In this document: positions 1-64,000 of the stretch, piece by piece
How positions within the stretch are numbered: the first letter of the stretch is position 1
Layout: each line of letters starts with the position of its first letter
The notes under the pieces: generated by a model
What the model was told of the DNA's origin: nothing
Database searches by the model: none
The model's input: the letters and a program-made list of their open reading frames with translations, nothing else
Origin: Medicago truncatula
Lineage: Eukaryota > Streptophyta > Magnoliopsida > Fabales > Fabaceae
Reading direction: 5' to 3'
NCBI RefSeq assembly: GCF_003473485.1
Contig: NC_053044.1
Span: 57,080,091 to 57,144,090 of the forward strand
Length of the DNA: 64,000 bases
Translations under genes and position numbers: made by a program

Positions 1-3000
1 GCAATTCCACCAACTTTGGATGACAATGCCTTGGAATTTTGGGCCTTAAACCCTGCAATTTATCCCCAAATCTCATCTAAATTATTAATAATAATATTTT
101 TATTGTTTGGTCGATTGAGCTACCATAGACTTCTCAATTTACTTCATTTACTATAGCCAATATATACTTTACTTCATTCAAATATTTTTGTAGTGCAAGT
201 ATAATTTGCTAGTGAAAGTATACATACCTTCTGGACCACTCCAACTGCTGCTTGCAATGGGGACAAATGCTCATAAGGAAGCTGACATTCAATCAGAAAA
301 CATTGATGAAAAGTTTAAATTCTGTGGAACCATAATTTTAACTGAACAAAAACACACAAAAATTATTTGAAACATTCTTCCTCTTTTATTGTCAAATTCT
401 GCTGTTAAATGTAGTATACATTGTTACCAGAATTTTACATAGTAGAGAGGATAAGTCACGTTTAATGGTGAAGATTTAACTCTAGGGCTCTATGGATACA
501 AGCAAAAGAAATCCAATGAGCGAAAAGAAAAGAAAAATTGCAAGAAGCATTACCTTTCTTGTAAGCAGCTCCCAGAGAACAATTGCAAAGCTAAAGACAT
601 CAGCTTTGTGATCATATGGTTTATGCTCAATAACCTTTCATATGTAAGAGAGATCACAAATTAGTTGTAATTGTTTTGACCAAAGACAAGAATAAACCAC
701 ACACAAGTCGGAAGATCAAAGGAAAAAGAGGAAAGAACAAGACACAAAAGTTTACGCGATTTGGTCAATGTGACCTACGTCACAAAGAAATCAGTGAGAT
801 ACTTATTTCGTTAGGACGAACAGGTAAATGGCACATATATCATATATGGGTTAAGCCAACAAGAGAGAGGGTGAGGTTTATAAAATAGGGAACAAAATTG
901 TTATTATCTATTTGCAAAGCGTATAAGCAACGAAAAAAACTAAAATTCATGTTAGCTTTAATAGATATTCAGTTCCAATTATTCAATTTTCAGCATAAAA
1001 GCCGTCATTCTCATTCCAACTAGTCTAGGTTCGTCTTAAACTTCCTCATCCAAACCTGTAGGTTATACATTTTAAAATTTAGAAGTAACCAACCCTATGG
1101 CAATGCTTATATATATACACAGACCTCTGGAGCCATCCACCGATATGTTCCGGTCTCTGCAGTCATTATACCAGAACGATTGCGCACTCTGGCTACACCA
1201 AAATCAGCAACCTTAACAACCTGAAAAGGATTTTAAAATATATACACAATTGGATAAGTTCATACAACTCATAATGTCAACTATATGTCTATATCTAAAA
1301 TTTGTGAAGCACTATTATGTGAAGACCAAAACATATGTAGCAGACCAAAATATTAGCAGAACTGGAAAAAACATAATGCATATTAAATTTCAAAGCTATA
1401 TCATAACCATCTCAATAGTTAGTTTATCATCCATTCCACATAACCTCATAGCATCTAACTGTAGTCTCGTACCAAGTTTTGAATTCCTCTCAAATTCTCA
1501 TCCTAACCCGTGCAAAGTGCAAACTCTATTTTTAAAGAACTTGAAACTTATTTTAATACTTTGTGGTAATAAACAGAGAGGATACTCAATCACTTACTTA
1601 CTATACATTATTGACTCCAAAAGTTAAGTAAATCTATTTTCTTTCCATCTTCTGCCAAAACTCAATCACTTCTTAGTAACTTGTATCGCCAATCAACTTT
1701 AGTTTCCATATATAATCAGATAGAGGACATGCAATAACTTATCCAACAGGAATTCCATTGACAAATATAAACCGACAGCATCAACTAAAATACAATAAGC
1801 CAGTAAAATTTAAAAGTAATCAATGTGAGCTTACTCCAGTCTTATCTATCAAAAGATTAGCTGACTTGAGGTCCCGGTGTATGATATCATTCTGATGCAA
1901 ATATTTCATCCCTTCAGAAACATCAATGGCTACTTTTAGCAAAGATGGAAGAGCAAGGACAGTTTTCTGTTTATGAAGAAGGTCGTACATACTTCCACCA
2001 GACAAATATTCTGAGATAAAAACAAGTTATATTGAAATCGACAATGCTTTTTCCAATACATTGTCAAAGTCATAATCAATAGGAAAAATTTAACTAAGAA
2101 TATGTGACTTAGTAAATTTGACCTGTGACAAGGCAGAGGTTTGGGGGTTTTGTACATGCACCAACAAATTTGACAACATTCCTGTGCTGAATTTTACTGC
2201 AACAATTCAATTAAAATAAATATATTGAATATCAATTACAATATATTAAAGAATATTATCGTTTCTCTTTATTTTCATTTTTACTCTGATTGGACAAATT
2301 TTCATATTGAAAATTATATTTATTTAAATTTAAACACTATTGAAAATTCCAGAGAAAAAAGGCCTCATGGTAGGGGACTGATGAATGGAAAGTGGGATGG
2401 AACGAACCTTAGGATATATACTTCCTGAGAAAACTCCCTATGTATATTTTCATCCAAACTCTCTTGCTTCAGGACTTTGATAGCTAAATCTTGATTACAT
2501 AATGTACCTTTGTACCTGTGTCAGCTATCAGTAATTCAACATATACTTACCCACAAACATATCAAAGAGATGAAATGATACTACTCACAAATCACTGAAC
2601 GGTCCAGATGCAATTTTCTTTTCAAATCTCAACCAACTTGCTTCACTTGTTGAGACGCCGTTTTCACGGGTGGGAAAAATTACATGTCTAGATATAAAGT
2701 TCATCCTAATTTTCTCTTGCTCTGCAAGCTTTGCAAGAGGAGGACTGCCATTTTCTTTCAACTGAGACTGCTTCTGGATTCGCACCCAAATATTACATAA
2801 ATAATCCTCTATTAAAACTAGGAGAGGAGAGAATTAAGCAAGAAACATTAGAATTAACTTGTTAACTTGCTTATAAGATGATGTGTGACTCTTTAAGTGA
2901 ACCATTGTGATGGATAGAAAATGAAATGCCAATTATAGATGATGCATATTAGGAAATAATAAAAACAATTTTTTTTTGTATTTTCACTGTTTCCGAAAAA

Positions 3001-5795
3001 ATGCATAGAATTCGTTCACTTCAAGACTATTATCACTTTGTTCACAAGTAAAATGAAAACAGAAAATGTTTTCACAAAGTAAACATGACCTTAACTTGTT
3101 AACTTGTAATTGTTACAAAAAGCTAATCAAGAACATTTAAAACATGCAGTAATAGTATATGTATATTTCAGCCCCAGTTAACTTTTATTATTATGTGAAA
3201 TATGTAACATGTATACTGATATTTGAACAAAGTGATATTAATTAGCAAAACAGTACGTACTGATATTTGAACACCCAACTGAGCTATTACCGTCAAGCGA
3301 AACAGTACTAATTACAAGTGAGTAAAAGTCTGTTTGTAAGGGAAATGATAGAGAAAAATAAGACAAGTAATGCAGGTAAAACTAGATCGAAAACATATTC
3401 AGTAAAAATGCAACCATGACTGGTTTATAACGGGCTTACCTCTAGTTTCTGAATTTTGTTAGCTAGTACATGCTTTAACTTTTCTGTCTCCTATAAATTT
3501 CAAGCATGGATAATTTGTCAAGCAAAGTTTTACAAAGAAATGAGAGACAAAAAAATTAGAGTATAATCAATGTCATATACTCTCGTTTCTTCTGCTCATA
3601 AAAAATTCAAGAGCACATCCTATATATAATTCAGTTCAAACTTCTAACATGTTTATATTTGAGTTACATGATCAAGTCTAATTTCCTTTAACATCAGTGT
3701 CCGTAGATTGAACTGCTGAACTGAACTGAACTATACGTTAGAAAATAATAGGAAATATATACCTCAACTGCCCAACCACCAACAACAAAAACATCCAATG
3801 AATAGCCATCCAATGTCGAAAAAGCATGTGCTTCTTGAATGTCCAGCCCAGTCTCAGACAATAAGGAAGTCAACTGTAGTTGCAGCACAACTCCTTAAAA
3901 CTATAAAAACATTGATTCCAGCTAGAAAGATTTGCACAGCAATCAATAATATCAGCTTGCTACCTGACTAAGAAGTTTTGGCTTGTCATTTGTTGAAATT
4001 GTGATTTCATGCATAGGCCTGCAACAAGTAGTAGAATGAAAACTAAGGAGGAACAAAATCAAAAGTTTCAACCAATTTTTTTTTTTTTTTTAATAAAATA
4101 GGTTACAAGAAGGAGAAGAGCAAGTAAATATATTATTCACGCAATCATACCTCATCATGTTGCCCTGAATATCAGAATCTTGAGGACTCACTTTATTTTG
4201 TGAATTTGAATGAAGGGATTTACAAGTCACCCCAGAAGCAGAGCAAACCTGCATAAAATATTTATTGCCAAGATCTAGCAAATCAATTTGCTAATGCAGG
4301 TAGGTACCAGCAAAGTTTCCATAGCCTGATAAAACGAAGAAATTAATTTTCTAGACACTAATGACATCAGAACATAAAAATTTCCTTCATAGGAAGCATG
4401 CAATGACTAATTAACAGTAAATATATTGAACTACAATAACTAAAAGAGAGAAATGTGTGAAATTAAAACAATGAAATAATTTAGAAGAGCAAATTATGTC
4501 TAGGTCTACTTTTCTTTTCAAGAAAATTTTCAAATATTATAATCTCATTATGATTCTGAAATGATGACTAGTTAATGCATAAATCACTACCACTTGTACA
4601 AGACGGACTTCAACTGCAGGTCCAGTAGATGCAGCTGGGGTTCGTGCAATGTGCAGTAACCTTTTATGCATAAGGACATATTGAGCCCTCTCCACATTCA
4701 TATCCAATGCATACCTAAAGTGTATTGCATATTAAATTTACATACACTAATAACAAACAATTAGATTTGCTATATGTCGTTATAAAAATTGATTTTAAAT
4801 GGATTGATTCTTGAAAATTGATTGTCGAAAAGTAAGTTGATTGTAAAGTGATCCATATTTGAATATATATCATGTGAAAATAGGTTGAACCATAAACTCA
4901 AGGTTAAAAATCAATTGAAGATGCAAAAGCTCTATTTTTCGTCTTAACCCTTCTTTTTTTCAATGGAAATGAGCTCTTGTAATTAGGAGTTTGGCAGGGA
5001 GGTAAGTAAACTCAGTTTCTCCTAAACAATTCTTTCTTTAGGCTTTGTTTGCGAGTTTGGAGGGGAAGGAAAGGAAAGATTTTGAGGGATGCAAAATATG
5101 AAGAAAAATAAGAGAAATCTTACAAAAATTTTAAAAGAGTAGTTTTTTAGAGAATGGTAAATTAATGCATATGATTACTTTATTTTTAATTTTAAAAATA
5201 TTATAACAACATAAATTAAATTTGAAGAATTCTTATTAACCCTCGAAAACCCTCCTCCAATACAATTTTTTAGTTCCTCCAAATGAGGAGGGTTTTGTAT
5301 TATGAAGAAAAGTTAACCCCTCAAAGTCCTCCTCTCTCATTTTCTTCTATTTCTTCCACTTGCTCATTCCTTTTTTCCTAAGCCTTCCCCTCCAAACTCG
5401 CAAACAAAGCCTTAGTGGAGCTCATTAATCACTTAAACCCAATTATTTAGTTGCAAAAGCTTAAAATTTTATTTTACAATTAAAATCAATTCAACTATAG
5501 AATATTCAAACATGTCGCGGTCAACGTTATACCTACATTCAGAATAAAGCAAGAATGTGGGAAGCAAGAATGATGAAGTGGTGAGAGAATGGGTTTGAAG
5601 GTACCTAGTGGGAAGACGATAGAAATGCGCCCAAAGATCATCCTCAAAACCGGGAGCCATAATCTCAGGAACATTCAATTCCCTAAGTCGACTAAGAACT
5701 TTGAGGTAAACTTCAATCTTTTGTTTCTGCTTTCCATTTTGATTCCATTCAGAACTGATAGCTTTGATATTGCAACAACTCTCTGTGTCTCCCAT
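1..5795 (-). CDS. ACT-domain serine/threonine/tyrosine kinase, STY8/STY17/STY46 type (3' end outside window)
   Basis: Exons on the minus strand, high to low: 5605-5795, 4591-4714 (or from 4594), 4151-4248, 3964-4018, 3763-3873, 3440-3490, 2589-2773, 2408-2515, 2123-2196, 1835-2010, 1125-1220, 554-634, 228-281, 1-52 (continues). All junctions are GT/AG and keep frame, giving about 485 residues. The N-terminal part has the family's [17 protein letters not shown] segment. An ACT domain follows at about 140-195 ([20 protein letters not shown]). The kinase domain starts near 265 with AIKVLK (catalytic Lys), [19 protein letters not shown] and [10 protein letters not shown]. Known Arabidopsis members are cytosolic kinases that phosphorylate chloroplast transit peptides; that role is inferred here. 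The start at 5795 is chosen because the next in-frame ATG (5897) lies only 8 bp below a TATAAATA (5905-5912). The glycine loop reads [11 protein letters not shown], lacking the usual last Gly. Intron 1 holds a MITE. Confidence 0.9.
5041..5411. mobile_element. Tourist/PIF-Harbinger-like MITE in kinase intron 1
   Basis: The two ends are near-perfect inverted repeats of about 29 bp that begin GGCTTTGTTTGCGAGTTTGG. The element is flanked on both sides by TTA (5038-5040 and 5412-5414), the 3-bp TWA duplication typical of PIF/Harbinger elements. It is 371 bp long with no coding capacity. Confidence 0.75.
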
Positions 5796-5904
5796 CACAT
5801 GAACATGAAGAAAATCAAAAGATGTGAGTTGTGTCTGAAATGGAAATTGTATATAAAACTGAAGCTGATGACTATTGCAAAGGAGTGCAATGCGCATCTA
5901 TATT

Positions 5905-5912
5905 TATTTATA
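5905..5912 (-). promoter_or_regulatory. Candidate TATA box of the kinase gene
   Basis: TATAAATA on the minus strand, about 110 bp upstream of the chosen kinase start. The spacing would put the transcript start near 5875-5880. It is a sequence match only. Confidence 0.4.
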
Positions 5913-5988
5913 TTTGATGTGGATTATACGCACAACTTCAACATTTTGATTATATCACCGTTTCTTGTCCAAGAATCCACCATCCATA

Positions 5989-6013
5989 TATATATATATA
6001 TATATATATATAT
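5989..6013. repeat. (AT)n microsatellite
   Basis: Uninterrupted alternating TA run upstream of the kinase gene. The rest of 5800-6220 shows no gene. Confidence 0.9.
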
Positions 6014-6220
6014 TACTGGTAAAGTAGTAATGTCGATGAATGCAAGGAATTATAATGCTTTAATTATGTAATCCTTTGATGGCATCACTACCACCAAACA
6101 GTAGTGCCCCTTGTTTCTTTCGCTAGGCAGATACAACTAAATAGCATGCACTCCATGTTGTTGACAGCGGAAGGCAACAATGACGAATATTTCAAATGAT
6201 CCAAATACAAGTCATCCAGA

Positions 6221-6508
6221 TCAATTGAAATCAATTACGAATATTCTTTCTAAACAAATGAGAGCCACCAATTGTAACACGTACAGCCCCACACCGTTAG
6301 AGAGAACACTATGAATTCCCAACCAGTGCAAAACACAATACCAAATGCTTCCAAGCAAAGCACAATCCAAAAAAGCGTGATTTATAGATTCCTCATTTTT
6401 GCATCCTTCTGAGCATGATAATTGTTGGATATACCTTGAAATCGCATGTGACTGTGAAAGTGTTCCAGTTCTGCCTATCTCGCGGCGCAGAGGAAAGACT
6501 CGCAGCAC
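6221..6508 (-). pseudogene. LINE fragment: reverse-transcriptase zinc-binding (zf-RVT) tail
   Basis: The minus-strand reading frame has the zf-RVT signature: Cys-x3-Cys (CSEGC), then a His-x6-Cys (HAFLDCALLG), followed by a tryptophan-rich IWYCVLHWLG. This block lies at the C-terminal end of plant LINE ORF2 proteins. No upstream reverse-transcriptase domain is present, so it is a short orphaned remnant. Confidence 0.7.
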
Positions 6509-6509
6509 G

Positions 6510-8290
6510 AAGCTAGAAGGATTGCAGGGTGTCTAGCCACTGCCTCTCTCCTCCAGAGTAAGTCAATTTGAAGCGAACAGGGTAAACAATATTGTGTGTT
6601 TTTCCTCTTCTATACTCCTCTTTTATCTTGTTGTTCTTCTAATCAATTGTAGTTTTACATTACATTGTTGTTATTGCTTGCGATCTATTTGGCTATTGGT
6701 TGTCGTTGATCCTTGCTCCACACATCAAAGTTTATCGGTGTGAGTTTTGATCCGAAATCACAATAATAACGAATCTTAACGAGTTACTCCACATCACTTC
6801 AATTTAACTTGGGTTGAAATCCTCTTATTCAACAGCCTCCACGCAAATAATTATAGTAGCTTAATTAAAAATAGCAACTCGTAAACCCGGACTCAACAGT
6901 GAAGATCCCTTTGGTTCATGAGAAAATTCCGCATACAAATCAGGAAGATATTCCATCAAATTTTGATATCTGGATATTGATCAGTAGATAGTAGGCAGAA
7001 TCATTTAAGTGATGCATCTCACAAAAGGAAAAAAAGAATAAGATGAAATGCAAGTAAATTTACTAATATTGATGATGTCATTATCGACACATATTCTAAG
7101 AGTGATGGTTCAAGTGTTGCAGCAAAAAATCTATCACGCAAGGGGTCAACACCAAAGATGATGGGTTTAAATGGAATGATAGTTTGCAAGCTTTTGAAGT
7201 AGATTTTTTTCTCATGACTAGGGTCTATAATAAATTAGGAAGTAAAAACCCTCAATTTTATGTTATGCGTGGAGGAAAAAGTGCCCCGTTGACACTAGTT
7301 CGACTATAAAAAAAATCACGATCAATGTCATTGTCAGGTACATGTATCACTACTATTCTAGTACATGTTTCAGTACAACTACATGTTATAGATTTGACGA
7401 ATAATTAAGCCAAGAAAACAAATAGAGAATCAATATGATAATACATTTATTGACTTCAATCTTATGTTTTTCTTTTACATAAATAAATTTCTAACTTATA
7501 TAAATATAATAAATATTTTCCAAAAATTAATTAACGTTGGAAATTAAAAGAAACAGAAGAAGAGGTGAAGGAAAAAACAACGAAAAAAAAGTGGGAAAAG
7601 GTAAAAAAAAAAAAAAAAAAAAATAGTAAATGAAGCAACCAGAGAAAAATAAAGTAAGCAAAAGACTAAAAATGGATAGAATTGTTAATTATGTGAATCT
7701 AATTCTTTTAAATTTATTCTATAAAAACATTTTCAAAATGATTAATAAAGAAAATAAGGATTTTTATTGTAAAACTTAAGTCGTTACCGATATAATTACC
7801 CCCAATTAAATTATTTTGTTGTGTATCTCAAATATAATTTACAGACAACTATAAAGACTAATCCTCAAGTCAATTAGAATTATAATTGACCATAAAGTTC
7901 TTTCTCAAGAGTTTTAACATTGTTGCATTTTAAGAGTTGGAATAAAGCATAACCAAATATTGTTTCAACCACAATTCAAACGCATATACTCTTTATCAAA
8001 TCAATCTTAATTCAAATTCATAAACTACTTGAGTCCAACCACTTTGTTGACAATTTGTTTTTTTACATGGTTTGTGAATCATATTGTCATAGTTGCAATT
8101 TTGACCCCCTATTAAAAAATTTATTTTTTAGACCCTTAACTTTTCCCCCTTTTGCAACCTTCAAACCCTCTTGATTTTGACTGGTTAATGCCCACGTGGC
8201 TCCTCACTTAAGTGAGTTGGACGCCACGTGGGTTATTTTTGAATTAAATTTAAAAGAAAAGCCACATTTGTATATTCTAATAAAAAAACA
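6510..8290. other. Intergenic, no gene recognised
   Basis: AT-rich sequence without a convincing reading frame on either strand. There is a long A-run near 7601-7623. I see no other ordered structure. Confidence 0.5.
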
Positions 8291-8291
8291 A

Positions 8292-8446
8292 AGGGTTAAT
8301 GGTGATTTACCCCCTGTAATATAGGTCATTTTTTGTTTTCCTCCTGTAAAATATTTTTTTTGATTTGCCCCCTGTAAAAAAAAAATATTTTACATGAGGA
8401 AAAACAAAATATGACCTATATTACAGGGGTAAAGCACCGTTAACCT
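8292..8446. mobile_element. Small palindromic MITE (ends AGGTTAA)
   Basis: The left arm (GGTGATTTACCCCCTGTAAT...) is mirrored by the right arm (...ATTACAGGGGTAAAGCACC), so the 155-bp unit folds on itself almost completely. It is non-coding, and I could not fix a target duplication. Confidence 0.65.
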
Positions 8447-8599
8447 AAAAACAAAAATAGAACTAGAAAGAGCACGTGATTCTTTAATTCCCCAATCTTC
8501 TTCACAAATTCATCATCACCACCATTCATCATCTTCACGTATTCAAACCTAACAGCATCATCAACATCAACCATATATCATCAGCATCACTATTTTTTT

Positions 8600-9890
8600 G
8601 AATTTTTTTTTTTTCTGACCCTATTTGCCAAAAAAAATCCAGCTATGACCCCCTTTGAAATTTTTTTACCGAAATGACCCACTTTTTTTTTTTTTTTTTT
8701 GTCTTTTTCCTCATTCCCGCCATCTGAAATGGCGGGACTGAGCCGCCGGTACACGTGGCGCATCCTGACTGGCCACTTTTTTTTTTTTTTTTTTTCTTTC
8801 ATTACCGCCATTTGAAATGGCGGGACCCCGGCAGATTTTGACACGTGTCAGCCGTTATTTTTTTTTTTTTGTCCTGTAGTGTATTCAGAAAATTGAGAAA
8901 AAATTTCAATTTTGTTCCCAGAGGGAATCGAACCAGGCACGCGTGAGACATTGCCAGGCTGCATTACCACCAAGCCAATGAAGATTTGAGGTTAATGTTT
9001 GCATCCAATAATATATATATCATTTTTAAAACCAGATTCACACACCATGAGGCATGAACCATCCAATTTTTCATTTTTGTTTTTTTATTGGATAATTTAG
9101 GATCTCCGACGAAATATATTTTGATAAAATATCCGACGAATATATATATATTATTATCCGACAAAATATATATTTTTCACCGATAAATTATCCGACGAAA
9201 TGATTTATATATTATTTCAAGATAAAATCTAGAATCCAATTAAAATTATAAAATCTCCTATATTTATTTTTTTTATTGGATAATTGAGGTGCCCGTGGCC
9301 GGGGTGATTTTTTTTTTTTTTATAAAATCGCCTAGTGGCTAGAAAAATTCACCTTAAAGATGAATAAGTGAGGCGAATTCACCTTAAAACAATAAAAAAA
9401 TTTAATGTGAATTCACCTAAAAAATAAATATAGGAGATTTTATAATTTTAATTGGATTTTAGATTTTATCTTGAAATAATATATAAATCATTTCGTCGGA
9501 TAATTTATCGGTGAAAAATATATATTTTGTCGGATAATAATATATATATGTATTTGTCGGATATTTTATCAAAATATATTTCGTCGGAGATCCTAAATTA
9601 TCCAATAAAAAAACAAAAATGAAAAATTGGATGGTTCATGCCTCATGGTGTGTGAATCTGGTTTTAAAAATGGTATATATATTATTGGATGCAAACATTA
9701 ACATCAAATCTTCATTGGCTTGGTGGTAACGCAGCCTGGCAATGTCTCACGCGTGCCTGGTTCGATTACCTCTGGGAACAAAATTGAAATTTTTTCTCAA
9801 TTTTCTGAATACACTACAGGACAAAAAAAAAAAAAAGGGGGTCATAGCTGGATTTTTTTTGGCAAATAGGGTCAGAAAAAAAAAAAATTC
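8600..9890. mobile_element. Fold-back Mutator-like element, copy 1
   Basis: Very long inverted arms around a short loop. The outer ends read GAATTTTTTTTTTTTCTGAC and its reverse complement. The left arm carries an extra block at about 8640-8870 with two small hairpins (CCGCCATCTGAAATGGCGG and CCGCCATTTGAAATGGCGG) that is missing from the right arm. The loop (about 9275-9425) reads GAGGTGCCCGTGGCCGGGGT on the plus strand. The likely target duplication is a low-complexity TATTTTTTT. Copy 2 lies at 25073-26401. Short reading frames inside the arms are by-products of the palindrome. Confidence 0.8.
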
Positions 9891-10426
9891 ATATTTTTTT
9901 TCTCTCTCTCTCTCAAACCACTCAATCTCCCTCCAACTCTCTTTAGTTTCAATTTTTATGAAGGTTCAGATCTAAATATTTATAAATGCGGCGAATTCTC
10001 GTTGAATATATTTAGGAGATGAATGAGAGGAGGAGGAGGAGAAGGGTTCAGATGAGTTACTGTCGGTGAGTCACTCATCTCACATCCCTTGCATGAATTG
10101 AGTGATTCAAAATGAGTTTCATTTTGTTAAGCCTAAAATAAAAATTACTTTTACAAGAAATAAAAAAATATGATAGAAGTAAAATGTGATTAAATATTTG
10201 CGTAACAATTTAATACTACATTAATATGATAAAGAAAGTTACATTAATATGCATAAAATTTAAATATTAAAACAAAAAAATTATATAAAAAGTTTAATTG
10301 TGGTGGATCGACAGTTCAAAATATTTTTGAACACACAATCAATCAAAATATTTAGAATTGTCACGTAAATTAAAAACATTAATTAATGAGAATAGAATGC
10401 ATACATTGTAAATGTAAATTAGTTTT
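9891..10426. other. Intergenic, no gene recognised
   Basis: A CT-rich run (9900-9915), a short GAGGAG run near 10030, then AT-rich sequence. No supported feature. Confidence 0.5.
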
Positions 10427-10564
10427 TTTTAGATAGATGAAATGGCAAAGCCATTATAAACTCACACACACAAATGAAGGAACCGGGGTTCGAACTCCAG
10501 TCATGGCATCCGGCCTAACAATTTCAGCATTTTACCAGTTGAGCTAGAACTTCTTAATAATGTG
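10427..10564 (-). mobile_element. tRNA-derived SINE, Au-like
   Basis: Read on the minus strand, it has a box A (TAGCTCAACTGGTAAAAT) and a box B (GTTCGAACCCC), then a body ending CCATTTCATCTATCT and an A-run. Direct repeats ATGTAAATTAGTTTT (10412-10426) and ATGTGAATTAGTTTT (10565-10579) flank it and match at 14 of 15 positions, as expected for retroposition. The 3' end resembles the plant Au SINE. Confidence 0.75.
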
Positions 10565-11012
10565 ATGTGAATTAGTTTTACAATGATGTTTGATGAAATA
10601 TTTTTATTTTGCCTTTTCTTAGCGGTGATTAATGTGGTTAAATCATAAAAGTGAGGCAACATGTAGTAGGAATGATTTTGTCAAAAATAAAAATAAAAAA
10701 TGTAGGTTACATATCCCTAAGTTGGTTCATATTTAGGGAATCAATATAGATGTACCCTTTTAATTATTTAAGTGTCTTTCTTCTTAGATGTCTTTCTTCT
10801 TAGATTTTTCATAGTAAACGACTCATTCATAAACAGATTTTTTAAAATATATTTTTAATAAAAATAATCAAAGCGAGTTAAAAAACAAATATATGTATAT
10901 ATGCATGCGATTGACTACCAAGTAAATATATGAGAAATGTTATTTGTACTACTATTTTATGATAATTAAATTGTTTGACAACTTTCTCTTTTATTCTCAC
11001 ATTATATTTTTA

Positions 11013-11146
11013 CTTTTTTTTCGTGAGGTAGTCTAGAGGTTAGAACTCACCTTTTTTAAGGTGACTAAGGGGTGTTCGGGATTCGAACTCGAACCCCTGC
11101 ATATAACAATCTATGTCTCTGCCAACTAAGTTATGCTCACGGAGAC
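11013..11146 (-). mobile_element. tRNA-headed SINE (GTCCCCGTGAGC family), diverged copy
   Basis: The minus strand starts GTCTCCGTGAGCATAACTTA and has a B-box-like GGGTTCGAGTTCGAATCCC. It ends in an A-run next to 11013. No clear target duplication is seen, so this may be an old copy. Confidence 0.55.
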
Positions 11147-11190
11147 ATGTGTGTGGTAATTTTATAGTAAATAATATAGTTTAATTTTAT

Positions 11191-11200
11191 CCTTGAAAAA
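11191..11200 (+). repeat. A-tailed micro-insertion CCTTGAAAAA
   Basis: Ten bases between two perfect 17-bp copies of ATATAGTTTAATTTTAT (11174-11190 and 11201-11217). Confidence 0.7.
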
Positions 11201-11786
11201 ATATAGTTTAATTTTATGTGGGTGGCATTGAAAGTGGTTATGATTAAAATAAAATATTTTAAATGATCTAACACTAGTGATGGTGGATAGTGTAAAAACA
11301 GTTATGCCGACGTTATATATGAATTAAATTCATAACAATTAAATTATTTCTACAAAATTGATATTAAGTAGTCTTTTTCTTGATGTTCTATAAGTAAAAC
11401 TCAAATGGTTGTTGCAAACAAACACATTTGATATGGAGAAACATGGGTTCAATCTTGTAATTTTTCATTTCTCTAACACTTAAAATTAAATATTTGAGTT
11501 TTTCTCCTTGACTCTTTAGAACCAAAAAAAAAAAAGGTATATTTTCTTCTTCTTATTAATTATTATTATTAATTTAAGGAATATTTTCTTATTATTATTT
11601 TCTTAAAACAAATTATTATTGTTTTTTTTTCGCGGTTGTTCCCGAATGTGAACAAAATTAATACGAGTCATAATAATTGACTAAATTAATTGTATTTTTT
11701 TTCCTTCCTTAAAAAAATATACAACTAATTTAGTCAAATATACAATTAATGATTTTCAAACCAATTACAATAAAAAATAATGAATA

Positions 11787-11801
11787 TCCTTAAAAATTAA
11801 A
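11787..11801 (+). repeat. A-tailed micro-insertion TCCTTAAAAATTAAA
   Basis: Fifteen bases between 15-bp direct repeats AAAAAATAATGAATA (11772-11786 and 11802-11816). Confidence 0.65.
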
Positions 11802-12041
11802 AAAAAATAATGAATAGATGATAATGATAGCAGTTCAATTAAAAATATTTTTAATTAACCAAAAGAGAATACTAGTTTCCATTAAAAAAATGAAGAGATT
11901 TGACTAAAATTTTTAAATTAATGAACATTGAAAATGAAAAGAAAGGGATAAGAGGGAAGTAGAAGAAAAAAAACCACAAAAAAAAAAAAAAACAAAAGTC
12001 TTGGAATTCATCCAAATAGTGATACCAAAGAGCAGTCGAAT

Positions 12042-14059
12042 ATGGTACGGATCAAACTCTCAAGATCCATCGGACCTTTGCCAAGACGTATTTTTCGATC
12101 ATCTTTGCCATTGACTCCATGGTATCTTCCATGTTGCCCGCCGATGATTGATGGGAAATGCCCTAATTGTTCGTATGATCCTTCTACCGACGAAGAAGAA
12201 ATTGTTGGTGGATCTTCAAAACCAACTACTGAAACCAACGACGAAAACGATGATGTGCTTGATAATTATTGTTCCTTCTGCATAGAGTTGCCTGACAGAC
12301 CTGTCACTGTAAGTTTCTCTCATTTCTGCATATAGATGAGTTATATTTAAATTATTATTTGAAATTGTTTTGTTGTTCTTGGTTTAGATCCCATGTGGAT
12401 ACAATCTTGTTAAATATATTGATTTTTAAAAAAAATATTATTTGAAATTGTTTTGTTGTTGTTGGGTTAGACTCCATGTGGGCACAATTTTTGCTTAGAA
12501 TGTTTTAAGAAATGGATGAAACAAGGAAAGCAAACTTGCCCAAATTGTAGGACTACAATTCCAACAAAAATGGCGAGTACTCCACGAATCAACACACAAT
12601 TGGCAATCACCATGCGTATGGCTAAACTAGCCAGATCGAAAGGTGTTGGAGGAAGTATTACTCCAAAAGTTCATTGCATTGACCACTACGCCATTCTCGT
12701 GACTATTCCAAAAGATCATTTTGGACCCATCGTAGCTGAGAATGATCCTACTAGGAATCGTGGGGTTCTTGTTGGTGATAAATGGAAGGATAGGATGGAA
12801 TGCAGGCAATGGGGTGCTCATTTTCCCCATATTGCGAGGGTTGCAGGTCAAAAGAACCAAGGTGCTCAGTCTGTTGTTTTGTCTGGTGGTTACACACAAG
12901 ATGAAGATCATGGTGAGTGGTTCACTTATACCGGAAGTGGTGGAAGAAATCAGTTCTTGGACCATCAATTTAATAATACGAATGAGGCCTTGCGACTCAG
13001 TTGCCGAAAAGGCTATCCTGTTCGTGTTGTTAGGTATGTTTTTATTGATTATGAATTCAATTGATTGATTGATTCCTTATTATTTTAGTTTCATTGTGAT
13101 GTTGTGTGAGGAATGAATGGGTATGATATTTTATTTAGGGTTTCGTTTATTTGTTTCAGGTCCCACAAGGAGAAACAGTCCTCTTATGCACCGGAAGCAG
13201 GAGTGAGATACGACGGGGTTTATAGAATTGATATATGTTGGTCCGAATTTGGAAAAAATGTATGGTTCTTGTTTGTAATAATCATTCATTGCAATTTATT
13301 CAACTAAGTTTATCGAGTGAGACCTAATGGATATAACAATTGTTCAAACTTTATTATGTTGATGGGGAATCTTTATGTGACAGGGTGAGAAGGTTTGCAG
13401 GTATTTGTTTGTGAGGTGTGACAATGAACCAGCGCCTTGGACAAGGTTGGTTTTTCGTTCTTCAATTTTTATTTTCCTATGTTTTTAGTACTAATAAAAA
13501 AGTTAGAGTATTAAAGTTGATCATTTGACTTCTTTTTGTTGATGGGCAGTGATTTATCTGGAGATTATCCCCGTACACTACCTTTTATCGAGGAGTTTAG
13601 GGATGCAGTTGATATTATTGAAAGGAATGGCGATCCATCATGGGACTTTGATGTAAGTGATGTTGTCTACTAAAATATTTTCTTTAGATTATATTTCCTT
13701 GATGTCTTGTATGTTTCTTTCAATTTAGGTTATTACATTTCTTCATTGTTTTCTAGACATTATATTTGTACTTTGTAAGACATGATAATCCTAAATTATT
13801 ATTACGTTTTGATTTTAGGAAAATTATTTGCTTAATTGGCGAATGTTTTTTTCCCCTAACTTTGTTGTTCAATAGATTTTGTAAGATTTCTCAGTATGTG
13901 CATTTGTCTAAATTTCAGGAGGAAAAAGGTTGCTGGTTGTGGAAGAAGCCTCCACCATTAAGTAAGAGGCCACTGAACATTGTGGATCCTATAGAGAATG
14001 CTCTGAATCCTCCACTGAAGCGGACGAAAGGTGCTGGTGGCAAGGCTGTGATGAAGTGA
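12042..14059 (+). CDS. ORTHRUS/VIM-type RING + SRA E3 ubiquitin ligase, short form
   Basis: Exons 12042-12308, 12471-13033, 13160-13259, 13384-13445, 13550-13652 and 13919-14059 join in frame to 411 residues. All introns are GT/AG. A C3HC4 RING lies at about 79-125 (CSFCIELP, PCGHNFCLECF, CPNC). An SRA (YDG) domain follows at about 160-315, with SVVLSGGY, YTGSGGRNQF and VRYDGVYRID. ORTH/VIM proteins bind hemimethylated or methylated cytosine, act with MET1 in maintaining DNA methylation and ubiquitylate through the RING. Full-length members have an N-terminal PHD finger and a second RING after the SRA. Here only a stub of the PHD end is left (TPWYLPC, CPNC) and the protein stops after the SRA, as in shorter ORTH-LIKE proteins. 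It could be functional or a reduced paralogue. Confidence 0.9.
12354..12498 (+). repeat. 83-bp tandem duplication of an intron end plus exon start
   Basis: The stretch from 12354 (TTTGAAATTGTTTTGTTGTT) recurs at 12437 with a constant 83-bp offset through the splice acceptor and the first bases of exon 2. The first copy reads Pro-Cys-Gly-Tyr-Asn where the used copy reads Pro-Cys-Gly-His-Asn, so it is a decayed pseudo-exon inside intron 1 of the RING/SRA gene. Confidence 0.8.
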
Positions 14060-15238
14060 ATTTTTTCTATTGCTTTGCTCATAGACAAAATAATTTTATG
14101 TTTTCTTTTTCTTGCGTACTTCTCATGGTTTGAGAATATATATATATATTGGATTTGGAATCTGTGTTTATTAGCTAGGTATCACCTATTTAAATGTGTC
14201 ATTTCTTAAACATGACAAGTAATGAATGCATTGTATATTTTCATATATGTGAGAGCTGCATTTAGAACGGGTGAAACTTTAGCTAAATGTTTACAATTTA
14301 TTAGCAAAAATAAAAAAAATCAATTTAGTATCAGATTCTAGGCAAACTCTAAATGGACACAATATTTGATGCTCATCCCACTAAATTATTTCGGAATGTT
14401 TGCATAAATTTCCAAGAAGATAGATTGTGAAAAATCGATTATATAGTTCTATCATTAATAAAGGTGGCTTGACACATTGGGTTTTTATGTTCTTAAAAAG
14501 ACATGCATATTATACGAAAACATTTGCTCCACTATTTGATATAAATTTTTAAAACATGACTGTTGGATTGAAAGTTTATGCCGTATAAATTATTACATAA
14601 ATTTGAAGATAAATATGCATATCACTAACATTTACCGTTGGAAAAAAAATAGTACTTCATTGCATATATACCTATTATTATTCAATTATCCAATTACATG
14701 TCATGTTTTTTATTAATTTATTTAAAAATTAAATTTTGAATAACTTTTGCCTATGGCGTACAGGCACCCAACCGAGCACTATCGAACCTAATCATTCGAT
14801 ATATTATTTATTTGCATCAAGATTAACGTCTTAAACGCTTTTATAATACAACGTTAATAATAGTGCACCTCAACAATATATCAAATGATATTAGATTTAA
14901 GTGAAAATTCTTATAAATGATTTATATGATACAAATTTTAAAACAAACGGTGGAATTTGTAAAAACATGCAACATTTGTGTAATATAATAAAAGCTTAAA
15001 TATGTCAATGATCCCTGTATTTTGATCAAATTATAGCATTAGTCATTGTGCACTTTTTTTTATTTACATTGGTCCATGCATTTTATAAAAAAAATAAAAT
15101 TAATTGGTCCTTCTGTTAAGTCCATGTTTAAAAAAAAAAAGGAAAAACTAGTGGTATGCCATGTGGACCAATTATTACATGCCACATGGCACGCCAAAAG
15201 ACAAAATTTTGAGAATTATAATATTCTAAAGTTTTGCT
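14060..15238. other. Intergenic, no gene recognised
   Basis: Downstream region of the RING/SRA gene, AT-rich. From about 15000 there are 'ATGTCAATGATCCCTG'-type low-copy repeats that probably belong to an old inverted-repeat element. No coding frame is supported. Confidence 0.45.
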
Positions 15239-16176
15239 ATTAGTCCCTGCATTTTCGGCACTTTTTTATATCAGTCACTGCACTTTGGTATTGGTCCCTT
15301 AACCATTTTTTTAAGATCTTCCGATGATATTATTAAGTTTTATTATTATTTTGTCCATTATTTTTATTGAGAATAATTCTAAAAAAATAAAATAAAATAA
15401 GAAATCCTTTTTAAACAAGGATTAAGCTTTAATCGCATTGCATCGTCTTCTCTAACTGTGATGTCTCTGTCAATTGAGTTATGTTCACGGGGACTATTGA
15501 ACAAATTATTAAAATTGGTGAAATAAGCGAATTAAAAATATATTTTATACTAAAATTATAAAATTAATAACAAAATATTTAAATTTAATTATCATTGAGG
15601 AGTATAATTTTTTCGTATCTATTTACTTTTCATGGGAGGATAACATATATTTTAACATAGGATTGGAGGAGAGGATAATTTAAGGTTCTCTTAGAGGAGA
15701 AAAGTGGAATTTAATTTGAAAATGATTTCTTACTAATAAATACCTTCTTAAATATTTAATAATAACTCAAAATTACAACATGACCATCATTCCAAATTTA
15801 CATGTTTAACGACTAACCATTCTCACGACATATATTTTTAAAATTTTCCCCTTTTTATTCTATTGTGTTTGCCTACTTGCTATATGACGACCATTATCAT
15901 ATTGCACAAATAATGGTGATTTAAACTTTAATTGTGATTCATCATTATTAAAGAATCCATAATGGTGAATGCTCAAGAAAGATGATGAGATTTACGATTA
16001 AAGCTTAACCGTTCTTTAAAAAGGATTATTTTTATTTTATTTTTTTATAAATTTTTAGGGTAATTTTTTATAATTATTCTAAAAAAAAAATAATTAATAA
16101 ACATAATAATATCATTCGAAGATTTAAAAAAAAAATTAAGGGTTATAAAAAAGTGATAAAAGTGCAGGATTAGAAT
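15239..16176. mobile_element. Decayed long inverted-repeat element
   Basis: 15239-15440 and 15985-16176 are imperfect inverted copies. Matching marks are the paired TTAAGATCTTCCGATGATAT / ATATCATTCGAAGATTTAA blocks and the AATCCTTTTTAAA...TTAAGCTTTAATCG blocks. The centre holds a piece of the tRNA-headed SINE. Exact ends and any target duplication are unclear. Confidence 0.5.
15447..15494 (-). mobile_element. SINE fragment (GTCCCCGTGAAC head)
   Basis: The minus strand begins GTCCCCGTGAACATAACTCA, the box A end of the tRNA-headed SINE family. The box B half is missing. Confidence 0.5.
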
Positions 16177-16273
16177 TTGGAGCATTTTATAACATGAAAT
16201 AGAATTTGGAGCATTTTAACTTCAAGGATTAGTTTTTTGTCTATACTCTACTATACAATTTATGTTTCAGGTC

Positions 16274-16293
16274 CTTTCAAAAAAAAAAAAAAA
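16274..16293 (+). repeat. A-tailed micro-insertion CTTTC + A15
   Basis: Twenty bases (CTTTC then only A) between 14-bp perfect repeats TTATGTTTCAGGTC (16260-16273 and 16294-16307). Confidence 0.75.
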
Positions 16294-16671
16294 TTATGTT
16301 TCAGGTCACTTTTACTTAATATATTTAAATTTAAATCGCTTTTAAACAAAATCAATTTTACAAAGTCTTACCCAAAATAAATTTTTGTCACCTCACAATA
16401 AACACACATTAACTTCTAAAAATTCATTTAGTTCGGGAAAAAGTTCATGATACTTATGGATGCTTATACTACTTAAACCTGTTTAAGCAAAGAGACACTG
16501 TGTGGACCAAGTGCGTACATACTAGATTTGGTTAAACAAACCAAAAGGATCTGACACATGAAACTATATCTTTTTATAAGGAAAGACACCAGCCCTGTAA
16601 ACCTCAGACCAGTGGACCATTATCCACAACAATATATGCATGTAAAAGTCAACCAATTATAATAGAATTCT

Positions 16672-16687
16672 TTTTCTTTTTTGAAGA
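16672..16687 (-). repeat. A-tailed micro-insertion TCTTCAAAAAAGAAAA
   Basis: Sixteen bases between 17-bp perfect repeats AATTATAATAGAATTCT (16655-16671 and 16688-16704). It lies just downstream of the ARID-HMG gene's stop. Confidence 0.75.
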
Positions 16688-16736
16688 AATTATAATAGAA
16701 TTCTAAGGTCTTCTTCTGCTGCCAAAAGGGATAGAT

Positions 16737-18632
16737 TTATGGACGCCCGAGTTCTTCTGTCTGCCCAACCTTCATTTTCTGTTTGTACTCCGACAATTCT
16801 CTTTTGTACCTTTCTTTGTCCCTTAAGCCAATGTTTTGGTAAATCTGCAATATTAGGCGAACACACATATAACTACATTTGAACTAACTCAAATCAAAAC
16901 TATTAACTTTGATAACCAGATTCTAGATAAACAACAATGTAAAGACCAATTAGGATAAAGCAATACACACAAATGAAATGACCCTTTTAATTACCATTCT
17001 TTCTTCAGGGCTGAGACTATTCCAGGACTGACCAATCATTTTGGTAAACTCCCTTTCTCTGTTTGGGTAGAGTTCTTTGAGCTTGTAATGCTTTTCAGCA
17101 AAGAAAAAGTTATAGCCACTCCTATTTGGCTTTGGATAGTTGGGATCCCACTTTCTTTTTCTTCTCTTCCTCCTACCCAAGCGATGAGTTTGGTGATTGA
17201 ATGGCTCAATGGCACCGTTGTGTTGTGTAACCAATGATGAAGGAGAAACCACTTTTTCTTGATGGTAAAGCACCCCTTTGAGAACTTCTGAACCCAATTC
17301 CACTGACACTAAATAACCACAATCAAATTTTCCTTCTATTGTTCCTTTTCCCAAAAGTAATGAATTATCTACATCAACTGCACACATAACAGATAGTAAA
17401 ATTTTCAGCATTGAAAAGTTCCATGACAAATATGCAGACAAGCTAAATAAAATTACAATTTCTACGTCATTGTTCCTAAATCCTCAACTTGAGTCCACAA
17501 GCAGGCTTCTACTTCCACAATTTTCTACATCATTATTCATTTCAAATTACAATTCCTTAACATCATAAACTACTTTCGTTCTTAACCAACTTTCAATTCT
17601 TAGCAGCATTTCAACAAACACATTCCTTAGTAGAATCACAAATGAGTAATGAGTAACATTAAATTAAATTGTGTTCAAGACATACATACAGAATATAGAT
17701 TCAACAAATTGTCTAAACTCTAAAATGAAATTGAAATATTCATCCTAATCCTGATTCCTATTCTTTAATTTCAATATCTACTTTCCCTTAATTTAAATTC
17801 AATTATTTTCTTTCCTAGCATAATAAATAGCCATTAAATTACCTTCATCGTGAGATTCAGCACTATAATTTACCATTTTAGGTGAATATTGAACAATAGC
17901 TAATTCCGGTTTCCAAGATGGACTGTTACCAGAAAATGCATCTGCAATATACATCAAACAGAGTTGAGTTTTAATATTTCACACATGAATTTCATTTAAA
18001 ATTATCTGTAAATGAAATAAAAATAGTGAAACAGTAGTACCTGGTGAGGGGGTGTAAACAGGACCCTGAACTTTGAAGAAGTGAACTTGTTCGTAATGAT
18101 AAAGAAGATTCAAATAGTGTTTTCTTAGTACAAAAGAAGCGCTTGTAGTAGTAGATGAGAATCTAAATACACTACCTACTTCTCTCCATTTCTTCTCTGC
18201 AACAACCTGAAATTTGAAAATTATTAACTATTATCTAATTTATAGTGCAAAAAATAGTATAAAACAGTTTAATCTTATAACGAAGGGAGAGAATCCACCT
18301 TCTCATAACCGCTTCTCCTTGTAACTTCCACGTAGAGAACGTGCAAATCAAGCTCCTTACCACCAATCACAGGAATCCTATGCAAAATGAAATCACATTT
18401 ATAATAGTACTTTGATTTTGTTAAATTGAAAAAATAAATGAAGAAATGAAAAAGGAATAGAAATTAGTTAGTACATGAATTTGGTAGCCATGAGAAAGTG
18501 AAAGCGACGAAGAGTGTCCCAAAAGAGAGTAGGGTCGTTAACGACGTCGTTGTGAGAGGCGAGTGGGGGAGGATAGTGTTTGGCTTCGTCGTCGTTGCCG
18601 GAGTTCTTGCTTCTCACCGCCGATGATGACAT
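16737..18632 (-). CDS. ARID-HMG box DNA-binding protein (HMGB9/HMGB15 type)
   Basis: Exons, minus strand: 18475-18632, 18299-18377, 18041-18206, 17843-17941, 16995-17377, 16737-16844. They join in frame to 330 residues, close to Arabidopsis HMGB9 length, and all introns are GT/AG. The ARID domain covers about 31-125 (DPTLFWDTLRRFHFLMATKF, GGKELDLHVLYVEV, KKWREVGSVF, LRKHYLNLLYHYE). A basic run RRKRRKRK at about 236-243 looks like a nuclear signal and precedes an HMG box at about 247-315 (KPNRSGYNFFFAEKHYKLKE, IGQSWNSLSPEER, KERYKRELSEY). Known relatives are nuclear AT-rich-DNA binders and architectural factors; HMGB15 works in pollen. The last exon begins inside the HMG box. The start at 18632 gives the expected N-terminus. 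Confidence 0.92.
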
Positions 18633-19148
18633 TTTTAGTAGTTCACGTCGCCGGAACTGCTTGAAAATTTAATTTAATAAGTTGAAGAATGTTTTTACCG
18701 TTGTGGTTTGAGTAAATAGCAGAATGAAAGATAGAAAAAGTAGTACTGGTAAATGAGAGGAGAGTAAATAGAATAGTAAAAAAAGGAACGATAATTCCTA
18801 AGATGAGAGAAAATGAAAATGAAATTAGGAGTAGTAAGTAAAAGTACAAAGCAATTAAGTTCTGAGAAAAGCTGAAAAAATTAAAGAAGATGATTTGCCG
18901 CGTGGGAGGGAACGGTTACACAGCACTACAGCAGAGCAGAGTTGTGGATGGATGGGATGGCTTCAGCATGGTGCAAATTCCTAAGTTACGGACTTTTTTA
19001 TTGACTCATGCACTAACAAAGGGCATACACGTTAAAGATTTCACATATATTAAATATTTTTAAATTTTTTATTTTATTTTTTGATGTTATACTATGTTTT
19101 AACAGGTGTTTGCATTTTCCAATTTTTATTTTAATGTAAAATATTATT

Positions 19149-19534
19149 GGTTAAATTACGTTTTTGGTCCCTTAATTATTTAAATAGTATCGCTTTGGTC
19201 CTTTAATTAAAATTTGATTTATTTTAGTATCTTAACTTCTCTCCGTTACACATTTTGATCATTTCCGTTAGTTTTAATTCAAAAATGTTAGGTTTTCTTC
19301 ATTTTCTTCTGAAATTTTTCTCGGATTTTTGTTGTTGAAGGTTGATGGAGATGATATGAAGATGAAGAAGAGAAGAAGAAGATGAAGAAAACCTAACGTT
19401 TTTGAACTAAAACCAACGGAAAGAACCAAAATGTGTAAGGAGAGAAAGTTAAGATACCAAAATAAATCAAATTTTAATTAAGGGACCAAAGCGATACTAA
19501 TTAAATAGTTAAGGGATAAAAACGCAATTTAGCC
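19149..19534. mobile_element. MITE, GGCTWAAT-ended, Mutator-like
   Basis: Inverted ends GGTTAAATTACGTTTTTGGT / GCAATTTAGCC, with arms that pair through most of their length. Flanks are AATATTATT (19140-19148) and AATATTATA (19535-19543), 8 of 9 identical. Its close relative at 57060-57508 has a perfect 9-bp duplication. Confidence 0.75.
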
Positions 19535-19619
19535 AATATTATAACAAACTCATTGAGGCATGTGGCACTGGGAAGCAAATATATGGTTAAGTTATTTTAC
19601 TTCAATCATGGAGCGTCGG

Positions 19620-21190
19620 TAGCAGATATGTTTTTTTGTGTGATGAGGGTGGAGAGACGTGAAATTGGTGGCGTCGATTGTTTGCATGGGAGGAGGAGTT
19701 GTTAAGGGAATCTAGGGTTTTACTTAACAATATTACTTTACACGTTAGTAGTATGGAAATTAGATCGGGCAGTGGTTACTTTGTCCATGGAACATATCAG
19801 TTAGCTTAGTATGTTTCCCATGTTCATACTTCTAATTCAAATTTTCTTTGGCACTCAGACATTCATTTGAAAAGCTATCTATGTTTGCTTGGCGTCTTAT
19901 CAGAAATTGGCTTCCTACCAAGGGACAATTTATTCGTGCGAGACGTAGGGGTGTTAAAAAAAAACGTCGAGCCGCACTGAACCAAACTGTTATTGAACTA
20001 AACTGGTTTATAAATGTTCAGACTGAACCATATGAAAAGGTCTGGTTACTAACTGAACTGTTTTAACAAGAACTGAAATTGAACCAGAATATAACTAGCT
20101 TAAAAACAAAACTGAAACATAACATATTTAAAACGTTAAACATGGTGAACAAAATTGAAATTTTTTACCAATCTTTCAATCAAACAATTCAAGAATCATG
20201 AAGGGAGTTGATTAAGCATGTAAAATCAATTCAATTAGGTTCTATTTCTGATCTAAATGGATGGATTTTCAAGAAAATCAAACGAAAGTAAGAAAGGTGA
20301 TTCGGTGTTGATTAAGCAGGTATAATTGAATTTAAAATATAATTAGATTAAAAACGTTAATAATAAATTACAGATTGGAAATAAATATGAAATGGGAGAT
20401 TGAGAATGACGATTTCATGAAAAGTAGAAATAAGTGAAGATTGTTAAATGAATGGTATTTGGATTTACATGGAAGAGAAGAAAGGGAAGAAGATCTATAC
20501 ACACAGGTTCAGTTCAATACAAAAAGAGATGAAAAAATAGTTCAGTTAGTTAACCGGTTAAAGAACTGGTTTGGTTCAGTTAATGTTGACTCATAACATG
20601 TTCAGTTCAGTTCTAATAAGGTGAAAAACGGTTCAGTTTGGTTTACACATATTTTTGGTTATAAACCAAACTTTGCACATCCCTAGTGAGACGTCCTTAA
20701 TTAAGACTCTCAACTTTGTGTGAGCGGGTGTAGTGCTTCAGAATCAGTTAATCACTTATTTTTTAAATCTAATTTCTTCAGCAACATTTGGTAGCATGTT
20801 CGGCATTGGATTGATTTCTCTTCGGTTGATCCTTCAAGTATTTTAAATCATTTTATGCAGTTTGCCTTTTTAACATGCGGTTCAAAAGTAAGGCGATAGT
20901 TTATGTTTGTTATTTGGTTTTCATGTGTTTGAGTAATTTGGAAATAGATGAATAACATAATATTTAGCCAAACGGTGTCTCTATTCATCATCTTTTAGAT
21001 AAAGTTAAGTTACTTTCTTATTGGTGGCTAAATGTAAAATATGTTAATTTAGCTTTCGATTATCACAATTGATGGTTTAGTCTTTTCTCTTGTTCAGACA
21101 TTGCTATAGGTAAACACTCTCTTTATCATTTGTGCTTTATTTGTAATAAAATTATGTTTTTCTTTAGTACTACATCTTATGTTATGAGTA
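19620..21190 (+). pseudogene. LINE ORF2 C-terminal remnant, interrupted
   Basis: Translated pieces follow the order of a plant LINE reverse-transcriptase tail: WRRLFAWEEELL near 19670, then a FAWRLIRNWLPTKGQ block (about 19880-19930). A 740-bp insertion follows, then CVSGCSASESVNHLFF, an IWWHVRHWIDF block and a VIWF...VIWK block up to about 20950. Stops and frame changes are frequent, so it is dead. The upstream endonuclease and RT core are absent. Confidence 0.7.
19946..20685. mobile_element. 740-bp hAT-like non-autonomous element inside the LINE
   Basis: Ends TAGGGGTG and CATCCCTA are short inverted repeats. Flanking octamers GCGAGACG (19938-19945) and GTGAGACG (20686-20693) differ at one base, an 8-bp duplication as made by hAT transposases. 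Removing it joins the two halves of the LINE zf-RVT block. The interior is rich in GAACCAAACTG/GGTTCAGTT-like words in both orientations. Confidence 0.8.
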
Positions 21191-21836
21191 GCACTTTTAT
21201 TGTTGATATAAATCATTTTGATTTATTAAAAAAATGAGAGAAAAAAAAAATCAACAAGATTTTTTTATTTTTTATTTTTCATATTAAATCATCCAAAAAC
21301 ACAAACCAGCATGATCTTTATTTTATTTATTTCGAGTTTAATTACTGTATAGTGTCACGATAAAAGTACCAGTTTGATTTGTTGAATTTGGAGGATTACA
21401 TCACAAGCTGTATTGTAGTGATTGGTGATAGACGCAGCACAAGCTGACATTAATACAGCTTCCAAGCTACCTTACCTAGCGTTGACATGCATTTGTGCTT
21501 TCTGGGTTCTGACTCACTGCTATACTCTTCAATGCCTGAAACGTATATTCCCCTGTATCAAAGAATCAAATCCATGATATCATATGATATATATATACTA
21601 CTGCATACGCTACACACTCCAATTCACTAGTAATAATAGTATGCTAACATAAAACTAACGTACATTCATCTAACTATTAATATCAGAGTTTCACGGAGTG
21701 ACATAACAACCCAATTTTTTGTGGGTCCAATTTATCGGGAACCATACAACTAACATAAAACTAACGTACATTCATCTAACTATTAACTATAGAAAGTACT
21801 AAAATTGTGTGCTCTTGTTTATGTTAGAGAAATGAT
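21191..21836. other. Intergenic with a 37-bp direct repeat
   Basis: No gene. A 37-bp direct repeat starting CTAACATAAAACTAACGTAC occurs at 21644-21680 and 21750-21786 with a 69-bp spacer. Confidence 0.7.
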
Positions 21837-21951
21837 ATTTGAACAACCACTTTTTAATAATTTTTGTGATAATTTTCTCTTTCATACTCACATTATTATT
21901 TAGTTGTCCAAAAGGTTGTCACAAAAAATGGTTGTTCATATAACATTGCTC
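21837..21951. mobile_element. MITE, GAGAAATGATATTTG family
   Basis: Ends GAGAAATGATATTTGAACAA and GTTGTTCATATAACATTGCTC are inverted repeats. Perfect 9-bp flanks TTTATGTTA occur at 21828-21836 and 21952-21960. Relatives lie at 56096-56262 and 58814-58956, with a fragment near 10932-11000. Confidence 0.85.
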
Positions 21952-22545
21952 TTTATGTTAGTATGATTTTGGACTACATCTCAAATTAAGATTTATTAGA
22001 TACTAAGGCAATGAGACTTGAATTCTAATCTAATCTAATTGAAAAAAAATGCTAACATTTAATGTTTGACAATGTCTTCAATATTTGGAGGGAACTTGCA
22101 AAAATTCAAAAAGTAAAAACGCAAATTCATGTTTGAGTAAATCATTAAAAATGACAGGTTGGAGTTGGTTTTGAAGTTGTTTGTAATTTATTTTGGTTCT
22201 TGTTAACGAATGTCTCCGGAGAAACTCGCTAACATTAACAAATGCTTCTGGAGACACTCGTTAACATTTCTCATTTGTTTTTAGTCTCACATTACTTAGG
22301 TTTCTGAACTGTTGACGTTGAGCATATAAATATGTTTATATTTTGGTATCATTCTCGTTTGAGCTAACTTTTGGAATGAGATTCAATCTCATTTAACAAT
22401 TAAGACACTATGACAACACTTATATCAAAATATTTTGAAATATATTCAAAATTTACAACAAAATATTAAATAAATTTTAGGAATTTAACTAATTAGCCTA
22501 AAATAACCTTAAAAATATAATATGTTATTCAATTTTAGTTGCACG

Positions 22546-22564
22546 CTTTTTTTTTTTGGTAGTG
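22546..22564 (-). repeat. A-tailed micro-insertion, CACTACCA(n)
   Basis: A T-run plus GGTAGTG between two copies of AGTTGCACG (22537-22545 and 22565-22573). A SINE then landed in the right copy, so the word occurs three times here. Confidence 0.45.
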
Positions 22565-22575
22565 AGTTGCACGTT

Positions 22576-22659
22576 ATTTTTGCGGTGTCCAGGGTTCGAA
22601 CCTCAAATCTTGCATATATTATGCATTGTTCTTACCAACTGAGGTAAGCTCACGGGGAC
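22576..22659 (-). mobile_element. tRNA-headed SINE with target duplication
   Basis: The minus strand starts GTCCCCGTGAGCTTACCTCA and has a B box (GGTTCGAACCC), ending GACACCGCAAAAATA. Flanks AGTGAGTTGCACGTT (22561-22575) and AGTGAGTTGCACATT (22660-22674) match at 14 of 15. Confidence 0.8.
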
Positions 22660-22776
22660 AGTGAGTTGCACATTTACAAATGGTAATAGTATTTTTTATT
22701 TTTTTTTACTTTTGTTCAACCTAAATTAATTCATCATGCATGTAATACGTCCTTTTTCTTTTGCGTGTGTAATATA

Positions 22777-23107
22777 CAGGGACGATTTTACCCTCCAGCT
22801 AGCCCGGGCACGCGCTTGGGCTCAACCCATACTTTCTTTGTATTTTGTATCGCTACAAGAAATTTGACTTTTAGTGACAGCCAAAATCCGTCACTATAGG
22901 GCAAATTTCCGTAGCTAAATCTGTTTGTCATTGCCAAATGACTGTCACTGCAAGTTTTCCACCTTTACCTATGGAAAAAACCGTAGGTAATTCTAAGAAG
23001 ACCATTTTAAAAACATTATGACCTCTACCTACAGTTGCGGCTGTCACTAAAACTTATTGTTGTTTTATTTTGTCCAGGCTCCAAAAAATTCCTGACTTCT
23101 GCCACTG
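22777..23107. mobile_element. Short hAT derivative related to the 47863-51480 element
   Basis: Ends CAGGGACGATT and TCTGCCACTG. The octamer GTAATATA repeats exactly at 22769-22776 and 23108-23115. Its subterminal words (CCAGCTAGCC, GGGCTC, CCAGGCTC, ATTCCTG) recur in the same places in the 3.6-kb hAT element, so this is a non-autonomous relative. The interior (from about 22851, CGCTACAAGAAATTTGACTT) looks like the end of a CACTA-type element, perhaps captured or nested. Confidence 0.85.
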
Positions 23108-23696
23108 GTAATATATGTGTTCTAAATTACGTACAACTAAAATTTGTTCATGTTGCCGATTAAAAGTTATATGATTGGTAAGGAATTGGACTAATGTTTA
23201 GTAACAATGTGTGTAAATTCTACTGTTGACATAAAAATAATTTTCACAGATGATTTATGAGTGTTTATAGATGCACTTTTGAGCTTTGACGTATCATCTT
23301 ACAATTGTGACACAAGAAATTCAACTCATTTAAACTTTCTTATAAAAAAATTGTTCATATTATTTAATTTTGTTTGGGTACAAAATTGTTCTGATTATTT
23401 ACCACTCATGGATATGAATCATAATATCATATCATATGCCCCCCACTGTGCAGTATGCAGACATATATTGTGGCATGCTTCAGATAATATAGTATCCATA
23501 ATTTATTCTCAAACTCAAGCTAATTCAATTCATGTGTATGTCAATCATCTTATCCGTTTGAGAAATGCTTCAGCCATCTATTTGTAACCTTGACTGGGTG
23601 GTCTATCGTTGCTGACCTGGCAAAACATGACACCTGCCTGAACTCTGAATTGGAGACTTGGTATATATATTTATACAACAAATACAGAATATCATC

Positions 23697-23768
23697 GGGC
23701 ATTTGGTCTAGTGGTATGATTCTCGCTTTGGGTGCGAGAGGTCCGGAGTTCGATTCTCCGAATGCCCC
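23697..23768 (+). tRNA. tRNA-Pro (anticodon TGG)
   Basis: 72-nt cloverleaf. The acceptor arms GGGCATT / AATGCCC pair perfectly. The anticodon stem CTCGC / GCGAG encloses the loop TTTGGGT with anticodon TGG. The T arm CCGGA / TCCGG encloses GTTCGAT. Box A is GGTCTAGTGGT and box B is GAGTTCGATTC. A T5 pol III terminator follows at 23773-23777. No intron. A degenerate relative lies at 44260-44333. Confidence 0.97.
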
Positions 23769-23772
23769 AATA

Positions 23773-23777
23773 TTTTT
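23773..23777 (+). terminator. Pol III T-run after tRNA-Pro
   Basis: TTTTT four bases past the tRNA's last base. Confidence 0.8.
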
Positions 23778-24147
23778 CTTTCTGTTCAAAATTTGCTATA
23801 CTGCGCTGGGGTGTTTTATATATAACAGAGTCGTTGGCATTCTACATTTACTTTGAAATAAATTGAGTATTTTTTATTTTTTTGTTATTAGACAAAATAA
23901 ATTGGGAGTCAAATATACATTACTTGTCTTTTTTTGATAGAATATAATACACATTTTTCTGTTAACAACAAAAACTATTTGGTTAAAGTTATAGACCACA
24001 TACATCATTTTTCAAATGAATTTAAAATGTTAAATTTTGTTTATAATAGTAACGAGAAGATCTATATACGTATTTATTTTTTAAAATTGTTTGTATAATC
24101 ATTCAAATTGTACCCCTACATGTAGCAATTTTTCAACACTTGAGTCT

Positions 24148-24238
24148 TTTTTTTTTTTTTTTTTGTCTGAGGTTCGACCTCAGATCTTACATATATTATG
24201 TATTTGTCCTTATCAACTGAGCTAAGCTCACGGGGACA
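24148..24238 (-). mobile_element. tRNA-headed SINE with perfect target duplication
   Basis: The minus strand starts GTCCCCGTGAGCTTAGCTCA and has GAGGTCGAACCTC at box B, then a long A-run. Perfect 13-bp flanks AACACTTGAGTCT occur at 24135-24147 and 24239-24251. Confidence 0.85.
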
Positions 24239-24632
24239 AACACTTGAGTCTCTAAGTGGCCGTAGGTTATTCATTTGTGTAGCAAAACACTCAAAATTTG
24301 AATTTTCAGCAACATAGTTGTCTTTTAATTTTTATAGAAAAAAATAGACGTAATTTTTTTAGTATGCCGAAAAAACATGCCTAAAAAAACAAAAAATTTA
24401 TTTTTTGGGAAAACTAAATTTTTGACATTCAGAATATTTAATTTTCAAATAATTGAGTTTTTTGAATTTTGGAAAAGAAAATGTCTCCATTCATTTCATG
24501 ATAATTGACATATTTACTAAAAAAAAATCTCAAGTTATCATATTATAATAATCTATGTGGTATATAATAAAGACCACATACATCATTAATTGAATGAATC
24601 TAGAATGTAATTTTTGCTTATCATTATAATAA

Positions 24633-24818
24633 GAAAAATGTTAACTTGTGCCCTTAAGGCACAAGTTAATGAGCCAAAAGTGAAAATAATTTGTTTTAAT
24701 TAATGTATTTGAATTTAATTTTTTGACTTTTTGATTAATTGAATACACAAAATATAAGAGAATATTTCTACTTTTGAATTGCTTAACATGTGTCTTCAGG
24801 GCACAAGTTAACATCACC
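24633..24818. mobile_element. MITE with 9-bp duplication (ATGTTAACTTGTGCC arms)
   Basis: ATGTTAACTTGTGCC near the left end is mirrored by GGCACAAGTTAACAT near the right end. TTATAATAA flanks it exactly at 24624-24632 and 24819-24827. Confidence 0.75.
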
Positions 24819-25072
24819 TTATAATAATTTGCATAAAAAGAACTAGTAATACTAGTTCTTGGTAAGTGCTTTGGTTTAAAATACTATTTTTATGTAAATT
24901 TTTAATCTTCGTGAAATAGTAAAAAAACACTATATTTCATGAGATCTAGAAAGTATTATGTAATTTTCAAATTTTGAGTATACTAAAATTTTAAAAAAAA
25001 AAAAAGGGTAAATAAAAAATAAAAAATTCAAAAAAGCCGTAAAAGAGAAAAAGTTTTTAAAAGGAAAATGGT

Positions 25073-26401
25073 GAATTTTTTTTTTTTCTGACCCTATTTG
25101 CCAAAAAAAATCCAGCTATGACCCCCTTTGAAATTTTTTTACAGAAATGACCCACTTTTTTTTTTTTTTTTTTTTTTTGTCTTTTTCCTCGTTCCCGCCA
25201 TCTGAAATGGCGGGACTGAGCCGCCGGTACACGTGGCGCATCCTGACTGGCCACTTTTTTTTTTTTTTTTTTTTCTTTTATTACCGCCATTTGAAATGGC
25301 GGGACCCCGCAGATTTTGACACGTGTCAGCCGTTTTTTTTTTTTTTGTCCTGTAGTGTATTCAGAAAATTGAGAAAAAATTTCAATTTTGTTCCCAGAGA
25401 GAATCGAACCAGGCACGCGTGAGACATTGCCAGGCTGCGTTACCACCAAGCCAATAAAGATTTGATGTTAATGTTTGCATCCAATAATATATATACCATT
25501 TTTAAAACCAGATTCACACACCATGAGGCATGAACCATCCAATTTTTCATTTTTGTTTTTTTATTGGATAATTTAGGATCTCCGACGAAATATATTTTGA
25601 TAAAATATCCGACGAATATATATATATTATTATCCGACAAAATATATATTTTTCACCGATAAATTATCCGACGAAATGATTTATATATTATTTCAAGATA
25701 AAATCTAAAATCCAATTAAAATTATAAAATCTCCTATATTTATTTTTTAGGTGAATTCACATTAAATTTTTTTATTGTTTTAAGGTGAATTCGCCTCACT
25801 TATTCATCTTTAAGGTGAATTTTTCTAGCCACTAGGCGATTTTATAAAAAAAAAAAAATCACCCCGGCCACGGGCACCTCAATTATCCAATAAAAAAAAT
25901 AAATATAGGAGATTTTATAATTTTAATTGGATTCTAGATTTTATCTTGAAATAATATATAAATCATTTCGTCGGATAATTTATCGGTGAAAAATATATAT
26001 TTTGTCGGATAATAATATATATATATTCGTCGGATATTTTATCAAAATATATTTCGTCGGAGATCCTAAATTATCCAATAAAAAAACAAAAATGAAAAAT
26101 TGGATGGTTCATGCCTCATGGTGTGTGAATCTGGTTTTAAAAATGATATATATATTATTGGATGCAAACATTAACATCAAATCTTCATTGGCTTGGTGGT
26201 AATGCAGCCTGGCAATGTCTCACGCGTGCCTGGTTTGATTCCCTCTGGGAACAAAATTGAAATTTTTCTCAATTTTCTGAATACACTATAGGACAAAAAA
26301 AAAAAATAACGGCTGACACGTGTCAAAATCTGCCGGGGTCCTTCAAAGGGGGTCATAGCTGGATTTTTTTTGGCAAATAGGGTCAGAAAAAAAAAAAATT
26401 C
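25073..26401. mobile_element. Fold-back Mutator-like element, copy 2
   Basis: Same ends as copy 1, with a perfect 9-bp duplication GAAAATGGT at 25064-25072 and 26402-26410. The long left-arm block with the two GGCGG hairpins (about 25140-25340) is again on the left. The right arm is shorter but keeps ACACGTGTCAAAATCTGC. The loop (about 25740-25890) is in the reverse orientation to copy 1. Each arm carries one tRNA-like box A/box B stretch. No transposase. Confidence 0.88.
26188..26250 (+). repeat. tRNA-like module in the element arm
   Basis: TTGGCTTGGTGGTAATGC resembles a pol III box A and GGTTTGATTCC, or GGTTCGATTCC in sister copies, a box B. The same module occurs at 25394-25460 and 8926-8990 (minus) and at 9708-9770 (plus). 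I could not fold it into a full tRNA. Confidence 0.45.
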
Positions 26402-27169
26402 GAAAATGGTAAGAATACGTGGCGGTAAGAGTACAATTCGAGGGGTACGGGTGAGGAGAATTTTCCAAGGAGAATACCATCTGACCCAAACAGCACAGTC
26501 CATTAGCAGAGTATTTTTAACATAGACGTCAAAACCTCTTCTCCATAAAACTTCATATTCAATTTTGGTGGTGAGTCAGTGTAATATTCCTTTGCATGCC
26601 GCTCAAATTTCGATTTTGGAGTTATCTTTGTTTTAATCACATTCCTTTGATTATGTAGACATGTTTTAGGGTTTCTATAGATAGATTTAGGTTTATCTGC
26701 TTTTGGTTGTTTCAATGTTTTGTCTCTCTTTGGATCACAAAATCTAACTATATCATTGAATTGTTCTTTTCAGATATTTGTTTGAGAGAAATCATGGATG
26801 TCATGACAGATTTGGGAGTGTCCTAAACATTTCTCACAGCCAATCATACACACAGGTTTCCTCTTATTCTTGTTATTATTTGATGATATTTATGGTTTAT
26901 TTGGAGTCCAACAAAATAAAATTAGATTCAATATTCTAAAATATGATTTTTACGTTTATAGCATCAATGATAGACGAATAAATGAAAGATTGTTTTAAGG
27001 AGAAACTTTTACATTTACTAGCGTCTAGTTAAAATGAGCATCGCAACACGAATTGCACTTCAGCGACAAAATGTGTGACATTGGCGAATCCAATCTTGAC
27101 ACGCGGCAATGCAATTTTTTTTAACATAAAATATCGTGAAAGAGAGAGTGAGAACAATTGATTTGTCTT

Positions 27170-27181
27170 CCTTCAAAAAAA
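27170..27181 (+). repeat. A-tailed micro-insertion CCTTCAAAAAAA
   Basis: Twelve bases between 17-bp perfect repeats AACAATTGATTTGTCTT (27153-27169 and 27182-27198). Confidence 0.8.
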
Positions 27182-27502
27182 AACAATTGATTTGTCTTAT
27201 GTGTCAAAATTGGATTGATCAATGTCACGTCACATTCCCGCCATAATGTCAGTGAAGTGCAACCCCAATCAACACAACAAGTGGCGGGGCGGAGACAAGA
27301 AAAAGAAAAGCTCAGTTATCAAACTGAATGTTGTTTGGATAGTTTTTATCAAAATTACTTTTGAATATATAATTACTAAAATAGACATAGCTAAATTCAA
27401 GTAAAGTGTATAGTTGAATATATGTATATGTAGATCAATACTAAATGTAAATTATTATTTAATTTAAATAAATAAATTTTCTATATATTAATTTAAAACA
27501 TA

Positions 27503-27797
27503 CTACCTCTGTCCCTAATTATAAAACCCTTTTGAAAAAACAACGAGAATTAAGATAGTGGATATTTGTATTAAATATGTTTGTAATTACTATTGTTTTT
27601 ACAATTTTATCCTTTAAGAAAGAGGGTTGGCTTATGTTTTCAACATTCTATTTATTGCTGATTGAAGAAAAAGATGCATAATAAATAGAGGCATGTATGT
27701 AAAGAAATAATTAATGTAGTTGGAAATAGAAAATGAGTCTTATAAAAAGGGACAAAAAAATTTCTCAAAAGGGTCTTATAATTATGGACAGAGATAG
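27503..27797. mobile_element. Stowaway-like MITE
   Basis: Ends CTACCTCTGTCCCTAATTAT and ATAATTATGGACAGAGATAG, bordered by TA on both sides (27501-27502, 27798-27799). Confidence 0.75.
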
Positions 27798-28652
27798 TAA
27801 TAAATACGATCATTAAACTATTTTTTTACAAAATATTTGTTCATATATTTTATAATTTTTTATAAAATACATTTAAGTTCAATAATACTAGAATTAGTTG
27901 CAAAAATGATAAAATGTAGCGTAAAAGAAAAAATACAGTAAATCTGAATAAGGACACCGTAAAGGAAAATTCAAAACTTGATAACTCATGATCATAAACA
28001 TTTTTTGGAGGCTAATTTGGTTGGTTAAGTTTTCTTATTTAATTTGGCTCATCAAATTAATTACAAAGCAAAATGAAGGAGAATTGATAAAGGGCAATAA
28101 AGAAAAATAATAGGTTGTAATAATCAAAATATTAAATTTAGTGTAGAATTGATTTTAGAAAAGCCAAAACCTAGGAATTGTAGCTTTAACAAGAATTGCT
28201 TTTGGAGGATAGAAGCAATTATGAAAAGTCAAACCAAACAATATTGAAAACTCAATTTCCACTTTTGAGGTTTGTAGAAGTGCTTTTTATTGCTGAAAAG
28301 CCAAACCAAACAAACCCTAAAATAAACTATAATATATAAACATAAAATTTAAGTTGTAATAAGCATTAAACACCAAGTTTTAGTGATGGAGTTTGACTAA
28401 AAGGCTCTGCAGGGTACTTTAAAGTTTAAAAAAATGAATTCCATTTTTTACAACTATTATAAATTATGAAACTGTCTTTTTTTATTGGACCAACTTTTAA
28501 GTGAAGGAATTTTCTAGTTAACACAACAATATAAGGGAGGTTTGAAACCCCCTGCAGATTATAAGGTTTGTAGACCTCTGCTAACCAACAAAGTATAAGC
28601 ATGACAAAAATCCCACGCCACTTTGCGGGGGTTTAAAAGCGTAAAAAACTAA

Positions 28653-29121
28653 GGCTTAATTGCACTTTTCCCCCCTATAGTTTGTCAATTGTGCGATTTT
28701 GCACCCCATAGTTTTAAACGAGCGATTTTACCCCCTATAGTTTTCCCCCTTTCTGATTTTATGGTCCCCATGACATTTAGCGTTGATGTGTCTGTTTTTA
28801 TCAATTAACGTGTGCCACGTGTGTAATTCCATTTTTTAAAAAATAAAAAAAATGGTATCTTGATGCAAAATACCATGGGGACCATTTTGATTTCCTTCTC
28901 TCAAAATCTGAAAAATACCATTTTTTTTTATTTTTAAAAAAATGGAATTACACATGTGGCACACATTAATTGATAAATAACAGACATATCAACACTAAAT
29001 GTCATGAGAATCATAAAATCAGAAAGGGGGAAAACTATAGGGGGCAAAATCGCTCGTTTTAAACTATGGAGTGCAAAATCGCACAATTGGCAAACTATAG
29101 GGGAGAAAGTGCAATTAAGCC
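28653..29121. mobile_element. MITE, GGCTTAAT-ended, Mutator-like
   Basis: Long inverted arms starting GGCTTAATTGCACTTTTCCC and ending AGTGCAATTAAGCC. Perfect 9-bp flanks AAAAACTAA at 28644-28652 and 29122-29130. Confidence 0.9.
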
Positions 29122-29742
29122 AAAAACTAAAACTGGCACGAAATTGTTTAAAATCCACATTGGAAGAGCTTTTGAGTTTTTTAAGTTGATGTCATTCAAC
29201 TTTGTTATGTAACTTCAATTATTTTAAATGGCACAAACTCGGTACTTAATTCCCTGGTCTAGAAAGATAAGTATTTATGAATTTCAGGATCAACTAATCT
29301 GCTATGATTGATTTTCATTACTGTTACGGCTAGTTTATTTTGACTTTATCGTGTTTATTGTGAAGAAGTTTTTAAAAAGAATCTTGGTATACTTTTTGTT
29401 CATGACAGGGGATTATATATCTTGGCCTGATTGTTTGAGAGAGGTTAATAGTTGCTATGACAGGTCAGAAACAGTAGCCAAATATTTGGATGAGAAGGAA
29501 CTATGGAGCACAAACTCGGACTTAAATATGCCAACAACATTGCAAAAATTCTATGTTGAGAATTTGGAGCATGATGATGAATAGCAGAAGAACGCTTGGT
29601 GTTGCATAATGTTCATAGTACCTGGGTTTCAATCCGGAGGGACTACATCTGAATCTGTGTTGTTAAAATATTTTTCATAAAAACCAGTTGGTGTATTTTT
29701 TGGTCAAGAAATTCTCCGTTCCCAAAACAAAACGAAAGAAAA

Positions 29743-29880
29743 ATGGGTGTTCAATGGGATGAGTTACCGCAAGAAATCATAGAATCAATCTCGAAAAGGT
29801 TAACAATCTACGCCGACTATATCCGATTCCAATGTGGGTGCCGCACCTGGAATTCCTCCGTCCCTAATGGAGAATACTAG
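29743..29880 (+). pseudogene. Truncated F-box gene copy
   Basis: The first 42 codons match the F-box of the intact gene at 36806 (WDELPQEIIESISKRLTIYA). The match stops after Ser-Val-Pro at about 29867, and a few unrelated codons lead to TAG at 29878-29880. The remaining 300 or so residues are missing. Upstream DNA is also duplicated from the intact locus. Probably non-functional. Confidence 0.8.
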
Positions 29881-31430
29881 GCACTGGCGTACCACATCAT
29901 CTCTATTGTAATAATTTCTTTTACTTGCAGAAAAAGAAGTCCCTTCAAACTTATTCAGTATTTCTTTTTTAATTGAAATTAGGAAAGGAGATTGAAAACT
30001 TAATCCTTTATTATATTTAATCCTAGCAAACATGCTTACCCTAATTGCCAAACCCTAAACCTACTTTTTTGGCTCCAATCTATCCTGACCGTTAGATCAT
30101 TGTAATTAAGGGAGGTTAGCACATCAGCCATTGATCAAATCTCACTCCTTGAAAATTAACACACGCGCATAGGGAAACAAAACCCCTTCTTCTCTATTAT
30201 TTGTTCAATACCGATGCAAACTCTACAGAGCCCCATGCTTCCCTCTTCTTCTTCCTCTTTTCTCAAAACAAGCTCACATGTTTCTTCTTCCTGTTATCGT
30301 CATCACCACCGACAACCCTCCCATCCATCAACTGCGACCACCAAACCTCTCGCTCAACATATCAATAACCAGACTTTCTACCATATCTATCATCCATCAT
30401 AGTCGTATTTCTCCTCCCATCCCTCGCCGTCGTCGACTCGATCGTCGCCGTTCGTCGTCGTCCGGCTCAGCCTCAAAATAGAGCAATTGGGTTTTCAAGT
30501 TCTACAGTTTTGAACCAATTGGTAAATTTGCTAGATTGGTGGTTGTTAATTCTTTTTTGGAAAAGTTTTTAGCTTTGGTTAAAAATTGTTGAATAACTAA
30601 ACAGGGCTGTGAGTTTCTGTTTTAAATAATTTCTGACATGAGATGATGTATTTTTTGTATCTATTAGTTCATGACGCTTAACTCTGTATTTCACTTTTTT
30701 TTCCCTTACCTATGGTGGCTGTTTTGGTTTTTGTTCTAATCATGAAAAATAATTAGATTTGGTGTTTCAAAGTGAGCTTGAAAATCTATAGAAAGATGCT
30801 ATGAGAACATTGAATTCACTTTCTTTTTGAATCTTCTTAGAGTTTGGTGTTCTATGTTAAGGCCTCCCTCTCAACCAAATAAGTCCAAAATTTATTTTTC
30901 ACTACTTTCTATAACTAGGTTTCCCCATTGTTGTCCCAATTTGTGCCAGGAGTTTCCTCAAGCCCTTTTTCTCTCTGCATATTATGTATTTGGTTTGAGT
31001 GATAAGAGCTAATGAAATTGGTACATTGGTTTTATAAAATTACCAATTTCTTTATTTTTTTTACCATCATTGGATCATTTTCTCTTAATGTCATTTGTAT
31101 TGTTTCCAATATTACAAGTCTTTATTTCTTTCTCAATCTTTCACTTTTGCTGCCAAAATTTAATCTATATTGTTACTATTTTGTAGGTTGCTACTTGCTT
31201 AGTTGAAGAGACTTTGATTTGTGGGAGGAAATTTACGATATTAGTTTTGATTCATGAAGGTATGAACAAGGACTTCCATTTTTTTAGTTTGAATCTGTAC
31301 ATGTATGACCAAGAACTTACCGTTTATCAATTTTGAGCTTCAATTTGTGCAGAAAACTTATTTATGGTTCAACATTTTTTGAATTTGACTTGGGATATTT
31401 CCTATTATCACACAGAAAGATGTCTTGGTT
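29881..31430. other. Unassigned, probably the 5' part of the Helitron-like region
   Basis: Pyrimidine-rich leader-like sequence at about 30180-30480, then AT-rich DNA. No convincing coding frame. I could not find the Helitron 5' TC end. Confidence 0.35.
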
Positions 31431-33400
31431 AGTTGATGATATCAAAAATGTCAATGACTCTTAAGGAAACATGGAAACTTGCTATTCGTATTCTTGATAT
31501 ATTGAGTGTTGTTGTTGTCTATAGTAAGGGTAATGAGCATCTTGAAATGGTTATGATGGATTCAAAGGTAACAATTTCTTTTCTTATTTTTATATTCAAT
31601 GTTTTTTTTTCTTTCATCAAAACTTAAATTTGCTCAACTCTTTTTTTCAATTTAGTGTGATACGATTCAGACTCTAATCCGTGGTGATCACACACCTGAA
31701 TGGAAGGGAAAGATCAAAGAAGATATGACATTTATCATTAACAATGGTGCTGTGTATGACAATGATTTTTAATGGAAAATTTGTGATCACTCAAAAAAAT
31801 TGTTTCTTGGTGGCACAACTGTCAAAGTCCAAGAGATGAAAGACATACCACTAAAGCGTTACTTTTTTAAGGATTTTGCTGAGATCCTCAAAGGGAACTG
31901 CAAATTAAAAAGGCTTGAAGGTCATAATTCAATCATTAATATTTGTTTTCTATTTCTTATTTACCATATTTTTTCATTAATTGTTAGGTATTCATATATG
32001 TGTCATTATATTGTAGATATAATCGGTGATGTCCATGAAATTGTGAGTGTGCAACCAAACTCTGGTGGAAAATAAATGGCCGTATCTGTCAACCTTAAGG
32101 ACTTGAATTAAGACTCTCATTTCTCTCACTTCTGAAAGTGATTTTCAACTTGATATATATTTTAGTTTTATGAAGTTAGATACAAATTTGAACCAAGACT
32201 CATATATGAATGTATCCAAGTTTTTAAATGAAAAGTATTGCTCTGCATGTATCATAATGCTATAGATACAAGTCATGTTTTATTTTAGTTTCTACTTTGT
32301 GAGCATATTGGTATTGCAATACACCATTACTGATATTGATTACTCTGAACTAAGACTCTCATATATGAATGTATCCATTGTTGTAAGACTCTATCCATTA
32401 TTATTTACTTTAATTAGTATATCAATATCAATTGATATGTCTTAAATTGATTTTTAAATTGATGTTCGTTTTAGTGAAGTAAGACTTTGTCTATGATTTT
32501 AAGTTGTATTTTGCAAGTTGATATATGCTTTATGGATCCCATCATTTGTCATGAATTGATGCATGTTTTATTGAATTGATATATGTTCAAGATTTTTAAC
32601 TTGATTTTCAAAACTGTCAACATAGTGGCAATATGATTAACTTCACTTTTTGGGAAAGCTATGGATCTAAGTTCCTAAATTACTACAACCAAAACAAAAA
32701 CTATGGTGCTATTGTCATTATCCTAACTCAAGCAATGATCAAGGATGCACAAGGTCAGTTTTATTTATTATTATTATTATCAGTTTTGGTTTGTTTGGTT
32801 TTCAAAATTTGTTGCCATTGTATTATTGACTAATGTTTATGGCAACTATTAACAGTTTTCAAAGGAAGTGATCGTGCAGCACTTTTGAAATTAACCAAGT
32901 TGATAATTTGGGACGAAGCTCCAATGGCTCACAAGTTTTATTTTGAAGCATTGGATAGAACACTCAAAGACATAATGACCGGATCTAAGTCTTCATCAAA
33001 AATATTTGGAGGGAAAGTAATTGTTTTCGGTGGTGATTTTCGATAAATACTACCAGTTATACCCAGAGGAAGCCGTTCTGATATAATTCATGCCACAATT
33101 AATTCTTCATGCATATGAGATCACTGTCAGGTGGTGAGACTCAAAAAGAACATGTGGCTGCAACAGAATGGTCAGAGTTCCAATGATCCGGAGTTTGAAC
33201 AGTTTTCCAAATGAATACTGAAAGTTGGAGATGGAAAAATATATGAACCTAATGATAGTTATGCAGATATTGATATCCCACCTGAATTGTTGATCTCTAA
33301 TTATGATGATTCACTTCAAACCATAGTTCAAAGTACATATCAAAACTTTTGGATGAGTGATCAGAATGAAGGAATAGGTAAAAAAAATCAAAGAACATGA
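31430..33400 (+). pseudogene. Helitron-type RPA-like plus PIF1-type helicase remnant
   Basis: RPA70-like OB-fold pieces come first: TWKLAIRILDI and EHLEMVMMDSK (31470-31570), IQTLIRGDHTPEWKGKIKED (from about 31665), KRYFFKDFAEILKG (about 31850) and DIIGDVHEIVSVQPNSGGK (to 32073). WESYGSKFLNYYNQNKNYGA with TQAMIKDAQG follows at 32645-32755. A PIF1/Helitron helicase segment follows: LIIWDEAPMAH (Walker B) at about 32905 and GGKVIVFGGDFR at about 33010. In-frame stops at 33044, 33116 and 33212, plus an earlier stop and frame changes, make it dead. The Walker A part and the C-terminal half are missing. Confidence 0.75.
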
Positions 33401-33995
33401 CTGCTCTTGCAATTCTACATAACTATGCAGAATTTTGTATCAGCACACGAATTTGTGTTTTTGTTTGTACTTATGCTATAGGTTATTAATAATTGCTTGG
33501 AATGCAAAATTATTATGATGAGCGTGCCTTCACATGGTTCGTTTAGAACGGAGTCATAGTACTTTTGATCGAGGAGAGGTAAACACTGACCTGAGATTCT
33601 TATGAATTAGATATAGTATAATGCTACTGTGAAGGATTCTTTTGGTTGTTCCTGTATTTGTACAGGCGAATTCAATTTGTGTGTGATGTTTCAAACTGTT
33701 GATATGTTTAATGTTTGCACGTGAATTGGGAATTAAGTGAGAAGATTTTGATGTCATTATCAATACAGACACATTAGTCAATATATGTATTGGAAGTCTA
33801 TTTCATGACATTGGAAGTGCATTATGATATGCTTGAATATGACTGCGAATGCTTAATATTACCAAGTGCTTAAGACTTATTTGACAGTGAACTCCATTTA
33901 TCACAAACTCACATTGAATCAATATTGTATTTCTTTGACAAATAATTTGTGGGTATTTTATATCTCTCTGAGTTGACTTTTAAACTATATATGAC

Positions 33996-34024
33996 CTGTG
34001 CGGCAGCACGGGTAGACGATCTAG
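33996..34024 (+). mobile_element. Probable Helitron 3' terminus
   Basis: CCTGTGC GGCA GCACGGG forms a 7-bp stem (one G-T pair). It lies about 10 bases ahead of a terminal CTAG (34021-34024) followed by T, as in plant Helitron ends. It lies 0.6 kb past the helicase remnant on the same strand. Confidence 0.65.
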
Positions 34025-34241
34025 TAATAATCTAAACATAGCTAATTGAAATATACTAGTGTAATCCAGCCTACCATTCAGCCCAAACATATCTTCTGCT
34101 TAAAGGGATTTGATAAATAGGTAGGATAGTCGTCATCCTCAACTATTCCTAGTTTCCTACGAAAATGAATATAGTGAAATTGGAAGAAAATATGAAGTAG
34201 CCAATAAATGATGCTTTGTATTGTCTACAGATTTTAAACTA

Positions 34242-34258
34242 AGTTTTTTTTTTTTTTG
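34242..34258 (-). repeat. A-tailed micro-insertion CA14CT
   Basis: AG, a T-run and G between 15-bp perfect repeats ACAGATTTTAAACTA (34227-34241 and 34259-34273). Confidence 0.65.
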
Positions 34259-35135
34259 ACAGATTTTAAACTATGTTCTTCCCTGTCACATAGTTATAGT
34301 GATAATGATCTTCCGTTTGTTTTGAGTTAAACCTTACACCACTGATTATAACTCATATGTCTAGGTATGGTATTGAATACTTATTGCAGTTGATGCTACT
34401 GCATTTCTGTTTCGAGTCTCCTCTGACCTGTGAAGGAATAATCCATACAGATTAGAAATTTCAAAACATGGAAAACCATGATAACAATGACAAAATATAT
34501 AGGTTGGTCAGGAACCAAAACTGTATTATGATACTGATGATTCTTTGAGCAAACAAGATGATGAAGCTCAAACCAACTCCAATCTAACAGAATGCCATGT
34601 ACCACCAAAAGCACTCCATGTTCAGTAACCATGAGTGGTGGAATGTTTCAGTTATAGTCCAATGTTTCAACATGTTCTCTATCATCAAAGCAAAACATAG
34701 ATGTAGAGGATTCAAAGCAACACTAAAGTGTTTCCTCCTTCACAACTTGATGCAATGCAATCAATTAATCCTGTTACAAGAACTCTCATAGAAGGAGAGT
34801 GTTTAACAGAGTCGGATAAATCAAGCTTAAGTTGGGACTTAGGTAAATCCAGCAAAAATTTGAGGTTATATGTAACCTCCCCTATAGTATTTTGAGGTTT
34901 ATTTGCTATGTAAATGAGTTATGAATGGTTTTCAAATGGTTAACTAGGTGGAGGGAAAGTTTAAGAGATCATGTTGGATAATAATCTAAAAATCTTGTCA
35001 TTTGAGGCCATATGAGAGGACGAAAAGGACAATAGGGAGAAATGTGAATTTGATAATTATGTCTTGTTTAAATCCATCTCTTTTTATTTCAAGACTGAGC
35101 TATATGATGTAACAAACAATACATCTCTTTTTATT

Positions 35136-35152
35136 CCTTAAAAAATAAAAAC
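35136..35152 (+). repeat. A-tailed micro-insertion CCTTAAAAAATAAAAAC
   Basis: Between diverged 15-bp repeats ACATCTCTTTTTATT (35121-35135) and ACATCTAATTTTATT (35153-35167), 13 of 15 identical. Weaker than most. Confidence 0.45.
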
Positions 35153-35695
35153 ACATCTAATTTTATTTTAAGAGCAAACCATATCAATTACTTGGCCAAA
35201 TTCAACAATCGCTATAAAAATAAATAATTAAATATGTAAATGGTCTTTGCAAATATAACAAACTTAGGTTTTGGTCCATACAATTACAAATTCTTTCAAT
35301 TTGACGTGCAAATATTAATCATTATGAATTTGTCCTTGATCTCATTTTTCCACTGATGTGGTGCACTTTAACTTATTTGGTAGTGATGATGTGAATCAAC
35401 GGGGTTGACTCATTATAAAAGAACGTATGAGGAACATTATTTTTCTTTTGGTAGTACACATGAGGAAAATTTGATAAACCAGAATAGAAGGAGACTAAAA
35501 GGAAGAGGAATGATTATGGTTTATGGAACAAAAAAAAAGTCTCTAGTAATACTCAAATCGAGTTTACTAAAGATTAAAAAGAAATGGTGAAAAAATAAAA
35601 TAAAAATTGTAAAACAGAAAGGGAAATGGGAAAATGTAATTTAAAAAAAATAAATATATATGTGGAGGTAAGAATACAGTTTGAGGGGGTATGAG

Positions 35696-36805
35696 ACGAG
35701 AATTTTCCATCCTTTTCTGGAGAATGCCATATCTGACCCAAACAGCACAGTCCATTAGGCATTAGCATAGCTGTCCTTCCCATCTCATCACTGTGTAGAG
35801 TGAGAGTGCGTCAGAAAGAACCTCTTGTATTTTTAACATAGAAGTCAAAACCTCTTCTCCATAAAACTTCATCTCCAATTTTGGTGAGTCATTGTAACAT
35901 TCCTTTGCATGCCACTTAAATTTCGTTTTTGGAGTTATCTTTGCTTTAATCACATTCCTTTAATTATGTAGACATGTTTTAGGGTTTCTATGGATTTAGG
36001 TTTCTCTGCTTTTGTTTGTTTCAATGTTTTGTATTTTCTTTGGATCACAAAATCTAACTATATTATTGAATTGTTCTTTTCAGATATTTGTTGGAGAAAG
36101 AAATCATGGATGGCATTACATGTTTGGGAGTGTCCTAAAGACCTAAACATTTCTCAGAACTAATCATATGCACAGGTTTCCTCTTAGCTTTATAATATTG
36201 ATGAATGAAGAATAAATGAAAGATTGTTTTCACTTCAACTTCAATACATGCTTGTTTCAAGGAGAAACTACATTCACTGGCTAAAATGATTATCACTAAA
36301 CACAACCCACTTTGGGAGAGCTTTTTGATTTTTTCAGTACTCAATTTCCTGGTCTAGAATGATAATGATAAGTATTTTGTGAATGTCAGGATCAACTAAT
36401 CTACTATGATTGATTTTTTATTACCGTTACAGTTAGTTTATTCTGACTTTACAGTGTTTGTTGTGGAGAGAAGTTTCTAAAAAACATCATGGTATAATTT
36501 TTGTCTATGACAGGGGATTATATATCTTGGCCATATTGTTTGAGAGAGGTAAATAGTTGCATGAGTTTGTAGAAGAAGGAATTATGGCACACAATTTGGG
36601 ACAAAAATACACCGGCAACATTGCAAAAACACTATGTTGAGAATCTGGAGCATGATGATGAATAGCAGAAGAAGGCTTGGTGTTGCTTTGTTTCATTTCG
36701 GAGGGAGTACTTCTGAATCTTTGTGTTGTTAAAATATTTTTCATAAAAACCAGTTGTATTTTCTGGCAAGGAAAAGTTCCGTTCCCAAAACAAAACCAAA
36801 GAAAA
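35696..36805 (+). repeat. Leader region of the intact F-box gene (duplicated at 26445-29742)
   Basis: Shows acceptor-like TTTTCAG (about 36083) and GACAG (about 36514) at the same places as the other copy, suggesting 5' untranslated exons. The small frame GDYISWPYCLREVNSC is broken soon after. Confidence 0.5.
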
Positions 36806-37870
36806 ATGGGTGTTGAATGGGCTGAGTTACCGCAAGAAATCATAGAATCAATCTCGAAAAGGTTAACAATCTACGCCGACTATATTCGATTCCGATGTGT
36901 CTGTCGCACCTGGAATTCCTCTGTCCCTAAAACCCCTCTCCATCTACCACCTCAACTCCCAATACTCATGCTTTCTGACGAATCCTTCTTCGACCTCTCC
37001 ACCAACAAAATCCACCGCCTTAATTTCCCTCTACCTTCTGGGCCGACCCGTATTTGTGGTTCTTCTCATGGATGGCTTGTCATTCTGGATGAAACATCCA
37101 ACCTCAATCTTCTTAACCCTGTAACACATGCCACACTCTCTCTTCCTTCTCTCCACACTTTTCCATATTTGGTTAAAAAGCTTTTCGCATTTAATAAAAA
37201 CAACCTTTACCTTATCAAAGTTGTCTTGTCATCTAACCCCTCCCCCAACGATGATTTCGCGGCATTCGCTATTCTCGGTCTTAGGCATCTAGCATTCTGC
37301 AGAAAGGGCTGCGATTCTTGGGTTCTCCTCGATGCGAATGTGGGTGACCACTGGACTGACGCCGTATACAAGAACGGTTCGTTTTTTGCTATGAGCACGA
37401 GTGGAATAACGGCGGTGTGTGATGTTGTTGAAGGTCCTCGAGTCTCCTATATTCCGCCACCAACCTCTTTATATTACAATGATGTTTTCTACGCTGTGTT
37501 CTCCGGGGAAGAAATGTTATTGATCCAACGATGTTGTACAGAGGAATATGAGCCTCGGGATTTTGAACCATACCCTGATATGTCGACAGTGAAATTCTGG
37601 ATTTATAAGATGAATTGGAATATGCTGAAGTGGGAAGAAATTCAAACTCTGGGCGAACACTCATTATTTATAGGGAAGAATTATTCGCTTTCTTTCTCTG
37701 CTGCTGATTTTGCTGGATGTTGTCCAAATTGTATCTATTTCACTGACGATATTGGTGGGAAACATGATCATGGTATCTATAGTTTATCAGATGAGAGCAT
37801 TGAGCTGTTGCCCTGTGATCCACAAAATTGTGGTTTTGGATATCCAGTTTGGGTCACTCCAAATCCGTGA
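36806..37870 (+). CDS. F-box protein with DUF295 domain (SKIP23-like)
   Basis: Single-exon frame of 354 residues. An F-box is at about 4-40 (WAELPQEIIESISKRLTIYA, CVCRTWNSS), and its role is to bind SKP1 in an SCF ubiquitin ligase. Next comes the family's linker (LHLPPQLPILML) and the kelch-like/DUF295 region (ICGSSHGWLVILDE, LNLLNPVTHATLSLP, CRKGCDSWVLLD, GCCPNCIYFTDD, ending PVWVTPNP). Substrate unknown. The start at 36806 matches the truncated copy's start, although the frame stays open to 36677 upstream. A paralogue is at 44843-46018 and a relic at 41295-41414. Confidence 0.87.
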   Translation: MGVEWAELPQEIIESISKRLTIYADYIRFRCVCRTWNSSVPKTPLHLPPQLPILMLSDESFFDLSTNKIHRLNFPLPSGPTRICGSSHGWLVILDETSNLNLLNPVTHATLSLPSLHTFPYLVKKLFAFNKNNLYLIKVVLSSNPSPNDDFAAFAILGLRHLAFCRKGCDSWVLLDANVGDHWTDAVYKNGSFFAMSTSGITAVCDVVEGPRVSYIPPPTSLYYNDVFYAVFSGEEMLLIQRCCTEEYEPRDFEPYPDMSTVKFWIYKMNWNMLKWEEIQTLGEHSLFIGKNYSLSFSAADFAGCCPNCIYFTDDIGGKHDHGIYSLSDESIELLPCDPQNCGFGYPVWVTPNP

Positions 37871-38410
37871 TGAGCTGAGAATCTTAATGGTATAATGTTT
37901 AGCTAGCTGTTTTGTGTTTATTTTTATTGTACATGTGTTCCTTCCTTTGAAAGGAAACCATTACTCTTATTTATGCCTATTGTGTTGTTTAACAACTTGC
38001 TTCCCATGCTCATATATGAAGTGCTGAGCATCTCAAGCTGTCTTGCTTTACCTGTACATTAAGAGAGATGGAGCAAATTCAAATGTAGTCTTTATGATCT
38101 ATTTGATGTGTATTTTGATTAAAGCTCCGGTTAGACACTATTTCACTTTCGTTGTTCTTCTTTGAATGTTTACAATGATGGGTTTTACTGAGATCTAAGT
38201 TGCAGCATATAGCAAGATCAACATATTATTGCAGTAACATTGTCTTGTATGTGACTGACTATTTTGTGAATGCTTGGTCAGTTTGGCATTCTGATGTTGA
38301 GCCGATAATTATCAACCAGTAAAAATTAGCAGAGCAATTTAAGGTTAAATTATGTGTTTTAGACATAAATCTTATCCGTTTAACTTTCATGGCTTATTGC
38401 TGTTGTTTTT
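37871..38410 (+). repeat. 3' flank shared with the inverted F-box relic
   Basis: 38105-38400 matches the reverse complement of about 40880-41280. Shared words include GGTTAGACACTATTTCAC, GTTGCAGCATA and a long stretch around AACCAGTAAAA...CATGGCTTAT. This makes the relic an inverted, internally deleted copy of this locus. Confidence 0.7.
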
Positions 38411-40880
38411 TCCCTAAATTTTCTGAGCTGATATCCAAATTACGGATACTAGGTATCGGCGGACTGCCTCATCCCTATTTAGAAAGTTATAACAAGCTGA
38501 CACATACCCTTGATGCAGTGATGCATAAGATGCAGAATATTAAAGAACATTGTAGGTTTTCTCTAAACAATATTTTTTTGGAAAGAGGATCTTGAAGTTT
38601 TTTTTTTTTGAAGGGAGGATCTTGAAGTTAACATGGCTTTATATCCAATTTGGGATCAATTGTCCTGTCCATTTCAGACTAATTCTTCATATTATGATGC
38701 GCATCTTTCCTCTTAGATACTAAAACATGTTATTAGTCTCGGTCATTCGTGTTTTTGTTAGTTGACAATATTGAATGCTGCACAGGTTAGTTAAAAACAC
38801 TTCTATTCTCTCTTGTGTTGGGAAAAATAGGTTTTCTAACAGATATAAAGAAGCTAAAAATCAGGAGCAAAACTAGTTCTTTGGTTGTTGCTCAAGTTTT
38901 TGATGTCTTCAAAGTGATTTTTTTTTTTTCACTTCAATCGTTCTTTCTTGACATGGATATATATTATTTTTGCTGCTAATATATTTTTTCTCAAGTAAAT
39001 TTTAGTTATACGTAAAACGGAGTAGAGATATTATATCCAAGCTCAGCTAAAATTATGCGGAGTGAAACAAAGCCTTCTCTCCCAAGTCCCCCAATACCAC
39101 ACTAATTTCTTAAGACATACTAGTAAACAACTTTATAGATTATTTTGCTCTAGCTATTTTTTTATTAGAAAAATGAGTTCAGCAGGATACTTGTGTATGT
39201 TGAAGACATAAGACTACTTTACCAATAGCTTGTTCTGTTCTGAATTTTTTAAGTCAAAGGAGGGGTCTAGGCCCCATGTATTTTAATATTTCAAATTTCC
39301 ACTCATTCATGTTTGAGACTTTTATGAGAGAGAAAAAAATAGGCTTGTTATAGGTTTTTCATTTTTAAATAAATATATACGGACACATAGATTCTAGGGT
39401 CGAAACTCAATACATCAAGTGTGAGAATTGGAAAATTGCATGTTTACATCAGTCCCAACATATCAAATATTTCTGCAAGCTACATCATCTTATCATATTA
39501 ACTATACTTACACGAAAGAGAAGGCATATCTTCATCATGATCTAACCAAAACAAACTGGTTAAGTTGATCTTTCTGGAATTATAGACTTGAGTCTTCTTA
39601 GACAGAATATAAGGTGAATTGACTGCTACCAAATGGTAAAGTATGTAACGATATATTGCTTGTGTTTATGCATGTATGCATTGCTGCACAGTAATTCATG
39701 CTTTCCATTGAAGAAATCCGGAAAAAAAAAGTCGGGATAGAAACATAACTAATTCAGTCTCAAACGAAGGCATCACCGTTCCGTTCCACAAGGCTTCATC
39801 TAATCTCTGGTGAAGACCAACGTTATCTTTGTTCTTTGGATATATCTTCAAAGTCCGAAGAGAGGAATTCCTATATTTAAGTTGAACCTCATTCGAGCAC
39901 AAACTAAATAATTTTTTGTTTTTAAAAAGAAGAGATGAATTCCTGTATTTAAGTTGAAGCTTGAGAATGCGGTGAAGCTTGCACCTTTTACTGGCAGTTC
40001 TAGCCTCAAAGTTGAAGAACATAATTGTTTAATGCTTCATCAAGAAATGGGATCAGAGACCATTCAGCCATAAGCTTGAATATGCCAAATTGAAAAGATG
40101 CAAATCAAAGAAATGAGTTCAAACATCTTTCCACCATAAGCTTGAATAGGCCAATTCAAATAAATCTTTCAAGGTAGGAGGATATTGATAAAATGACCGC
40201 TTCAATATATTTATTAACTGTTGTTGTTCGAGAAAGTCTTTGATAATTTGTGGCAGAAAAGAATAGTAGTGGTAAATTTAGCCATATATATTTGAATTAA
40301 AACCCAAGATGTTTGTTATATGCAATCTAAGTTCATTTTAATTCTAAACAAACTGAATACTTGAAAGGTCCTCTTAACAGTAACAGCAAAACTTTGCATG
40401 CAAGTATTGTTACTAAACATGTTTGCAAAACTAATTTCACGTATATGGTGTTGCTACTCCCACAAACTAATTTTTGTGAACAACAATTTATATCGTGACG
40501 TTATAAAACAATTTGTGAAACGTTTAATTTTATATGACGGTGAGTTTGTGTTACATTAGTTAGATATTAGCTAAGTTTGGAGTGAACAAAATATGACTCT
40601 AGGCTTTCTTTGCGAATATGGAAGGTGAAGGGAGGACTTTGAAGAAAAGAATAGAGAACTTCGAGAACGATTTAAAATCCGGGACGTTACAGTTACAATA
40701 TGTCAGAAACATAGAAGATTTGACAGAAATAACATGAAACTGAGATTTCAATCCAAAAAAACACTAGGCATCAAATAGAAACACAATAGGATGCTGCTCC
40801 TAATATTGGCACAAAAACTTGGTGCCTGGTATTCCTACATTTGGCTATCATTTCGTTCGGAAAATTCATTTGAGGATAAG
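38411..40880. other. Intergenic, no gene recognised
   Basis: AT-rich. A minus-strand frame at 39696-40022 contains two copies of QLKYRNSSL that come from a 26-bp direct repeat near 39860 and 39930. It matches no family I know. Confidence 0.4.
38600..38614 (-). repeat. A-tailed micro-insertion CCTTCAAAAAAAAAA
   Basis: Fifteen bases between 15-bp perfect repeats GAGGATCTTGAAGTT (38585-38599 and 38615-38629). Confidence 0.8.
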
Positions 40881-41294
40881 CCATAAAAGTTAAACTAACA
40901 AGGTTTAAGTCTAAAGCACATAATTTGACCTTAAATGCTCTAAAAATTTTACTGGTTGAAATCTGCTTAACATCAGAATGTCATCTTCATCAAGTATGAC
41001 ACAGTCTCTCCTTCAAAAACTTAACCCAGGCCAAATTTACCACAGTATTTAATTTAAGTAGTGAGGTTACTGCAATAATACAAATCTAGATCTTTGTACG
41101 ATATAAATATATCATCATGAAAAGTTATTACATCAAAAAAATAACACAACCCGAAGTATTTAAGTAGTTACACATATCCTGCTATGCTGCAACCTAGACA
41201 CTATTTTGATTTGATATCTATGAATGTGAAATAGTGTCTAACCGGGTTTTAATCAGAATACTATTTTCTTGTGGAAAGGTAATAGGATGAATTG

Positions 41295-41414
41295 TGAGAA
41301 ATCATGAGCCATGGGAGTTGTGGTGGTAGATGGAACAGACGAACTCCAGCTGCGACATACGGAGCGGAACCGGAGAAAGTCGGCGTAAATAGTCACCCAT
41401 TCTTCTTCGATCAT
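41295..41414 (-). pseudogene. F-box/DUF295 relic
   Basis: The minus strand reads TIYADFLRFRSVCRSWSSSV, the second half of the F-box in this cluster. A small deletion and frame change lead to LPPQLPWLMIS. Nothing else of the gene is left before the shared 3' flank. Confidence 0.75.
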
Positions 41415-41733
41415 GTTTTGGGGATCAAGGATTTCTACAACTAGATTTTATGAAAAATATTTTAACTCAAAATTTGAGTATTTAATGATATTTTTTTCAT
41501 TCCATAAAATTTTTACAATTTTCTTTCATATTCACGTTAGAAATTGATAGTTATCTTAAAAGTGGTCATTTTAACACAACTACGTAAAATATGTTACGTT
41601 TTTACTATTTCACAAATATTTAAAAAAAAAAATATTTAAAAGAGAGAAAGAGAGAATGGTAATTTAAATGAATTGAAATTATCAAGCATACGAGCATTAT
41701 GTTTTTTTTTTTTGTACAACAAAGTATTATAGT

Positions 41734-41751
41734 TTTTTTTTTAAAGAAGAA
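41734..41751 (-). repeat. A-tailed micro-insertion TTCTTCTTTA(n)
   Basis: Eighteen bases between 16-bp perfect repeats AACAAAGTATTATAGT (41718-41733 and 41752-41767). Confidence 0.7.
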
Positions 41752-42089
41752 AACAAAGTATTATAGTGCACTCTATTTATCAAATTTTAACTTTTCCAAA
41801 ATATAAAAAATAAAAATAAAAAATAAAAAAAATTGGTTGAAAAATAAATATTTTGAACAACTCAAAAACTAAGTTTCCCCAACAAAAGAAAATATGGGAA
41901 ATTGAAAGTAGAGTTTTCTGAAGCGTGTTTTTACGGCAAATTCAAAAAAAAAAAAAAACTTTTTTTTTCTTCAAAAACAAATATGTTCCAGAAAATTCAA
42001 CTTTTTAGTGTTGTACACACATGAATAACCTACTGCCACTCAAGTGTTCAAAATTGCTAGATGTAGGATAACATTTTGATTACATATTT

Positions 42090-42109
42090 CCCTTCAAAAA
42101 AAAATAAAA
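42090..42109 (+). repeat. A-tailed micro-insertion CCCTTCA9TAAAA
   Basis: Twenty bases between TTTGATTACATATTT (42075-42089) and TTTGATAACATATTT (42110-42124), 14 of 15 identical. It lies immediately left of a MITE. Confidence 0.75.
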
Positions 42110-42126
42110 TTTGATAACATATTTTT

Positions 42127-42429
42127 GGCTAAAATATGGTTTTAATCTCTGCAAATATGCCTTATTTTAGTTTTAGTCCCTGTAAAAAAAAATTGTTTTT
42201 GGTCCCTGCAAAATTTTTTGTTTTTTAAAATAATCTCTAACCCCATTTTTGTGATGATTTGCATACGTGGCACATGATGACTGAACCCATTTTGTAGTTT
42301 TTGGTCCCTGCAAAATATTTTGTTTTTTAAAAAGGTCCCTGCAAAATTTTTTGTTTTTGAAAATAGTCTCTTACAGGGACTAAAACCAAAACGAGACATA
42401 TTTGCAGGGACTAAAACCATATTTTAGCC
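42127..42429. mobile_element. MITE, GGCTAAAATATGG family, copy 1
   Basis: Ends GGCTAAAATATGGTTTTAAT / AAAACCATATTTTAGCC. Flanks CATATTTTT (42118-42126) and CATATTTAT (42430-42438) match at 8 of 9. Internal GTCCCTGCAAA words repeat in both orientations. Confidence 0.8.
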
Positions 42430-42502
42430 CATATTTATTTATTTTATAACTGGATTCGGAATTTTTATGGTTTGAAAGAACGACCAAACAAATTTTTTTT
42501 TT

Positions 42503-42728
42503 TCAATGATTTTCTTTTTCTTCATAGTTAGAGACACCAAAAGCTTGCTTGGTTATCTTGGTCACAGGTTGATTGAGACTCAACACAATTCTTAGATCCC
42601 GAAAAGGCCTCGGTGGAAATGAGATTAGGCTAGGGAAAATTAGCTGCAATTCACAACCATGTTTCAAAGCTTCAAGGAATTGGTGATGTTTTTCCTCTGT
42701 CAACTTCTCCTTTATATAATAATGGAAC
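42503..42728 (-). pseudogene. Orphan terminal exon, family uncertain
   Basis: After an acceptor-like TTTTCAACAG the minus strand encodes about 75 residues to a stop, starting FHYYIKEKLTEEKHHQFLEA. The helical YIKEKL...FLEAL pattern faintly recalls harmonin-N/PAH-like helices, but I cannot assign it. No upstream exons were found, so it may be a captured or decayed fragment. Confidence 0.35.
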
Positions 42729-42729
42729 C

Positions 42730-44259
42730 TGTTGAAAATTGAAATAAATTTCAGTATTGAAAAGTACATAAATCGTCTTTTTATATGAAAAAAGAAATAG
42801 AAGATAAGAAAAATCTATGGAAAGTTGGAAGACTGAATGTTAATCTTTCATATAACACCTCCTAAACCATGCAACTATACTCACAAACGAAAGAAAATGT
42901 TCACTGTTCACTGATATTCCACTAAGAACATCATGTCAAATAAGTTGTCAAAAAAAAAAAAAAAACATCATGTCAAATAATGTCATGAATGAAAAATATA
43001 AATTTATGTGGACAAAGTTTGTATGCCACCAACAAAATAAAGGTGCCAAGAATAAAATCAGATCAAATTAGTAAGAATAAGTAACAACTGTAGCGTTTTC
43101 ATCGCTATTTTGACTGCAAACAGGTGAACCCCACATATTTCATGTATTTAGAAAGTCACTTAACTGGAGTGTAACAGCTGATGCAATGTAATATGATGTA
43201 GATATGTGCACACACAAAGAGCTGCGTATGAATTAAATAGGAGCGGATATATCTATCTCCCTGGATTCACAAACTCGTTTCACTGAAAGAGAAAGAATCT
43301 GGAGAGGAATGATATTCAAGCTTAGCTAAAAGCATGTCCATGGTAAATGAAAACATTCAACAATATGGTAGAATGACAAGACACATCTACAAGGATATAC
43401 TAATAAAACTAGTAGTTGACTATAGTCAATCATTCATAGCAGCAAGCAACAAAAAAAGCTCAGAAGTGCTGCTATGCTACTGCTTAATTGAGTTGTAATT
43501 CAAACTACAGTATTGAGCAACAGAAGAACCCTGGAATTTGAAATATAGTGTAAGGGGATCAACTATAACCCTGCCTCTCAGGTATAGAAATGATTCTTTG
43601 AAACAATCAGAGATTATGGACCAGCAATTGCATCATACCATTGGTGCCATACAAGTTATGTCGGCAATGCAATCTCTAGTAGAATCAAACTCGGGTTCTC
43701 AAAAAACTCAACTATGAAAAGGAGATAAAATTTATTTAAAAAATGAAAACAAAACAATACATGTAGAAAATTTTGACCATTGAACCTGAAGTGTCAAAAC
43801 ATAATTTTGAAACAGCTCATTGTTGTATAATACCACACTAATCTTATATTTAACACAGCTAAACAGCATAATTGTAAAACTGCACAATGTTTAGAAAAGA
43901 AAATGTGCAACATTGGGTAATGAATTTCACAAAATCCTGAAAATGCAATCCTTCTTATTTCTTTTGAATGACATTTTGTACAACAGCTCCTTCAGATATG
44001 AAACAGGAAATCAACAAGTTAAATAAATACATTATGCAATACTGAAATCTGAACATGCCGCCCCTGTCCCTCCCTGAATCATCTGAACATGTCTGCTTAG
44101 CATCTTTTCATATTGGAGAGAATTCAAATCCCAAACCAAATATAGTGGAAAATTCCCAGTAGACATCCCTGACAAATATACTAAACAAATGATCTAAAGA
44201 ATCTGAATTCTGAATTACATGATTAGTATGTAACTAAGAAAAAATATTCTAGTAGCCAA
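42730..44259. other. Intergenic, no gene recognised
   Basis: AT-rich, holding one micro-insertion. No supported coding frame. Confidence 0.45.
42944..42963 (+). repeat. A-tailed micro-insertion GTTGTC + A14
   Basis: Twenty bases between 17-bp perfect repeats AACATCATGTCAAATAA (42927-42943 and 42964-42980). Confidence 0.8.
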
Positions 44260-44333
44260 GGCCATCTCGTCTAGTGGTATGATGCTTCTAACTTTAGGTG
44301 TGATGAGTTCCGAATTCAATTCACAGAATGGCC
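44260..44333 (+). pseudogene. tRNA-Pro pseudogene
   Basis: Keeps GGCCATC...GTCTAGTGGTATGAT and AATGGCC at the ends. The anticodon arm reads TTCTAACTTTAGGTGTGATG and no longer pairs, and box B is damaged (GAATTCAATTC). A decayed relative of the gene at 23697. Confidence 0.75.
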
Positions 44334-44496
44334 TGTTATCTAGTCTAAAACTCATAATTTAGCCTAAAACATTCACCTAAATTTTATTGGTAGGTAATTA
44401 TCTGTATAACATCAGGATGCCTTCTTAGTCAAGCATACACAGTCTCTTCTCAAATCTAATCCACACCAAATTCATTCACCAAATATATAACAAATA

Positions 44497-44644
44497 CTCC
44501 CTCCGGTCCTTATTATAAGAAACAATTGACTTTTTTGGTTCATAGAATAATTAATGTATCTTGTTATAAATATAGACTAGATACATCACTTACACAATGA
44601 ACCTAAAAGGTCAACTTTTTTCTTATAATAAGGACCGGAGGGAG
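44497..44644. mobile_element. Stowaway-like MITE (CTCCCTCCGGTCC)
   Basis: Perfect inverted ends CTCCCTCCGGTCCTTATTAT and reverse, flanked by TA (44495-44496, 44645-44646). 148 bp. Confidence 0.9.
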
Positions 44645-44842
44645 TATATTCATATAATACAAGTTTACAGTACATAAAATATCTTACTTTACTGAATTCA
44701 TACATTGATCTTGCTTTGCGATCTATGTGACATGAATATACACGATACAACAATAAGGCAATCTTTTGAACAGCACATTTGGAAATTGGCCTAAATAAGA
44801 CACTGATAAACACAGGCAGCTAAACTTAGTAACTTACACAAC

Positions 44843-46018
44843 TTAGCAAGGATTTGGCGAAATCCAAATTGGAAGTGGGCATTCTAACCGAGAATATGAA
44901 TTTCGAGAATAACTGGGCAATAGCGGGTCAATGATCCCATCATATAATCTAAAGATGCCAAAATCATGTTTCCCACAAGCATCATCATGATTATCCTCTG
45001 AATAATCATCCGTGAAATAGATACAATCTCCACAACATCCTACAAAATCACCAGCAGAAAAACACATTGAAGAATTCACCCCAACAAACAAAGCCTTATC
45101 ACCCAACGCTTCAATTCTATTCCATGCCATGGCATTCCAATCCATCTTAAAAACCGTAAATCCCACCGTCCTATACACAAGCATATCATAATTGGGTTCA
45201 TCCGAAAAATCCTCTTCCAAAACCCGATTTACCAACAACATATCCTCACCAGAGAACACCACATAGTGAATATCCCCGGAGAATTGAACAGGCACCGTCA
45301 TCTGAAAAATGGAAACTCGATGACTATTAACATCGCACACAGCAATTGTTCCTCCTTTGCTGACAGCATAAAACAATCCATTGTAATACACAACATCTTC
45401 CCAAAAATAGTAATCATTCTTTTTGGTTAGGAAAATCCAAGAATCATAACCTTTTTTACAGAAAGCCAGATTATTACAACTATAACCATCAACAATAGCA
45501 AGTGCAACGAATTCATCGCTAAGCGAAGGGCTTGTTGACAATACAATTTTAGCTATGAAATCATCACACATTTGTCTCAAACTAAAAAATCTTAAATAAC
45601 TATCGTTTGTAACCGAATACTCACGGCCGATATTTGAATAATCAAAGCTTACCACGTTAGGGAAAGTGTGAATAGGAGGAAGAAAAAGAGTGACACATGT
45701 TAAGGGATTAAAAAGACGAATCTGAGGGGTTTCATTGAGAATTATGAGCCAGCCATGAGAAGAAGCGCAAATACGAGTGCGATGAGAAGGAAGAGGAAGA
45801 TTGAAGAGATGGGTTTTGTGGGTGGAGATGTTGAAGAAGGATTGGTGAGAAAGAAGGAGGCATGGGAGTTGAGGTGGGAGATGGTGAGGGGTTTTAGGAA
45901 TGGAAGATAGGAAGGTGTGAGAGATGGATCGGAATCGGATGTAATCGGCGTAGATTGTTAACTTTTGTGAGATTGTTTGTATGATTTCTGGTGGTAGTTC
46001 AGACCAGTCCACGCTCAT
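44843..46018 (-). CDS. F-box protein with DUF295 domain (SKIP23-like), paralogue
   Basis: Single-exon frame of 391 residues from MSVDWSELPPEII. The F-box is at about 4-40 (WSELPPEIIQTISQKLTIYA). The DUF295 region has ICASSHGWLIILNETPQIRL, FCKKGYDSWIFL, VFSGEDMLLVNRV, GCCGDCIYFTDD and a PIWISPNPC end. Likely an SCF substrate adaptor of unknown target. An in-frame ATG at 46075 would add 19 residues. The inner start is preferred because it matches the paralogue at 36806. Its 3' flank (44340-44480) resembles the flank of the relic (40900-41050), so the two minus-strand copies look like tandem duplicates. Confidence 0.87.
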   Translation of the reverse strand: MSVDWSELPPEIIQTISQKLTIYADYIRFRSISHTFLSSIPKTPHHLPPQLPCLLLSHQSFFNISTHKTHLFNLPLPSHRTRICASSHGWLIILNETPQIRLFNPLTCVTLFLPPIHTFPNVVSFDYSNIGREYSVTNDSYLRFFSLRQMCDDFIAKIVLSTSPSLSDEFVALAIVDGYSCNNLAFCKKGYDSWIFLTKKNDYYFWEDVVYYNGLFYAVSKGGTIAVCDVNSHRVSIFQMTVPVQFSGDIHYVVFSGEDMLLVNRVLEEDFSDEPNYDMLVYRTVGFTVFKMDWNAMAWNRIEALGDKALFVGVNSSMCFSAGDFVGCCGDCIYFTDDYSEDNHDDACGKHDFGIFRLYDGIIDPLLPSYSRNSYSRLECPLPIWISPNPC

Positions 46019-46143
46019 CTTTGTTTTCTCACAACCTTGATTCAATTCTTCTTCTGGTTTTGTTTGCACACGCATCTTTTGCTCACATCTCTCTATCCAT
46101 CTAACTTTTTTGTTAAGTTTAAATTTAGTTTTTTTTATTTTTT

Positions 46144-46331
46144 ATTGTTAACCGGTGCCCGGAAGCATAGTAATATAGTTAACTTATTAAAAATCTTAAA
46201 AAAAAAAAAAAAAAATTAATACATTGGAACTTTTGCAGTCAATTTATTAAAAATCTAAAAAAAAAATATTAATTTAAAATTTTTTTTTCTTGGTTTCCTT
46301 AACCCGTGTCCCGTAGGCACCGGTTAACATA
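46144..46331. mobile_element. Probable MITE (GTTAACCGGTGCC arms)
   Basis: GTTAACCGGTGCCCGG on the left faces GGCACCGGTTAAC on the right. Compare the GTTAACTTGTGCC element at 24633. Ends are blurred by T-runs. Confidence 0.55.
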
Positions 46332-46368
46332 ACCCTCTTTTTATTTTTTAATAATCAATATGGTTCTT

Positions 46369-46460
46369 TATTTTTTTGCGGTGTATGGGGTTTGAACCCT
46401 GGACCTTACATATTTTATTTTATGCATTGTTCTTACCAACTGAGCTAAGCTTACGGGGAC
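46369..46460 (-). mobile_element. tRNA-headed SINE with target duplication
   Basis: The minus strand starts GTCCCCGTAAGCTTAGCTCA and has box B GGTTCAAACCC. Flanks ATCAATATGGTTCTT (46354-46368) and ATCAATCTGGTTCTT (46461-46475) match at 14 of 15. Confidence 0.85.
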
Positions 46461-46475
46461 ATCAATCTGGTTCTT

Positions 46476-47567
46476 GAACATGTAAGAGGTAGTCGCAATA
46501 GTTCATCAATATTGAACTTTTAAAATAGTTTTTGTGCACTTTATTAGTCAAAATAGTTTCTCTGACGCTAAAATAATCCATCAATATTCACAATCACTCT
46601 TTTTATATAGGGATTGAAATGACATTAAGTAAGTATTTATAAGGACTGATACAACGATAAGTAAGTATATTGAATAACTAATATGACAATATTAACAAAG
46701 TATTTTAATGCGAGAGATTATTTTGACTGACAAAGTGCACAATTATGGACTATTTTGAAATTTCGATACAGTGAGGGACTATTTTGGCTACTTGTTACAC
46801 AATCAAAGACCAAAATGACTATTGCCCCAATTTTTTGTGTTTTATTTTGATCATTTGTCTATATTATATGCTACATTATTCAACATCGCTAAAAACGTAA
46901 CGATCAATCTATGAAGAAACTCACAACATCCAATTTAATGGCATGCATGGCAAAATACCTATAATAATATGATAAATATAAAGTGACTGGAATACCAATG
47001 TTTCTAGATCTACTACATTGACGTCTAAATCATAGGTTGAATAGTTCATATTTCAATATAAACCAAACAAATGTTGGAACAAAACAAGAAATAAAAAAAT
47101 ATCGCACAAGACAACTACTAACACATCGTCACACTCAAAAGACGAAATCCAAAAAGAAAAACTTTGACACATGTAAAAATGACTTATTTAAATTGAAATA
47201 GAGATAAAATGACAAAGATAAGCGATTTTATGTCAAAAATTGACCTAAAATCGCATCCTCGATGGAGGAAATTGAAAATAGACCTTTTTACTAATATATA
47301 AACATACAATAAATAAATAAAATTTAAAAAAATCATAAAACTTATTATCAATTACTTATGACTAACGAGTGCCCTTGGGACAATAGCTAAGAAGATTAAT
47401 ATAAAAATTTTGCATTGGAAATTGATGAAAAGTGTAACTTTATTAAAGTCAAAAAGTTATTGTTTTTAATAAAAAAAATATATATTTTGACATCCTTAAC
47501 TAGCATGACCCTAAAAAAATAAAAAATAAAACACAGTATCAGATTTAAAATTGTACAAAGTGCTTGC
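46476..47567. other. Intergenic, no gene recognised
   Basis: AT-rich, with weak inverted similarity between about 46490-46560 and 46730-46800 (AATAGTCCATCA-type words) that may be an old MITE. Confidence 0.4.
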
Positions 47568-47583
47568 AAACATCATACATAAT

Positions 47584-47674
47584 GTCCTCGTGAGCTTAAC
47601 TTAATTGGTAAGGACAATGCATTAAATATGTAAGGTCCGGGTTCAAACCCCGGCAACCACCAAAAAAAATAAAA
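47584..47674 (+). mobile_element. tRNA-headed SINE with perfect 16-bp duplication
   Basis: GTCCTCGTGAGCTTAACTTA head, box B GGGTTCAAACCCC, tail CACCAAAAAAAATAAAA. AAACATCATACATAAT is repeated exactly at 47568-47583 and 47675-47690. The youngest-looking copy of the family here. Confidence 0.92.
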
Positions 47675-47820
47675 AAACATCATACATAATAGTTAAAGTT
47701 GAAAACCCTAAATTAACCAAGTTTATGGCTTACGGTATAACAAGATTCAGGATCCTAAACTCATCATGACAAGTCAAAACTCATCCACAACCTAAATTTT
47801 CTTTTAGAAAATGGAATGAG

Positions 47821-47837
47821 TTTGATTTAAAAAAAAA
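47821..47837 (+). repeat. A-tailed micro-insertion TTTGATTTA(n)
   Basis: Between AAAATGGAATGAG (47808-47820) and AAAATGGGATGAG (47838-47850), 12 of 13. It lies next to the hAT element's left flank. Confidence 0.5.
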
Positions 47838-47862
47838 AAAATGGGATGAGCTTACAAGTGGA

Positions 47863-50800
47863 CAGGGGCGACTACACCCCCAGCTAGCCTGGGCTAATGC
47901 CCGGGCTCTGCTTCTACTTTGTTTGGTAAAAGCCCAACCCAATAGCCCAATTCCTATTTAAAAAAAGGGGCAAAATTGTGTTATTTTTTCAGGCGCGTAG
48001 TAAAAATAAGTGACTCTTCTCCTTCAGTTTAGAATAGTAACTCCATTCTCCCTCTCTTCTATGTGTCTTTGTTTCACTTTCTTCACCTTCAGTTCAGAAT
48101 AGTAGCGCCTCTCCCTCTCTCAACTCTCAGTCTCGGTCATTTTCATTCCTTCTCCTCTTTCTCCTCTTCAGTCTCCACTCTCCTCCACCAGGTTTGTTCT
48201 ATGTTTTTTTTATTTGTTCTATTTTATTGATGCTCGTTTGTTATTTGTTACAGGATGAATCAATGAGTTGATTATTCAAATTTCAAACCACAATTTAGAA
48301 TTGTTGATTATCCTCAATTTTGATTTCCCAAACCCTAATTTAGAATTGTGCATTTTGTGTGATTGAGTGGAGAGTTTATGAAAGAATACTTAGTTACTTA
48401 CGGTTGTGAACTTGTGATCAATTGATTATTTGATTATAAGGTTCAAGGTTGTGATTATCACAACTTCAATTTATAATGTGTGCATTTTGTGTTAATTGTT
48501 AAATACTTTCATTTTGTGTGGTACATACTATACGATTGTGATTTTTGTTGATAGAATTGGTATCTAAATTCACAAGTACTTGATTCTCTGACCTTTATTT
48601 TTGTTAACATTCATTTTCTTCTTGTTTTGCTTTGTTTTTTATCAGACCAGTAAAAAATTATATGAAATAATGAGAATTAAAATTGTGAATTGTGATGTTT
48701 TCAAACTCTTATATGTGATATATTATCTTCTGTATAAACTTTCAGAGATGAGAAAATTTTTGGTTGATAGAACAAGTAATGTGAATGTTGTGCAACCGGA
48801 AGCCGAAGTAGAAGAACCACCACCTAATGTGGCCAATGAGTTTAATCCAAATGAGATTGTACGTGATCCAGGTCGTAGGAAACAAATTCATACATATGCT
48901 TCGGATATTCAAGACCAAGTGAGGAGGGCATAGATCTTGAAGGGTCCAATGCAACCAAATTTGTCAAGTTTTCCTCGTACTCTATTTGGGAGTCAAAGAA
49001 GAGCATTTTGTAGCTCATGGTATAAGAAGTATACATGGATTGAATACAGTGAGTTCAAGGATGCAGCTTATTGTTTCTATTGCTTTCTATTTAAGCAACC
49101 CGGGAGGGCCGAGTACTTTGGTTTCGATGTCTTCACCAAAGACGGATTTAAAGATTGGAAGCATGCATCTAAAGGCTTGAAAGATCATATTGGTAGTCAT
49201 AATAGTATGCACAACTCCTGTATCAAGCATTATGATGATTATAATAATCAAAGACAAAGCATAGAAAGTAAGTTAGCTAAAGCAACTAAGGAATCCGAAG
49301 AATTGTATAAGATCTGTTTGACTTGTTCTCTAGATTATACTATATATCTCATAGCACAAGGCATTGCTTTCCGTGGCCATGATGAAAAAACTACTTCTCT
49401 AAACAAGGGTAATTTTAGAGAGATGGTAGATTGGGTAAAATCTAATAATGAACAAGTGAGATATGCTTTTGACCGTGGTGGAAAAAATTGCATAATGACT
49501 TCCAATGACATTCAAAAGGAACTTTGCAGAGTGTTGTGCATATGAAGTTATGAATGTGATTATGGAAGAGCTTGGTGATAAACAATTCTATGTGCTTATT
49601 GATGAGTCACGTGATATATCCGTTAAAGAGCAAATGGCGGTGATGTTGAGGTTGGTAGTTATATTTTCTAATTTATATTATCCGTCAAAGAGCATTTGTG
49701 ATTTTCTTAGGCATATTTATTCTATGTTGCTTTCCCGCATCCTTATTCAATCATAAAACCATGTTGAACCTTATTCACGTTAATAATGCCTCATTCACTG
49801 TTTCATTATGCTACAATTAAACTGATTTGGCATATTATGTTTCTAGGTTTGTGAACAACAAAGGGGAAGTTGTGGAACGATTTATTGCTCTACATCATGT
49901 CAAAGATACTACTTTTAAGGCACTAAAGAATGCTCTTTATTGTATTCTTGAACGTTACAAGTTATCTATTTCAAGGATACGAGGGCAAGGATATGATGGA
50001 GCTTCAAATATGATAGGTGAATTTAATGGTTTGCAAAGAAAGATTCTAGATGAAAATCCTTATGCTTTCTATGTCCATTGTTATGCTCACCGCTTGCAAT
50101 TGGTGATTGTGTCTGTTGCTAGTAGTTGCTCATCTATTAATGATTTCTTTGAGTACATCTCCGTGATTGTAACAACATCAAGTGCATCTTGCAAGAGAAG
50201 GGATGCTTTGATGGAGACACAACACAAAGATATTTTGAAAAAACTTGAGAGTGGTGAGATATCTACAGGAAGGGGCTTGAACCAATCATCTACTCTTGCT
50301 AGAGCCGGGAATACTAGATGGGGTTCACATCATACTACATTGCTTCGTTTGGATCAGATGCGGTCCTCCGTGTTAGTGGTGCTTAGTATGGTTCATGAAG
50401 ATGGACGTGGACCATCTCAAGCGGCGGGTTTGATAGAAAAGATGGAGAGCTTTAAATTTGCTTTCATTTTGAAGTTAATGTTAAAGTTGTTTAGTATCAC
50501 AAACGAGCTTTCAAAAATCTTGCAAAGAAAATATCTTAATATTGTTAGTGCCATGGAATTAATTAATGTCGTCAAAGCTCGGTTGGCCACATTGAGAGAT
50601 AATGGTTGGGACAATTTATTTGTTGATGTACAAGAATTTTGTGTTGCTAAAGGTATTCCGGTGTCAAATATGGATGAAGAAATACCGGTTCGGGGTCGTT
50701 CAAGACTAGAAGGGAGGGCCGTCACTAATCTTCACCATTACCGTGCCGAGATTTTTTATGTTGCTATTGACAAAATATGTGTGGAGATGGATCATCGCTT

Positions 50801-51480
50801 TAGTGAAGGAAGTAACATTGTACTTGATTGCTTCTCATGTCTTGATCCCAAGAACTATTTCTCTAAGTTTGATGTTGATAAGCTTGCTCATCTTGCTGAT
50901 ATTTATCATGCAGACTTTTCTGATGATGATCGTGGAACAATAAGGAAGCAACTTGACACTTACGTACTTCAAATGAAAAGGCATGCTTCCTTTTCTTCTT
51001 GTGAAGATGTTCAAAGTTTGGCTATGAAGATGGTTCAAACTGAGAAACATTTGGTATTTCCATTGGTCTACAAACTCATTGAGTTGGCTTTGATATTGCC
51101 GGTGTCGACAGCTTCCGTTGAAAGAGCTTTTTCAGCAATGAAGATTATCAAGACTAAATTGCGCAACAAGATCAACAATGGATGGTTGAATGACTTGATG
51201 ATCTGTTACACCGAGCGGGAGATATTCAAGTCACTTGATGATGTTGATATTATTCGAACATTCACTCGAAAGAGGTCACGGAAAGGGCATTTACCTCCTA
51301 ATTTTATTTAGCACGCTATTGACAGGTTATATTTTATCTTTCTTATTTTAAGTTGTACTTTTGTTGAAAAAATGACGAACTTCTTTTATTTCGATTTATG
51401 ACTATTTGTATATATTATATCACATGAAGTTGCGATAAATTTTTTGCCCAGGCTCTATGAAATTCCTGGTTTCGCCACTG
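47863..51480 (+). mobile_element. Near-complete hAT transposon
   Basis: 3618 bp from CAGGGGCGACTAC to GGTTTCGCCACTG, with imperfect inverted ends (CAGGGGCGA / CAGTGGCGA). The octamer CAAGTGGA flanks it exactly at 47855-47862 and 51481-51488. It carries one transposase gene. A short derivative is at 22777-23107. The exact duplication and near-open reading frame suggest fairly recent insertion. Confidence 0.95.
48748..51311 (+). pseudogene. hAT transposase (TTF zinc finger, DUF4371, hAT dimerisation), two lesions
   Basis: Starts at ATG 48748, just after an acceptor-like CTTTCAG. The TTF-type zinc finger lies around 48990-49110 (FCSSWYKKYTWIEY, DAAYCFYCFLF). The DUF4371 part has FRGHDEKTTSLNKGNF, then VLIDESRDISVKEQMAV and ISRIRGQGYDGASNM. 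The C-terminal hAT dimerisation block reads LPVSTASVERAFSAMKIIKT. Intron 49651-49846 (GT/AG) keeps frame across into the long last exon. Two breaks are visible: a TAG at 48931-48933 and a one-base frame change between about 49516 and 49545. The family cuts and pastes DNA with 8-bp duplications. The protein is probably not made as it stands. Confidence 0.9.
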
Positions 51481-51488
51481 CAAGTGGA

Positions 51489-52627
51489 TTGACTTTTTTG
51501 GTTAAATAGTTTATGTGGGTTGGTTTGGATCTGAATGAAGTCGTTACTCGTATTTGTTGACTGATTTTTCAATTTTGCAAACCATTGATACTCATTTATC
51601 CAACTCAAATTGTTGAATGAGGTCGTTTCAAACCGGTTTGGTAGGGTCTTCCAATTTTACCCAACCTATGTATTCATACAATTTTTAATTTGAGAAAAAT
51701 CATAAGTAGTTAAGTTTTTTTTTTTATTTAAAGATTATTTTATTAATAAAAGTCTACAAATAAATTAAAATTCAAAACCGCAAAAATATAAGATAAAGTA
51801 TCTTCAATTCATATATAATAATAAGCATCTTAGTTAGAATCACACTTAACATGTAAAATATGTAAACTATAAAGTAAACATTAAAATAAATATAATGCCT
51901 AATAATAGAACCAACATAAGTAAAAGATTGTTCTGTCAAAAAACAAAATAAGTAAAAGATTGTTGATGAGCTTTTAACGCCATAACAACATTTGAAAAAA
52001 TTAATTATGCTATAAGTTCCCTAAAAAAAAAAAATCATTCAAATTTCAAATCATTCAGCCTAACTAAAGCTTTTGTTACCTCTTAATATGATAATGAAAT
52101 AATTTGCCAACAACCAGCAGCAACTATGGCACCACGATACGGATACTCCACTTACCCCTTTATATCAAACATATTGCATCAATATTAAGCTTATATCAAC
52201 TGTTAAAGGGTGGTGTCCTGTGAACATCAAATATATGTAAATTTGGACTTTCACTTAGCGTCTTTAACAACACACTACACTAACACTCTTAAAATTAGCA
52301 ATAAATCTCTTTGTCGATTGAACAATGATAACCACATCAACATCAATCACATCCAAATATTTTTTATTTATAACAAACTATATTTTATAACATAAGGCTA
52401 GCACATGGACTATAATATTCTCATTTCTATTAATAGTATTTCTTTCTAATCACTTTCAAAATGGTATGTAAATGGAATCATGCAAATAAAAAACCACTCC
52501 TAAAGTGTAAGAAAGTCACATGTTTTGAGAGAATAAAAGTTGAAACCGGAGAATCCATTGAATTTTGAAAGAAAAAATATATATTAATTGAAAAAGGATT
52601 CTAACATTAAATATTATGATGTACTTA
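51489..52627. other. Intergenic, no gene recognised
   Basis: AT-rich with one micro-insertion (51933). No coding frame supported. Confidence 0.5.
51933..51947 (+). repeat. A-tailed micro-insertion CTGTCAAAAAACAAA
   Basis: Fifteen bases between 17-bp perfect repeats ATAAGTAAAAGATTGTT (51916-51932 and 51948-51964). Confidence 0.8.
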
Positions 52628-52767
52628 CTCCGATCATTATTATAAGTAAAATTTCACTTTTTAAATACTTTAAATAATTAATGTATTTGATCTTTCATAT
52701 AGACTAGATACGTTAATTATTCAATATATATAAAAATTAAATTTTACTTATGATAGTGACGAGAAGG
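52628..52767. mobile_element. Stowaway-like MITE, diverged
   Basis: CTCCGATCATTATTATAAGT and ACTTATGATAGTGACGAGAAGG are imperfect inverted ends, bordered by TA. Confidence 0.65.
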
Positions 52768-53016
52768 TATATGAGATTAGAGACAAATATAACATCATTG
52801 TTAGAAGGTTTAGGAGATCAAATATTATGATGATCAAAGACAGTTATCCTCTCAAATGTGAATTGGACCATCATTCCCTATTCTCCTCTAAATACCGACT
52901 TTCTCAATAACACTCAACTGAGTTCGTAAAATGATTATTTCTTATTAACATCTTTCTTATATAATTTGGTACATTCAATTCAACATCATTTTATGTCAAA
53001 CTAGTAGTAATTTTTA

Positions 53017-53327
53017 GGTAAAATTACAGTTTTAGTCCCTTAACTTAATTTTAGGTAACAGTTTGATCCTTTATCTTTTTTTCATTTTAATTTGGTCATT
53101 TTTGTCCATTTGCATGTACATTTTTAAGCTTAAAATTCATTATTTTATTTTCTTATGATCTTTTAGTCTTCAAATTTATGATCTTCGTCTATGTTTGCAG
53201 AAAAATATTAGATTTAAAGTTTGAAAATGTATATGAAAATGGACAAAAAGACCAAATTAAAATGAAAAAATAAAGGATCAAACTGCTACCTGAAATTAAG
53301 TTAAGTGACTAAAAATGTAATTTTGTC
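53017..53327. mobile_element. MITE, GGTAAAATTAC-ended
   Basis: Arms TTTTAGTCCCTTAACTTAAT and reverse pair across the element. Flanks TAATTTTTA (53008-53016) and TAATTCTTA (53328-53336) match at 8 of 9. Confidence 0.7.
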
Positions 53328-53633
53328 TAATTCTTACTACGAAATAGTGGTCTCCATTATAATAAACACATTGTGGCTAGGAGCATTAGGTGAGAGGTGG
53401 TCCACTTAGACACCAACTAATGGCTCGTAATCATGGATAATAGTGGATTCCTCTGGCATCGAATTCTTCAAATCAGGTGATCAAGAAGTCATGCAAGTCC
53501 CTAGCCACTTTCATGCTCTAGGTAGTAGTAGTAATCTTACTCCTCTCAAATTGCTTTAATATTCAACTACTAGTCAGCAAATTAGCCAAATAATCCGCTT
53601 ATTTAATTGCTTAATGGCTACTACTTTATTATA

Positions 53634-53648
53634 TTTTTTTTTAAGGAA
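53634..53648 (-). repeat. A-tailed micro-insertion TTCCTTAAAAAAAAA
   Basis: Fifteen bases between 16-bp perfect repeats CTACTACTTTATTATA (53618-53633 and 53649-53664). Confidence 0.8.
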
Positions 53649-54786
53649 CTACTACTTTATTATAGTATATCTATTTCTAATTTTCTATTATTGCTTTACC
53701 GTGTTATTTAAAAGTGAAAACTTGCGATGCAGCAAAGCAATAGAAACGAAAACGATAAGAGGTAAGCGTCTTTTTTAGGTGAAGTTTAATGGAAACTTGG
53801 TTTCCATTATGGAAAAGTTTCAATTTCCAGGACACCTGTCAGTGGGTTATCTCTTTGATAAAAATAAATAAAAAATTGAAAATTGTTATTTAATGTTGTT
53901 TGTTTTTTCTAATGCATCTTTTCCTATTTACTATTGCTTCACATCACTTCGATTATTTCGAGAAGACCACCTCATTAATTTCCTTCCCTTCGACCTTCTC
54001 TCCACCAACTTATTATTTTTTTCTTTGACAAGAACAAAACTCCTTCTCTCCAACAGCTAAAAATGAAACTCAACATATCCATGGAAAAATAATTCCAATA
54101 GTTTTTCAAACAAAAAAACCTAAATCCAATCCAAGAGTCTCAATTTACAGCTCACACATATCAATAATGCATTTGGATCTACAGCTCAATAATATCCAAT
54201 CCAAGAGTTTTAATAAATCTGATTCATATCAATAAACTACTTCTCTCAGTTTTCAATTTATTTATTCTATATAACTTTCTTTTTATTTTTGTAGCTCTGA
54301 TGAAAAATGAAAATGAATTATTTTTGCAGATCTGAATAAAAATAAAAATGAAGGAGGAAGAATGAGGAAAACACCCAAAATCTCCATGAAAACACTCAAG
54401 AATGAATAGAATTAGAAATTTTGGGGGGAAAAAAAATCTGAATTAAAGGGAAGAACCGAGAGGTGAACATGAAGAAAGAAGAACTGAGATGAATTTTTGG
54501 AAGAGAACTTGAAAACCATCGAATAATTGACATGCAGGAGTCTTCTTATTTTAATTACCTTTTATGTTTGTATTAATTACTAGTAATTAAAAGAGAAGTT
54601 CTAGAGTATTCTTGTTTTGATTTTAAAATAATTTTAAAAGTGATTTTAAAAGTAATGAAAAGTGATTTTAATTGATTTTAAAAATGATTTTAATGCATTT
54701 TATTAATAGTCAACAAATTTATTTTATGCCACACAAATGGTTCACATAAATTGATTTAATGCCACACAAAATAGTCTAAATAAATT

Positions 54787-54798
54787 CCCTCAAAAAAG
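54787..54798 (+). repeat. A-tailed micro-insertion CCCTCAAAAAAG
   Basis: Twelve bases between AAATAGTCTAAATAAATT (54769-54786) and AAATAGTCCAAATAAATT (54799-54816), 17 of 18. Confidence 0.75.
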
Positions 54799-54824
54799 AA
54801 ATAGTCCAAATAAATTTATTTTAT

Positions 54825-54836
54825 ATTTCTGAGGAA
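54825..54836 (-). repeat. A-tailed micro-insertion TTCCTCAGAAAT
   Basis: Twelve bases between 17-bp perfect repeats AAATAAATTTATTTTAT (54808-54824 and 54837-54853). It overlaps the right repeat of the previous micro-insertion, so two events hit the same spot. Confidence 0.65.
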
Positions 54837-55252
54837 AAATAAATTTATTTTATTGACATTAGTTATCATTTTTATCTAATATTAACAACTGATTAATTGC
54901 ATATCTCTTTCCTAATTCAAATTAACATGGAATGATTAAAATGAGATGAAAAATGTCCAGCCGTATATTTGACTTAGAAACAACGAGCCCAAATTTTTTC
55001 CAAAGGCTCGTGATTTAATAAAAAAAAAACAAATATATCACACAAATGAAAAATGTTATTTAATCATATAGTAGGGTCCACGTTTTTGTCTCATAGTGCT
55101 CAACAAAAAATAACAGCAAGTATTAGGTCATTGATCCTAGCCATCCAAATAAAATACTATTATAATTATGGTTGTGGTTAAACTTTCCCATAGTGGGAAA
55201 GAATTTCCCTTTCCCATGCTAAACTCCACCTCCTTTTTACCCTTTTGTTTAT

Positions 55253-56379
55253 GGTGGCATTTAGGGTGGGTGAGGGAAAGAATTTCCCACCATGGGAAAG
55301 ATACTTTTTAACGGTTGGATCAAAGAAAGACCATAGTATTATCATAGTCTCTCAACATTATATTATTTTTACATTATCTTCCATCATCCTTCTCTCTCAC
55401 CTCCATATCTCTACTCCCTCACCCATCACCACCACCACCAACAACAACAACAACCTCTCAAAATCAACCTATTGACCTCCAAAACAAATCCAAGCAAAAG
55501 AAGCAAAATAACCACCTCACTATTCCCCCATTTTCTTAGCCTTTTCCCATAAACAATGGACTGTAACCTTAGCTTCTTTCCCACATGTTGATCTCGTTAC
55601 ACTTATAATCTCACAAACAAATTCCTTAAACATATTCATTGATAGAATTATCAACATTTTCTAACAAAAACCCTACAACGTCAATTTCAACATAATGAAC
55701 ATGAATCCTAAAATCAAGGAATGGCCGAAGAAACAACAAAAACACCACAATAATTAAAACTTTATCTCGCTATTTTCTGTTAGAAGTTTCATGAAAGTCT
55801 ATGAATAGAAAATTAAAATTAAAATGGAAAAGGGAATAATTATCAACGGTGGAAAAGGAAAACAATTAAGGATTTTGGGTTTTTTATTTTCTTTTTCCTT
55901 ATCTGTTTAATCATATCACTTTGAATGCATCATTCAATCTGTTTTTTGTTTTTTATTTTTATAATGATATGGTCATTTAGATATATATTTTTTAATTATT
56001 TATCACCATGAAGGAGAAACCCATAAGTTGTTAATGGAAGGTTGAGTGGGTGGCATGGAGGAGAGAGAATAGTAGTAGAAGATAGTATTAAAAAAGAGAA
56101 AGAGAAATGATATTTGTACAACATTTTTTGGTAACTTTCTCTCTCATACTCACATTATTTTTATTTTTTTTTCTCTCTCCATTGTTTTGACTAATGAGAA
56201 GAGAGAAAAAGGAGGTTGTCATAAAAGTTGTTATCAAATAGTTGTTCAAATATCATTCCTCGTTAAAAAATATAGTGCTGAAAGACCATGATAAAGATGT
56301 GTTCCTTAATTGATCTAACGGTTTAAATAAAGTTACCCATGATAAAAAAATATTTCCTATTCTCACCATAAATGCCACC
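55253..56379. mobile_element. Mutator-like element, GGTGGCATTTA ends
   Basis: Inverted ends of about 100 bp (GGTGGCATTTAGGGTGG / CACCATAAATGCCACC, also CCGTTRGATCAA further in). Perfect 9-bp flanks TTTGTTTAT at 55244-55252 and 56380-56388. The 0.9-kb interior is pyrimidine-rich and could be captured host DNA; it has no transposase. A smaller MITE is nested at 56096-56262. Confidence 0.85.
56096..56262. mobile_element. MITE, GAGAAATGATATTTG family, nested
   Basis: Left GAGAAATGATATTTGTACAA, right GTTGTTCAAATATCATTCCTC. Flanks ATTAAAAAA and GTTAAAAAA match at 8 of 9. It sits inside the 55253 element. Confidence 0.7.
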
Positions 56380-56480
56380 TTTGTTTATACCTTGGACATT
56401 TCCTTTATACTAGACTAGATGGTGATATACTAGGAATGAGAATGACTTGAGTGTGGCACCAGACTTTAAAATGCCACTCC

Positions 56481-56513
<33 letters not shown>

Positions 56514-56751
56514 CTTTTCAATAAAGGGACATAAGAAAAGAATAAAAGTCGACGCTTACGCTGCATAGAGGGTAGGGAGCAAAGAGCATGTACCTTTTTG
56601 AAAGGGTTTAGGGCAAAAAAGTTGTTCCTTTTGCATCTTCTCGAGTCAATTTTTTTTCGAAAACAGTTTTTTTTTTGTTTGCACCCTTCTTTTTTCATCC
56701 ACTCAAGAGAATTTTTACACTTTGACCAGTCATTATAAGTCTAGTTAACTA

Positions 56752-57008
56752 CTCCCTCTGTTTTAAAATGAGTGTCATTTTAACAAAAAAAAATGTTTTA
56801 AAATGAATGTTACTTTACATTTCCAATACAACTTTAATTTTTTTCTTCCAACTTTTCTCTCACACAGTTTTCAATGCAACTTTAATTGTCTTTTTCTTAT
56901 AAAGTAAGAGCAGTTTAGTAAAAGCGTTATATCCAATGATTATTTCATTTCATTTCTTAATTTATGTGTCAAAGTCTAAAGCGACACTCATTTTGAAAAC
57001 GGATGGAG
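56752..57008. mobile_element. Stowaway-like MITE
   Basis: CTCCCTCTGTTTTAAAATGA and CATTTTGAAAACGGATGGAG are inverted ends, bordered by TA (56750-56751, 57009-57010). Confidence 0.75.
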
Positions 57009-57059
57009 TAGTACTAACTCTTGGTCAAAAGAAAAGTTAACTTTTGTATCTAAAAAATA

Positions 57060-57508
57060 GGCTAAATTACTTTTTTGTCCTCTAACTATTTAATTGGTAT
57101 CAGATTGGTCCTCTAACTAAAAATTGATTTATTTCGGTCCTCTAAGTTTCTCACCGTTACTATATTTGGTCCTTTCTGTTAGTTTTATTCAAATAAACGT
57201 TAGGGTTTGTGTTACGTGGGCCTCTAACTTTATTTATTAGTATCATTTTGGTCCTATGTCTTGTTAAGGTATTATGATTAAATAGTGACTGATATTATTG
57301 GTAACTGTTATGGTTCATATGTATGTGTGAAACAGGAGGTCAGGTACCCACATAACACAAACCCTAACGTTAATTTGAATAAAACTAACATAAATGACTA
57401 AATGTAGTAATGATGATAAACTTAAAGGACCGAAATAAATCAATTTTTAGTTAGAAGACCAATCTGATACCAATTAAATAGTTAGATGACCAAAAAGGTA
57501 ATTAAGCC
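57060..57508. mobile_element. MITE, GGCTAAATTAC-ended, Mutator-like
   Basis: Long inverted arms (GGCTAAATTACTTTTTTGTC / GTAATTAAGCC). Perfect 9-bp flanks TAAAAAATA at 57051-57059 and 57509-57517. Relative of the element at 19149. Confidence 0.9.
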
Positions 57509-57978
57509 TAAAAAATAAATAAAATACTGGGAGGGAAAAAAGTTAGTATAAATTTATTAGCATGTGAATTAATTTGTAGCTTCTAATGAAACTACTCCAT
57601 CCGTTCATATATCTAAGCCTCCATTTAACTTTATTTTTGTCCTTAAATGTAAATCCCCTTTCAATTTACTAGATGCATTTATTAATTTTTTCTAAACATA
57701 TTCCCAATTAATACTACTAACTTATCTTGAAATATGAAACCATCTAAGATGGGGAGTCCATCTCCTATTAAGCACCATCGTAAATAAGCACCCCCTTTGT
57801 GACATCGATAAATATGATGCTTATAAAGGTGGGTGTTTTTATAGGCACCCTCTCTCTCCTATTACTCATAGGTCCCACGTGTACAATTAATTCTATTTAT
57901 ATATATATTTTTAATTACTGTATTATTTTGATATTAAAAAATAATTATATAATAGTCGTAAATAATAGTTGAATTTGA

Positions 57979-57989
57979 TTCCTAAAAAA
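57979..57989 (+). repeat. A-tailed micro-insertion TTCCTAAAAAA
   Basis: Eleven bases between AATAGTTGAATTTGA (57964-57978) and AATAGTTAAATTTGA (57990-58004), 14 of 15. Confidence 0.7.
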
Positions 57990-58660
57990 AATAGTTAAAT
58001 TTGAATTTGCCTGTAGCATAGCCGTTGAAAATTAATAAAAATTGTTTTTTTAAGTTTTAACTTTTTCTTGAATTATTAATAAAAATAAAATAAAAATGAT
58101 CGTTTTTTAATTATTTATAATAAATTATTTTAATATTTTAAAATTATATAATTATGAATGAGTATAAAAATTATTGTTAAAATGTAATGATATAGAGTTA
58201 TTGCTGAGACCCAATTAATAATTATTTTGATGTGTTGGGTTGGAGAGATTGAATGTTTATTACGTATTAATTATAAAACGAATGATATGTACAGTTGGGA
58301 TCCATTTAAGCACCTAGATGGGATGTTGCATTGTGGATGATCTTAACACACAAAACAGACACATTAATTACATTGACAATATTTCTTAAGAAATGTAAAA
58401 AAGATAATGGATGCCTACGGTAAAGGAGGGAGCGAGTACTTTACAATTACAATGAAACTATTTTACATAATCAGAGGAATTTCATACTGTAGTACTGTAC
58501 CAGTAACTCAAAACAAGTAACGGTTGATTACTTCAATAATGTCTTTTTTAATCCTTTCTTACCTTTTGTTCTATAGAGTATATAGTGTTATTTTGTACGG
58601 TTTCACTACTCACACCATTTGTTGAACAGTGAATTTTGCATCAAAACTCACAAGCAATGG

Positions 58661-58804
58661 CATCTCCGTCTCAAAATATAAGCAAATTTTATTTTTTAGG
58701 TTCTTTCAATTAATGGTGTATGTGGTTCATAATATGGACCACATACATCATTAATTGAATGAACCTAAAAAGTAAAATTTGCTTATATTTTGAAACGGAT
58801 GGAG
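58661..58804. mobile_element. Stowaway-like MITE
   Basis: CTCCGTCTCAAAATATAAGC and GCTTATATTTTGAAACGGAT are inverted. The right end is GGAG followed by TA. Confidence 0.7.
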
Positions 58805-58813
58805 TATATTTAT

Positions 58814-58956
58814 GAGAAATGATATTTAAACATCCATTTTGTGACAACTTTTGACAACTTTCTCTCTCATACTCATATGATATTTTACTTTATCTCTCTA
58901 TTGCTTTGGTTGTCAAATAAGTTGTCACTAAAAAAGTTGTTCAAATAACACATCTC
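58814..58956. mobile_element. MITE, GAGAAATGATATTTG family
   Basis: Ends GAGAAATGATATTTAAAC and AAATAACACATCTC. Perfect 9-bp flanks TATATTTAT at 58805-58813 and 58957-58965. The left flank starts at the TA of the neighbouring Stowaway-like element. Confidence 0.85.
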
Positions 58957-59606
58957 TATATTTATATCTACGGTTAAAGCTAAGTTCTTTATCGATCAAA
59001 ACCTAGTTATATTCCATGCAGTAGAATTTTTTTTTCTTTTTCTTTTTTGAGTGATGCATAAGTAGAATTCTTCAATTTAACATTTGTAATATTGCACATG
59101 TTAAAGAGATTAAATGTAGCAAGTTTTTATTAAAAAACAATAATTATTTATTAGAAAATTTACATACTTAATATAAAATGTACAAATTTTAACATAAAAC
59201 TACTATTTTAAACTTCTTAACCTATGCAAATTTGCTCACTATTCTTCAATTTATTTTTCAAAGCATATGCTTTCATTATTTGTCTTTTTTTTTTTAGTTT
59301 TTTTAGAGGGTGTATTTATTTATTACCAAAAAACATTATTTAGTGTATATCTGGAGTATTATACGGTAGATGTCAAAATGAATTCAAGTTCCCTGCAGAC
59401 ACAAACTAATTGCCATTTGAGTGGAATGAAACTATCAACCATTAATTTAAAGACACTACATTAACTATTTTGGTCATTTGAACTTTGATTTTTTTACTAG
59501 AAATTGAAAATTAATTTGAAACTAATAATCTACACCATATGATTGTGTAATATTGTTCTAAAGTGGACAAAAGGCCATCCAATGATATTCAAGTATGATG
59601 GACATA

Positions 59607-59622
59607 TTCTTAAAAATAAAAT
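59607..59622 (+). repeat. A-tailed micro-insertion TTCTTAAAAATAAAAT
   Basis: Sixteen bases between 14-bp perfect repeats GTATGATGGACATA (59593-59606 and 59623-59636). Confidence 0.7.
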
Positions 59623-59793
59623 GTATGATGGACATAGTCAAATGTTGATCCACTAATTAGAGTGGAAATAACACAACGTCCTCAACTAGCATTGCCTTTA
59701 AAACTTCTTAATTAAGAAGTCTTCACCATATAACTACTCTCATCGAGAGCAAAGTCGATGCTACTATACCTCATCATCATCTCATTTTTTATA

Positions 59794-60090
59794 GGCTAAA
59801 ATATGATTTTAGTTTATACAAATGTATCGTTTTAGTTTTAGTCCCTGTAAAAAAAATGTAGTTTTTGATCTCAGCAAAATATTTTTAAAAATCAAAATAT
59901 TTTGCAGGGACTATTTTTCTACAAAATGGATTCAGTCATCATGTATCACGTGTGCAAATCATCACAAAAGTGAGGTCAGTGATCAAAATCAAAACGAGAC
60001 ATATTTGCAGGATCAAAAACTACAAAAAAAAATTATCAGGACTACAATTAAACGAGACATGTTTGTAGAGACCAAAACCATATTTTACCC
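59794..60090. mobile_element. MITE, GGCTAAAATATG family, copy 2
   Basis: GGCTAAAATATGATTTTAGT and ACCATATTTTACCC ends, with the same internal words as the element at 42127. Flanks are T-runs, so the duplication cannot be fixed. Confidence 0.7.
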
Positions 60091-62290
60091 TTTTTTTTAT
60101 TTTATTTTTGAGAAATTTTAGCCGAAGAGTGCTTATCACCGCACAATTCCTTGCCGAAGAGCTTTCATTGATTGTCGTCCTCTATTGCTATGCCTGTTGA
60201 ATCAAATATTCATAAGAGGGGTGTTTGACAACACACTTTTCAACATAATACTATCTTTTAATGATTGTAATCCCTTGTATAAATTTGGTGAGATAGATAT
60301 GAATATCACTAAAAAATATAGGTTGAAAAATGCGTTAGAAAATGTGTTGGTAATATAAATATATTTGTAATTATAATTTTTTTTACGAAATCTAATTAGT
60401 GCTCAAAAGATACATGCTCCATCATTATATATAGTGCTGGTATTTTTCATTGTTCCAATGATTTAATCATAGCTCTGACAATAATTCAACAGGCCAACTG
60501 GTCCGTACCTCACAGAGTAATAAAACAAGGAAAATGGGTGAGGAGAGGAGACACCATAAAACAAAGAAAATGAATGTGGTATCAACCGATCTTGATTTCT
60601 TTTGTCTTTGTTGTTTTGAATTCAAATTCGTGAAAGAGATTAAAACATTAAATTGTGTGGTAGAGGATGGATGAATCATGAATGGTTAGATTTGAAGCAA
60701 TAAATAAGGCAAGTAAAAATGGAGTTGCTCTCATAAATGCAAATATAGAAAAAGGAAGTGGTAATTATTTGTGTGGGAGTTTGTTCTTGTGTATAATTAA
60801 TATTTGGGGTTTTGAGAGATTTTCTAAGGGCGTGGGTTTATGGTTGTGGGTGTGATGAGTGCGACGTATCGAGTGACAAAAGGGAGGAAGATTAAATCAT
60901 ATCTTTTGTGCCTTTGTGGTGTCACTCAGAATTTATTCCATCTTAGAAAAAAGGAACATCAGAAGAGGATAAAAATGTGATTATTGGAGATATTGACCAT
61001 ACTCTTTCTTTCTAACCTACGCAATGCAGGGCCTTTGAAAAGTATCACTAGAAAAAAATTGTTTTTGATTGCACCACATATACACTAGAACTTGCTTTCG
61101 AGCATGTTATTTTCACCACAGCATAACAAATCATCTCTTCTGTTATTTTTCCAACATTAGAGTTCGGCAATAACAGCCCAAACCCAAAGCATCCACGATA
61201 TTCACTACTATTGATGTTTTGAGTTTGAAAACAATACAGCATCATGATTTAAAAGATTTGAATATTAAAAGGCCAAACAAGCTATGACCTAGTAACCTAG
61301 TAGTCAAACTAAGAAAAGAAAACGTACAAAGATGGAGAAAAATACAGCATTAGAGTCTAGAGACCGGTGGATATAATATACGCTTAGTAGTAGTACTGGT
61401 GTATTCACTGACTTTACCAACGTTGATTAACCCACGCGCCATGAAAAGAGTGTGCTTAATTGTCTCACTTTTGAATAAAACGTTGATGTCAGAGTGTTCA
61501 ATCATGGGCCTAGATTTGTGTTCAGATAAAGGTTGTATGAAATGAAGAAAAAGTATTCGGCAATAGGGAAGAAAGGAAGGAAATATGAGTCGTCGTAAAT
61601 TAATGCTTTGCTTGATGGTAGTACTATGTTGCCTCTTCGAATACGCAAATCATGAAAAGCAATTAAATCGCTACCAATTTTTAAATTTTAAATTAATTTT
61701 TAGTCAGGATAAGAGAAGCATATTCAACACAATACAGATCAGTGGCGGCCATGCATAATCTCCTACTGCAGCTTGCAGAAAAAATAAACGCGTTAAATTA
61801 ATTAAGATCTAGATGACAATATCACATCAAAAAAAAATGGCAATAGCACTTAAAATCAGTAAAATAATTCGATAAAAAGACCAATTATTTCTAGTACCCT
61901 TCTGGTGGCTAGATCTATAATCAACAAGCATCAACCAATTATAAAAAATAAAATTAGTGCAAAGGCGTTCGATTCAACCCTAAAGAGGTGAAAGCAAGAG
62001 CAGGCTCCTGAAACCCTAGACCGTAAATACATCTTAGAAATACAGGTTTGTATAAATAAATATAAAAAACGTTAAAAGATAAATACTTCGTTGTAATTAT
62101 ACCCAATCTATACAAATTATTACAGGAAATTACAAGGGAAAACTTTTAAATTAAAGTGAAAGAAAATTATGAAGGTATCCACTTTACAAATAAATGGAAA
62201 ATAGATTATAAGCAGAGGCAGAAAGCGACTTTTTTTATCTGATTTCACCATCCATCTTTTTAGCAAGGAAATTCTATGAGGATCCTGATT
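60091..62290. other. Intergenic or MIR394 downstream region
   Basis: No coding frame supported. The part nearest 62290 may belong to the MIR394 primary transcript. It carries one weak micro-insertion (61826). Confidence 0.45.
61826..61837 (+). repeat. A-tailed micro-insertion ATCA(n), weak
   Basis: Between TGACAATATCAC (61814-61825) and TGGCAATAGCAC (61838-61849), 10 of 12. Confidence 0.4.
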
Positions 62291-62291
62291 C

Positions 62292-62375
62292 CTGCAGAAA
62301 GAAACAAAAATACAAGAGAGAAAAACAAACAGTGTTGACAAATATGCAAAACAAATACACAAAAAGTATGCATAC
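62292..62375 (-). other. Candidate intron in the MIR394 primary transcript
   Basis: Minus-strand donor ACGG|GTATGC (62375) and acceptor TTTCTGCAG (62292), 84 bp, lying about 110 bp downstream of the hairpin. Predicted only from splice motifs. Confidence 0.4.
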
Positions 62376-62487
62376 CCGTGTCTCTCAGTAATCCACAGGA
62401 GTTTGGCATGGCAGCTAATATGCGAGGTAAAAAGAATGAATTGATTGAGATGTGTATATATAAAAATATCAGGAAGATTTTACAAAG

Positions 62488-62606
62488 AGAAGCCAACACA
62501 ACTCTGTTGACAGTTTGTCCACCTCCGGTCGCAAATTAGTGATGAGATCGATCAAGTAAACTAAGGGTGGAGGAGGTGGACAGAATGCCAAAAAAAATGT
62601 GTAAGC
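62488..62606 (-). ncRNA. MIR394: MIR394 precursor hairpin
   Basis: Mature miR394, TTGGCATTCTGTCCACCTCC, lies on the 5' arm (62591 down to 62572) and matches the conserved plant sequence at all 20 bases. The 3' arm (62524 down to 62505) reads AGGTGGACAAACTGTCAACA. It pairs with the mature strand except at about three sites and gives a two-base 3' overhang. The loop is about 45 bases. miR394 cuts the mRNA of the F-box protein LCR in other plants and acts in leaf shape and stem-cell competence. The F-box genes in this window are of another type (DUF295) and I see no sign that they are its targets. The primary transcript probably starts near 62725 and has an intron downstream at 62292-62375. Confidence 0.95.
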
Positions 62607-62752
62607 AACACTTTGAGAAACCCACGTGAAATGAAACTTGAGAGATCAAGAAAGGATCGAAGATTATGAGATTTGATAGGTTTTGGCGATTAATATTACT
62701 GCTAGTGCCATAGGAATAGGTGTTAGGGTAAAGGCATATGCAGCCAGCCAGC

Positions 62753-62762
62753 TCTATTTAAG
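62753..62762 (-). promoter_or_regulatory. Candidate TATA box of MIR394
   Basis: TTAAATAGAG on the minus strand, about 150 bp upstream of the hairpin and followed by GCTGGCTGGCTGC. Position fits a pol II microRNA promoter. Confidence 0.45.
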
Positions 62763-62921
62763 ATGTGACTGACGGGGATTTGGGAATAAATAAGACAGAC
62801 GGAGGTGGGTGTCATTAATTCCCTCCCTCTTCTTACACCATTTATAATGGTTTTTTCATTCAACAACACTCAACAGTTATTTTTTCAATTTCCAACACTC
62901 CACATCATTTTCTTTCTTTTA

Positions 62922-63204
62922 CTCCCTCCGTTTCAAATTGTATGTCGCTTTAGGGAAAAAAAATTGTTCCAAATTATATATCGCTTTACAACACCAATGC
63001 AACATTAATGTTACTTTTCCTATTATAACCTTAACTATTTATTACTATATCTTCTTTCAATTATTTCATTTATCTTTCCCATGTTATTTATTAAGAACAA
63101 TTTTGTAAAACAACTCATAATATCTTTTTTTTCACACAATATTAATTGTATTTCTTAATATGTGTGAAACGCCCAAAACGTCATACAATTTGGGACGGAG
63201 GGAG
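62922..63204. mobile_element. Stowaway-like MITE (CTCCCTCCGTTTC)
   Basis: CTCCCTCCGTTTCAAATTGT and ACAATTTGGGACGGAGGGAG ends, bordered by TA (62920-62921, 63205-63206). It lies upstream of MIR394. Confidence 0.85.
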
Positions 63205-63206
63205 TA

Positions 63207-64000
63207 TTCAATATTTATTCAACTTTTACTCTCTCCAATGGTTTTTCATTCAACACTTACCCCACTATCTTTTATTTATTATTCTTATTTAATTTTATAT
63301 TTTTGTTTTTATAATTATATATAATTACACTTATCAATATAATTAAATTAAAATAAAATAAAAAACACTTAACGATTTATTTTTAGTGTTTTGTAAAAAC
63401 AAAATTTATTTAAATAATTTATTTTTATTTTCTCAACTTAAAATGCAATACAATAAATTAAGTATACGGCACACAAATAACTTGAAATGCAAGACAACAA
63501 ACTTCAAAATACAGACAAATATTTGATTGAAATTAATTTTCAAACAGCTTTTGGCTCATTTCACTAAAAAGAAGATTAAAACTTTAAAAGAAAAGCTAAT
63601 AGAAAGATAATAATAATAATGAAAAACTTAGTTTTTTCTGTGTCCAAATCAAATGAACAAAGTCTCTATTTATAGACAAAAAAAAAAATCATGAATTTTG
63701 GTATAAAAAAAAAATTAAAAATTAATTTATAATGAAATAATTGAGTTCAAATTATTAAGATGAGATAAATCCAAACAACCAATCAAGTTCAGCCATGTGT
63801 CAAGCTTCAACATGTTGAATGGTTTCATCACCTCTTTCCTCCACCTCATCTCTCAACCAAATTCAACACACCCTTGCAATGGTTCAACATGTTGAGAGTG
63901 TCTTTCAACACACCCATTGCACTTGGTTTTATATTAATAATTTACCTTTTAAGATTACTACTTTTAAATTTAAAAAATTAGGATCATCTTGAAAAAAATT
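63207..64000. other. Intergenic, no gene recognised
   Basis: AT-rich. Words such as TTCAACATGTTGA near 63808 and 63886 and CAATGGTTTTTCATTCAACA near 63236 hint at another inverted-repeat element reaching back to about 62840. Its ends could not be set. Confidence 0.4.

Follow-up and report, generated by a model that had tools for sequence, protein, structure and literature searches.

Short A-tailed insertions in Medicago truncatula and their probable relation to L1 3' ends

Short A-tailed insertions in the window

The window, a stretch of 64,000 nucleotides of the Medicago truncatula genome, contains scattered insertions that consist of a few, mostly pyrimidine, residues (the head) followed by an A-tail and enclosed by a target-site duplication (TSD). 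In the following list, which also includes two SINEs for comparison, the term L1 stub denotes an insertion that is best read as an extremely truncated L1 copy, as argued below.

11173..11217 (+): L1 stub; TSD 18 bp; head CCTTG; A-tail
11772..11816 (+): L1 stub; TSD 15 bp; head TCCTT; tail AAAAATTAAA
16260..16307 (+): L1 stub; TSD 14 bp; head CTTTC; A15
16655..16704 (-): L1 stub; TSD 17 bp; head TCTTC; tail A6GA4
24135..24251 (-): comparison SINE; TSD 13 bp
27153..27198 (+): L1 stub; TSD 17 bp; head CCTTC; A7
34227..34273 (-): L1 stub; exact TSD 15 bp; apparent head C, or TGTC if the overlap with the TSD is included; A14
35121..35167 (+): probable older L1 stub; imperfect 15-bp TSD, with a score of only 9; head CCTT; tail A6TA5C
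38585..38629 (-): L1 stub; TSD 15 bp; head CCTTC; A10
41718..41767 (-): L1 stub; TSD 16 bp; head TTCTTCTTT (9 nt); A9
42075..42124 (+): L1 stub; TSD 15 bp with 1 mismatch; head CCCTTC; tail A9TA4
42927..42980 (+): L1 stub; TSD 17 bp; head GTTGTC; A14
47568..47690 (+): comparison tRNA-like SINE; TSD 16 bp; A-tail
47808..47850 (+): weak candidate; TSD 13 bp with 1 mismatch, score 10; head TTTGATTT
51916..51964 (+): L1 stub; exact TSD 17 bp; head CTGTC; tail A6CA3
53618..53664 (-): L1 stub; TSD 16 bp; head TTCCTT; A9
54769..54816 (+): L1 stub, shared with two paralogous copies; TSD 18 bp; head CCCTC; tail A6G
54808..54853 (-): second L1 stub, on the opposite strand to the preceding one; head TTCCTC; A-tail unbroken in the C2 paralogue
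57964..58004 (+): L1 stub; TSD 15 bp with 1 mismatch; head TTCCT; A6
59593..59636 (+): L1 stub; TSD 14 bp; head TTCTT; tail A5TA4T

The sequence-only reading had assigned an A-tailed micro-insertion design to 20 sites, all of which were re-scored for a TSD (+1 for a match, -2 for a mismatch; strong if the score was at least 12). The design was borne out by a strong TSD at 16 of them (11191, 11787, 16274, 16672, 27170, 34242, 38600, 41734, 42090, 42944, 51933, 53634, 54787, 54825, 57979 and 59607), with inserts of 9–20 nt, and three more had weaker scores (22546, 11; 47821, 10; 35136, 9). At 61826, which had already been called weak, the duplication is unsupported (score 7). The sites at 41734 and 54825 were placed on the plus strand by re-scoring, and on the minus strand by the reading that puts the tail last, which is followed in the list.

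Exact repeats of at least 14 bp separated by inserts of 4–40 bp, low-complexity repeats being excluded, occur 17 times in the window versus about 0.1 times per shuffle (third-order Markov null, 30 shuffles). They comprise 11 A-tailed stubs and six other spaced repeats (3214, 16171, 35075, 42303, 42374 and 54636); the stub at 11772..11816 is absent from this count because of the low-complexity filter. When an A-tail was required (TSD at least 14 bp, insert at most 40), ten repeats were found in the window, one of which (42303) is not a stub, versus none in 20 shuffles. A further 221.7 kb from elsewhere in the genome gave 52 raw matches, versus 3, 0 and 2 in controls in which flanks were exchanged between A-runs; 14 of the 52 belong to the curated set described below, and the remainder are mostly other repeats. 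Duplications were also found around 9 of the 28 A-runs of at least 10 residues that follow five pyrimidines, versus 10 of 135 other A-runs (p=0.001).

Curated stubs and their relation to L1 3' ends

For detailed analysis 28 stubs were chosen by judgement from 38 rows with heads of 4–9 nt. The rows that were dropped are 42328 in the window, L005 2909, L010 8959, L012 1912, L013 3979, L014 8115, L017 6213, L022 3557, L027 3107 and L027 3102, and some of these, for instance the last, may be genuine stubs. The TSDs measure 12–21 bp, 12 bp being the detector floor, which suits the range of roughly 7–20 bp expected for L1 LINE insertions, and an A-tail of 4–20 nt adjoins the second TSD copy, an A-run having been a condition of the search. 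Heads average 5.7 nt (SD 1.1), a spread that is bounded by the selection for heads of 4–9 nt, and tails average 9.3 nt (SD 3.8); the two lengths show no dependence (rho -0.02, n=28). A 200-kb portion of contig C1 carries 13 curated stubs.

Among all 79 A-runs with duplications, the head measures 0–3 nt in 13, 4–9 nt in 38 (5 nt in 18 and 6 nt in 10 of these), 10–20 nt in 11 and more than 20 nt in 17, most of the last two classes being read as other repeats. One such case, the 19-nt head at L010:4418, was considered as a clue to the template and dropped, as it is an internal repeat of another element. Stricter scoring leaves 7 heads of 0–3 nt, 23 of 4–9 nt and 3 of 10–20 nt. Most heads are purely pyrimidine but variable in their letters. 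Generic mRNA 3' ends were also weighed as a source of the heads; A makes up 10% of head letters across the 38 rows before curation. The target sites show a bias towards A at positions -2 and +2 (p=0.007 and 0.02, respectively), in a weak motif to which the tail itself contributes; of the other positions tested for the A/T-rich T|AA context, -1 gave p=0.51 for T and +1 gave p=0.11 for A. This bias resembles the plant nick motif as presented in the available part of an earlier study (PMC2848041).

The heads were compared with LINE 3' ends, as the sequence-only reading had suggested, using 32 heads (the 28 curated ones plus four from window sites read by hand). The outcome was positive for one L1 group, with the structure AATGAAATG..TAAGC..(Y-tract)(A)n, the ends of which include CCTTC, TCCTT, CCCT, CCCTC and CCCTTC: 17 of the 32 heads are exact suffixes of an end among the 55 of this group in a partial list, whereas a set of 30 L1 ends of other kinds accounts for 5 of the 32. 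The other 15 heads, e.g. CCTTG, GTTGTC, CTGTC, TTAGAC and TTTTGAC, are missing from these 55 ends. Against a column-shuffled null the excess is moderate for 5-mers (17 matches versus 11.6 expected, of 30; p=0.018) and absent for 4-mers (22 versus 21.7). Compared with 39 L1 ends outside the CCCTTC group the heads are richer in C (p=0.0045 at -4 and 0.023 at -5); the excess at -4 disappears once the matching group is used (0.62 in heads versus 0.64 in ends), and C at -1 differs (0.56 versus 0.35). To judge from these matches, the head is best read as the extreme terminus of an L1 3' end. In a correction to the sequence-only reading, the sites do not look like a family defined by its own head: the heads vary in the way the last letters of L1 subfamilies do, and an L1 end in TTTACC yields stubs too.

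Loci with the same ends elsewhere in the genome

The expectation that such sites outnumber chance was confirmed genome-wide, where CCTTC-A10 occurs 2124 times versus 122 times for its backward control, a 17-fold excess. The corresponding counts are 60 versus 6 for TTCCCTTC-A10 and, with one mismatch allowed, 36 versus 21 for the control head GTTTATCTTC-A10, so that A-runs after other heads are also slightly in excess. In 40 fetched loci that end in (TTC)CCTTC-A10 the detector found 28 stubs, and three recognisable longer L1 copies were present. Stubs account for 15 of the 20 CCTTC-A10 loci and, among the 20 TTCCCTTC-A10 loci, for 13 by the uniform detector or 15 by looser inspection; three of the latter 20 are long L1 copies ending in AATGAAATG..TTCCCTTC-A(n). 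Long copies with stub-type ends are found at L126, L133 and L138. For one L1 ending, stubs thus outnumber longer copies in the samples examined. ATTTACC-A10, the end of another L1, gave stubs at 3 of 20 loci, with heads of 6, 6 and 7 nt. The search patterns required 5, 7 or 8 head letters, and hence shorter heads are mostly unsampled.

Origin of the stubs

The most likely reading of the stubs is that they are L1 LINE insertions of about 15 bases with extreme 5' truncation, and we consider it very probable that the strong sites were generated by an L1-clade LINE through target-primed reverse transcription (TPRT). The L1 enzyme would nick the target, the poly(A) tail of the L1 RNA would anneal to the nicked site, and reverse transcription would copy the tail and only 4–9 nt (mostly 5–7) of the 3' UTR before halting; a second cut and repair would follow, leaving a TSD of about 12–18 bp. 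The process is known, the product is unusual. The earlier idea that LINE machinery inserted little beyond a tail stands, with about half of the heads (17/32) being L1 ends, and so does the argument that a recurring head speaks against end-fill repair.

Whether the halt, a few nucleotides beyond the junction of poly(A) and body, represents an abortive step early in elongation and not random 5' truncation, we consider evenly balanced; the independence of head and tail lengths suggests that TPRT aborts just after leaving the tail. For CCTTC-type ends the stub appears to be the usual insertion outcome. A tentative extension is that L1 reverse transcription passes through abortive initiation, as transcription by RNA polymerases does, most L1 insertions here being stubs of about 15 nt and the escapees real copies. 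An initiation state would then persist while the cleft holds only rA:dT hybrid; as 5–7 nt of non-A template enter and the homopolymer hybrid exits, most complexes would release, and the target would be sealed. A hairpin acting as a roadblock was rejected, as folding of L1 3' ends places hairpins near the end in some families but none consistently at 5–7 nt.

It is also conceivable, though somewhat doubtful, that the reverse transcriptase does not abort but copies a tiny template, a remnant of L1 mRNA decay in which poly(A)-binding protein has shielded the tail and some 5–7 nt of the body. The lack of relation between head and tail lengths would fit this, as would the similar head lengths for two L1 ends (the minimum there being set by the search patterns); however, nothing in the analysis shows such RNAs, and the longer copies at L126, L133 and L138 share these ends. 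Ordinary 5' truncation over a broad range of lengths, of which the shortest class alone was noticed, seems improbable. Longer truncated L1s with TSDs do exist, L012 holding one of 187 bp and L018 one of 1467 bp, and the raw list holds heads of 10–20 nt (11) and of more than 20 nt (17), mostly read as other repeats, but the ratio of stubs to recognisable longer copies at same-terminus loci (28 to 3 in 40) and the concentration at 4–9 nt under stricter scoring argue against it.

A head foreign to L1 would consist of purine-rich nucleotides added without a template to the 3' end of the cDNA, or of break-repair filler combined with a tandem duplication. That most heads are all-pyrimidine with differing letters would suit such an origin, which we nevertheless hold to be very improbable: L1 ends with identical letters exist, the TTTACC and ATTTACC stubs match an L1 end that is not pyrimidine, and the three SINEs in the window carry no more than a single additional base at their 5' junctions. 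Slippage, or a tandem duplication that happened to span an A-run, is scarcely credible. The six spaced repeats in the window that lack stub structure show that other repeats of this kind occur, but the 17-fold excess over the backward control is at odds with slippage, and so is a stub outside the window (L135), for which L021 holds two unoccupied paralogues (69–74% identity) in which the duplicated stretch is present once and the insert of head and tail is absent. The objection that the repeats arose by slippage, with no empty site, is thereby answered for this one stub; for the window stubs that were tried, a search for unoccupied paralogous sites found none, those at 54787 and 54825 being occupied in both paralogues, and one run of an empty-site pattern search also found none.

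If the L1 reading is general, most L1 insertion events in this genome would have left no visible L1 copy. A rough extrapolation from the C1 count to 430 Mb would give about 28,000 stubs, versus 6,220 first-look zf-RVT candidates. Homology-based annotation of transposable elements and most structural-variant calling would miss insertions this short. Stubs are a source of new A-tracts and short direct repeats, they record the extent of reverse transcription, and with a stop near 5–7 nt the cause of LINE truncation becomes directly testable in vitro.

Like 5'-truncated L1-clade LINEs, the stubs have a TSD, an A-tail, for about half the heads an L1 3' terminus, and possibly a plant-like nick context; unlike the usual truncated L1s, they have a body of only 4–9 nt and outnumber longer copies in the same-terminus samples. 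For human L1 insertions the reported median lengths are 394 bp in the somatic and 1240 bp in the germline class, in the available part of a study with detection limits that differ from those here (PMC12016303). Partial Sadhu elements of Arabidopsis, 5'-truncated retroposons with an A-tract and TSD that are described as fitting abortive retrotransposition, keep recognisable element sequence, which the stubs do not, and the accessible text describes no class of 5–7 nt (PMC2848041). In maize, according to the portion of the annotation paper at hand, SINEs had to be separated from severely truncated LINEs with a screen that used the final 30 bases of the LINE consensus (PMC2774510), which would be blind to stubs of 5 nt.

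MITEs have terminal inverted repeats and TSDs of 2–10 bp; this class was rejected for the stubs, with their TSDs of 12–21 bp and inserts that are too short. A tRNA-derived SINE was likewise rejected, as inserts of 9–20 nt at the 16 strong sites cannot hold a body with A and B boxes, and a truncated SINE because the heads differ from the ends of SINEs. Medicago tRNA-derived SINEs are listed as MT_SINE families in the part of PMC3747384 that was available. The SINEs of the window share A-tails and TSDs with the stubs but have a tRNA-like body of 74–82 nt, which the stubs lack, and end in CCACC, CACCGC or CAGAC, different from the stub heads. For the SINE at 24135..24251 a paralogous site near 42040 is unoccupied. 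A comparison of SINE sequence with viral contigs gave one locus, which is tRNA-gene sequence and irrelevant here.

Duplicated flanks and anatomy of the stubs

The stubs are insertions flanked by a target-site duplication (TSD) and carrying an A-tail. Twenty sites in the window had been listed as inserts between duplicated flanks in the sequence-only reading, and when all 20 coordinates were scored again for flanking duplication, 16 reached a score of at least 12; three others stood with weaker scores (9–11), and the site at 61826 (score 7) failed. The expected excess over shuffled sequence was also borne out, with 17 exact spaced repeats (at least 14 bp, inserts of 4–40 bp) in the window versus about 0.1 per shuffle; 11 of these are A-tailed stubs and six are other repeats. 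A further 221.7 kb of sequence beyond the window yielded 52 raw hits; pairing the upstream flank of one A-run with the downstream flank of another reduced these to 3, 0 and 2, so that the duplication signal nearly disappears. The curated stub set contains 14 of these 52, most of the others being different repeat structures. The window itself sits on a 58.9-Mb contig of a 429.9-Mb assembly.

With the tail placed last, the order of parts is TSD, head (the few nucleotides before the tail), A-tail and TSD. Among 79 A-runs with a duplication, from the window plus about 260 kb of sequence elsewhere, the head measures 0–3 nt in 13, 4–9 nt in 38, 10–20 nt in 11 and more than 20 nt in 17, with peaks at 5 nt (18) and 6 nt (10). 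Scanning these stretches more strictly, with heads of up to 220 nt permitted, gave 7 at 0–3 nt, 23 at 4–9 nt, 3 at 10–20 nt, 9 at 21–60 nt and 18 above 60 nt, the class into which the SINEs fall. Removal of ten members resembling other repeats from the 38 with heads of 4–9 nt left 28 curated stubs, with a mean tail of 9.3 nt (SD 3.8) and a mean head of 5.7 nt (SD 1.1), a small spread that is partly built in because the set was selected for 4–9 nt heads. Several tails are interrupted close to their far end (A6GA4, A5TA4T), as is that of the SINE at 47568.

L1 3' ends as a probable source of heads

L1 copies were located by their zf-RVT domain (150 places scored among 6220 candidates), and 3' ends were read from 79 short stretches representing 67 copies, some stretches stopping short of an end. 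The ends vary by family, and include ATTTACC, TTTGCTT, TTTATC, TTCCGTC, TCTCTTC and others. One stretch, L062, ends in AATGAAATG..TAAGC..CTCTTC-A(n), with an RVT_3 domain upstream. The pattern AATGAAATGNNNTAAGC for this L1 group gave 77 forward and 156 reverse matches, the latter counting loci several times over, versus none for the same pattern reversed (backward control); at 55 loci among the matches listed, the ends include TTTCCCT, TTTTCCTT, TTTCCTTC, TTTCCCTC, TTCTCTTC and TTTCTGT.

The comparison of heads with LINE 3' ends, advised in the sequence-only reading, gave a positive result: about half of the heads match ends of this L1 group. Of the 32 heads compared (28 from the curated stubs, four from window sites that were read manually), 17 match the group's ends at those 55 listed loci exactly, as suffixes, versus five suffix matches to 30 other L1 ends; the remaining 15 are absent from the listed ends, which are part of the group. 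The frequency of C agrees between heads and group ends at position -3 (0.44 and 0.51) and -4 (0.62 and 0.64), and disagrees at -1 (0.56 versus 0.35). Five-letter matches exceed the column-shuffled mean (17 of 30 versus 11.6, p=0.018); four-letter matches show no excess over this null (22 versus 21.7).

Genome-wide, TTCCCTTC followed by ten A (A10) occurs at 60 loci versus 6 for the backward pattern, and CCTTC-A10 at 2124 versus 122; for another head, GTTTATCTTC-A10 with one mismatch permitted, the counts are 36 and 21. Among 20 fetched from the 60 TTCCCTTC-A10 loci, three have the L1 end AATGAAATG..TTCCCTTC-A(n), and a uniform detector accepts 13 as stubs; less strict inspection raises the latter to 15 by including L124 and L125. 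L129 and L139 belong to neither class. Twenty CCTTC-A10 loci were taken from the first 100 places listed, i.e. the first 18 Mb of contig C1. The same detector accepts 15 of them as stubs; the head measures 5 nt in two, 6 nt in six, 7 nt in four, and 10, 11 and 15 nt in one each, and L158 is possibly a sixteenth stub of greater age. No longer copy of the AATGAAATG..TAAGC group was recognised among these 20. Pooled, the samples hold 28/40 stubs, 3/40 recognisable longer L1 copies and 9/40 neither, figures that count loci rather than events, since longer copies may be lost or altered at their ends more often.

A second L1 family and the proposed mechanism

Another L1 family ends in ATTTACC, and ATTTACC-A10 was found at 70 loci versus 34 for the backward pattern. 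Three of 20 fetched loci are stubs (heads TTTACC, TTTACC and ATTTACC), a lower fraction than the 28/40 of the CCTTC-type sets (p=8e-5), and L164, L168 and L176 hold long copies from this family. Four further loci (L162, L163, L169 and L179) look different and share, with differences, the sequence GAGTTTATAATGG.TTTGTCATTTCGTCTATTTACC-A(n); they apparently represent a separate retroposon family whose last letters are the same. Head length in the ATTTACC stubs is similar to that in the CCTTC-type sets, although the seven-letter pattern mostly shuts out shorter heads, and may therefore be a property of the machinery rather than of the pyrimidine tract.

We propose that the L1 enzyme primes on the poly(A) tail, copies the tail plus 5–7 nt and then halts, after which integration would be completed. 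Since head and tail length are uncorrelated (rho -0.02 in the 28 curated stubs, selected for heads of 4–9 nt), the halt seems to be measured from the junction with the poly(A) tail rather than from the primer. In that case, either the enzyme would tend to release once the rA:dT hybrid is out of its cleft, or the template RNA itself would end 5–7 nt past the tail junction. No description of a 5–7 nt LINE insertion class was recognised in the titles and abstract beginnings among the literature matches listed, weak evidence given that most subscription papers lie outside this scope.

Unoccupied sites and other features of the window

A clean empty-site pair was found for the SINE at 24135–24251: it lies in one copy of a diverged repeat, and the paralogous copy (about 42000–42080) is unoccupied near 42040. 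For the stubs at 54787 and 54825 both paralogues are occupied, and among the matches listed no paralogous match covers 16274 or 16672. The segment at about 53810–54990 has paralogues on contigs C6 and C2, and the stubs at 54787 and 54825, oppositely oriented, lie at its end in all three copies compared. Outside the window, a stub on contig C4 (L135) lies within an inverted-repeat element that is itself repeated. Another stretch (L021) contains two copies of the element, with 74% and 69% identity to it; both cross the site with three gap positions apiece, and in each the duplicated stretch is present once. A pattern allowing up to three mismatches, used to look for closer empty copies, matched the occupied copy only.

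Other features of the window
3214–3273: perfect 16-bp spaced duplication, 28-nt insert, without stub structure
16171–16218: perfect 19-bp spaced duplication, 10-nt insert, without stub structure
36662–37870: KIB1-4 beta-propeller gene with F-box, in opposite orientation to the KIB1-4 gene at 44843–46141
about 42127–42450: abundant MITE-like element with inverted copies
44843–46141: KIB1-4 beta-propeller gene, in opposite orientation to the one at 36662–37870
48934–51311: remnants of a hAT-type transposase (DUF4371 and hAT dimerisation domains), spread across two reading frames
58676–58788: MIR2593 model match, both strands nearly equal (99.4 and 96.6 bits)

The two spaced duplications are possibly break-repair duplications. 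A 1.6-kb query around the MITE-like element gave 1467 first-look candidates, 40 of which were scored. Rfam matches in the window are MIR2593, MIR5298 and MIR394; the MIR2593 match may mark a palindromic element and not a clear microRNA gene. Finally, the regions at about 9180–9510 and 25650–25990 have common sequence in inverted orientation, with mirrored matches.
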